Position numbers and translations under genes: made by a program. From positions 1 through 37,223 of the forward strand of contig CAMAMB010000016.1 of the NCBI GenBank assembly GCA_945836755.1: a stretch of 37,223 nucleotides of DNA, in the 5' to 3' direction. The notes under the pieces are model-generated. The model had not been told where the DNA came from and did no database searches. It saw nothing but the letters and a program-made list of their open reading frames with translations. Positions 1 through 37,223 of the stretch are shown one piece after another (position 1 is the first letter of the stretch; every line of letters begins with the position of its first letter). This DNA comes from an uncultured Bacteroidales bacterium. Its GTDB lineage: Bacteria; Bacteroidota; Bacteroidia; Bacteroidales; Bacteroidaceae.

Positions 1-66
1 ACATCTAGTTTTTTCTACATGTACATCTAGTTTTTCCTACATGTACATCTAAGTTTTTCAGGCAGT
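1..66. repeat. 22-bp tandem array with TACATGTA core (array 1)
   Basis: Three 22-bp units fill the left edge, so the array probably continues outside the window. Each unit joins a palindromic core, ATGTACAT, to a T-tract spacer of the type TAGTTTTTCCTA; the third unit decays. The same unit recurs at 28944-29031 and 37112-37223. There are no unique spacers between units. The function is unknown. Confidence 0.85.
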
Positions 67-151
67 ACACGGGGACAATTGAAGCCGCCTCAGAGAGGCC
101 CGCCTCCCCGGCGTAACGCCGCTCTGCCCCCTGTCGACATCTCTAAGAACC

Positions 152-1285
152 ATGCGCATTCTCACCTTCGGCCTTAAAAGCGACCTCGTGGGCGGCATAG
201 AAGCCTTCGCCCTGCTCATGGCCCGCCACACCTACGACCTCGGCCTGCGCTTTGACCATGTCTTCTTAGAGAAAGACAGCCTCATACACGGGCCGGCCAT
301 CGAGGCCACGGGCGGCCGCATCTTCATGCTGCCCTACTACGTGCGCCACCCCTTGGGCTACCTGTTCGGCCTCTGCCGCCTGTTGCGACGGAGGCGGGTC
401 GAGGTGGCCGCGGTCTACGTCCACCTCTTCTCGCTCGTCCACATACTGCCCGTCATCGTGGCGCGCATGATGGGCATGAAGGTCATCGTCCACGCCCACA
501 ACAACGACATCCAGCACCGCAGTGCCGTCTACCGCCTGCTCAACGCGGCGGGCAAGCTCCTGCTCAGCCACTGCCGCTGTCTGCGACTGAGCAACTCCGA
601 CGCCTCCACACGCTTCATGTTGGGCAGCCACCACCTCGACGACACGCATATAATATATAACGCCATCGAGGTGGAGCGCTTCGCCTTCGACCCCGCAGCG
701 CGCAGGCAGCTGCGGCGCGACTGGCAGGCAGAGGGACAGACGGTCGTGGGCTACGTGGGCCGCCTTGCGCTGCAAAAAAATCCGCTTTTCGCCCTCGACG
801 TCTTCAGTGCCTTCCATGCGCGGCAGCCGCAGAGCCTGCTTGTCATGGTGGGCGAAGGCCCCTTGGAGCCCGACGTGCGTCGCCGCATAGCCTCTCTCGG
901 GCTGACCGACGCCGTGCGCCTCATGGGAGCCCGCAACGACGTGGCGCGCCTCTATCAGGCCATGGACGTGCTGCTCACCCCCTCCCTCTTCGAAGGGTTG
1001 GGCATCGTGCTCGTCGAGGCGCAGACCGCCGGGCTGCCCTGTCTGACCACTGCCGAAACCGTGCCCACCCTGGTGGACCTCACTCCCCTGATGGCCCGCA
1101 CGAGCCTCCACGCCGACGCAGCCACCTGGGCCGACCATCTGACCGACCTCGCAGCCACCGATCACGGGCCACGAGCACCCTACGCCGAGGCCGTGGCACA
1201 GACCCGCTTCCACATACAGACCGAGGCACGGCGCTTTGCCGCCATCCTGCAAGCGTATGCTGAAGAACCCGCTGACAGACATTAA
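152..1285 (+). CDS. GT4-type glycosyltransferase (exopolysaccharide synthesis)
   Basis: This 377-residue protein is a GT-B fold glycosyltransferase, probably adding a sugar from a nucleotide-sugar donor to a lipid-linked polysaccharide precursor at the inner face of the membrane. The N-terminal half is the acceptor domain and has the glycine-rich start FGLKSDLVGGIE (6-17). The C-terminal half carries the donor-site features: VGRLALQKNP (202-211) and an E-x7-E motif at E281 and E289 within LFEGLGIVLVEA. There is no signal peptide. The next gene starts inside its last codons, so translation is coupled. The neighbours, a polymerase-like membrane protein and a pyruvyltransferase, indicate a capsule or exopolysaccharide locus. 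Donor and linkage cannot be read from the sequence. Confidence 0.88.
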   Translation: MRILTFGLKSDLVGGIEAFALLMARHTYDLGLRFDHVFLEKDSLIHGPAIEATGGRIFMLPYYVRHPLGYLFGLCRLLRRRRVEVAAVYVHLFSLVHILPVIVARMMGMKVIVHAHNNDIQHRSAVYRLLNAAGKLLLSHCRCLRLSNSDASTRFMLGSHHLDDTHIIYNAIEVERFAFDPAARRQLRRDWQAEGQTVVGYVGRLALQKNPLFALDVFSAFHARQPQSLLVMVGEGPLEPDVRRRIASLGLTDAVRLMGARNDVARLYQAMDVLLTPSLFEGLGIVLVEAQTAGLPCLTTAETVPTLVDLTPLMARTSLHADAATWADHLTDLAATDHGPRAPYAEAVAQTRFHIQTEARRFAAILQAYAEEPADRH

Positions 1286-2468
1286 CCTGCACGTCGACCT
1301 GCACCGCAGCAAGGGCTACGCCCTCTTTGTGGCCATCCTGCCCGTGGTACAACTCATTGTCACGCCGGGACTGCAGGTCGGGCTGGCCACCACGCTCATA
1401 GCCGCCACCATGGTCTACGCCGGCTGTGTGGCTTACCGCCACTCCACACGCATAGACCCCTCCATCCTGCTGGCGGCCCTGCCCTACCTGCTCTACGTGT
1501 GCTATCGCGGCGAGACGGAAGAGCGCCTGCTGGCCGTAGCCATCACTACTCACCTCGTGGCCTTCAGCACCGGCGCCGTCTGCCAGCAGCGGCTGAGAGC
1601 CATCGTCGAGAACGTGGCCGTGGCAGCCGCCCTCCTGGCCGTCGCGCAGCAGCTGCTCTACTTCGGCACGGGCCTGAAGATACAGTTCCTGCTCAACGAG
1701 TTCATCATACCCTCCCACCGCATGGCCATGCACGAGAGCCTCTTCTCGGGCACGGTCGAAAGCTCGGGGCTGTACCGTCCGTCGGCCTTCTTCGAAGAGC
1801 CCTCACACATGGCGCAGTACAGCCTGGTGGGCCTTGTCTCCTGCCTCTTTCGCGACGAAGCCCGCACAAGAAGGGCGCTCCTCATCTCGACCGGCATGTT
1901 TGCCTGCACGTCGGGCATGGGCATCGTCCTGACCTTTGCCATCTGGGGCTGGTGGCGGCTGACAGCCATGAAGGGCGCAAGCCTCAACCGCAAAGTGGCG
2001 CTGTTCACTACTGCCGTGGTCTGTCTGCCGCTTCTCTTCCTGCTGCTCAACGAGGTGCCCTTCTTCGCCCACGTCTTCTCCCGCTTCATGGATACTCCCG
2101 AGGGCGAATACAACGCCATTGAGGGACGCACCTTCGCCTGGGACCTCCTCTTCAAAGGACGCAGCTTCGACGACCTGCTCTGGGGCGAAGGACCGGCCGC
2201 AGAGCAGAAGTACTACCTGACGGGCTTCATGAAGCAGCTCTTCATGTACGGCTGGGCGGGCGTCATCCTGCTCTACACCTTCCTGCTCCGCCTCGTCATG
2301 GGCACCCACGGCGCCGCCCGCACCATAGCCATCGCCTTCAGCGGACTCTACTTCATAGCCGGCGTATCGGGCTTCATACCACTCATATACTACACCGGCT
2401 GCATCGTCACGCTCGACCAAGAGCAGCACCACTGCGACGACGCCGACGAAGGCGGGGAAGAAAGCTGA
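1257..2468 (+). CDS. polytopic membrane protein, Wzy/O-antigen polymerase-like
   Basis: This is a 403-residue hydrophobic protein with roughly ten membrane segments. The larger loop in its second half holds the polar stretch PEGEYNAIEGRTFAW. That layout, and the position between a glycosyltransferase and a pyruvyltransferase, fit an O-antigen or exopolysaccharide polymerase (Wzy), which links repeat units on the periplasmic face. Wzy proteins share little sequence, so the call rests on topology and context. I chose ATG at 1257; an upstream TTG at 1236 in the same frame is possible but would deepen the overlap with the glycosyltransferase from 29 to 50 bases. The soluble tail is rich in His, Asp and Glu. 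Confidence 0.7.
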   Translation: MLKNPLTDINLHVDLHRSKGYALFVAILPVVQLIVTPGLQVGLATTLIAATMVYAGCVAYRHSTRIDPSILLAALPYLLYVCYRGETEERLLAVAITTHLVAFSTGAVCQQRLRAIVENVAVAAALLAVAQQLLYFGTGLKIQFLLNEFIIPSHRMAMHESLFSGTVESSGLYRPSAFFEEPSHMAQYSLVGLVSCLFRDEARTRRALLISTGMFACTSGMGIVLTFAIWGWWRLTAMKGASLNRKVALFTTAVVCLPLLFLLLNEVPFFAHVFSRFMDTPEGEYNAIEGRTFAWDLLFKGRSFDDLLWGEGPAAEQKYYLTGFMKQLFMYGWAGVILLYTFLLRLVMGTHGAARTIAIAFSGLYFIAGVSGFIPLIYYTGCIVTLDQEQHHCDDADEGGEES

Positions 2469-2492
2469 CCATACCACCCTAAAACCACCACC

Positions 2493-4823
2493 ATGAAGAT
2501 AGGTATCACCACCCTGCACGGCTACAACTACGGGTCGGTCCTGCAATGCTTCGCCACGCAAGAATACCTGCGGCAGAGGGGCTGCGAGGTAGAGGTCATA
2601 GACACCGTGGCCACGGGCAACCCTCTGGTCAACAGCCTCTACGTGCTGACCGGCCTGCTGTGGAACTGCTTGGCCCATCCGCTGCATGCACGCTCCATCG
2701 TGCGCCACTTCCTCGCACAACGCAGCAGCCGACTGACGCTCACCCCGGCCTCGGTCATGGCGCTGAGGCGCTTCGAAGAGACGGCCCTGCACCGCAAGAC
2801 TTACACCCTGGGCCACCTCAGAAGGCTGGCGCACTCTGAAGCCTTCGACTACTTCTTCAGCGGCAGCGACCAGGTGTGGAACGGAGCGCGGATAGACGGC
2901 TACGAGAGGTTCTTCCTTCGCTTCGCACCGAGAGAGAAGCGAGTGGGATGGGCAGCCAGCTTCGGCAGCCACGACATAGCTCCCTACAACCGACAACGCT
3001 ATCGGCGCTACCTCGCCGACTACGGCCACCTCTCGGTCAGAGAACGCTCGGGACAGCGCATACTGCGACAGCTGACAGGAAAGGAAGCCCCCTGTCTGCC
3101 CGACCCCGTCATGCTCTTCAGCGCCGCAGAGTGGCGCGCGAAATCCGCCGCGGCGAAGCAGGCCAAGCCTTACGTGCTCGCCTTCTTCATAGACCCGCCC
3201 TCCGATAAGGCACGTGAGGCTGCGGAGATGGCGGCCATCAAACTCCGGCTGCCGCTGCGCACCTTCGGCTACCGTCACGACAGCCTCGCCACCGCAGACC
3301 ACGAAGACGGCGGACCGCAAGACTTCATCGCCGCCGTCGACGGAGCCACCTGCGTGCTGACCGACTCATTCCACGCCGTAGCCTTCAGCGTGCTCCTGCA
3401 TAAGCCTTTCTTCGCCTACCGCCGCAGCTATGCCCACGACCAGGACCAGTCGGCGCGCCTTACCGACTTTCTCGACAAGGTGCGGCTCAGCCACCGCTAC
3501 GAACGGCAGTTCGCCCTCCTCGACGCTGACGACTTCACCGCAGCCGAAGCCTACCTCAAGCAGCAACGGCAAGCGGCCGACCACTTCGTGACCAGCCTCA
3601 TCGGACCTGCACGGGAACCACGCTACATGGCTTGCATACAGCCTCGAAAAGCTGACTGCTGCGGCTGCGGAGCATGTGCCGACGCCTGCGCCCATCGCGC
3701 CATCACCCTGAAGCCGGACAGCGAAGGCCACACCTACCCCACCGTCGACGCCAAACGCTGCAACGGCTGCGGACGATGCGTGACGGTCTGCGCCTTCAGC
3801 ACCAAGGATAACGCCCCCGCAGCCACAGCAGCCGACGACGCCTCGCACAAAGCCTACATCGCAGCCGCCAAAGACCGGCAACTCATCCGCGCGTCAGCCT
3901 CAGGCGGGGTGTTCGCCGTACTGGCCAAGGACGTGCTCGCCAAAGGGGGCACGGTCTACGGCGCAAGCTTGGACTTCGAAGAAGGAAGCCCGCGCTGCCG
4001 CCACGAACGCATCGAACACCTCGCCGACCTGCACCGCCTGCAAGGCAGCAAGTATGTGCAGAGCGCCACAACGGGCACCTTCGCCCGCGTAAGGCAGGAC
4101 CTCAAGGACGGAAAGCAGGTGCTCTTCAGCGGGACGTCGTGCCAGGTGGCTGCCCTACGCCGCTTCCTCGGCAGGTGCCATGAAGGATTGCTGACCATAG
4201 ACCTCATCTGTCACGGCGTGCCGCCCGAGGCCATGCTGCATGCATATATAGACAGCCTGCACACCGGCGGCAAAGTCACTGCACTGAGCTTCAGACAACG
4301 GGGGCGCCGCGACCTGCCCTTCTGCCTGGGGCTCACTCTGACCGACAGCCACCAAAGAAACCGCACACGCCGCATCGGCCTACGCAGCGCCGCATACTAC
4401 CGCCTCTACATGGCGCGCAGCGGTTACCGACCCGCCTGCTACAACTGCCCTTACACCTCGCCCCAAAAACCGGCAGACATCACCCTCGGCGACTACTGCC
4501 TCGAAGATAACACTACAAGCCTCCGGCTGACCACGGAACTGCAGCAGGCCGACAGGCTGTCCACCGTCATCACTCACGGAAGGCGGGGCGAACAGGCCCT
4601 CGACGCACTGAAAGAGGAGCTGACACTGCAAACGGCCGACCTCCACGCACTCACCGCCGACCACGAGCAGCTGCGCCGGCCCTCCCTGCCTTCACGGTGG
4701 GGCGACACGCTGTTAGCCAACTATCGCGAAGGGGGCTTTGAGTCCCTGCAACGCACCGTGGACCGCCTCAACGCCTTGCTATGGATACCCGCCTGCCTCA
4801 AACGGATGGTGCGACGCAGATAA
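2493..4823 (+). CDS. polysaccharide pyruvyltransferase fused to ferredoxin/FrhB-type iron-sulfur domain
   Basis: This 776-residue protein joins two enzymes that are usually separate. Residues 1-370 match the polysaccharide pyruvyltransferase family (CsaB/WcaK-like): N-terminal KIGITTLHGYNYGSVLQ, SGSDQVWNG (123-131) and LTDSFHAVAFS (289-299). The linker holds a two-cluster ferredoxin: C389/C390, C392, C395, C399 and then C423, C426, C429, C433. Residues 455-776 match the F420 hydrogenase/dehydrogenase beta subunit (FrhB) family, with RASASGGVFAVLAKD (467-481), SGTSCQVAALRRFL and DLICHGVPP. Such pairs occur in Bacteroidales capsule loci. Ketal pyruvylation of a sugar is the likely output; the redox substrate of the second half is unknown. 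It starts 24 bases after the polymerase-like gene. Confidence 0.88.
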   Translation: MKIGITTLHGYNYGSVLQCFATQEYLRQRGCEVEVIDTVATGNPLVNSLYVLTGLLWNCLAHPLHARSIVRHFLAQRSSRLTLTPASVMALRRFEETALHRKTYTLGHLRRLAHSEAFDYFFSGSDQVWNGARIDGYERFFLRFAPREKRVGWAASFGSHDIAPYNRQRYRRYLADYGHLSVRERSGQRILRQLTGKEAPCLPDPVMLFSAAEWRAKSAAAKQAKPYVLAFFIDPPSDKAREAAEMAAIKLRLPLRTFGYRHDSLATADHEDGGPQDFIAAVDGATCVLTDSFHAVAFSVLLHKPFFAYRRSYAHDQDQSARLTDFLDKVRLSHRYERQFALLDADDFTAAEAYLKQQRQAADHFVTSLIGPAREPRYMACIQPRKADCCGCGACADACAHRAITLKPDSEGHTYPTVDAKRCNGCGRCVTVCAFSTKDNAPAATAADDASHKAYIAAAKDRQLIRASASGGVFAVLAKDVLAKGGTVYGASLDFEEGSPRCRHERIEHLADLHRLQGSKYVQSATTGTFARVRQDLKDGKQVLFSGTSCQVAALRRFLGRCHEGLLTIDLICHGVPPEAMLHAYIDSLHTGGKVTALSFRQRGRRDLPFCLGLTLTDSHQRNRTRRIGLRSAAYYRLYMARSGYRPACYNCPYTSPQKPADITLGDYCLEDNTTSLRLTTELQQADRLSTVITHGRRGEQALDALKEELTLQTADLHALTADHEQLRRPSLPSRWGDTLLANYREGGFESLQRTVDRLNALLWIPACLKRMVRRR

Positions 4824-4887
4824 AGACCACTCGCACGTACCCCACTCCCCAAAATTGCCTAAGAAACTTACCTACATACACATACAC

Positions 4888-5013
4888 GAACGCCTCTTTG
4901 GACATGGGCTCTGCCTGGCAACGGGCCCCATGGTCGGCGACACCGACTTGGAACGCATCGCCAACCTCATTCGTAGCTACGTGGATGCAACCCATGACAA
5001 CCCGGCTGCCTGA
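4888..5013 (+). pseudogene. remnant of a DegT/DnrJ/EryC1 aminotransferase C-terminus
   Basis: In the frame ending with TGA at 5011-5013, the last 41 codons read ERLFGHGLCLATGP, a short linker, then DTDLERIANLIRSYV. This matches the end of the DegT/DnrJ/EryC1/StrS PLP sugar aminotransferases, which typically finish with LFERGLCLPSG, then T-x-x-D-L-x-R-V. The frame continues upstream only into unrelated sequence overlapping the previous gene, and there is no room for the 350-residue body or its PLP lysine. I read it as the 3' scar of a deleted exopolysaccharide gene. The match is from remembered family consensus, not a search. Confidence 0.6.
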
Positions 5014-5038
5014 AACCACCTTTCCGCCCCTCTCACTC

Positions 5039-6718
5039 ATGAAGCAACTACTCCTCATCATCCTTCTGCTCACCGCAGCCCGACCCGGAAGCGCCGCCGT
5101 CGACGACAGCCTGCGTCTGCACGGACGTGACCCCCTCTACGTCCAGCTCTACGGCGGCTTCAACAAGTCGGCCAACGAGCACCTTCCCTGGAGCGAGTTT
5201 ACCGGCTACCCTTGGTCGGGCGGGCTCTTCGTGGGCCTCGGCCGCGAAACCACGCCGCTCTGGGGATGGCGCACGGCCCTGCGCTGGAACCACAACAAGA
5301 GCCGCAACGTGCCGCGGTGCGAGCATGCCGACACCTGGAGCTGGCACAGCGTGGAACTTTTCGGCGACGCCACCTTCGACCTGACCGATGCCCTCACACC
5401 CCGCAACAAGCGCGTCAGCCGCCGCCTCAACGTCAAAGCCTTTGCAGGCATCGGAGGCGCCTTTGCATACAGCTACCCGAAGCACACGCCCCTCTCCTAC
5501 GACGCGCCCTACAACCGCAGCTCCAAGCTATGCGGCGCACTGAGAGCCGGACTTACTGCCACCTTCACCCTCCACCCTCACTGGAGAGTGGGCACGGAGT
5601 TTAGCCACACCCTCTTTACTGACCGATTCAACGGCGTGGAGCAAGGGGGCGCCGTCGACATGCGCACTAACTTCAAAGTGGGTCTCACCTATCTCTTCGG
5701 TCGTTCGCCGGAGAAGGCCGTTGCGCTCGCTCCCGTCGTCTACGATACCCGTCTCCGCGTCGTGCCGCCCCTGCCTTTGGCCATGCCCATGGCGGAGGGA
5801 GAGAAGATACGCACCGTGGCCGGCCGGGCCTTCCTCGACTTTCCTGTCAACGAGACTGTCATCCACCCCGACTATCGGCGCAATCCCGAGGAGCTTCGCC
5901 GCATACGCGCCACCATAGACAGCGCCCTCTTCGAGCCTTCCATCGAGGTGCGCCATATTGCGCTTCACGGCTACGCCTCGCCTGAGAGCCCCTGGGATAA
6001 CAACACGCGCTTAGCCAAGGGGCGCACCGAGGCCCTGAAGCGGTACCTGCAGCGCCACTACCGCATGGACGCAGATCTCTTCACCACCCGCTTCACTCCC
6101 GAAGACTGGCAGAACCTCCGCGACTTCATCGCCACGGGCCACAGACGCCGTGTCAAGGGCGATATATGGTACGAGAGCGCCCTGATACTGGAGACACCCG
6201 AGCCGTCGACCGAGGTGCTGAGCCACCGGAGCGAGCTGCTCGAGGTCATCGACAGCTCCCTCGAACCTGACGCCAAGGAAGCCGAACTCAAGAAGGTAGG
6301 CGGCGGCAAGCCCTACCGTTGGCTGCTCAAGCATGTCTATCCCGGTCTGCGCCACACGGATTACGTCATCGAGTACAAGGTGCGCCGTTACCCTATCGAC
6401 GAGGCGCGCCGTCTCATCTATACTCACCCCGAGGCGCTGAGCTTAGAGGAGATGTACCGCGTGGCTCTGAGCTACGCCGAAGGGGCAGACGGCCGCACCG
6501 ACGCCCTGCTCATCGCCGCCAGGCAGTATCCCGACAGCGAGCAGGCTAATCTCAACGCTGCCTGCGCCTGTGTCAGGGCCAAGCGCCTGCGCGACGCCAA
6601 TGTCTACCTGCAGAAGGCCGGCGCCTCGGAGCAGGCTGAGTATGTGCGCCACGTCGTCGAGGCCATGCAGGGCACGCGCTCCTGGCACATGGAAGGCAGC
6701 CGCCTCTGCTTCGACTAA
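5039..6718 (+). CDS. OmpA-like outer-membrane protein with beta-barrel N-terminus and TPR-like tail
   Basis: From ATG 5039 this gives 559 residues beginning with a signal peptide, MKQLLLIILLLTAARPGSAA. Residues 30-222 alternate aromatic and small residues like a DUF3575-type outer-membrane barrel (PLYVQLYGGFNK, LFVGLGRE, VKAFAGIGGAFAY, FKVGLTYLFGR). Residues 265-370 look like an OmpA-type peptidoglycan-binding fold (VRHIALHGYASPESPWDNN, then LAKGRTEALKRYL), and the last 100 residues are helical and TPR-like. It probably anchors a surface assembly to the cell wall. I rejected the longer in-frame extension to 4781 because it crosses the previous gene and the aminotransferase remnant and would bury the signal peptide. 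Two LruC lipoproteins follow, a common Bacteroidales grouping. Confidence 0.78.
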   Translation: MKQLLLIILLLTAARPGSAAVDDSLRLHGRDPLYVQLYGGFNKSANEHLPWSEFTGYPWSGGLFVGLGRETTPLWGWRTALRWNHNKSRNVPRCEHADTWSWHSVELFGDATFDLTDALTPRNKRVSRRLNVKAFAGIGGAFAYSYPKHTPLSYDAPYNRSSKLCGALRAGLTATFTLHPHWRVGTEFSHTLFTDRFNGVEQGGAVDMRTNFKVGLTYLFGRSPEKAVALAPVVYDTRLRVVPPLPLAMPMAEGEKIRTVAGRAFLDFPVNETVIHPDYRRNPEELRRIRATIDSALFEPSIEVRHIALHGYASPESPWDNNTRLAKGRTEALKRYLQRHYRMDADLFTTRFTPEDWQNLRDFIATGHRRRVKGDIWYESALILETPEPSTEVLSHRSELLEVIDSSLEPDAKEAELKKVGGGKPYRWLLKHVYPGLRHTDYVIEYKVRRYPIDEARRLIYTHPEALSLEEMYRVALSYAEGADGRTDALLIAARQYPDSEQANLNAACACVRAKRLRDANVYLQKAGASEQAEYVRHVVEAMQGTRSWHMEGSRLCFD

Positions 6719-6776
6719 GCCTCGCCCCTCTCCGTCTACTTTCAGCCATTCTCCCACACTTTACCTTCCCTCTCTC

Positions 6777-8678
6777 ATGCACAGACTACTCTTCATCCTC
6801 ACCTTCCCGCTGCTCGTGCTCACTGCCTGCAAGAGCGACGAAGCCTTCTCCGACTATCAGCGCACGGAGGCCGACTTCCGCAACAAGCTGAACGGCGAAG
6901 TCAGCCCCTTGCAGACCTGGCGCACCGCCGTCGAGCTGAAGGTGCAACTAACAGCCTCGCTCCCCACCCACATCTGGCTCATGGCAGCCCCCGCCGAAGC
7001 CACCCTCTATGACTACTGCCGGCTCGACAAAAGCGGCACGGTCGCCATGACTGCCCCCCAGGGCCTCGGCAACACCGTCTACCTCGTCTGCAAGTCGGGC
7101 AAGCAGTGGCTCACCAAGGCCGTGACGCTCACGGGACGCACCACCGAGACTGTCCACATAGACATGGCCGAAGCCTCCGCCGCGCAGGCCGCCGCGCAGG
7201 CATTCGAGCCCCGCCGCAGCGACGTGGCAGGAAGCGCCGACCGCACCTCGCTCTACGGCAACAGCGTCAAGGGCGATGCCCACCACCTGCAATTCAGCAG
7301 CCAACAGATCCGGCAACTCGACAACATCAAGGAAACCGTCATGAACGAGGGTATCAACGCCGCCAAGATAAAGGGGCTGAACTGCGACTACGAGCTCGGC
7401 TCTAACGGGCCGTTCTACATCACCTGGCTCACCGGCTGCTGTCTCTCCAACAGTGCACACGTGCTCGGCTACTACTATCACTCGCCCGGCACCTATGATG
7501 ATATTGTCTACGTCGATATAGCTGAGACTGAGCTCTACGACTACATTGACGGCCTGGCCAAGGTGCAGTATAAGGTGGATGCTGCCACGGCGGCAGCCAA
7601 TGGCTTGGAGCCCGACCGCTGGTACGATGCCAACTTCGACATCTACGACACCTTCGACACCACACCCAACGTAGAAGCCCGGCGAGGCGACGACGCCTAC
7701 AACATGCAGGCCGTGCTCAAAAAGTACAGCAACGGCATCACGGCCATACGCGGCATCAGCTTCCTCATCAACGTGCCTCAGGGCAAGCACATCGGTTTCT
7801 ACGACCGCGAGGAGAAGACGCCTGCCCCCGAGCAGTACGACCGCCTCGTGCGCCACGGCATCAAGCCTTACACCACCCGCGACAAATTCAAGGGTACAAG
7901 CTATTCGGCCCAGGGCATGAATATCTACAACTCCGAGGGGCAGCACCGCAGCTTCATCTCGCAGCAGCAGGGCATCTTCTGGATGGGGATGGAGAACCAG
8001 GTCCTCGGTGGCGACCTCGACTGCAACGATGTCATGTTTGGCGTCACCGTAGACCTCGACGTCTACACGCCCAGTGTCCAAGAGCCTGACCTGCAGTCCA
8101 GGGCGGAGTACACCGACATCATGCCCTGGACAATGGCCTTCGACGACGTCTACCGCCACGCCGACTTCGACTTCAACGACGCCGTCATACGCCTCATGCC
8201 GGACTACAACAACGAGACCTGCTGCGTCAGCCTCCTGGCCGTAGGCACGGCCAGCCGCATGTATCTCCACTACGACGGTCCCGACGGCGACATCAACCTG
8301 GGCGAGCTCCACGAGCTCTTCGGCGTATCGGCCGACCTCACCGTCAACACCGCCACCACCGTGGCCGCCACGCCCTTCGTCAGCCTGCCCTGTGTGAAGT
8401 GGCCCGCCGACTACACCATGACCGCCGACGCCCGCCGCTTCTACATCGAAGTGCAGCGAGGCTCCTGCACAGACTGCACAGACATTCTCGCCCTGGCCGC
8501 CGAGCCCGGCAAAATGCCCGAAGCCCTCCTCGTGGCCGGCGATTGGTGCTGGCCCACCGAGGCCACACCCGTCACCACTGCCTACAACATCTTCGCCCTA
8601 TGGGCCAAGGACGCCACGAAGACTAACTACTGGAACTGGCACCGCCAACCTGTCACCGGCAAGTACGTCAGCTACTAA
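6777..8678 (+). CDS. LruC domain-containing lipoprotein (first copy)
   Basis: The ATG at 6777 gives 633 residues with a lipoprotein signal peptide and lipobox LLVLTAC (lipidated Cys18). The longer frame from 6570 lies inside the previous gene and has no signal peptide. The protein carries Asp/Asn-rich LruC (DUF4842) motifs: GGDLDCNDVMFGV near the middle and DFDFNDAVIRL later, which may bind calcium. Shared signatures with the next gene include SLYGNS, WYDANFDIYD, RRGDDAYN and a C-terminal W-P-x-x-Y-x-M segment, so the two are tandem paralogues. It starts 58 bases after the OmpA-like gene. LruC proteins are surface or outer-membrane proteins of unknown biochemical role. Confidence 0.85.
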   Translation: MHRLLFILTFPLLVLTACKSDEAFSDYQRTEADFRNKLNGEVSPLQTWRTAVELKVQLTASLPTHIWLMAAPAEATLYDYCRLDKSGTVAMTAPQGLGNTVYLVCKSGKQWLTKAVTLTGRTTETVHIDMAEASAAQAAAQAFEPRRSDVAGSADRTSLYGNSVKGDAHHLQFSSQQIRQLDNIKETVMNEGINAAKIKGLNCDYELGSNGPFYITWLTGCCLSNSAHVLGYYYHSPGTYDDIVYVDIAETELYDYIDGLAKVQYKVDAATAAANGLEPDRWYDANFDIYDTFDTTPNVEARRGDDAYNMQAVLKKYSNGITAIRGISFLINVPQGKHIGFYDREEKTPAPEQYDRLVRHGIKPYTTRDKFKGTSYSAQGMNIYNSEGQHRSFISQQQGIFWMGMENQVLGGDLDCNDVMFGVTVDLDVYTPSVQEPDLQSRAEYTDIMPWTMAFDDVYRHADFDFNDAVIRLMPDYNNETCCVSLLAVGTASRMYLHYDGPDGDINLGELHELFGVSADLTVNTATTVAATPFVSLPCVKWPADYTMTADARRFYIEVQRGSCTDCTDILALAAEPGKMPEALLVAGDWCWPTEATPVTTAYNIFALWAKDATKTNYWNWHRQPVTGKYVSY

Positions 8679-8761
8679 GCGCGACGGCCCACCCAACTAC
8701 TAAACTACTTAACCCACTTACAGACCACTATCATTCATTCACCACCTAACACTTAACCCTT

Positions 8762-10777
8762 ATGAAGAACTTATCTATCTCTACCTTTCTCCTTAGGATG
8801 AGAGGCTTCATGCTCGCAGTCGCCGCCGGCCTTGCCTTCGCCGCCTGCAGCGAAGACCTGGGACTGAGCGAGAATAGCGCCCCGGACTACGGCGACGTGC
8901 CCTTCGAAAACGCCGACCCACACCAGACGTGGATGACGTCCATCCCCGTGCAGGTCAACGTCAACGTCGGCCGGGCGGCCACCATCACAGCCCAGACCAT
9001 CAAGGGCGAAAAGTCGTACGTGCTCCACTGCAAGAGAGTCGATGGCAACGACGTGCTCTTCGTCGATGTGCCCCAGAGCGAGGCCCGGTGCTTCGGCCTG
9101 GTCTACGACGACGGAGAGACGCCCCGACAGTATCGCCGTATCCAGCTCACTACCGAGCCCGACCAGGTGATTGAGGCCACCTTCATGCCCGAAGCTGCGG
9201 CCACAGCCCCGGCACGCATCAGCGGCCCGGCCAAGGCAGCCACCAGCGCCTCGCTCTACGGCAACAGCTACATCGCCGACTGCGGCTACCTCAACTTCGG
9301 CTCCTGGGCCTGGGACGATATAGCCGCCTCGCTCACCGAGGCGACCAACCCCGCCACCAAGTTCATCTCGCTCATCGACTACGAGATGATGGCCCGCGGC
9401 CAGCTGCTCCAGAGCGGCGAGCTCGAAGCCCACGAGACAGTCTATCTGTCATATCTCTACGGCTACACGGGCCAGTACAGCTCGCGCATACTGGGGTACT
9501 ACACCTATACCACCGACTACTCCGACATCGAGTTTCACGACATAGCCGAGGCCCTCTCCCTCGACTACCTCAACGGCAAGGCGAAGGTGCAGTACCAGCT
9601 CGACGGCAACACCTCCGTCTGGTACGACGCCAACTTCGACTACAAAGACGCCGACGGCCTTCCCTCGGGCCAGACCACCACGTCGCAGAGCGCCCGCAAG
9701 GGCGACGACGCCTACAACGTGCTGAAGGTGCACGAGGCATACGGCGACCGCATCACCGCCGTACGCGGCCTCACCTTCAAACTCGACATCCCGCAGGGCG
9801 CCAAGTATGGCTTCTACCTGCGCACGGCTTCGGCGCTGCCCGCAGGACAGAAGGCCCTCTTCAAGGCTGCCGGCGTGCCCGACGAACGGCTGCCCAAGTA
9901 TGAGGCCAACTACTCCCACGCCGCCTTCAACCTCAACGGGGAAGCCTCCTTCCGCAGCGCCATGGCCATCTACGACAACTTCACCTTCATGGGGCTGGAC
10001 GACGGCATGAACGGAGGCGACTTCGACTGCAACGACGTGACCTTCGCCCTCTCCAACGCACGCGGCGAAAAACTCATACCTAAGTTCACCGAACAGACGC
10101 TGGAGAGCGAGCTCAACAAGGGTACGCTCGAGAAGCATCCCGAGTATGAAGAGGCTCCCGACATTGCCGACATGACGGGCGGACACGGCAACTCGGGCAA
10201 TGAGACCGACCTCCAGTCGTGGACGCTGGCCTTTGAAAACGCCGGACGCTACATCGACTTCGACTTCAACGACGTGGTGCTCGAGGTGACCCCTAACCCC
10301 ACCACACAGAAAGCCTCCGTCACCCTGCTGGCCGGCGGCGCCGAGAGCCGCACCGAGATCTACTACGGCGAGCGCTACTTGGGCGAGGTGCACGAACTCT
10401 TCTCAGTGGGCGAGCACGACATGGTCAACACCGTCGTGGGCGGCATCAGCCTCGACCCTGTACTGCTGGCCGACGACCTGGAGTGGCCCGCGAGCTACAC
10501 CATGAATACCCACCGCAACCTCTTCACCCTGAAAGTCTACGACGACAAGGGCAACCTCAAGCGCATTGTCAACAGCGACGATCGCATAGGCCCCAACGCC
10601 ACCTATCCGCAGGTGCTCTGCATAGCCGGCGCCTGGGAGTGGCCCACGGAACACACGAAGGTGCACGACGCCTATACCCTGCTCGGCGCCTGGGCCATCA
10701 ACTTCTACGACCCGCAGTACTGGAACTGGTACTCCATGCCCTCTCACGGCAAGGTGATGCCTTCTCGCCGGAAGTAA
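8762..10777 (+). CDS. LruC domain-containing lipoprotein (second copy)
   Basis: This 671-residue lipoprotein has the signal sequence MKNLSISTFLLRMRGFMLAV and lipobox AFAAC (Cys29). It is a paralogue of the preceding gene: GNSYIADCGYLNFGS, SVWYDANFDYKD, RKGDDAYNVLKV, NGGDFDCNDVTFALS and DFDFNDVVLEV all have counterparts there in the same order. The Asp/Asn-rich segments are the LruC (DUF4842) signature. Sequence outside these blocks has diverged strongly, so this is an old duplication. It is the last gene of the plus-strand envelope operon, and a strong hairpin lies 97 bases after its stop codon. Confidence 0.85.
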   Translation: MKNLSISTFLLRMRGFMLAVAAGLAFAACSEDLGLSENSAPDYGDVPFENADPHQTWMTSIPVQVNVNVGRAATITAQTIKGEKSYVLHCKRVDGNDVLFVDVPQSEARCFGLVYDDGETPRQYRRIQLTTEPDQVIEATFMPEAAATAPARISGPAKAATSASLYGNSYIADCGYLNFGSWAWDDIAASLTEATNPATKFISLIDYEMMARGQLLQSGELEAHETVYLSYLYGYTGQYSSRILGYYTYTTDYSDIEFHDIAEALSLDYLNGKAKVQYQLDGNTSVWYDANFDYKDADGLPSGQTTTSQSARKGDDAYNVLKVHEAYGDRITAVRGLTFKLDIPQGAKYGFYLRTASALPAGQKALFKAAGVPDERLPKYEANYSHAAFNLNGEASFRSAMAIYDNFTFMGLDDGMNGGDFDCNDVTFALSNARGEKLIPKFTEQTLESELNKGTLEKHPEYEEAPDIADMTGGHGNSGNETDLQSWTLAFENAGRYIDFDFNDVVLEVTPNPTTQKASVTLLAGGAESRTEIYYGERYLGEVHELFSVGEHDMVNTVVGGISLDPVLLADDLEWPASYTMNTHRNLFTLKVYDDKGNLKRIVNSDDRIGPNATYPQVLCIAGAWEWPTEHTKVHDAYTLLGAWAINFYDPQYWNWYSMPSHGKVMPSRRK

Positions 10778-10874
10778 GCGCCGGAGGCCGGCTCACGACC
10801 GGAGGCCGGCCCGCTCTCCATGCGGACCACGGGCTGCGGCGGGCTGCCACAGACCACTACATACCCTCTTGCGG

Positions 10875-10913
10875 CTCCCGCGAGCGTACCCCATCGAGGT
10901 ACGCCCGCGGGAG
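10875..10913 (+). terminator. hairpin downstream of the LruC operon
   Basis: The arms are CTCCCGCGAGCGTACC and GGTACGCCCGCGGGAG, pairing over 16 positions with one mismatch around a 7-base loop. It sits 97 bases after the last LruC stop. There is no U-tract, so it may act with Rho or as a 3'-end stabiliser. Confidence 0.5.
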
Positions 10914-11049
10914 TCGTCGTATAAGCCCACACCGCGCCGGCAACGCAGACCGCCGCGCCATGCGAAGAAGGCATGCCGCCGTCTGCAGAAAGCGTCCCGC
11001 CGTTGTTTAAAGGCACCTCGCCGTCTGCAGAAGCCTTCTCTAGAGTAAC

Positions 11050-11137
11050 ATTGGGGCGGATGTCACCTTGCTTTCGGGCGGATGCAAGGTTGCATTCGGC
11101 CCAATGTCAGGTTGCATTGGGCCGAATGTCACTCGCC
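11050..11137. repeat. four-unit 22-bp tandem repeat with perfect 14-bp inverted repeat
   Basis: Four consecutive 22-mers follow the pattern ATTsGGsCGrATGTCA, then a TTGC end. Units 3 and 4 also form a perfect palindrome, CATTCGGCCCAATG (11093-11106) and CATTGGGCCGAATG (11115-11128), with an 8-base loop. Three looser 21-bp repeats (10978-11040) precede it. Confidence 0.75.
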
Positions 11138-11216
11138 GGAATGCTTCCGAGAACGGCGCGGAGGCTTGCAGGCATGGGTGTATGCTTCTACGCGCGAAGG
11201 AGATGTGCACGCGCAG

Positions 11217-11272
11217 GCAAAAAGAAAGCCTGACGACCCCTCGCCGCAAGGGCGCAAGGGATCGTCAGGCTG
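11217..11272 (-). terminator. intrinsic terminator of the minus-strand signalling island
   Basis: Read on the minus strand, the arms AGCCTGACGA and TCGTCAGGCT pair perfectly, with further GC pairing inside, and are followed at once by TTTCTTTTTGCC. It starts 32 bases after the stop of the putative anti-sigma gene. This is the clearest Rho-independent terminator in the window. Confidence 0.88.
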
Positions 11273-11303
11273 GCTGACTATGGGCGGAGAGGGGCCGGCG
11301 GGC

Positions 11304-11786
11304 TCAGAATGACACCTCGCCGAAGTCGGTAAGAGAGAGGGGGTCGGTCGCCTCGTCGTCGGCAAAGGCCGCGGCGTCGTCGGCCGGTCCGGCAGCGGCA
11401 TCGGCTTCATAGACGTCGGCTCCGTGGTCTATCTCTTCGTCTGCGTCGGCTACGTCATAGTCGTCGGCGGCCTCGTCGACCGCGGGGTCGTCAAGGCTTT
11501 GTGCAGGCTCGGCGGCGACGGCGGGGGAGTCGGCGGCCGATGGCAGTCCTTCGACCTCGGGCATGACGAAGGTGGCGTCGAAATCGGGGAAGTCGCCGTA
11601 GATGTCGTCGGACCACGAGATGGGCGAGGTGATGTCGTCGTAGAGCTGCTGCAGGGAGGGGTCATTGTCTATAAGTGACTTCACGTGGGCCGCCTCGTGT
11701 GGGGAGAGGTTACCCTCCATGTAGGCTCCCAACTGCTCGGCCGAGAGCCCGGGAGTCAGCATGAAAGAAGGATCAACTTGTGTCAT
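11304..11786 (-). CDS. putative soluble anti-sigma factor (partner of the ECF sigma)
   Basis: The ATG at 11786 gives 160 residues. The N-terminus, LSAEQLGAYMEGNLSPHE (residues 14-31), followed by VKSLIDNDPSLQQLYDD, resembles the sigma-binding helices of anti-sigma factors (L-x-x-Y-x-x-G-x-L-x-x-x-E). It lacks the His/Cys zinc ligands of the ZAS class and has no membrane segment. The rest is very acidic and Ala/Asp-rich with low complexity. It lies 59 bases downstream of the sigma gene on the same strand, ahead of a strong terminator. That arrangement fits an anti-sigma partner, but the acidic tail is unusual and no function is proven. Confidence 0.6.
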   Translation of the reverse strand: MTQVDPSFMLTPGLSAEQLGAYMEGNLSPHEAAHVKSLIDNDPSLQQLYDDITSPISWSDDIYGDFPDFDATFVMPEVEGLPSAADSPAVAAEPAQSLDDPAVDEAADDYDVADADEEIDHGADVYEADAAAGPADDAAAFADDEATDPLSLTDFGEVSF

Positions 11787-11845
11787 GACTATCTGTATAT
11801 GGTAGGTTAGTAGAAGGATGGTGGGGAGAGGATGGGCGCGCGGGC

Positions 11846-12460
11846 TTATCTCTCCGTGTCGCCGCAGTGTCGGCTGCGATAATGGGCCTGGTTGCGCTCT
11901 TTCTGCCATACGGCGAGGAATTGCTGCTTGGCCAGGCGGTGTTTGTTGTAGAAATTGTCCATGGTCATGCCTAAGGCGGCTGCGGTGTCGTCCATGCTGC
12001 GGTCCTCGAGGTAGCGCAGGCGTATGATTTGGCGGTAGCGCTCGTTGGGCATGAGAGAGAGGAGGGTGCACACGTCCATGGCGTTGAGCGAACTCAAGTC
12101 TATCTCTAAGGAGTCAGGTTCGGGGGTAAATCTATCAGTGGCGTCGAGAGATTCTTCAAATATTTCCTTTTTCTTCTTATAGAGCTGGCGGCAATAGGTC
12201 TCGGCTACGATTTTGAGCCAATGGACGAAGTGGCACTTGAAGGAGAAGCTCTCGAGATAGGATCGCCCCGAGGGGTTGCGTGGTGTAAGGAGGTAGACGT
12301 AAATCTCGTTGATGAACTCTATACAGTCGGTGCAGTCGGTGTAGTATTTTTCGTAGACAGCTTTGAAAAGGGGGTAGCACTGCACATAAAAGACCTGGCG
12401 AGTAATGACAGGGTCTCGGCGTAGCAGTGCCTCTACGGCCAATCTCTCGTTTTCGTTCAT
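11846..12460 (-). CDS. ECF-type RNA polymerase sigma-70 factor
   Basis: The ATG at 12460 gives 204 residues. Residues 1-90 correspond to region 2 (FYVQCYPLFKAVYEKYY, CIEFINEIYVYLL, then FKCHFVHWLKIVAETYCRQ), which binds the -10 element and core polymerase. The C-terminal part corresponds to region 4, a helix-turn-helix: LMPNERYRQIIRLRYLEDRSM, then DTAAALGMTMDNFYNKHRLA. An in-frame extension to 12643 is Pro/Arg-rich, unlike sigma factors, and runs into the upstream hairpin, so I rejected it. The gene is the last but one of the minus-strand island. A 217-base gap containing a strong hairpin separates it from the upstream lipoprotein gene, so it may be its own transcription unit. Confidence 0.88.
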   Translation of the reverse strand: MNENERLAVEALLRRDPVITRQVFYVQCYPLFKAVYEKYYTDCTDCIEFINEIYVYLLTPRNPSGRSYLESFSFKCHFVHWLKIVAETYCRQLYKKKKEIFEESLDATDRFTPEPDSLEIDLSSLNAMDVCTLLSLMPNERYRQIIRLRYLEDRSMDDTAAALGMTMDNFYNKHRLAKQQFLAVWQKERNQAHYRSRHCGDTER

Positions 12461-12600
12461 GTGAGCAGGGGGTGAGAAGGTAGACAGGTGAGAAGTATGC
12501 CCGCCGGCGGGGCGATGTGCATCAGTAGGCGGAGTGTGGACTTGGGCCTGACGGGAAGCCTGCGCCGGGGGCGCGGGACGCCGGCTGCGCGGCGGCTGAC

Positions 12601-12665
12601 CGGCAGGAGCAGAAACTGACCGCTGACGACGATCAGGGCGCATAGGTCCTGCCGTCGTCAGCGGT
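12601..12665 (-). terminator. strong hairpin(s) between lipoprotein and sigma genes
   Basis: ACCGCTGACGACG (12619-12631) and CGTCGTCAGCGGT (12653-12665) pair perfectly, starting 12 bases after the lipoprotein stop. A second pair, CGGCAGGA (12601-12608) with TCCTGCCG (12647-12654), overlaps the first, so the two are mutually exclusive. The tail has only TTT. It may be a terminator or an attenuator ahead of the sigma gene. Confidence 0.45.
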
Positions 12666-12677
12666 ATGGGGGATGTG

Positions 12678-13163
12678 TTACTTGGCGGGGGCGTTGCCGG
12701 CTTCCTCGTCGGCGTAGAGGTCTCGGAGCTCTTCGGGCGTAAACTCGATGGTGAGCTTGCTGTTGGCGTTGAGGGTGTCGGTGTAGATAAAGGCTATGCC
12801 GAGGCCTTCCTTGGCGAGCTTTTGTCCGAGGAGGTACGACTTGCCCTCGGGGAGCAGGCTGTTGCGGTGTAACTCGCGGGTGGCGGCATTGTCTATCTGG
12901 TTCATGTAGTCTGTAGACACGTGGTAGATGTAGCGCACCTGGTTGTGGAGGATGGTGGCCTTGATCCAGGTGATTTCGTTATTGAGGGGCTGTGGGAGGA
13001 TGGCGTTGATGGAGTCTATCTTGGCCACGAGGGCGGCTCGCTTGGCGCTCTTCTTGTGGGGCTTGCTGTCGCCACAGGCGGCGAGGCAGCATAGCAGGAG
13101 TGTGGGCAGGAGGAGGGTGAGGGCCACACGGCGCCATACGCGATGGATATGGGTGAGAGTCAT
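12678..13163 (-). CDS. small lipoprotein of unknown function
   Basis: The ATG at 13163 gives 161 residues with a lipoprotein signal peptide and lipobox CLAAC (Cys30), followed by the basic segment KPHKKSAKR. A longer start at 13190 would only add residues before the signal peptide. The mature part has an alternating beta-like stretch (ITWIKATILHNQVRYIYHVSTDY) and ends in an acidic, Ala-rich tail. I do not recognise a family. It lies 50 bases after the preceding exported-protein gene and is probably the last gene of module B (19420 to 12678), so it is likely the envelope end of the kinase pathway. Confidence 0.7.
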   Translation of the reverse strand: MTLTHIHRVWRRVALTLLLPTLLLCCLAACGDSKPHKKSAKRAALVAKIDSINAILPQPLNNEITWIKATILHNQVRYIYHVSTDYMNQIDNAATRELHRNSLLPEGKSYLLGQKLAKEGLGIAFIYTDTLNANSKLTIEFTPEELRDLYADEEAGNAPAK

Positions 13164-13213
13164 GGTGGGAAGTGAGTGAGGATGAAACATGAGGTGGTAG
13201 GCCGGAGGTGGAG

Positions 13214-14182
13214 TTACTTGTCGACGGCGAAGGACACTTCGCCAATCTTGGCCGAGCCTTCGAAGAACTCAGCCTTGTAGATGCCCGGGGTCCAGATGGC
13301 CTGTGAGAGGGAGCCGAAGGGGGGTGAGAGGAAGACGGTCTCCTTGTTCTTCTTGGCGTTGACCTTGTAGGAAATTGTGTACTTGCTGTCGGACGAGGTG
13401 AGGAGGGGCACTCCGTCGGAGTTGGTGATGCGGACGAAGATGTTGTAGTCGCGGTTTTCGGGGCTGATGGCTCTGAAGGTGAAGGCCACGTACTTGAAGT
13501 TGTCGAGGTTGAAGGTCACGCCATCGCCGACGGTCTTGCCGTGAGCATCGACATTGACAGGAAGGATGGGGCCCTGGAGGCGGAGGTCGGTGGGCACCTC
13601 GACTTTGACGACAATGGCCGAATCGCCGTTTTTAATCTTGTCGGCCTTGGCCTTCTCGGCGGCAGCGATGCTGTCGTTGCGCTGAGCGAGGAGGCGCTGC
13701 TTGCGATATTTGTCGCTGAGTTGGCGTACGTCGGTACGGTAGCTGTTCTTGGCCTCGGTGAGGTTGTCGAGGATCATCTGGATAGCCTGAGGGCTGAGGC
13801 CAGTGATGTCTTTCAGGTAGAGCTGTGCTTCGAAACCCACGCGGGAGGTCTCGAGGTTGACCTTGACAGCGTGGTAGCGGAGGTTGTTGAGGGCTGTAGC
13901 CTCCTGAATGGCTTGGGGCTCAAAGCTGTTCTGAGGGTCTTTGTAGCCGGTGATGCTGAAGGTCACTTTGAGTGCGCCGTCGACCTCATCGAAAGTAACT
14001 TGGTACTGGGTCTTATGATAGATGATAATGTTGGCCGTATGATCGGGGGTGATACCGACGTTGCTGACATTGGGGATATCTTTGGCGATGGCATAAAGCA
14101 ACTTCTGCTGCTGCTCAAGGTCAATGGCAAAGGAGCTGAGCACGGCAGCGACGGCCATTAGAGAGAGAAGGATGCGTTTCAT
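13214..14182 (-). CDS. exported protein, YbjN-like N-terminal part, coiled coil and Ig-like end
   Basis: This 322-residue protein starts with a signal peptide, MKRILLSLMAVAAVLSSFA. Residues 25-150 follow the pattern of the YbjN/type III chaperone-like fold: a beta stretch (TANIIIYHKTQYQVTF), LNNLRYHAVKVNLETSRVGF, then a helix. Residues 150-185 are charged and helical (coiled coil). The C-terminal 120 residues are beta-rich, ending WTPGIYKAEFFEGSAKIGEV as in Ig-like sandwich domains. It follows the membrane kinase (14286-15701) on the same strand, with 103 bases between them. The fold assignment is pattern-based and the function is unknown. Confidence 0.65.
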   Translation of the reverse strand: MKRILLSLMAVAAVLSSFAIDLEQQQKLLYAIAKDIPNVSNVGITPDHTANIIIYHKTQYQVTFDEVDGALKVTFSITGYKDPQNSFEPQAIQEATALNNLRYHAVKVNLETSRVGFEAQLYLKDITGLSPQAIQMILDNLTEAKNSYRTDVRQLSDKYRKQRLLAQRNDSIAAAEKAKADKIKNGDSAIVVKVEVPTDLRLQGPILPVNVDAHGKTVGDGVTFNLDNFKYVAFTFRAISPENRDYNIFVRITNSDGVPLLTSSDSKYTISYKVNAKKNKETVFLSPPFGSLSQAIWTPGIYKAEFFEGSAKIGEVSFAVDK

Positions 14183-14285
14183 TGTATGGAAGGGATTGAG
14201 ATAAGAGACGAAAGATTAGTAAAAGGCAGGGGAGGCGGCGTCCGGCGGGCGGCTGCGCTCCCGCAAGCCGCAGAGGGGGCGGCGC

Positions 14286-15701
14286 TCAGAGCTTGCCGAG
14301 GGCTCGCATGCCTCCCAGGGTGATGAGGATGGCTCCCAGGGCGCTGCCCAGGGCCTGGATCACCACATGGGAGCTGAAGGCGAAGGCGCAGACGATGATG
14401 ACCACGCCGGCAAGGCAGCAGGCTATGGTGATGAGCAGCCTCTTGGAGAAGCGGGGGGTGGTCTCTTCTTCGTAGAGCGGCTCGGGCAGCACGGGCTCAG
14501 GCTCGGGGGCTGCGGCGGACAGCTCGGGCTCCTTGTTGGCCATGTCGAGAAGCATCTGCTTGACCTTGGCCCAGTCTAACTGGCAGTTGGGGTCGCTGGC
14601 CAGGTAGATGACAGGGTCGGGGGCGCCGATGGGCTGGTGGAAGTCCATGCGGTGGATCATGTTGCCGTTGATGAGGGTACCGTTGGTGCTACGGTCGTGG
14701 AAGATGAAGTAGGTGCCGCCGGTGAAGGATTTAAGCTCTATGTCAGCATGATGGCTGCTGACGCGCATGGTGGGGTCGTTGATTTCGATCTGACAGGCCC
14801 CGGGGTTACCGGGATTAAGTCGGCCGACACTGATGGAGAGATGGGCATTGCGGGCCACCTGGACCGTACCGCCGCCGGGCATGGGCTGGGGCGGTAGACC
14901 GACTGCCTCTCTGAGGGCATTGGCGAAGTCGTAGCAGTGGCGGTAGCGCTTGACCATGTTCTTATCGGTGGCCTTGTCGAGCACCTGCTGCATCTTCTTG
15001 CTTGTGCCCTTGACGTACTTGGAGAGGCGTGGGAAGGGCTTGTTGATGAGGGCGTCGAGCATGAGGGCCGAACTTTCCTGAGGCGGATAAGCATGGTAGC
15101 CCGTGAGCATGTAGAAGAGGACGCAGCCCAAAGAATAGATGTCGGAGCGGCAGTCAATGTCCATGGCACTGGCCTGCTCGGGGCTCATGTAGCCGTCGGA
15201 GCCGAGGACCATGCCGGCCATGGTGTGGCTGTGGGACCTGAGGTCCTTGGCAATGCCAAAGTCGAGGATGCAGACAGAGCCGTCGGTGCGTATCATGATG
15301 TTGTTGGGCTTGAGGTCTCGGTGTACGACCTTCTCGTTGTGGACATACTGCATGACTTCAAGCACCTGGGACATGATTTCGACGGCTTCCTTCTCCTTGA
15401 ACGGCCCATGCTCCAAGACATACTGTTCGAGGTTGAGGCCGTCGACCAGCTCCATGACAATATAATATTTGTCGTTGAGCATGAACGACTGGTAGGTGCG
15501 CACGATGGCCGGGTTGTCGAGGCGGTCGAGGATGTTGCGCTCCTGGTTGATGCGGAAGCGCATTTCGACATCGGCGGCGTACTCCGGGAGTATTTCCTTG
15601 ATGGCCACCACTTTTCCCTCGGGGTCGACAGCTTTGAGGATGCGCCCCATGCCGCCCTCGCCTAAGGGGATGTCGTCTACCTTGTATTGTGAGATGTACA
15701 T
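14286..15701 (-). CDS. membrane Ser/Thr protein kinase with FHA domain (module B kinase)
   Basis: This 471-residue protein contains a complete Hanks-type kinase: Gly loop GEGGMG (14-19), ATP Lys35 in VVAIKE, catalytic loop HRDLKPNN (127-134), DFG (147-149) and YMSPEQ (171-176). An FHA domain follows at about 286-370, with SVGRLN, VSSHH (314-318) and STNGTLING (338-346), so the kinase can bind phosphothreonine in cis or trans. After an acidic Pro/Glu linker come two membrane helices (about 421-443 and 448-466), leaving almost nothing outside. It has no PASTA sensor. It starts 9 bases after the PP2C stop, so kinase and phosphatase are made together. Confidence 0.92.
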   Translation of the reverse strand: MYISQYKVDDIPLGEGGMGRILKAVDPEGKVVAIKEILPEYAADVEMRFRINQERNILDRLDNPAIVRTYQSFMLNDKYYIVMELVDGLNLEQYVLEHGPFKEKEAVEIMSQVLEVMQYVHNEKVVHRDLKPNNIMIRTDGSVCILDFGIAKDLRSHSHTMAGMVLGSDGYMSPEQASAMDIDCRSDIYSLGCVLFYMLTGYHAYPPQESSALMLDALINKPFPRLSKYVKGTSKKMQQVLDKATDKNMVKRYRHCYDFANALREAVGLPPQPMPGGGTVQVARNAHLSISVGRLNPGNPGACQIEINDPTMRVSSHHADIELKSFTGGTYFIFHDRSTNGTLINGNMIHRMDFHQPIGAPDPVIYLASDPNCQLDWAKVKQMLLDMANKEPELSAAAPEPEPVLPEPLYEEETTPRFSKRLLITIACCLAGVVIIVCAFAFSSHVVIQALGSALGAILITLGGMRALGKL

Positions 15702-15710
15702 AGGCTAAGA

Positions 15711-16934
15711 TTAAATAGTTTCGTCGGGGTTGAGCGTGATGGTGGTGAGCTTCTGTTCAGACTCGGGCGCAGCCGGTGTCGCGCTCTGCCCCTTCTTAGA
15801 GGTATCCTTGATGGTCTTACTTGCCTTGGAGGGGGTGGCATTCTTATTAGTATCCTTGATGGCGTTAGAGGCAGGGCTCTTGGGGTCGGGGGCAGGCTCG
15901 GTGGGCTTCACCTTGGGGGCCTCGGGCTCTGTGACCACGATGGTCTTCCTGGCGCGGACGGGCGACTTGGTGTGAACGGCCTTCTTTTCAAGGACTACGT
16001 CAGTGGGGGTGTCGGCCGGGGCGGTGCGGGACTTGCTGTAAAAGTCCCAGCCGAGGTAAGCGCCTATGGCAAAGAGGAGGACGCAGATGACGACCATGCC
16101 TACCCAGGCGTAGCTCTTCTTGGCCACGGGGGAGGCGTGTTCGTCGGTGGTGATGGCCGCCACTTCGGGGCGCTGAGGGGCAGCGGCAGCGTCGCCGGCC
16201 GAGCAGTCGATGATCTGGACCGTGATGTTATCGTAGCCTCCGGCCTCGTTAGCCAGGCTGACGAGGTTGTCGCAGCGCTGCTGGGGAGTGAGGCCGGGCA
16301 TGGCGAGCTGCTGGCTGATGGTGAAGTCGGGTATCATGCCCGTAAGGCCGTCGGAGCAGAGCAAGAGGAGGCCTCCGTCGCTGACGGGCACGGGGCTCTC
16401 GCCTATGACGGGCGGCTCCATGCCTTCAAGGCCGAGGGCATTGAGTATCTCATTCTTACGCGGATGGCGCTCGGCCTCTTCGGGGGTTATCTGGCCGCTG
16501 TCTACGAGGGTCTGCACGTAGCTCTGGTCTTTGGTGAGCTGCTGCAGGCCCTGGGCGGGGGTGTAGTAGTAGATGCGGCTGTCGCCTATGCTGCCGTAGT
16601 AGATGTGGCCCTGGCTGACGATGGCTATCACGCAGGTGGAGCCCATGCCCTGGAGGTCGGGGCGGGTGGAGGCACGGTGGAGGATGCCCTGATTGGCAGC
16701 TACGCAGGCTCTGGTAATGGCTTCATGAGGAGTAGGGAACGTATTGTTGACCAATATATCCTGTATGATTGTCACTGCAAGAGTGGATGCCGTATCGCCG
16801 CCGTTCTCGCCCCCCATGCCGTCGCATACCGCCACTACATAGCCATTGGGCGAGTCGAAGGAGATCATGCTGTCTTCATTGTGCTGGCGGGTCTTCCCCA
16901 CGTCTGTGGCTCCTGCTACTTGGAAATTCATCAT
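15711..16934 (-). CDS. PP2C-family protein phosphatase with membrane anchor (module B phosphatase)
   Basis: The ATG at 16934 gives 407 residues (16931 is equally possible; a start at 17042 adds an unrelated basic stretch). Residues 1-245 are a PP2C/PPM phosphatase that removes phosphate from Ser/Thr using two metal ions: RQHNED (16-21), DGMGG (38-42), GDSRIY (117-122), SDGLTG (194-199) and GGYDNIT (232-238). A membrane helix lies at about 275-296. The remaining 110 residues, probably periplasmic, are Lys/Thr/Pro-rich and low in complexity, with two IKDT-containing segments. It is immediately upstream of the module B kinase and downstream of a zinc-ribbon FHA gene, the natural partners in a reversible Thr phosphorylation circuit. 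Confidence 0.92.
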   Translation of the reverse strand: MMNFQVAGATDVGKTRQHNEDSMISFDSPNGYVVAVCDGMGGENGGDTASTLAVTIIQDILVNNTFPTPHEAITRACVAANQGILHRASTRPDLQGMGSTCVIAIVSQGHIYYGSIGDSRIYYYTPAQGLQQLTKDQSYVQTLVDSGQITPEEAERHPRKNEILNALGLEGMEPPVIGESPVPVSDGGLLLLCSDGLTGMIPDFTISQQLAMPGLTPQQRCDNLVSLANEAGGYDNITVQIIDCSAGDAAAAPQRPEVAAITTDEHASPVAKKSYAWVGMVVICVLLFAIGAYLGWDFYSKSRTAPADTPTDVVLEKKAVHTKSPVRARKTIVVTEPEAPKVKPTEPAPDPKSPASNAIKDTNKNATPSKASKTIKDTSKKGQSATPAAPESEQKLTTITLNPDETI

Positions 16935-17013
16935 GGAATAATCGTTTAGTGGATGATGGAAAGTGTGTGCCCTACTCCGTGAGTGAAGGCACGGTGTACG
17001 TGCCGTCGCGACG

Positions 17014-17736
17014 CTAAATCTGCGGGATGGGCACGAAGACAAAGATGGTGCCGCCTACCCGTATGATGTCATAGCTGTTGAGCTCGCCGTCGTCAAGCAG
17101 TTCCTTGTTGATGAAGGTACCATTGGAGGACTGCTCGTCGCGGAACTTGAACTTGTTGTCGACGCCGCGGTAGAGGATGGACATGTGGCGGCCTGACATC
17201 TGGGTGTCGTCTTTGACGCAGATGTCGCAGGAGGCATCGCGGCCTACGTAGTTGCGACCTTCATAGATGGGGTATGCCTTGCCTAAGGGGGTGCGGTTGT
17301 AGGTAACGAGGAAGCCAACGAGCTTGCGGCCGGTGACTGTGCCGGGCTGTGCGCCCTGGGCTACGGGACGGCGTATCATGGTGCGTCCGCCGGGGACGGG
17401 GGCTGCCGGACGCGGAGGGGCGGGAGGAGCCACCTGGGGCCGAGGCTGCGCTTGCGGCTGGGGCTGGGCGATGGGGTTGACCATCGTGGCGCCTACGGCA
17501 TCGGGGGCGGCATCGACCATCTGTGTGGCGCCTTGGGCTTCGGAGAGAGGGGAGGGCGCTACCCCACCGATATGCGTACGGGCCGAGGGCACGGGCGAGG
17601 GCTGAGGCATGGGCTGGGCCGCATCAGGTGCAGCGGCTGAAGCTCCCGCGCCTACCATGGCGTTGCAGATGGGGCAGTTGGTGCCATAAATAGCAGTATC
17701 AAATACATGGCCGTTGGGGCATTTCACTTTTGACAT
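17014..17736 (-). CDS. zinc-ribbon FHA-domain protein (module B adaptor)
   Basis: The ATG at 17736 gives 240 residues. A short zinc finger opens the protein: C6, H10, C21, C24 in CPNGH and CPIC. Residues 30-135 form a Pro/Ala/Gln-rich linker with four Thr sites of similar context: RTHI (T54), ATQMV (T71), ATMV (T84) and RTMI (T119). The FHA domain is at about 138-236, with EGRNYVGRD (159-167), MSGRHMS (180-186) and SSNGTFINKE. FHA domains bind phosphothreonine. I infer that the linker Thr residues are kinase targets and that this soluble protein acts as a phospho-switch, like GarA/OdhI. The next gene is the module B phosphatase, 79 bases on. Confidence 0.85.
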   Translation of the reverse strand: MSKVKCPNGHVFDTAIYGTNCPICNAMVGAGASAAAPDAAQPMPQPSPVPSARTHIGGVAPSPLSEAQGATQMVDAAPDAVGATMVNPIAQPQPQAQPRPQVAPPAPPRPAAPVPGGRTMIRRPVAQGAQPGTVTGRKLVGFLVTYNRTPLGKAYPIYEGRNYVGRDASCDICVKDDTQMSGRHMSILYRGVDNKFKFRDEQSSNGTFINKELLDDGELNSYDIIRVGGTIFVFVPIPQI

Positions 17737-17774
17737 GGCTGTAATCTTTTGGGTGATGAGAGAAGGTGGCACTG

Positions 17775-17815
17775 AAGGTCCACCCACGAAGCTGATATGC
17801 CTCCGGGTGAACCTT
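17775..17815 (-). other. hairpin in the module B leader region
   Basis: AAGGTCCACCC (17775-17785) and GGGTGAACCTT (17805-17815) pair over 11 positions with one non-Watson-Crick position. It lies in the 146-base gap between the acidic EF-hand-like gene and the FHA gene. There is no U-tract; it may be an mRNA processing or partial termination site. Confidence 0.3.
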
Positions 17816-17882
17816 ACCTTCTGTTATTGAGAGAGATTACTCACTAAGTTATGAACGGATAGTAGAGACGAGGGGGTGAGAG

Positions 17883-18749
17883 TTAGACGAAGTCGACCAC
17901 ATCGGCGGCGTTGTTATAGTCGGCGTTGTTGGAGGCGTAATCGTCAGTAGAGGTCTCTTCGATGTTGAGCTCCTCGATGGGGTTCTGCTCCTGGCCGTCA
18001 GTGTCGTCAACGACGTCGGAAAGAGAGTCGTCGGGGTCGAGAAGGCTGTCGTCTTCGCTTTCAATCTCGATATCATTGGGTATATCGCTGATACCTTCTC
18101 CGTCGTCAGTGAGAGACTCGTCGAGAATATCGGGATCAATGTAAGGATCAGTCTCTATATCTTCGGGAGCAGCGGCATCCATGTGGTGAACGACGGTGTG
18201 GGTTGCCTGGCCAAAGTTCTCTACGCTGAACTGGTCGTCAGCCTCGAGCTTGCCGCCTTCGTTGGGGTCGAACTGTCCGTTGCCGTCGGCGTCGTAGTAG
18301 AGTTCGTCGACCATGCCGTCGCCGTCGGTATCAGTGGCCTGCCACATCTTTCCTTCGAGAGTGCCTGTGGTCTGCGATGCTTGGTAGTTGCCTTCAGCGT
18401 CGATGGTAATCTCCTGGTTGTCTACGATAAAGCCATTGGCCTCGGCGGAAGCGGTAGGCTCTTCGGATTCGGCGGGCGCAGGAGTTTCGGCCTGCTTAGT
18501 CACTATGACGGTGGTATCTGCGGCTCCCTGGTTGGCGCCTTCCATAAGATCTTGGGTGGAGAGCTCGGCTGCATCGTTGGCGGGCTGTACGTCGGCGGGC
18601 TGATCGCCCATGGTAGCGTTGGCTGCAACGGCTACGCCTGCACCTGCTACGCCCATTCCTGCGGCTACGCCAAGGGTCTTGGCCATATTTGACTTCTTGA
18701 CAGCGGCGTCTTCCATTTCTTCAATCTTGTAGTTGTCGTTGGTAATCAT
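17883..18749 (-). CDS. acidic protein with EF-hand-like calcium loops and a Gly/Ala-rich membrane segment
   Basis: This 288-residue protein has a basic N-terminus, a Gly/Ala-rich hydrophobic segment (about 24-46: TLGVAAGMGVAGAGVAVAA) that may span the membrane, then a long, strongly acidic region. Two adjacent calcium-loop-like segments stand out: D140-x-D-x-D144-G (DTDGDGMVDE) and D153-x-D-x-N157-G (DADGNGQFDPNE), as in EF-hand or thrombospondin type 3 repeats. The C-terminal 90 residues are almost wholly Asp/Glu/Ser/Asn (DPDILDESLTDDGEGISDIP). I do not recognise the whole protein. It lies in module B, directly upstream of the zinc-ribbon FHA gene. A calcium-responsive input or scaffold is only an inference. 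Confidence 0.75.
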   Translation of the reverse strand: MITNDNYKIEEMEDAAVKKSNMAKTLGVAAGMGVAGAGVAVAANATMGDQPADVQPANDAAELSTQDLMEGANQGAADTTVIVTKQAETPAPAESEEPTASAEANGFIVDNQEITIDAEGNYQASQTTGTLEGKMWQATDTDGDGMVDELYYDADGNGQFDPNEGGKLEADDQFSVENFGQATHTVVHHMDAAAPEDIETDPYIDPDILDESLTDDGEGISDIPNDIEIESEDDSLLDPDDSLSDVVDDTDGQEQNPIEELNIEETSTDDYASNNADYNNAADVVDFV

Positions 18750-18754
18750 AGCTT

Positions 18755-19420
18755 CTAATATTTAAGGTTTGTATTATTATTCTGATTGGTTTCGTTGTAG
18801 ATGGTGGTGAGGGTAATCACGTCGCGCATAAAGATGAGCTCGGGCTGCCGCAGATGGTCGGTGAAGAGTATGATATAGTCGTCGTCGGTGGTGAGCCGGT
18901 CAGCGCCTACATTCTGCTCTATGATGATGCCCCGGTATCGGGTATTGCCGGTGACCACGAGGTTGTCGTAGGGTCGTTGTTCCCAGTAGTCGAGACTGGG
19001 GTTGCGCTTCAGTCTCTTGGTCTTCATCAGGTCACCGGCTGCGATGGTGACCCGTTCTCCGCCGTCGGAGGGGACGAGGGTGAAGCTCTTTCCCGGCACT
19101 TGGCAAACTACCTGTCCACGGTACTGCATTCCGTTGCGCGCCACCAGGAGGTCTTCCAGTCCGTCGGTCTCTGTCTCGCTGTAGCGGTGGGTCACTATGG
19201 AGTCTATCGCTTGGATGGTCACAAACTCGCTGTGGTTGTCGGCGTGGCCCAGGATATAGCCTTTGCGGGTGCGGGTGACAGACTTCAGATTGTCTGCAAC
19301 GCGCCCGTCCTTCAGGTAGTAAGTGTTCCTCTGTGCCGTCACAGGGCACGCTGCGAGCAGGAGGCAGAGCAGTATCACCCGGCGGTGGATGCGGCAAAGG
19401 AGGTGCGCTTGCTTCATCAT
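18755..19420 (-). CDS. exported protein with three beta-repeat units of the KNG/RG type
   Basis: The ATG at 19420 (or 19417) gives 221 residues with a signal peptide, LCRIHRRVILLCLLLAACPV. The mature part repeats one beta-rich unit three times: YYLKDGRVADNL, DLLVARNGMQYRGQVVCQ and NLVVTGNTRYRGIIIEQ. Each is followed by a second strand pair and a closing D-x-I/L segment. This resembles the common Bacteroidetes exported repeat with D-x-I-x-L-K-N-G-x-x-I-x-G-x-I. Its role is unknown; it may bind an envelope ligand. It ends 5 bases before the start of the acidic EF-hand-like gene, so the two are co-transcribed, and it is probably the first gene of module B. Confidence 0.65.
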   Translation of the reverse strand: MMKQAHLLCRIHRRVILLCLLLAACPVTAQRNTYYLKDGRVADNLKSVTRTRKGYILGHADNHSEFVTIQAIDSIVTHRYSETETDGLEDLLVARNGMQYRGQVVCQVPGKSFTLVPSDGGERVTIAAGDLMKTKRLKRNPSLDYWEQRPYDNLVVTGNTRYRGIIIEQNVGADRLTTDDDYIILFTDHLRQPELIFMRDVITLTTIYNETNQNNNTNLKY

Positions 19421-19505
19421 GTCAATGCTGTTTGTTTGATGCACTCATCAAGTAGCGTTTCTATAGGTAGAGAGTGCTGCTTGCGAGAAATCTGTCAGTG
19501 GTGGG

Positions 19506-19578
19506 TAAAAAAATTTCAGGATTGTCTTCCGAGCAGCTGTCCGCGGGGACAGCGTAGCCGTCGTGAGGGGGCGACGGC
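19506..19578 (-). terminator. two hairpins and a T-run at the module A/B boundary
   Basis: On the minus strand, just after the WG-repeat stop, come a GCCGTCG/CGACGGC hairpin (19557-19578) and a GCTGTCC/GGACAGC hairpin (19536-19553), then a run of seven T (19512-19506). The T-run is 23 bases from the last stem, so this is not a textbook terminator. It does mark a likely end of the upstream transcript. Confidence 0.45.
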
Positions 19579-19579
19579 G

Positions 19580-21346
19580 TCAGAAATTCTTTATCACCTT
19601 GGTCTTTGAGCCTTTACTGTCGCCACCGAAGTCTTTGATCTTTTTCCCGCCGTCGTCCTTCGTGGCGGCGTCTTTTGGCTTGGTCTTCGTCTTGGTGGAC
19701 GATGTCTTCCTTGCTGACGAGGACTTCGATTTGACGTAGGGGTAGATAATCTGTTCCCAGGTACGGGGTTTGGCCTCATCGCCTAAGATCAGGGAGACTG
19801 TCGCGCCCGTTTTCTCTTTCACATAGAAGTAGCCTTCCAGCCGGGACGGACTTTTAGCGGGGATTTTTATCTTGCCCTGCGGTGGGTTGGCGTAGAACCC
19901 TTCACTGCCGGACAGCTTGTAGCTTACCTCTATGGGTAACTCGTTATAGTTATATAGTTTGATGTAGACGGGCACATCGTGGGGCTTGCTGGCTGTGGCA
20001 TTGCCCCAATCCACTCCATCTATCTCGGGCATAAGAAGTGACTTGCACTGATAGTTTAATGCCTGCTGGCTGATCTGCACCTCGTCCTTCTCAATGACTA
20101 CGAGGAAGCCTTGTCCGGCATTTCTGGCGGCTGTCTTATAGTGGAAAGTGTATTCTCCGCCGGGCACTTGCTTTTCTACATGCAGAGGACTGCGAAAATC
20201 GGGCGTTCCGGCATTTTGCACGGGGTAGACCTTATAGTCATAGTTCGTCTTGTCTGCTTTGAACGAGAAGGCCGTTTCCTCGAAATAGTCTTGTACATAG
20301 ACAGTCGTGCTGGTGGGTTTCACGGTGCCGCAGTCTACGCTCATTCCATACGTGCAATCAAGGATGACCCAGTCACCATTCTGTAGCTGCGCCAGGGCAT
20401 AGGCTTCCACAAAGGGCTGCGCACTTTTAAACTGGGGAGGTAATGCCCATAAACCGCTGGATCCCCCTACTTTGTAGCCATAAAGACCGTTTTCCGCCTT
20501 AGGCAGACCGGCATTACGATGGGCCGGGAAGTGATTCTTGTCCCACTCCACATCCGTCTGTGGATTTAAACCCGGCTTGCAATACCGGTTGAGGTAGTCG
20601 ACCTGGTAGGAGGTTACATTAGTCTTTGACGAGAGCGTCTGATTGACGAGGTCCTTCTTCTGAAGAAGATACTGCTCCTTGCTATCCTTCACCACGGCCT
20701 GGCCATCCTCACTGAAGTTGGTCTCGGGAACGAGCCACTTAGAGCCTTCACTCACCCGGAACGATTTATAATTCTTGTCGATATAGAACCGGTCCTTGCC
20801 ACGCCCGGCCAGGGCATAGCCGCCGGCGAAGGGATAGGCCTGGTCTAAGTTTAAGTCGCTCGTCTCGTTGCCGCCCAGCACTCTGCCGCTTATGTCAAGG
20901 TATCCCTTCTTCATCGTCTTTCGGTCGATGACCACGAGATACCCTTCGCTGTAGAAGGGGCAAGGTTTGGCGTCTTGGTCGGTCATGACAGAATACCTGT
21001 CAGCATACTTAAACGGCGTCACCCTCCCCGTCTGGGTATTGACCACACCGGCCACATAGTAATGGCCGTCCGTCTCGTTCTCTTTCTGCTTGGCTATCAC
21101 CGCCACCCCTTGATAGACCGGGAAGATGGTGTCGTAGTCACACTTCAGCAGCTGTTGCCCGTTGGTGTCTAAGAGGCCCATACCGCCATATCTGTCGGTC
21201 ACCTTGATAATGTTCGGGCCCAGGAAGGAGATACTTCTATATGCCTGGGAGTTAGGGATGACTTTCCAGGACAGCTGGGCGTGGGCGCTATGTCCCCCGG
21301 CCATTATGATAAGGAGCATGAAGAGGAGAAAGGGTCTTCGTGTCAT
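19580..21346 (-). CDS. exported WG-repeat protein with Lys/Ser/Thr-rich tail
   Basis: This 588-residue protein begins with a signal peptide (FLLFMLLIIMAGGHSAHAQ). The N-terminal half holds WG-type beta repeats of the form G-x-L/V-D-x-x-G-x-x-x-x-x-x-Y-D: GGMGLLDTNGQQLLKCDYD, VAGVVNTQTGRVTPFKYAD, KKGYLDISGRVLG and DRFYIDKNYKSFRV. A middle region contains GLWALPPQFKSAQPFVE. The second half is beta-rich and looks like Ig-like domains (YNYNELPIEVSYKLSG). The last 60 residues are Lys/Ser/Thr-rich and low in complexity. WG repeats are usually extracytoplasmic binding modules. It starts 17 bases after the FHA-TM gene and closes module A, which suggests a periplasmic sensor or effector. Confidence 0.8.
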   Translation of the reverse strand: MTRRPFLLFMLLIIMAGGHSAHAQLSWKVIPNSQAYRSISFLGPNIIKVTDRYGGMGLLDTNGQQLLKCDYDTIFPVYQGVAVIAKQKENETDGHYYVAGVVNTQTGRVTPFKYADRYSVMTDQDAKPCPFYSEGYLVVIDRKTMKKGYLDISGRVLGGNETSDLNLDQAYPFAGGYALAGRGKDRFYIDKNYKSFRVSEGSKWLVPETNFSEDGQAVVKDSKEQYLLQKKDLVNQTLSSKTNVTSYQVDYLNRYCKPGLNPQTDVEWDKNHFPAHRNAGLPKAENGLYGYKVGGSSGLWALPPQFKSAQPFVEAYALAQLQNGDWVILDCTYGMSVDCGTVKPTSTTVYVQDYFEETAFSFKADKTNYDYKVYPVQNAGTPDFRSPLHVEKQVPGGEYTFHYKTAARNAGQGFLVVIEKDEVQISQQALNYQCKSLLMPEIDGVDWGNATASKPHDVPVYIKLYNYNELPIEVSYKLSGSEGFYANPPQGKIKIPAKSPSRLEGYFYVKEKTGATVSLILGDEAKPRTWEQIIYPYVKSKSSSARKTSSTKTKTKPKDAATKDDGGKKIKDFGGDSKGSKTKVIKNF

Positions 21347-21363
21347 GTGTCGCTTGTCAGTAA

Positions 21364-21948
21364 TTATAGTATGGTCTCTACGGCGGGCATTGCCTCAGCC
21401 GAGTCGCCGTTTTCAGCGGCGGTGCGAGTGGTTTTGAGCAGTCGGTCCTTGATGCCATTGATGGCCGGGTCTTGCTTTGCAGGGGCTTCCTTGGCGTCGG
21501 ACTCGGGCTCGGTGGTTGCTTCTTCGGGTGTCCTGGTGGCTGTCATCGCGTCGTCGCCGCCACCGAAGCCTACGGCCACCGAGATGCTATCTACGGGCAA
21601 CACTGCCGTCTTGGGACTACTGAACGCCATGAAGCAGCCGAATATCAGGGCGGCTATGAGCAGGGCGGCGAGCAGTATATGCGGCTTGCGGTAGGGATGG
21701 GGCACTTCGTCCCAGTCCAGCTCCCATACCTTGGCCAGCGATACCTTGTCTTTGCGTGAGACGTTCCTCCACTCGCCCTTCTCCATGGTTTCGCCATTGA
21801 TGAAGGTGCCGTTGGTGCTATCGTCGCAGAGCTGCATCCTGCCGAAGAAGGAGATGCGCAGATAGCAGTGGTGGCGGCTTACCTGGTCGGTCTCGTCAGG
21901 TATCACGATGTCGGCGTCGAGACCGCGGCCTATGAGATATTCTTTCAT
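21364..21948 (-). CDS. membrane-anchored FHA-domain protein
   Basis: This is a 194-residue protein. The FHA domain opens the chain (1-75): YLIGRGLDADIVI, QVSRHHCYLRI (22-32) and DDSTNGTFINGE (42-53), the Ser, His and Asn-Gly positions that bind phosphothreonine. A membrane helix at about 90-110 (ILLAALLIAALIFGCFMAF) puts the last 85 residues in the periplasm, where they are Ser/Thr/Ala-rich without a recognised domain. It starts 15 bases after the PP2C stop and 17 bases before the WG-repeat gene. It could carry a cytoplasmic phospho-signal to the periplasmic side. Confidence 0.87.
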   Translation of the reverse strand: MKEYLIGRGLDADIVIPDETDQVSRHHCYLRISFFGRMQLCDDSTNGTFINGETMEKGEWRNVSRKDKVSLAKVWELDWDEVPHPYRKPHILLAALLIAALIFGCFMAFSSPKTAVLPVDSISVAVGFGGGDDAMTATRTPEEATTEPESDAKEAPAKQDPAINGIKDRLLKTTRTAAENGDSAEAMPAVETIL

Positions 21949-21963
21949 GTTCGGAGATTGCGG

Positions 21964-22962
21964 TTAGTCGTTGTTTGCCTGTGTCTCTTCCTTCCCTGCG
22001 TCGGCGGGTTGGTTATTCTCCTCGCGCTTCGTGGCTGCGGGCTGAGACAGGGGCTTAGGTGCGGGTTTAGGGGTAGGCTTGGCGGGCTTCAGAGCCTTGG
22101 GCTTGGTTTTCTTTTTGTGCTTGGCAAACCACCGGCAAATCTTGTCGGTCAGTGAGTACTGGTAGGTGGAGTCTGCGGCTACCTCGGCGCCTATGAGGGT
22201 CAGGTTGTCATACTCTGCATGCGACTCGGCACCGAGGCGGTCTACGTAGGCGGTAGTGTCTTCGACCACCTTCTTCATGGGGTCGTCGCTTGTAAAGAAG
22301 GCCAAGAGCTGTGCCTCGGGCATGGTGTTCCATATACCGTCGCAGCATAGCATGAAGCGGTCTCCCTTGGTGTAGGGCAGCTTGACGATGTCCACGTCGA
22401 CTTCCTTCTTCAGCCCCATGGCACGGGTGATGATGTTGTTACCCGGGGCGGTGCGAGCCTGTTCCTCGGTGTAGACGCCCAGCTCCACGAGCTCAAACAC
22501 GCGTGAGTGGTCGTTGGTGCGAAACAGTTTCTTCTTATTTCTCAGTTGGTAGCCTCTACTGTCGCCGGCGTGGGCGAAGTAGGCTGCCTCGGGGGTGAGG
22601 TAGAGCACCACTGCCGTCGACCCCATGCCTCTGAGTTCGGGCACTTCGCGGGAGCGGTTGTACACGGCGAGGGTAGCTTTCTGAAACACCTGTTCCAGCA
22701 TCTCCTCAGGTGTGGGTTTCTTGGCCGGCTCCGTCAGCTGGTCGTAGAAGATGGCGGCCATCTCGTCGACGATGGTATGTGCGGCGAGGAAGGAGGCCTG
22801 ACTGCCCCCTGCAGCGCCCCCCATGCCGTCGCACACCACGAGCACTGTATGATGGGCATCGAAAGCCTTGCCGGTACAGTAGTCCTGGTTTTCGCTGCGC
22901 CCGCCCTGCTTCGACTCGCTGTAGGCCTGTATCTGCGGGTTGTTCACAAGTTCTTGAACCAT
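21964..22962 (-). CDS. PP2C-family protein phosphatase (module A phosphatase)
   Basis: This 332-residue protein has the full PP2C/PPM motif set: GGRSENQD (20-27), CDGMGGAAGG (44-53), HAGDSRGYQL (131-140), CCDGIW (206-211) and EYDNLT (250-255). It should hydrolyse phospho-Ser/Thr with two metal ions. Unlike the module B phosphatase it has no membrane helix; the last 55 residues are Lys/Pro-rich and basic (KHKKKTKPKALKPAKPTPKP), perhaps for binding an acidic partner or the membrane surface. It begins 9 bases after the module A kinase stop and lies 15 bases upstream of the FHA-TM gene, so kinase, phosphatase and reader are co-translated. Confidence 0.93.
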   Translation of the reverse strand: MVQELVNNPQIQAYSESKQGGRSENQDYCTGKAFDAHHTVLVVCDGMGGAAGGSQASFLAAHTIVDEMAAIFYDQLTEPAKKPTPEEMLEQVFQKATLAVYNRSREVPELRGMGSTAVVLYLTPEAAYFAHAGDSRGYQLRNKKKLFRTNDHSRVFELVELGVYTEEQARTAPGNNIITRAMGLKKEVDVDIVKLPYTKGDRFMLCCDGIWNTMPEAQLLAFFTSDDPMKKVVEDTTAYVDRLGAESHAEYDNLTLIGAEVAADSTYQYSLTDKICRWFAKHKKKTKPKALKPAKPTPKPAPKPLSQPAATKREENNQPADAGKEETQANND

Positions 22963-22971
22963 AAGCTGCTA

Positions 22972-24582
22972 TTATTCGAAGACGGTTTTCCTTGTATAAG
23001 CCACTCGGTCCTGATACAACTTATCGTTGTTCTCGAGCGCTGCGTTGTAGGTGCGGTTCAGGTAGTCTTCAAGCACGGGGGCGTCCTGGATGCGGTCACG
23101 CACTGTGCCGCGCTTGTCACCCCATACATAGTCCCAGCTCAGTTCATAGAGGGCGGGGTAGAACTTGGGGTCGGCCTTCACACACTCTTCAAGCAACTTG
23201 TGTGCCGTGCCTTGGTTGACAGACATCACATTGGCCAGATTTTCCTGTACCTTCACATAGAAGTCTCTGAGGTTCACAGCCTCGTCGAACACGCCGATGG
23301 GCGAGTCGGTCGTCACGCCATAGTCGTAGTATATACGGCTCAGCACGAAGATGGCTTCGGCGCGAATGGGCGACTGCAGGTCGCTGTACGTAGCGTTGAG
23401 GTCCTTCCACGCCAACTGTGCGGTGGCGGGGTCGTAGAGGGCCTTGAGTTTGAGTTTCATGTCTATCGACACGGGGTAGTTGGCCAGCATGGAGTCGGTC
23501 ATCACGGCCACGGAGTCGGTCTGCTCGGTCGGTTCTACGGTCGTCGACTTGGGCAGGAAGACGAGGAGCAGCACGACGGCGAGCACCACGATGGGGAGCC
23601 CCCACTTCAGCGTCTTGTTGAGGTTGATGAGGTCTTTCTTGTTGGGGTCGAAGCGGTCGATGTCTACGCGGAACTCTGCGGCCGAGCTATAGCGCTTGCG
23701 CTGATCTTTCTCGGTGGCGTGGGCTATGATCTTGCGTGCCTGGGGGTTCTTGATGTCCGCCATGTTGATTTTCGACTTCAGCTGGGCCGAGATGATGGCG
23801 GTGGTAGGGCCGTCGAAGGGCAGGCGTCCCATGATGAGCTGGTAGAACATGATGCCGATGGCATAGATGTCGGTCGTGCGGTCCTGGTGGAACACGTCGC
23901 CCAGCACCAGTTCGGGAGCGGCATACTGGGCCTTGCCTATAAACTGGCCGGCGCTGGTGAGGGCCTTGTCCTGGGTGGCGAGGGTCGTGATGTGTTTGGC
24001 TATGCCGAAGTCTATGAGCTTGATCTTGCGGTCTATGGTGACCATGATGTTGCTCGGGTCTATGTCGCGGTGTATGTAGCCCGCATCGTGCAGGGCCATC
24101 AAGCCGCTCAGCAGGCTGCGCACGATGATGGCGGCAAACTCGTATGAGTTGCTACGGTAGAGGTCGTACAGCTCTACGGCGTAGGGTATGGTCTGTCCGT
24201 TGCTGGTCGTCGTCACGCCTTTGAGCAGGTCTGAGAGCGTGACGCCCACAAGTAGTTCGCTGACCACGTGATAGTGTTTGCGCACGGCTTTGCCGCCGGG
24301 CATCTTCTCTTCGGTGGTCAGGAAGCCCATCATCTCGACCAGGTTGTCGCTCTTGAGCTGGATGTTGGCCTCGCGGCGCGCGCGTTCTATGACTGAAGGA
24401 GCGAGGCCGTCGAACATGAACTTGATGGCCACGTCCTTACACAGCCCGGTGTGTGCATCCACGCAGCGGCCGCGGTATACCTTGCCCATGCCGCCCTCGC
24501 CGAGGGGGGCGGTGGAGGTATCAAACTCATAATAGATGCCTTTCTCTATCTCGGCTGTACCTTGTAGTTTTATGATTGCCAT
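22972..24582 (-). CDS. membrane Ser/Thr protein kinase with periplasmic helical domain (module A kinase)
   Basis: This 536-residue protein has a Hanks-type kinase domain at 15-310: Gly loop GEGGMG (28-33), Lys54 in VAIKF, catalytic loop HRDIDPSN (171-178), DFG (191-193) and AAPE (221-224). In the catalytic loop the usual Lys after HRD-x is Asp175. One membrane helix follows (about 327-344: WGLPIVVLAVVLLLVFLP). The last 190 residues should be periplasmic and are helical and TPR/Sel1-like (EAIFVLSRIYYDYG, then LEECVKADPKFYPALYELSW), a possible sensor in place of PASTA domains. It starts 27 bases after an FHA gene and 9 bases precede the phosphatase. Confidence 0.92.
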   Translation of the reverse strand: MAIIKLQGTAEIEKGIYYEFDTSTAPLGEGGMGKVYRGRCVDAHTGLCKDVAIKFMFDGLAPSVIERARREANIQLKSDNLVEMMGFLTTEEKMPGGKAVRKHYHVVSELLVGVTLSDLLKGVTTTSNGQTIPYAVELYDLYRSNSYEFAAIIVRSLLSGLMALHDAGYIHRDIDPSNIMVTIDRKIKLIDFGIAKHITTLATQDKALTSAGQFIGKAQYAAPELVLGDVFHQDRTTDIYAIGIMFYQLIMGRLPFDGPTTAIISAQLKSKINMADIKNPQARKIIAHATEKDQRKRYSSAAEFRVDIDRFDPNKKDLINLNKTLKWGLPIVVLAVVLLLVFLPKSTTVEPTEQTDSVAVMTDSMLANYPVSIDMKLKLKALYDPATAQLAWKDLNATYSDLQSPIRAEAIFVLSRIYYDYGVTTDSPIGVFDEAVNLRDFYVKVQENLANVMSVNQGTAHKLLEECVKADPKFYPALYELSWDYVWGDKRGTVRDRIQDAPVLEDYLNRTYNAALENNDKLYQDRVAYTRKTVFE

Positions 24583-24609
24583 TGTCTATATATTGTGTCG
24601 TTAGGGGTG

Positions 24610-25485
24610 TCAACGATAGAGCACGGTGCGCGGCTCGTCGTCTTCTCGGTCGGGGCGGTAGGGATTAAAGGCGTTGTCGGCGGCCGCATGACCACCGGCC
24701 TGCGGCACCACTCCCTCGAGCACGGAAGGTGTCGCCCCCTCCGGCTTAGGCCGTGAGGCGGCAGCCGGGGCGGGTTTGACGCGGCTCTCGGTAGACTGGA
24801 AGTCGGGGCAGGCTTTGAGGCCGAGCTCGTCCACGTCGAGCTTGATGAAGGTCAGCCGGTAGGCAAGGCCCACCTGTATCACGTCGTGGTCTTCGATGAG
24901 GTGGACGTCGTAGTCGATAGACTGGCCGTTGACGTAGGTGCCGTACGAGGAGTTGGTGTCCTTGATGGAGACGAGCAGGAGGCTCTTAGGCTGCTGCTGA
25001 CGGCGCACCACGATGACGGCGTGGCTTTCAGAGACGCTGGCCTCGCTGAGGCGGACGTCGGCCTTGGTGGCATGTCCTATGACGTTGCGTCCCAGATAGA
25101 TGGGGAAGAGCTCCACCTTGCCCCCATGCGAGGCGCTGACGAGCATGCCCACAAGCGGCCGGTTTTGCAGCATGTCGTTGACGGTCGTGGCTACATTCAG
25201 CGGGGCTTTCGGTGCGGGCTGTGGCTTCTGTGGCTGAGGCGCGGGGGCCGGGGCGGCTGCGGGCTGCGGGGCCGGTGCCTTTTCGGCTACGGCCGGCTGT
25301 GGCGGGCAGTCTATGGGTGAGAGGCCGATCTGGGTCTTGGGCGCAACCGGTGGGGCGGAAGCGGTTCCGTCGTTCTCATTTGCCACTTGCTCGGGAGTGG
25401 GACGGTAGAACTGGTTAATCTTACCGGTGTCGGCCCCTTGCTCTTCTATCTTCAAACCTTGGATGACGGTTTTGTTCTGAGACAT
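24610..25485 (-). CDS. FHA-domain protein with Pro-rich linker
   Basis: This 291-residue soluble protein has one FHA domain (about 110-215): LGRNVIGHATKADVRLS (131-147), VSESHAVIV (151-159) and TNSSYGTYVNGQ (177-188). The N-terminal 100 residues are Pro/Ala/Gln-rich and the C-terminal 75 are unstructured. Three Thr sites in the disordered parts share the context basic-Thr-x-aliphatic: NKTVI (T6), PKTQI (T51) and, five residues from the C-terminus, PRTVL (T287). I infer that these are kinase sites read by FHA domains. The module A kinase starts 27 bases downstream. Confidence 0.85.
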   Translation of the reverse strand: MSQNKTVIQGLKIEEQGADTGKINQFYRPTPEQVANENDGTASAPPVAPKTQIGLSPIDCPPQPAVAEKAPAPQPAAAPAPAPQPQKPQPAPKAPLNVATTVNDMLQNRPLVGMLVSASHGGKVELFPIYLGRNVIGHATKADVRLSEASVSESHAVIVVRRQQQPKSLLLVSIKDTNSSYGTYVNGQSIDYDVHLIEDHDVIQVGLAYRLTFIKLDVDELGLKACPDFQSTESRVKPAPAAASRPKPEGATPSVLEGVVPQAGGHAAADNAFNPYRPDREDDEPRTVLYR

Positions 25486-25539
25486 AAGCGGGTGTATGGT
25501 GACAGGTTATTGTTTGCTTAAAGCTGAGGGTATCGTGGG

Positions 25540-26121
25540 TTACAGCATGACCTTGAGGCTGGTCTTGCCCATCTCGACCACGTCGCCGTCGTGGAGCACG
25601 GCGGCCTGCCCGTACGGCAGGGGGCGGTGGTTGACGAGCACGGGGTTTGTGGCCTTGTTGGGGGCTATCTGCACCACCCACCGGCTGTCTTGCCGGCTGA
25701 CGGCGAGCAGGGCGTGCTCGCGGCTCATGTACATGTCGGCGGCTATCTTGACCTGGGCGGTACTGTCTGAGCTTTTGCGGCCCACGAGGTAGCGTCCCTC
25801 CTTGAGGGGCACGGCCACGCGCTCACCGCTGCCTTCCACCCGGAAGTACATCACGCCTCCCGTAGCCTGGGGCTGCGAGTTGGTGATGGGCACATGCACC
25901 TGCGTCTTCTGCGAGATGGGGGGAGCGGCCGGCGCGGCGGGGGCGGGGGCAGGGGCGGCCACTTCCAGGTGGCCGCTGCTCCATCGGTCTATCACCTTGA
26001 TGGGAGCGGTGAAGCCGCACCGGGGGCACTCCCACTGGCGGGTTTCATACTCTTCGTCGGTGAGGGTAATTCTATAGGTCTTGCCGCAGCTGCCTGGGCA
26101 TTTGAGGGTGAGTGTTTTCAT
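25540..26121 (-). CDS. zinc-ribbon FHA-domain protein (module A adaptor)
   Basis: This 193-residue protein opens with a zinc ribbon: C8, C12, C32 and C35 (KCPGSCGKTY, then WECPRCGFTAPIKV), a variant of the MJ0042-type finger. A short Pro/Ala linker contains QKTQV (T73). The FHA domain is at about 90-193: YLVGRKSSDS (111-120), MSREHALLAV (132-141) and NPVLVNHRPL (159-168). The usual N-G pair is replaced by N-P near 159, so phosphopeptide binding may be weakened. It is the module A counterpart of the zinc-ribbon FHA protein at 17014-17736, with a different finger. It precedes another FHA gene by 54 bases. Confidence 0.83.
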   Translation of the reverse strand: MKTLTLKCPGSCGKTYRITLTDEEYETRQWECPRCGFTAPIKVIDRWSSGHLEVAAPAPAPAAPAAPPISQKTQVHVPITNSQPQATGGVMYFRVEGSGERVAVPLKEGRYLVGRKSSDSTAQVKIAADMYMSREHALLAVSRQDSRWVVQIAPNKATNPVLVNHRPLPYGQAAVLHDGDVVEMGKTSLKVML

Positions 26122-26223
26122 ATCTCTCGGCAGGGGGTGGTTGGGCGGGGCTGTAGCGCTCCCGCGGCTGGTGGATTATGGGTGGGGAGGAGAGGCGGTC
26201 ACTGCCCCTTTAGGCAGGCCGTC

Positions 26224-26997
26224 CTATTGGCAGCCGGTTTCTTGATTGACTTCGGCCACCACCATGGTGTCGCTGAATTTTCCCCACATCTGTGGGTGTA
26301 CGCCGAAGCGCTCGATGGTCAGGGGGTTGGCGTAGTTGAAGAGCTCGCGGGCCGTCACCTTCGCGTCGCCGTTGGCGTCGGCCGCACCCTCCATGCCGTC
26401 GAGCACGTAGCGCAGGAAGTCGGCGCCCTCGGAGCCTATCAGGCCGGGCTTGTCGCCGGGCGCCGAGGCGTATATCATGACGTCAGCACTGCTGCGGGGC
26501 GTCACGCGCCGGGTATCGCTGTGGCGGTAGGTGATGCCGCCCGAGTAGCAGGCGCTGACAAAGGCCATCTTGCGGCCGGCCTTCGACTGCCGCATGATGC
26601 GCTGTATCTCGTCGTAGCCCAGCCCGCCGGCAGCGCAGCCGTGCATAGACACACCGCCCGCGGCCCAGCTTGTCGTGATGTAGCCGTGGCCGTCGAAGAT
26701 GAAGACGATAGCATCGTCCTTATCGGCGCGGGCAAACATGCTCTTCATCACGCGTCTGACGTTGGAGAGGGTAGCATTCTGGTCGAGCAGAAGGTGTACC
26801 TCGGCGTGCTGCTGCGTCTTGTAGTAGGTGGCGGCTCGCCGGGCCGTGGCCTGGGGTATACCCATGAGGGTGTTCTGGTTGTCTACTCCCACCACCACGA
26901 CGTAGGTCTTACCACGGCCATGGGCGGCGAGAACGGTCAGCAGCATGAGGCCCGGCAGGGCGCCTTTGAGAAATCGGAGAAGGGTGGTCGTTGACAT
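26224..26997 (-). CDS. exported caspase-like peptidase (C14 family), second copy
   Basis: The ATG at 26997 gives 257 residues; a GTG at 27003 would add two. A signal peptide (LLRFLKGALPGLMLLTVLAA) leads into a caspase-like p20 core: KTYVVVVGVDN (30-40), catalytic His104 in FIFDGHGY and catalytic Cys150 in FVSACYSGG. ADVMIYASAPGD and SEGADFLRYVLDG follow as in metacaspase/orthocaspase families. Near the end, D207-x-N-x-D211 to E218 (DANGDAKVTARELFNY) resembles a calcium loop common in bacterial caspases. Clan CD enzymes cleave after Arg/Lys or Asp; specificity is not visible here. It is a paralogue of the gene 28 bases upstream, and both end with FGVHPQMWG. Confidence 0.88.
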   Translation of the reverse strand: MSTTTLLRFLKGALPGLMLLTVLAAHGRGKTYVVVVGVDNQNTLMGIPQATARRAATYYKTQQHAEVHLLLDQNATLSNVRRVMKSMFARADKDDAIVFIFDGHGYITTSWAAGGVSMHGCAAGGLGYDEIQRIMRQSKAGRKMAFVSACYSGGITYRHSDTRRVTPRSSADVMIYASAPGDKPGLIGSEGADFLRYVLDGMEGAADANGDAKVTARELFNYANPLTIERFGVHPQMWGKFSDTMVVAEVNQETGCQ

Positions 26998-27025
26998 GGG
27001 CACGGCGGATTAGCGGGGTGGCGTA

Positions 27026-27835
27026 TCAGTGGGCAGACTGGAAGGGGAAGGGCGGACGGACGGCGGGCTTCACCTTGGAGAGCCGGAGGTTGTCGTCGAA
27101 CCTGCCCCACATCTGTGGATGCACGCCAAACTTCTTCAGGATGATGGGGTTGACGTAGTTGAAGAGCTCGCGGGCCGTCACGTAGCTGTCGGCGTTGGTG
27201 TCGGCGCGGCCTTCGAGGCCGCGAATGACGGTGCTCAGGAAGTCCTCTCCGTCGGTGCTCAGGTAGCTGGGCTCGTCGGCCTTGCTGGAGAGGTAGAGCA
27301 TGACGTCGGCCTTGACCCGCGCACGGGCCGGGGGAAGGGCGGAGCGCTTGAGCTTGGGGCGCTTCTTGGGAGCGGTGAGGCCGCCCGAGTAGCAGGAATT
27401 GATAAAGGCCACTTTCTTGCCCACACCCAGGCGGCTGAGCAGCTCCTGTATCTCGTCGTAACCTAAATAGCCCTTGGCGTCGGCCGTGGTGATGCCGCCG
27501 TGGTGGATGCTCGTGGCTACATAGCCGTGGCCGGCATAGACGAAAAACACCTCGTCGTCGCCACGGGCCTCAGCCGCCACTTGCCGAAAGGCGGCTATAA
27601 GGGCCTCGCGCGTCACCTCACGGCCGTAGAGCTGGCGTATGTCGGTCACTCCCTGGCGCGTGAAGAAGGACACGGCGAGACGCACATTGCGCTCGGCGTA
27701 ACCCTTGAGCGTGCTGTTCACATCGACGGCAGCGGCTATCACGTAGGTACGGGCCGCGGCGGGCCATAGGCTGCACACAGCCAGCACGGCCACGAGTAAC
27801 GGCCTAAGCAGTAACGCACCTTTAGAACTCACCAC
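27026..27835 (-). CDS. exported caspase-like peptidase (C14 family), first copy
   Basis: I start this at GTG 27835 (or 27832), giving 269 residues with a clean signal peptide (SSKGALLLRPLLVAVLAVCS, then Ala-Ala-Ala-Arg). The frame is open up to a TTG at 27928, but that would lie deep in the FHA gene and hide the signal peptide. Catalytic residues are His103 (FVYAGHGYV) and Cys148 (FINSCYSGG). A calcium-like loop is at D212-x-N-x-D216 to E223 (DTNADSYVTARELFNY), and the end has FGVHPQMWG like its paralogue. A basic insert follows the Cys (PKKRPKLKRS), a plausible self-processing site between p20-like and p10-like parts. The start overlaps the FHA stop by 14 bases, so translation is coupled. 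Confidence 0.86.
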   Translation of the reverse strand: MVSSKGALLLRPLLVAVLAVCSLWPAAARTYVIAAAVDVNSTLKGYAERNVRLAVSFFTRQGVTDIRQLYGREVTREALIAAFRQVAAEARGDDEVFFVYAGHGYVATSIHHGGITTADAKGYLGYDEIQELLSRLGVGKKVAFINSCYSGGLTAPKKRPKLKRSALPPARARVKADVMLYLSSKADEPSYLSTDGEDFLSTVIRGLEGRADTNADSYVTARELFNYVNPIILKKFGVHPQMWGRFDDNLRLSKVKPAVRPPFPFQSAH

Positions 27836-28511
27836 TGAACTTCGACTTGCAGTTAGGACACTTGCCGACAAGGCGGATATTGGCGTACATCTTGCCCACA
27901 AACGACATATGGCAGTGCGGGCAGACAAAGTTGCGCTTGAAGTTGGAGTCGCACATGTTGCGACGGCGGATGAGCTTGTTGCTCTGACGGATGAGGACGA
28001 GGAAGCCGAGACCGGCCACGAGGAGGGTGACCAACGGGGCCACTATCTTGTAACGCGGGTCGGTGAGCACGAAACCTGTGATGGTGGCCATGATGCCGCC
28101 CAACGAGAAGACGGCCATGCGAAACATACCGTTCGAAGCCAGCTTCTGCTCCACGATGACCTTCTCACGGTTATAGTTCTCTTCGAGATACTTCAAGGGG
28201 GTGATGTCGTACTCCGCGGCCGCCGGGGCGTTGCCTTCCTTCGACAAGTAGCGATTGATGAGATCGCTGACCTTGAACTCCAGCTCGGGCCCGAAGCGCA
28301 CGGTCATGCCCTTAGTGAGCTTCTGCTGCGTGATGCGCTTGTAGTTGCCATTCTTCAGGAGGATGAAGGTGCCGTTGGTAGACTGAAGGTCCTCCAGCAT
28401 CATGTCGCCATTTTCGTCGATGGTTATCTGGGCATGCTTGCGGCTGACGCGGGCATCGGTTATCTGAAAAGGCTGATTGCCTTCCTTTCCTATGATGATT
28501 TCTCGTACCAT
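27822..28511 (-). CDS. FHA domain, two membrane helices and C-terminal zinc ribbon
   Basis: The ATG at 28511 gives 229 residues; a longer start at 28559 passes the likely promoter leader. The FHA domain opens the protein (1-85): EIIIGKEGNQ, ARVSRKHAQIT (20-30) and LQSTNGTFILLKNG (42-55). Two membrane helices lie at about 131-149 and 155-174, so both ends are cytoplasmic. The C-terminus holds a four-Cys zinc ribbon: C197, C200 (CPHC) and C218, C221 (CPNC). Joining a phosphothreonine reader, a membrane hairpin and a zinc ribbon is unusual. It is the first gene of the signalling island, downstream of a good -7 box, and is coupled to the first caspase gene. Confidence 0.85.
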   Translation of the reverse strand: MVREIIIGKEGNQPFQITDARVSRKHAQITIDENGDMMLEDLQSTNGTFILLKNGNYKRITQQKLTKGMTVRFGPELEFKVSDLINRYLSKEGNAPAAAEYDITPLKYLEENYNREKVIVEQKLASNGMFRMAVFSLGGIMATITGFVLTDPRYKIVAPLVTLLVAGLGFLVLIRQSNKLIRRRNMCDSNFKRNFVCPHCHMSFVGKMYANIRLVGKCPNCKSKFSGEF

Positions 28512-28600
28512 AACTTCTAAGGCTGTATAGGCTGCCACAGGCGGCAGGGGTATAACCAAGACTGCGACGGTTGTGTCGTGAAACTAGGGTATACCACCCG

Positions 28601-28608
28601 CAAAGATA
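28601..28608 (-). promoter_or_regulatory. Bacteroidetes -7 box upstream of the signalling island
   Basis: On the minus strand the sequence is TATCTTTG, a full match to TAnnTTTG, in an AT-rich stretch 90 bases before the FHA start. A TTTG at 28626-28623 is only 14 bases away, shorter than the usual 19-21, so the -33 element is unclear. This is the best candidate for starting module A. Confidence 0.55.
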
Positions 28609-28943
28609 TATAATCTCTCGTACAAAAATATAATTATCTGAAAAATTTAGCTCCCCTTGTCACACCGAGATGATGTTTTGCAGTCGCCGCGGAGGCCCTC
28701 GCTGAATGGCGACGAAGCATTCGCAAACCGAAGGGTGGCCGGGACGCCACCCGCCTCTGCCCGTCGCGGAGCGCAAGTCCCTCCCATCCCACATGGCCGC
28801 CCCTGCGCAAGCCCGCTATCTGCCGGCCGTCGCTGCGCCAGGGCCTAAGCCTACATGCAGAAAGCATGCTGACGCCGTAAGCAGGCGGACAACCATAGGC
28901 CAAAGGGCTGTGGAAAGCAGGGAGGTGCATATAAATTTAACGG

Positions 28944-29031
28944 GATGTACATGTAGTTTTTCCTAGATGTACATGTAGTTTTTCCTAGATGTACATGTAG
29001 TTCGAACGGCATGTACATGTAGGTTTTGGCC
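28944..29031. repeat. 22-bp tandem array with TACATGTA core (array 2)
   Basis: Four 22-bp units. The first two are identical: GATGTACATGTAG followed by TTTTTCCTA. The third and fourth keep the ATGTACATGTAG core while the spacer changes. It is in the same spacer orientation as array 1 and the reverse of array 3. There are no spacers of the CRISPR kind. Confidence 0.88.
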
Positions 29032-29323
29032 ATCCGTACCATCCAACGGCGAAAACCAATCACAGCCTACGACGATACCCAATAAGAATGTCTGCAAATG
29101 TGTCACTGACGGGGTCAAGCCTCCCGGAGTTGGGCATGTGACCTATCAACAAGGCCCATCCCCTCTACCCTGCTCCTGAAAAGGCGAGGCTCATTGTGTA
29201 CACCCGCCGCGGAGGCCCGTCAATACGCTGAATGAGGCTATGCCGCGGTACGAAGACAACGGCACAGCCTCTCCCGCTCAACCTTCGGCGCAGGCCCGAA
29301 GGCGGCATACGTGATGACGCGGG

Positions 29324-29788
29324 CTAACTGAGATCTTTCTTATTCAAATTGGCACTGAGCCGGAGGAGGGCCACCTTGGACTCCGCATCGCAATCGGCAA
29401 GCTGGGTGGAGTCGAGTTCGTCAATCAACTGACGGGCAAGTCGCAACGCCTTTTCGAGGCTGCCCACCATGTGAAGCAGGAGGGCGTTGAGGTCGGCTTC
29501 GGCAAAGAGAGCCCGCTCATAGAAGAGCCAGAGGCTGCTGCCTAAGGTGTAGGCCTTCACATACTTGAGGGAGGAGTTGAGACGCTCGGCCAGCAGGCAG
29601 TACTTGGGTATGTCGAAGTAGTCGGCATTACAGACGGAGGGCAGACTGATGCAGAGAAACTGCTCGTCGCTCTCATTGGGGAGGTAGAGGTAGTGAAGCC
29701 CTTCGTGGTTGAAGGTAAAACCGAGCCCGTCGATGTCCTTCAGATGGAAGCCGAGCTGGTCGAAGGCGGAGAGAATGCTGTTTTTCAT
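29324..29788 (-). CDS. YbjN/type III chaperone-like protein of unknown function
   Basis: This 154-residue protein has no signal peptide. Its pattern (GLGFTFNHEGLHYLYLPNE, DEQFLCISLPSV, LAERLNSSLKYVKAYTLGSS, LWLFYERALF, MVGSLEKALRLARQLIDEL) follows the alpha/beta YbjN or CesT-type chaperone fold: a beta sheet with an N-x-x-x-x-x-V-K strand and a final long helix. Proteins of this fold bind partner proteins. It stands alone, with its own -7 box 50 bases upstream, between the signalling island and secDF. The N-terminal part of the exported protein at 13214-14182 has a similar pattern. The fold call is by eye and the function is unknown. Confidence 0.65.
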   Translation of the reverse strand: MKNSILSAFDQLGFHLKDIDGLGFTFNHEGLHYLYLPNESDEQFLCISLPSVCNADYFDIPKYCLLAERLNSSLKYVKAYTLGSSLWLFYERALFAEADLNALLLHMVGSLEKALRLARQLIDELDSTQLADCDAESKVALLRLSANLNKKDLS

Positions 29789-29837
29789 GATGCTGATTTG
29801 TAAAACGATTTATGTCTATAAAGAGGACAAAATCTGA

Positions 29838-29845
29838 CAAATCTA
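29838..29845 (-). promoter_or_regulatory. -7 box for the YbjN-like gene
   Basis: The minus strand reads TAGATTTG, a full TAnnTTTG match, 50 bases before the ATG at 29788. No clear -33 TTG is seen. Confidence 0.5.
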
Positions 29846-29903
29846 TCAGCTCAGAAGGCATATAATTAACATTCTCGCCCTTGCGGATCGTACTGAGAGG
29901 CAA

Positions 29904-29951
29904 AAGCACTTGCCGCGCAAGCAGCTCGGGGAGCGTGGCTTGCGCGGCAAG
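29904..29951 (-). terminator. intrinsic terminator of secDF
   Basis: CTTGCCGCGCAAGC (29909-29922) and GCTTGCGCGGCAAG (29938-29951) pair perfectly over 14 bases with a 15-base loop. On the minus strand the stem is followed by TGCTTTTGCC. It lies 64 bases after the secDF stop. Confidence 0.75.
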
Positions 29952-30014
29952 GCATGCAGGCCGCAGGCACTACGGCCGGCGAACCTTGGCGTCAATATGT
30001 GGCGGCGCGGAGGC

Positions 30015-32954
30015 TTAGGCTTCTTCCTTCACGACCAGCTGCTTGCGGCCCAGGGTGCGGTAGGCAATGGGGGCAGCGAGGAAGATGGAGGAGAGAGTGC
30101 CGAAGACAACGCCGAGGATCATGGCGAAAGCGAAGGAGCGGATGCTGTCGCCGCCGAGGAAGAAGATGCAGAGCAGCACAAGCAGGGTGGTGAGCGAGGT
30201 CATCACGGTGCGGCAGAGGGTGCTGTTGAGCGACTCGTTGAAGAGGCGGCGGGTGTCGCGGGTGGGATGGAGGCCAAGGTTCTCACGCATACGGTCGAAG
30301 ACTACCACCTTGTCGTTGATGGAGTAACCGATGGCGGTAAGCACCGCACCGATGAATGTCTGGTCTACCTCGAGAGAGAAAGGCACCCAACCCCAGCAGA
30401 TAGAGTAGACACCGAGAATGAGAACGGTGTCGAACACCAAGGCCACGGTAGAACCTACCGAGAAGGCTACGTTGCGGAAACGGATAAGAATATAGACGAA
30501 GATGGCGACAAGGGAGAGGAGCACACTCACTACGGCGCTCTTGGCCATGTCGGCAGCCACGGAAGGACCTACCTTCTGGGCCGAAACGATGGAACCACCG
30601 GCGTGGTTGTCGCGGTCGATGAAGGTCTTATAGTCGGCCTTGATGAGACCGGCCTCGTGGAGGGCGTCGAAGATGAACTGCTCAACCTCCTGGTCGATAT
30701 TCTCGCTGTCGTCGTCGATACGGTAGTTGGTGGTCAGACGCACGGCCTCGTTGTTGGTCGTGGTAATGGCGATGGCGCTGACAGTAGCGTTGGGATCCTT
30801 GGCATTGACCTTGGCAGAGACGGCGCTGCTTACCTGTTCGGGGGTAACGCCCTTCTGCTCGAACTCAATGACGTAGTTACGGCCGCCGGTGAAGTCAATG
30901 CCCTTGGAGAGGCCGCGGGTGCTGAGGAAGCCCACGCTGACCACGGCTGCAATGAGGAAGGCCACGACGGAACCCTTGGCCTTGCCCATGAAGTTGACGT
31001 GGGTGTCGTTGAGGAAGTTGCGGCTAATGCCTGTGGTGAAGGTCATGCCGAGCCACTTGTCGCGATTGAGGAAGTGCTCGTATACAATGCGGGTGAGCCA
31101 TACTGCGGTGAAGAAGGAAGCGCAGATACCGATGCCGAGCGTCATGGCGAAGCCACGGATAGGCCCTGTACCGAAGTTGTAGAGTATGAAGGCGGTGATG
31201 ATGGACGTGAGGTTGGAGTCAAAGATGGCGCTGAAGGCATTGCCATAGCCGTCGGCCAGGGCGTTCTTGATGTTCTTGCCGGCGCGGAGCTCTTCCTTCG
31301 TACGTTCATAGATGAGCACATTGGCGTCGACGGCCATACCGAGCGAGAGCACGAGACCGGCGATACCGCTCATGGTCAGCGCAGCCTGGAAGCTGGTGAG
31401 CACACCGAAGGTAAAGAAGAAGTTGAGCAGCAGGGCGCAGTTGGCCACCATGCCGGGGGTGAAGCCGTAGAAGAGGCACATGAACACCATGAGCAGCACG
31501 AAGGCCACGATACAGGCAGTGAAGCCGGCCTTGATGGAGGCCGCACCGAGGCTCGGGCCGACGGTCTCTTCTTGCACTATCTTAGTGGGCGCGGGCATCT
31601 TACCGCTCTTGAGCACGTTGGCGAGGTCACGGGTGTCGTCGGTTGTGAAGTGGCCGGAAATCTGGGAATTACCACCGGTAATCTCAGACTGCACGACGGG
31701 GGCACTGTATACATAGCCGTCGAGCACGATAGCCACACACTTTTTGAGGTTCTTCTTGGTGAGCGAAGCCCAATCGCGTGAACCGTTGGTGGTCATGGTC
31801 ATGCTGACGATGGGCTGGTGGTTCTGGTCGAAGTCGTCCTTTGCATCGGCGATGACATCGCCTTCCATGGAGGGACGGCCGTTGACCTTGCGCAGGGCAT
31901 ACAGCTCAAACACATTGCCCTTCATGCCCTCGGCGCTCTTGACGCCCCAAGCCAGCTGGAGGTCGGCGGGCAGTGCCACCTTGGCAGCTTCGCCCTGCAC
32001 CATGGCGTTGATGGCTGCGGTGTCGGCTGCCATGGCGTAACCTACCACGCAACCGTTGGGGGCCATGCCCTGCACCATGACGAGCTTGGCAAGGAGGGGA
32101 TGCTGGGAAGCAACGTCCTTGACAGCCTTCACAGAGTCGGCAGCAGCCTTCAGCGTATCTGAGGCAGCGGTATCGACGGCCTCGCCCTTGGCCAGACGGT
32201 TGTCGAGGGCCTGGAGAGCGGGATAGATTTCATTGAGCGTATAGGTCTCCCAAAATTCAAGGTTGGCACTACCCTGAAGCAGCTTACGCACACGCTCGGG
32301 CTCCTTGATGCCGGGCATCTCAACCATAATCTGGCCAATCTGGCCCTTGCCACGCAGGATTTGAATATTGGGCTGTGCCACACCGAAGCGGTCGATACGT
32401 GAGCGAACTACCTTGTTGGAATTCTCGACAGCGGCGTTGACCTCCTCATTGAGCACCTTCTTGATGTCGGCGTCGGTAGAGGTGTAAGTGATGCCTTTCT
32501 CCTTGAGTTTAGAAGCAAAGACACCGCCGAGCTTATCGGCCCCGTTCTCCTTCTGATAGGTGGTGATGAAGGCATCAACGAAGTCGACGTTACCCTTCTT
32601 AGCCTGGGCCACAGCCTCAGCATAAGCCTTTTGGAACTTAGCATCGGAGGCACTCTCGCCGGCAAGGTTCTTGACTACATCGGGCACGCTGACTTCAAGC
32701 ACTACGTTCATGCCGCCCTTGAGGTCAAGGCCGAGACCGATTTCCAGAACTTCGCATTCCTTGAGGGTCTTCCAGTTAAGATAGACCTTCTCATTGCGCA
32801 TAGAGTCAAGGTAGGCAGCGCCATCTTTACCCTGGGCCGTCAGCTCTTCAGCCTTCCGCTCGTACTTCTTAGTGACGAAGGAGAAGGAGAGGTAGAAGCA
32901 GCAGATGAGCGTAAGCAGCACAGCAATTACCTTAACAAATCCTTTGTTTTGCAT
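30015..32954 (-). CDS. secDF: protein translocase SecD-SecF fusion
   Basis: This 979-residue membrane protein combines SecD and SecF, which use the proton gradient to help pull preproteins through SecYEG. The SecD part (1 to about 630) has an N-terminal helix, the D1 motif GLGLDLKGGMNVVLEV (73-88), a large periplasmic region, and the conserved helix GMAVDANVLIYERTKEELR. The SecF part begins near LNDTHVNFMGK and has GIDFTGGRNYVIEF and AIGYSINDKVVVFDRMREN. Twelve membrane helices are expected. Fusion in a single chain is normal for Bacteroidetes. The insertion around 250-340 (ASDTLKAAADSVKAVKDVAS) is Ala-rich and variable. It is a single-gene unit with its own promoter box and terminator. Confidence 0.95.
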   Translation of the reverse strand: MQNKGFVKVIAVLLTLICCFYLSFSFVTKKYERKAEELTAQGKDGAAYLDSMRNEKVYLNWKTLKECEVLEIGLGLDLKGGMNVVLEVSVPDVVKNLAGESASDAKFQKAYAEAVAQAKKGNVDFVDAFITTYQKENGADKLGGVFASKLKEKGITYTSTDADIKKVLNEEVNAAVENSNKVVRSRIDRFGVAQPNIQILRGKGQIGQIMVEMPGIKEPERVRKLLQGSANLEFWETYTLNEIYPALQALDNRLAKGEAVDTAASDTLKAAADSVKAVKDVASQHPLLAKLVMVQGMAPNGCVVGYAMAADTAAINAMVQGEAAKVALPADLQLAWGVKSAEGMKGNVFELYALRKVNGRPSMEGDVIADAKDDFDQNHQPIVSMTMTTNGSRDWASLTKKNLKKCVAIVLDGYVYSAPVVQSEITGGNSQISGHFTTDDTRDLANVLKSGKMPAPTKIVQEETVGPSLGAASIKAGFTACIVAFVLLMVFMCLFYGFTPGMVANCALLLNFFFTFGVLTSFQAALTMSGIAGLVLSLGMAVDANVLIYERTKEELRAGKNIKNALADGYGNAFSAIFDSNLTSIITAFILYNFGTGPIRGFAMTLGIGICASFFTAVWLTRIVYEHFLNRDKWLGMTFTTGISRNFLNDTHVNFMGKAKGSVVAFLIAAVVSVGFLSTRGLSKGIDFTGGRNYVIEFEQKGVTPEQVSSAVSAKVNAKDPNATVSAIAITTTNNEAVRLTTNYRIDDDSENIDQEVEQFIFDALHEAGLIKADYKTFIDRDNHAGGSIVSAQKVGPSVAADMAKSAVVSVLLSLVAIFVYILIRFRNVAFSVGSTVALVFDTVLILGVYSICWGWVPFSLEVDQTFIGAVLTAIGYSINDKVVVFDRMRENLGLHPTRDTRRLFNESLNSTLCRTVMTSLTTLLVLLCIFFLGGDSIRSFAFAMILGVVFGTLSSIFLAAPIAYRTLGRKQLVVKEEA

Positions 32955-33078
32955 TGTGTGTGAGTGATTTTATAATTGATTAGTTTCTTGTTCTTTCAGC
33001 AGTGGAAGTCAGCCTCTTACGCTTGCAGGGATAAGCCGCTCGGCGGCAGGTTATGGTAAGAAGGCACTAATTAGCGTG

Positions 33079-33086
33079 CAAATATA
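33079..33086 (-). promoter_or_regulatory. -7 box upstream of secDF
   Basis: The minus strand reads TATATTTG, a full TAnnTTTG match, about 125 bases before the secDF start in an AT-rich region. No good -33 TTG is visible. Confidence 0.5.
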
Positions 33087-33185
33087 GGGTATTTTTTTTA
33101 ATGACGGCACATTTCCCTCCTACTTTACTCCTCGGCAGCGTCAACAGGTGTCACGGCGGCACGACATGCGGCCGGGCGGTGCGCC

Positions 33186-33514
33186 GGTGTGGATGGACGC
33201 GAGGCTCGGTGTGGATGCAATGAGGTCTTGGTGTGGATGGACGGGAGAGCCGGTGTAGGTGCAATGAGACCTCGGTGTGGATGGAAGGAGACCTCGGTGT
33301 GGATGGACGCGAGGCTCGGTGTAGATGCAATAAGATCTTGGTGTGGATGGAAGGGAGAGCCGGTGTAGGTGCAATGAGGTCTCGGTGTGGATGGAAGGAG
33401 ACCTCGGTGTGGATGGAAGGAGACCTCGGTGTGGATGAAGGGAGCGGAGATGTGGATGGAAGGGGATGGCGATATAGATGGACTGAGGCCTTGGTGTAGG
33501 AGCGCGTAAGCGCA
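33186..33514. repeat. 15-unit 22-bp tandem repeat with 110-bp higher-order repeat
   Basis: The unit begins GGTGTGGATG and recurs at 33186, 33208, 33230, 33252, 33274, 33296, 33318, 33340, 33362, 33384, 33406 and 33428 with exact 22-bp steps, then at 33449 (one 21-bp step), 33471 and 33493. Units 1-5 and 6-10 match in order (1 and 6 identical, 5 and 10 identical), so a 110-bp block was duplicated. Open frames run through on both strands, but they encode only low-complexity Trp/Gly/Arg/Cys or His/Pro/Ser repeats without a start signal, so I treat it as non-coding. Confidence 0.88.
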
Positions 33515-33571
33515 CAGGCCGGAGGTAACTAATTTTAATACTCCCAGCCTATATATACGGGCTAAGTTTTG

Positions 33572-33579
33572 TACTTTTG
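33572..33579 (+). promoter_or_regulatory. -7 box upstream of mdh
   Basis: TACTTTTG is a full TAnnTTTG match, 88 bases before the mdh ATG, in an AT-rich stretch after the 22-bp array. A TTG at the -33 position is not clear. Confidence 0.6.
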
Positions 33580-33667
33580 CCCCATGTACGGGGTCTGTGG
33601 ATACATGCGCTCCCGGCTTCGCAGTTTACGCACTTCATACACTTATATATATAAACCCCTTTCAGAA

Positions 33668-34666
33668 ATGGCTTTTCTTACAGAAGACAAATTGGTTATC
33701 GTAGGTGCCGGCGGCGCCATCGGTTCTACTATGGTGCAGACCGCCCTCACCATGCAGCTCACCCCTAACGTATGCCTGTACGACGTCTATGCCCCCGGCA
33801 TGGAAGGCGTAATGGAGGAAATGTTCCACTGCGGCTACGACGGTGTCAACCTCACCGCAACCACTGATGTGGCAGAGGCTTTCAAGGATGCCAAGTATAT
33901 CATCTCTTCCGGCGGCGCGCCTCGCAAGGCCGGCATGACCCGTGAAGACCTGCTTGCCGGTAACTGCAAGATTGCAGAGGAGCTGGGCAAGAACATCAAG
34001 CAGTATTGCCCTGATGTGAAGCATGTAGTTGTCATCTTCAACCCTGCCGACCTCACCGGTCTGGTTACCCTGCTCTACTCCGGCCTGAAGCCTTCGCAGG
34101 TGACGACGCTGGCCGCACTCGACTCTACCCGTCTGCGCAGCGAGCTCACCAAGAAGTTCGGCGTGAAGAGCAGCGAGGTCACCGGCTGTCGCACCTATGG
34201 CGGCCACGGTGAAGCCATGGCAGTGTTTGGCAGCAAGGTGATGGTGGGCGGCAAAGCCCTCAGCGACCTCATTGGCACCCCTGAATTTTCTGTTGAAGAG
34301 TGGGAGAAGCTCCGCCACGACGTGGTACAGGGCGGCGCCAAGATTATAGAGCTTCGCGGGCGCAGCTCCTGGCAGAGCCCGGCCTACTGCTCTGTGGAGA
34401 TGGTGCGTTCAGTGATGGGCGGCGCCAAGTTCCAGTGGCCTGCAGGCACTTACGTATCAAACGAGAAGTATGACCACATCATGATGGCCATGGACACCAC
34501 GCTCGACGAGAATGGCTGCACTTACAAGATGCCCGAAGGCACTCCTGAAGAGATGGCCGCCCTCGACGCCAGCTACGAACACCTTTGCAAGATGCGCGAC
34601 GAGCTTGTCACCCTGAACATCGTGCCCCCTGTGACCGAGTGGAGCAAGATCAACCCCAACCTCTAA
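33668..34666 (+). CDS. mdh: malate dehydrogenase (NAD-dependent)
   Basis: From ATG 33668 this gives 332 residues. It interconverts malate and oxaloacetate in the reductive branch of the Bacteroidales TCA pathway that leads to succinate. The Rossmann loop is GAGGAIG (13-19), with acidic Asp39 selecting NAD. The substrate loop is GGAPRKAGMTREDLL (82-96), with Arg86 and Arg92 likely binding the carboxylates. N125 (FNPADLTG), D152/R155 (LDSTRLRS) and the catalytic His180 (YGGHGE) complete the site. The sequence is the Bacteroidales type, somewhat divergent from E. coli Mdh. A start at 33569 would add a poor leader across the promoter, so I chose MAFLTED. A terminator follows. Confidence 0.88.
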   Translation: MAFLTEDKLVIVGAGGAIGSTMVQTALTMQLTPNVCLYDVYAPGMEGVMEEMFHCGYDGVNLTATTDVAEAFKDAKYIISSGGAPRKAGMTREDLLAGNCKIAEELGKNIKQYCPDVKHVVVIFNPADLTGLVTLLYSGLKPSQVTTLAALDSTRLRSELTKKFGVKSSEVTGCRTYGGHGEAMAVFGSKVMVGGKALSDLIGTPEFSVEEWEKLRHDVVQGGAKIIELRGRSSWQSPAYCSVEMVRSVMGGAKFQWPAGTYVSNEKYDHIMMAMDTTLDENGCTYKMPEGTPEEMAALDASYEHLCKMRDELVTLNIVPPVTEWSKINPNL

Positions 34667-34693
34667 ACCTCCAAACGGTTATTCCTCTTTACG

Positions 34694-34735
34694 CAGACCT
34701 GCCGGCGACCTTCAGTCGGCAGGTCTGTTGTATTC
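34694..34735 (+). terminator. terminator of mdh
   Basis: CAGACCTGCCG (34694-34704) and CGGCAGGTCTG (34717-34727) pair perfectly over 11 bases with a 12-base loop, followed by TTGTATT. It starts 27 bases after the mdh stop. Confidence 0.7.
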
Positions 34736-34801
34736 CGGCGTACTTCCTGCTTCGCGGGGGCGGTGTTTCCTGCTTCGCGGGAGCGTCTGCCGGCGCGGGC
34801 G

Positions 34802-34842
34802 GATAACGCAAAGGTCTCCCACACGGTGTGCGGGAGACCTTT
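34802..34842 (-). terminator. terminator of rpsT (possibly bidirectional)
   Basis: AAAGGTCTCCC (34810-34820) and GGGAGACCTTT (34832-34842) pair perfectly, with CACGGTGTG extending the stem. On the minus strand the stem ends in TTTGCGTTAT, 22 bases after the rpsT stop; on the plus strand it ends in TTTATAT. Confidence 0.75.
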
Positions 34843-34864
34843 ATATCTATGTCTCAATGAGGCG

Positions 34865-35119
34865 TTACGCCAGGGAGTTGACGTGCTTCTGTACGCTGCT
34901 CTTGAGGTTAGAGGCTTTGTTCTTGTGGATGATGTGTGTCTTAGCGAGCTTGTCGAGCATCTTCTGCACCTTGGGCAGGAGCTCAGAGGCCACGGCCTTG
35001 TCAGTGGTAGCACGGAGCTTGCGCACGGCGTTGCGTGCGGTCTTAGCATAATATCTGTTGTGCAGTCTGCGTGACGCGGTCTGGCGGATACGTTTTACAG
35101 AGGATTTGTGATTTGCCAT
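34865..35119 (-). CDS. rpsT: 30S ribosomal protein S20
   Basis: This 84-residue, strongly basic protein matches bS20: [18 protein letters not shown] at the start, [16 protein letters not shown], and the C-terminal [16 protein letters not shown]. It binds 16S rRNA in the 30S body and is mostly helical. Length is as expected. It lies 25 bases downstream of tRNA-Glu on the same strand and is probably made from the same transcript. Confidence 0.97.
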
Positions 35120-35144
35120 TTTATTGTCTATGCTTTTTATTAAG

Positions 35145-35216
35145 TAGTCCCTAGGAGAGTCGAACTCCTCTTTAGAGAATGAAAATCTCTCGTCCTAACC
35201 GATAGACGAAGGGACC
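35145..35216 (-). tRNA. tRNA-Glu (anticodon TTC)
   Basis: On the minus strand the 72-base sequence folds into a cloverleaf. The acceptor stem is GGTCCCT paired with AGGGACT (one G-U), with A as the discriminator. The anticodon stem AGAGA/TCTCT holds the loop TTTTCAT with anticodon TTC, and the T arm is GAGGAGTTCGACTCTCC. The D arm starts CGTCTATCGGTTAGGACG. CCA is not encoded, as is common in Bacteroidetes. Confidence 0.95.
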
Positions 35217-35255
35217 AAAAACCATGCTACGGCCGTCAGGTCGTAAATGCGAGTG

Positions 35256-35286
35256 CAAAAGTACCACCTATATTTGAAACGTGCAA
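35256..35286 (-). promoter_or_regulatory. promoter of the tRNA-Glu-rpsT unit
   Basis: On the minus strand a -7 box TACTTTTG (35263-35256) lies 20 bases after TTG (35286-35284), the expected Bacteroidetes spacing. It is about 40 bases upstream of the tRNA 5' end. This is the best-formed promoter in the window. A TATATTTG on the plus strand at 35269-35276 could serve the divergent recO gene. Confidence 0.65.
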
Positions 35287-35433
35287 GGCTTTGGCATGAT
35301 TTTTTTGGTGTGCTGTCCATTTTGCCACAATTTGGGGTGTCTGATGGCGTCGGGCATTCAAAATCTCGCCATCTTCGCATCAAGTTGCAGTCACCCCGGG
35401 TCGGTCAGCGGCCCATAGCCTTTTTGTATTCTC

Positions 35434-36150
35434 ATGAAGTCACGTGCCCTTGTCTTTCGGCGGTCGCCGTACAGCGACGATAAGATGATTGTCTCTCTGT
35501 TTACTGAGCAGGCGGGACTTGTCGACATGATGGTGCGCCGCAGCGCGTCGAAGCGTGCGAGGGTGCGCTCCAACGTGTTTCAGCCCTTGACCATGCTGGA
35601 GGTGGAATGGAACGAGCATTCTCAGTCGGCGCTGAAGGTTCCTCAGCAGGCGGCGGTGGTGATGACTTACCCTTCGGTGCTGGGCGACTATCACAAGTTG
35701 ATGATTGGCCTCTTCGTGCTGGAGTTTCTGTGTCACGCCGTGCGCAACGAGCCTGCGAGCGAGGCGTTATTTCATTACATTGCGGGGTCGATAGAGTGGT
35801 TGGACACTTGTGAGAGAGACTTTGCCAACTTTCACCTTGTCTTTCTGCTGCGTCTGACGCGCTTTTTGGGTTTCATGCCCAGTGCGGAGGGTTACGCCGA
35901 GGGTGCTTACTTCGACCTGCGTGCGGGTGCTTTCACCTCTGCCCCACCCTTGCACAGCGACTTCTTGGCTCCGGGCGACGCGGCCCTCGTGCCGCTGCTG
36001 CTGCGCATGAAGTATGCCAACATGCGGCTGTTCCGGCTGACGGGCCGTAACCGTTCGCGGCTGCTCGAGCAGATTGTGCAGTACTATCGTCTGCATCTGC
36101 CGGGCTTCCCGGAGCTTCAGACGCTGAAGGTGCTGCAGCAGCTGGTCTGA
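35434..36150 (+). CDS. recO: DNA repair protein RecO
   Basis: This 238-residue protein matches RecO, which with RecR loads RecA onto SSB-coated single-stranded DNA during RecF-pathway repair and anneals strands. The N-terminal OB-fold starts with the typical SRALVFRRSPYSDDKMIVS and continues with LFTEQAGLVDMMVRR. The helical C-terminal domain holds FHLVFLLRLTRFLGFMPS and YFDLRAGAFTS. The four-Cys zinc site of some RecO proteins is absent, as in other Bacteroidetes. It is a single gene divergent from tRNA-Glu and convergent with the QueD-like gene. Confidence 0.93.
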   Translation: MKSRALVFRRSPYSDDKMIVSLFTEQAGLVDMMVRRSASKRARVRSNVFQPLTMLEVEWNEHSQSALKVPQQAAVVMTYPSVLGDYHKLMIGLFVLEFLCHAVRNEPASEALFHYIAGSIEWLDTCERDFANFHLVFLLRLTRFLGFMPSAEGYAEGAYFDLRAGAFTSAPPLHSDFLAPGDAALVPLLLRMKYANMRLFRLTGRNRSRLLEQIVQYYRLHLPGFPELQTLKVLQQLV

Positions 36151-36168
36151 CGCCGCCCGATTTCCCGC

Positions 36169-36230
36169 CCGCGGGCCGGTGGCCATACTGACGCGCGGGC
36201 CGCGCCTCGCGTGTGAGACCCGGCCCGCGG
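36169..36230. terminator. inverted repeat between convergent recO and queD-like genes
   Basis: CCGCGGGCCGG (36169-36179) and CCGGCCCGCGG (36220-36230) pair perfectly over 11 bases with a 40-base GC-rich loop. It lies 18 bases after recO and 44 bases after the queD-like stop. There is no T-tract on either side. Confidence 0.4.
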
Positions 36231-36274
36231 TCAGGCTGCCGCCGCACCGGGCGACGGCAGTGGAAGGGCTGATG

Positions 36275-36841
36275 TTACTTCTTACGATAGCCGCACTTGG
36301 GGCATACGCCGTTTTCGTCGAGGGAGATGCCGCAGAGGGGGCAGCGGTCTATCTGCTTGCGCTCTGTGAACTCTGCAGAGGCTGCGTTGACGCCGCTGGT
36401 GAAGGTGATCTTGGCAATGTTCAGCTTGTCCTTCAAGAGGTCATAGACAATCTTTATCATGCCTTCTACGGTCATGGTCTCTTTGGTCACCACGAGGCGG
36501 CTGTCGGGGTAAGCCTGTGCCAGGGGTGTCTTGAAGGCTGCGCCCTTCATGGTGTTGCGGGGATGTCCGTTCTTGATGCCTTGCTTCTCGTAGACGTCGA
36601 GTATGGCGGGGAGGAGGGGATCGTCTTCACGGAGGATGAGGGCGTGGTCAAAGTTTTTGAGCACATCCCAGGCCACCTTCTGTATCTCGTTGCAGGGATA
36701 GACCATGTTGACGCCTTCGTTGACGCTATCTTCCACCTCGATGGTGAGCACGCCGGTGTGGCCGTGCAGGTACTGAGCTTCGCCCTGGAAGCCGTAGAAA
36801 CGGTGGGCGTACTGTAAGTCAAATGTGGTGATGCTTCTCAT
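36275..36841 (-). CDS. QueD/6-pyruvoyltetrahydropterin synthase-like protein with C-terminal zinc ribbon
   Basis: This 188-residue protein belongs to the QueD/PTPS family, whose members act on dihydroneopterin triphosphate in queuosine or pterin synthesis. The zinc ligands are present: H13 (YAHRF), H26 and H28 (LHGHTG). So are D65-H66 (FDHALIL) and E126 (TVEGM). The catalytic Cys that in E. coli QueD sits just before the LHGH motif is missing; here the segment is EAQYLHGH. Length exceeds QueD (about 120) because of an insert (about 75-115) and a C-terminal zinc ribbon (C167, C170, C180, C183). It has its own -7 box. Family membership is clear, but the exact reaction is not. Confidence 0.8.
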   Translation of the reverse strand: MRSITTFDLQYAHRFYGFQGEAQYLHGHTGVLTIEVEDSVNEGVNMVYPCNEIQKVAWDVLKNFDHALILREDDPLLPAILDVYEKQGIKNGHPRNTMKGAAFKTPLAQAYPDSRLVVTKETMTVEGMIKIVYDLLKDKLNIAKITFTSGVNAASAEFTERKQIDRCPLCGISLDENGVCPKCGYRKK

Positions 36842-36897
36842 GATGTGTAGGGAGATTATAAGAGTGAATAAATGAGTGGCAGTATCTTACTGCGCGG

Positions 36898-36905
36898 CAA
36901 ATATA
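36898..36905 (-). promoter_or_regulatory. -7 box upstream of the QueD-like gene
   Basis: The minus strand reads TATATTTG, a full TAnnTTTG match, 57 bases before the ATG at 36841. A TTG 14 bases further is too close to be a standard -33. Confidence 0.5.
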
Positions 36906-37111
36906 AGAATTTCCCTACACAATAGCCAAGCGCGTTTTACTTAAAAAGAGGTCAAATATTCACCACGTCATTCCTCGTCGTACGCCGGTGCGACCGCCGG
37001 CCCTGCGCTACCTTCCGGCCCTACACGGCGCCGACGCCATGCTCCGGCATCATACCGACGCACTGCCATGGAGCGAGCGCGCCCATAGTGGCGGCATGAG
37101 CCTACCATGCT

Positions 37112-37223
37112 TCCGGGATAATCTACATGTACATGTAGGAAAACTTAGATGTACATGCAGGAAAACTTAGATGTACATGCAGGAAAAACTAGATGTACAT
37201 GTAGGAAAACTTAGATGTACATG
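37112..37223. repeat. 22-bp tandem array with TACATGTA core (array 3)
   Basis: About five 22-bp units run to the right edge and probably beyond. Each has GATGTACATGTAG or GATGTACATGCAG followed by GAAAACTTA or a close variant. The spacer is in reverse orientation to arrays 1 and 2. The 207 bases before it (36906-37111) show nothing I recognise. Confidence 0.88.

Follow-up and report, generated by a model that had tools for sequence, protein, structure and literature searches.

Circuits that combine a writer, a reader and an eraser of phosphorylation are best known from type VI secretion (T6SS) and PASTA kinases. A PASTA kinase consists of a cytosolic kinase, a transmembrane (TM) segment and an extracytoplasmic part with PASTA repeats, and the TerY-P triad is made up of vWA, kinase and PP2C. 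Among the proteases considered here, the known bacterial caspase defence effectors act in the cytosol, and Arg/Lys-specific metacaspases and orthocaspases have Asp as S1 residue two positions ahead of the catalytic Cys. We know of no trans-envelope signalling route for exported caspases. In the T6SS pathway, phosphorylation of the inner-membrane protein TssL on a residue of its cytoplasmic part, Thr14, depends on PpkA, and Fha binds the modified site (PMC3953482). The kinase-kinase-phosphatase (KKP) systems consist of a PP2C and, after it, two kinases that bear CSD and FHA domains; they often lie in prophages (PMC11341870).

Here, we describe a cluster of about 18 genes on the minus strand (11304-28511) of a Bacteroidales-type bacterium, within a window that comprises the whole stretch of DNA analysed (37,223 nucleotides). 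A comparable core is joined here to exported caspases and, in a broader family, to kinases with variable C-termini. The region is a single conserved island that probably encodes a phosphothreonine signalling circuit across the inner membrane. The gene set had been called possibly undescribed, and we found no description of it in the CC-licensed PMC literature, judged by title and the start of the abstract.

The open reading frames (ORFs), checked against the sequence, sit at the coordinates given by the first-pass annotation, and the kinase, PP2C, FHA and caspase genes that it listed on one strand are borne out by ORFs, Pfam matches and motifs; the kinase, PP2C and caspase motifs are intact (Table 1). 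The Pfam scan, covering 20 window proteins (11304-29788), placed FHA in six island ORFs, one of them within the kinase ORF 14286-15701. Topologies were assigned by hydropathy, and actual starts are shorter than the ORFs for some genes, namely casp1, sigma and the anti-sigma-like gene. In the draft genome, which is 84.8% complete, six of the seven FHA matches fall within the 17.2 kb of the island (chance about 1e-12 under uniform placement) and two of the three kinase matches lie inside it; this clustering is thus not due to chance. The N-terminus of the WG-repeat protein is signal-peptide-like by eye, with no TM called by the script, and its gene adjoins an outer-membrane barrel-type gene in L061, L101, L102 and L106 (PF13568 checked in L101 only). 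An AlphaFold2 model of exp predicts an N-terminal alpha-beta domain, a long helix and a C-terminal beta domain (mean pLDDT 71, modest pTM 0.45).

Table 1. Predicted genes of the island, in order from its first gene
Gene	Coordinates	Strand	Features and matches
FHATMZn, first island gene	27825..28511 (ORF 27822-28559)	-	FHA (Pfam 1.5e-14), two TM helices, C-terminal zinc ribbon
casp1, exported caspase-fold protease	about 27026..27835 (ORF 27026-27928)	-	Pfam Peptidase_C14 2.6e-9
casp2, second exported caspase	26224..27000 (ORF to 27003)	-	phmmer to casp1 4e-55; GHG and SACYSGG
ZnFHAa	25540..26121	-	zinc-ribbon-like cysteines at the N-terminus; KTQV motif in the linker; FHA (Pfam 2.4e-9)
FHAa	24610..25485	-	FHA (Pfam 2.2e-12); N- and C-tails with [KR]T-x-hydrophobic (KTVI, KTQI, RTVLY)
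kinA, Ser/Thr kinase	22972..24582	-	Pfam Pkinase 5e-34; VAIK, HRD, DFG; TM 325-343; extracytoplasmic C-terminal part
PP2Ca, soluble phosphatase	21964..22962	-	Pfam PP2C_2 5.2e-12; metal-site motifs; no TM called
FHATM	21364..21948	-	FHA (Pfam 9.8e-13); TM 91-109; low-complexity tail
WG-repeat protein	19580..21346	-	Pfam WG_beta_rep 1.9e-11
repB, exported protein	18755..19420	-	no Pfam match; homologues in Xylanibacter rarus (L060/L100), L061, L098, L099, L210
EF/acidic	17883..18749	-	N-terminal tail; Gly-rich TM 25-43; acidic part with DxDxDG; weak EF-hand
ZnFHAb	17014..17736 (ORF to 17787)	-	zinc-ribbon-like N-terminus, linker, FHA (Pfam 1.2e-12)
PP2Cb	15711..16931 (ORF to 17042)	-	Pfam PP2C_2 4.9e-17; TM 275-293; low-complexity tail
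kinFHA, Ser/Thr kinase with FHA and two C-terminal TMs	14286..15701	-	Pfam Pkinase 4.5e-53, FHA 2.2e-7; kinase motifs
exp, exported protein	13214..14182	-	homologues in L190, L104, L107, L108, L210, L214, L215
lipo, small lipoprotein	12678..13163	-	Cys after hydrophobic segment; homologues in L190, L104, L108, L210, L214, L215
ECF sigma factor	11846..12460	-	NCBIfam TIGR02937, 45.1 bits (cut-off 42.9)
anti-sigma-like acidic protein	about 11304..11810	-	position after sigma; likeness to X. rarus gene

The genes had been divided into two parallel modules, A (FHATMZn to the WG-repeat gene) and B (from repB onwards). Four other genomes (the X. rarus 109 isolate, G630, G374 and G635) share the order of the genes of both modules, with gains and losses of single genes, and this order extends through exp, lipo, the ECF sigma and the anti-sigma-like gene, which upholds the linkage of the latter two to the island. 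The set therefore co-occurs in order in other genera, contrary to the idea that these genes are rarely found together. The two halves run collinearly in X. rarus, G630 and G374; in G635 they lie on separate contigs. In L104, L105, L107 and L108, module B directly follows the caspase/FHA genes without the intervening kinA and PP2Ca. Both gene sets are real, but they mix; as judged from gene order, modules A and B are interchangeable parts of one mosaic island, not two self-sufficient circuits.

The window belongs to a rare sub-type, as ZnFHAb is matched at E<1e-100 in three of 301 family genomes. Across these 301 genomes, caspase and FHATMZn occur together in 27, caspase alone in 7, FHATMZn alone in 17 and neither in 250 (Fisher 1e-20, weak FHA matches counted). 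By manual tally, the two lie within 10 kb on the same contig in 30 of the 34 strong-caspase genomes; they do not in G443, G373 and G552, and G512 was left out of this check. An empty site was sought through the flanking gene 29324-29788, which has matches in 8 of the 58 genomes of the genus, two of them strong besides its own; the surroundings of these two (L199 and L200) hold no other window flank or island gene. An initial contig scan queried with the PP2C sequence gave no match.

By gene content, the window represents an ECF-sigma-linked form within a wider family whose members mostly have LytTR in place of sigma. This family combines an FHA-TM-zinc ribbon protein and an acidic membrane protein with calcium motifs with zinc-ribbon FHA, PP2C and kinases, usually together with an exported caspase. 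The isolate Bacteroides caecigallinarum ET21 carries the LytTR type, and X. rarus 109 the window type. Among 81 caspase-selected loci (window included), FHATMZn-profile genes occur in 66 and ZnFHAa-profile matches in 71. A search of 296 phylum genomes with the acidic-protein profile alone matched three. The four loci retrieved from these all have FHATMZn, acidic protein, ZnFHA and PP2C in the expected order and show a kinase gene as well. Three of the four loci outside Bacteroidales have no caspase in the 20 kb fetched, nor does the window-type island of G374. The caspase is thus an optional output. On a Runella rosea plasmid, the best of 36 plasmid records (all <60% identity) and the one examined in detail, FHATMZn, acidic protein, ZnFHA, PP2C and caspase are consecutive; this reach of the island core is new here. 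A vWA gene adjoins the Runella core.

Two types of transcriptional regulator accompany these islands. LytTR is directly followed by FHATMZn, going by the annotated genes, in 48 of 48 cases. The island sigma is 46% identical to that of the X. rarus island, and its assignment as ECF sigma holds above the TIGR02937 cut-off; the anti-sigma label has no family match behind it and stands on position and on likeness to the gene after sigma elsewhere, since a profile of the window gene and its X. rarus counterpart finds the gene after sigma in L210, L212, L214 and L215. Sigma was rejected as a strict island marker, as it occurs without any core island gene (13-20 kb fetched) in 7 of 11 strong-match genomes; moreover, of the 10 genomes that have window-type loci, 4 gave no sigma match. 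A gapped-word search for a common ECF promoter in 79 upstream regions returned poly-A-type words, and the best other word, in five regions, did no better than shuffles.

The disordered tails of the island proteins carry a Thr-x-hydrophobic motif that is not seen for Ser, a statistical signal that is new here. In the FHAa/ZnFHAb linkers, V/I/L/M/F stands at +2 in 73 of 151 Thr (shuffle mean 26.6; 0 of 2000 as high) and in 27 of 177 Ser; in the N-tails of the acidic proteins, a hydrophobic residue does so in 120 of 359 Thr (56.4; 0 of 2000) and in 33 of 207 Ser (shuffle mean 35.7). The FHATM and PP2C tails show no Thr enrichment. ZnFHAb, with eight orthologues at 50-56% identity, bears the linker sites ARTHIG, GATQMV, GATMVN and GRTMIR. 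Among the window-type acidic proteins this N-terminal motif is absent (0 of 4 Thr in 7 tails), so that here FHAa, ZnFHAb or ZnFHAa would need to carry the marks. The window-type and broad acidic families nevertheless match by profile-profile comparison over the calcium-motif domain (97.8%, E 7.7e-13, 55 columns), although the broad profile A6 misses the window's own protein, which one weak phmmer match links to a non-window-type locus (L124 1.6e-4; the next is L116 at 0.009). The EF-hand-like label is weak for the window protein, whose match is below cut-off (E 0.004), but the DxDxDG pattern is conserved in the family. A model of a broad-type acidic protein has a disordered N-tail (low pLDDT) and two folded exported domains. 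The analysis yields concrete candidate phosphosites, namely [KR]T-x-hydrophobic in FHAa/ZnFHAb and ExT-x-hydrophobic in the N-tail of the acidic protein, and a small folded domain without a Pfam match.

With a Pfam C14 score of 37.6 bits (cut-off 21.4), casp1 belongs to the caspase superfamily; its GHG and NSCYSGG motifs are intact and it has an N-terminal hydrophobic segment. casp2 has no Pfam caspase match, an NCBIfam match far below cut-off and a weak PADLOC caspase model, and is kept as a caspase by alignment to casp1 and by its His and Cys motifs. The two are sisters in the tree (support 100/98) and represent a tandem duplication present only in the window among window-type loci. The best PDB sequence matches of the caspase are GSU0716 and metacaspases, but the window caspases (NSC and SAC) have no Asp two residues before Cys, which places them outside the definition of Arg/Lys-specific metacaspases/orthocaspases. 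This Asp is present in 53 of 54 caspase rows of the loci with WHG-type acidic proteins, the exception (L148) looking like a misplaced motif match, and is missing from L065 and L166, which are not window-type. Cleavage of the acidic protein by the caspase at its Arg (FAAAR/AEV) was considered and is now only a weak lead. The Arg is invariant in the 28-row alignment A6, and 52 of 64 WHG-type proteins have [AS]R.[ED], although Lys+Arg make up on average 1.8% of the exported part of these proteins; in the model, Arg 118 lies in helix 110-121 of a confidently folded domain and would therefore be a poor cleavage site. Co-variation of Asp loss with absence of the WHG-type domain was also discarded: the sub-type without the cleavage-site domain is one clade, so the loss counts only once, and the Asp is missing from L065 and L166 as well.

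The kinase C-termini differ between L131 and L134, which share 99.4% DNA identity over 12.1 kb. This shared stretch stops within the first kinase gene downstream, roughly where the kinase domain ends; past this point, one has WG repeats and the other Sel1 repeats. Such near-identical islands with unrelated C-terminal domains on their kinases are new here. Altogether, 149 C-terminal parts fall into 50 clusters (40 singletons), whereas 150 kinase domains form one. Two of the C-terminal clusters are large (43 and 40 members), and C-termini share a cluster in 18 of 37 loci with at least two kinases. The relatives' C-terminal parts include WG, Sel1, DUF805 and RHS-type repeats. The islands in which swapping was observed are of the LytTR type; in two other island pairs compared the C-termini are similar.

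On the most likely reading, the island encodes a receptor-kinase circuit that works by phosphothreonine and spans the inner membrane, with periplasmic caspases among its outputs. The kinases, with a cytosolic catalytic domain and a membrane-anchored C-terminal part, would phosphorylate Thr-x-hydrophobic sites in the disordered tails of the FHA readers and, in the wider family, also in the N-tail of the acidic membrane protein on the cytosolic side. By docking on these phosphosites, FHA domains would build a membrane-bound assembly around FHATMZn, and the PP2Cs would remove the marks. The assembly may alter the state of the exported side (the acidic calcium-motif protein, caspases, WG, exp and lipoproteins), and transcription would be set by the ECF sigma/anti-sigma-like pair here, whereas most relatives would rely on a LytTR protein. 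The trans-envelope phosphothreonine circuit proposed in the first-pass annotation agrees with the topologies and with the Thr motif. As to the physiology that we infer, a bolder reading, less likely than not, is an undescribed receptor-kinase system in which exchangeable extracytoplasmic sensors would, through FHA-read phosphothreonine, switch on exported caspases, a periplasmic analogue of receptor-triggered proteolysis or cell death. Should control of the caspases by the circuit hold, Bacteroidales would possess a trigger for periplasmic proteolysis that spans the envelope.

The exchangeable sensors might instead detect phage, predators or neighbours in a diversifying conflict or self/non-self system, with the exported caspase killing the cell or acting in the envelope. 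The diverged kinase C-termini of L131 and L134, the many C-terminal clusters against one kinase-domain cluster and the patchy distribution (strong caspase in 34 of 301 family genomes) are consistent with this; however, the island caspases are exported, unlike the cytosolic defence caspases, PADLOC on 10 window proteins returned single-domain kinase, PP2C and weak caspase matches but no system, and no caspase relative was found in phage records or IMG/VR. The diversity is itself tempered by the two large clusters, by the clusters shared within multi-kinase loci, by the observed swapping coming from LytTR-type islands and by the two pairs with similar C-termini, and we regard this explanation as rather doubtful. 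Similarly unlikely is a regulator of envelope stress or cell-surface homeostasis, which would act on transcription through ECF sigma or LytTR and on exported-protein processing, with the caspase as a maturation protease. The linked sigma pair or LytTR, the constant position of FHATMZn after LytTR and the numerous exported components agree with such a role, but patchy presence and variable kinase arrays are unusual for housekeeping, and no common promoter motif emerged upstream of the island genes. That two unrelated kinase/PP2C/FHA loci became neighbours by chance is very improbable: although both halves come with a kinase, PP2C and zinc-ribbon FHA of their own and are apart in G635, they are collinear in three genomes and module B follows caspase/FHA genes in four further loci.

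The receptor-kinase circuit can be compared with the known systems part by part. The island caspases share the fold and the His-Cys motifs with metacaspases/orthocaspases and with the EAD-linked conflict caspases (PMC7159879, PMC8195603); they differ in being exported and in having no effector-associated domain found, and casp2 (scanned copy) reaches 40.2 bits in the EACC1-associated caspase model NF047832 (cut-off 140). The first-pass annotation held that T6SS, TerY-P and PASTA loci share the core but not the whole set. Like PASTA kinases, the island has a cytosolic kinase, TM and extracytoplasmic part, but Pfam matches no PASTA repeats in the two window kinases. With TerY-P it has kinase, PP2C and zinc-ribbon parts in common, with no vWA domain in the 20 window proteins (Pfam). 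KKP (PMC11341870) likewise has a PP2C with kinases, one fused to FHA; the island differs in having no CSD match, one kinase beside each PP2C and many exported proteins. A further parallel is the T6SS Thr phosphorylation pathway (PpkA/PppA/Fha; Agrobacterium TssL-Fha, PMC3953482), which also has kinase, PP2C and FHA, and in which FHA docks on a phosphothreonine in the cytoplasmic part of a membrane protein, a step for which the island offers motif statistics. No tss families are among the 20 window proteins scanned, and the island FHA proteins match TagH at 20.9-36.8 bits (cut-off 120); what the island has in addition is its exported caspases, the acidic calcium-motif protein and sigma/LytTR.

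We consider a phosphothreonine circuit spanning the inner membrane to be the best-supported reading of the island. All of the genes listed by the first-pass annotation were found, on the minus strand, when the open reading frames of the window, which is the entire contig C16 (1-37223) from a 2.25 Mb draft genome, were checked. Pfam matches above cut-off comprise six FHA domains, two Ser/Thr kinases, two PP2C phosphatases, WG repeats and one caspase; casp2 has no Pfam caspase match, yet it can be aligned to casp1. The kinase VAIK, HRD and DFG motifs, the PP2C metal-site motifs and the caspase GHG and CYSGG motifs are intact, and the island holds six of the seven FHA matches and two of the three kinase matches of the draft genome. 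By hydropathy, FHATMZn has two transmembrane (TM) segments, placed between FHA and zinc ribbon, kinA, PP2Cb and FHATM have one each, kinFHA has two at its C-terminus and the acidic EF protein has one Gly-rich segment, while both caspases, exp, lipo and repB have a signal-peptide-type N-terminal hydrophobic segment. Among the 82 caspase ORFs of the named loci and the window, a signal-type segment was flagged by script in 74 and by eye in the remaining eight. From linkage and topology, we infer that the output of the circuit passes to the caspases. Separately, CTACATGTACAT has 16 matches in the window at one mismatch or fewer (0.03 expected); perhaps this repeat broke the assembly.

Coordinates of features in the window and in related loci
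Record	Positions	Feature
Window	11304..28511	Island, minus strand
Window	6570-10777	Two neighbouring related proteins (one cluster), just past the island end
Window	15-48	CTACATGTACAT copies, contig end
Window	25727	CTACATGTACAT, one match
Window	28945-29022	CTACATGTACAT copies, upstream of the island
Window	37123-37204	CTACATGTACAT copies, contig end
Window	33185-33463	Tandem array, 22-base unit, 110-base higher-order unit
L131	1448-13564	LytTR-type island, stretch matching L134
L134	102-12218	LytTR-type island, stretch matching L131
L131	9016-9942	Acidic protein
NZ_CP030851.1	1044-7864	Runella rosea plasmid (L230): consecutive FHATMZn, acidic protein, ZnFHA, PP2C and caspase genes, with adjoining vWA and WG genes

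An FHATMZn search (E<=1e-3, partial FHA matches included) matched 23 of 295 order genomes and 44 of 301 family genomes, and further related loci came from a caspase-profile scan of named genomes. In Xylanibacter rarus 109, the island runs from FHATMZn, caspase, ZnFHAa, FHAa, PP2Ca and FHATM through repB, EF, ZnFHAb, PP2Cb, kinFHA, further kinases, exp and lipo to a kinA-like kinase, the ECF sigma and the anti-sigma-like gene, without a WG protein and with no kinase at the kinA place. Two other genomes, G630 (loci L101 and L210) and G374 (L061 and L215), have a kinase at that place, WG and barrel-type genes, and the complete set of repB, EF, ZnFHAb, PP2Cb, kinFHA, exp, lipo, sigma and anti-sigma-like gene; the G374 island is without a caspase, which in this genome sits in a second island (L094). 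In genome G635 the island halves are split over two contigs (L106, L214), with no repB match there. Module B immediately follows the caspase/FHA genes in L104, L105, L107 and L108, and module A genes are visible as far as the contig ends in L102 and L103. ZnFHAb was matched in three of the 301 family genomes at E<1e-100 (the window's own, G374 and X. rarus) and in nine at E<=1e-15. Judged by eye, the flanking genes are not alike among X. rarus, G635, G636 and the window. The sigma was found in six of the ten genomes with window-type loci, island-linked in four of them and on a different contig in the other two. It was also found in L216-L220, L222 and L223, where the stretch fetched holds no core island genes, accompanied by an anti-sigma-like gene in L216, L217, L219 and L222; from such loci, the pair may have other uses. 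Two related islands, L098 and L099, carry kinA/PP2Ca/FHATM-type genes, WG-type or barrel-type genes, repB and a roughly 520-aa protein matched by FHA queries, with no caspase match within the 20 kb fetched.

The broader family was surveyed in 81 caspase-selected loci (the best 80 of 196 relatives plus the window), many of which end at contig ends. Using component profiles built from L060-L099 and the window (for the acidic protein, three clusters were pooled, one of them window-type), we matched ZnFHAa in 71, kinase in 71, PP2C in 70, the acidic protein in 67, FHATMZn in 66 and LytTR in 48 of these loci. In this set the next annotated gene after LytTR is FHATMZn in 48 of 48 cases; in genome G416, a window-type sigma lies directly upstream of FHATMZn, at the usual LytTR place. 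In the best 80 of 196, the caspase is preceded by an acidic-protein gene, at most 400 bases upstream, in 43 loci and by FHATMZn in 29, and is followed by ZnFHAa in 53. Of the 665 annotated genes of the loci set, 656 share the majority strand of their own locus. Across the 301 family genomes, 27 have both caspase and FHATMZn, seven the caspase alone, 17 FHATMZn alone and 250 neither (Fisher 1e-20). The acidic-protein profile matched three of 296 phylum genomes, and all four loci fetched in this way show the order FHATMZn, acidic protein, ZnFHA (two matches weak, 4e-6 and 5e-7), PP2C, and a kinase gene is visible in each; one of them has a caspase. This broad profile misses the window's own acidic protein, a weak link that is offset because the calcium-motif domain matches between the window-type and broad families over 55 columns (97.8%, E 7.7e-13). 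The Runella rosea plasmid locus has vWA, WG and OmpA genes near its core, and its annotation gives domain names or 'hypothetical', nothing more.

A threonine motif recurs in several components. In FHAa/ZnFHAb linkers, V/I/L/M/F stands at +2 of 73/151 Thr versus 27/177 Ser (Fisher 6e-11, optimistic like the other p-values for this motif because the sequences, though redundancy-reduced, remain related); shuffling gave a mean Thr count of 26.6, with 0/2000 as high. ZnFHAa has a hydrophobic residue at +2 of 176/558 Thr versus 103/490 Ser (shuffle mean 128, 0/2000). In acidic-protein N-tails, leaving out nine proteins in which no TM was found, V/I/L/M/F/Y stands at +2 of 120/359 Thr versus 33/207 Ser (shuffle mean 56.4, 0/2000), and 67% of 95 tails contain T-x-hydrophobic versus 23% with S-x-hydrophobic. 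FHATM shows no Thr enrichment, PP2C tails give 14% for Thr versus 12% for Ser, the seven window-type acidic-protein tails are without the motif (0/4 Thr), and FHATMZn gives 175/467 versus 191/605 (Fisher 0.025), its TM segments lying within the counted region. The acidic protein of L131 is predicted to combine a disordered tail with two exported domains modelled with confidence, at about 99-162 and 206-283 (ten-residue confidence means mostly 90-97; overall pLDDT 65, pTM 0.35; 28-row alignment); residues 99-162, F..AFAAAR.EVGPGG.F.WHG..Y.T...EW, have no Pfam match at E 0.05. The exp protein of the window is modelled (pLDDT 71, pTM 0.45; 5-row alignment) with an alpha-beta domain at its N-terminus, followed by a long helix and, at its C-terminus, a beta domain.

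The kinase comparison started from 207 non-redundant ORFs and kept 154 with 380 residues or more; 150 of these yielded a kinase domain. All 150 domains fall in one cluster, versus 50 clusters for 149 C-terminal parts, 40 of them single and two with 43 and 40 members; 88 of the 149 have 80 residues or more after a TM, and among the 37 loci with at least two kinases, 19 have C-termini that all differ. Pairwise comparisons cover broad-family loci, outside the window-type islands. Two loci titled B. caecigallinarum, L131 and L134, have 99.4% identity across 12.1 kb; their match stops within the first downstream kinase gene at about codon 235 (the Pfam kinase match extends to 234). Past this point L131 has WG repeats and L134 Sel1 repeats. 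The core of L130 is 97-99% identical to that of L131, and their kinases differ. Such near-identical cores with unrelated C-termini look like cassette exchange of receptor parts. Kinase domains are also conserved in L131/L171 and L119/L157, with unrelated C-termini in most pairs; L115/L138 and L138/L155 (58-59% identical) retain similar C-termini.

A tree of 105 caspases groups the 11 window-type rows in a single clade (100/98), with casp1 and casp2 as sisters. The L169 caspase, from a record titled Clostridium sp. MAG, nests among Bacteroidota rows; this record is probably mis-binned or mislabelled. The best PDB sequence matches of the caspase are GSU0716 and metacaspases. An Asp two residues before the Cys shapes the Arg/Lys preference in metacaspases. 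This Asp is present in most relatives, and was read in no window-type row, nor in L065 or L166; the scripted motif match was misplaced for casp2 and perhaps L105, and the casp2 residues were read independently of it. The cleavage specificity of the window-type caspases may therefore differ.

No description of this gene set was found in CC-licensed PMC. The circuit would work like the TssL-Fha step, which, according to PMC3953482, is part of type VI secretion phosphothreonine signalling. The likeness lies at this step, whereas the island is no member of the type VI secretion system.
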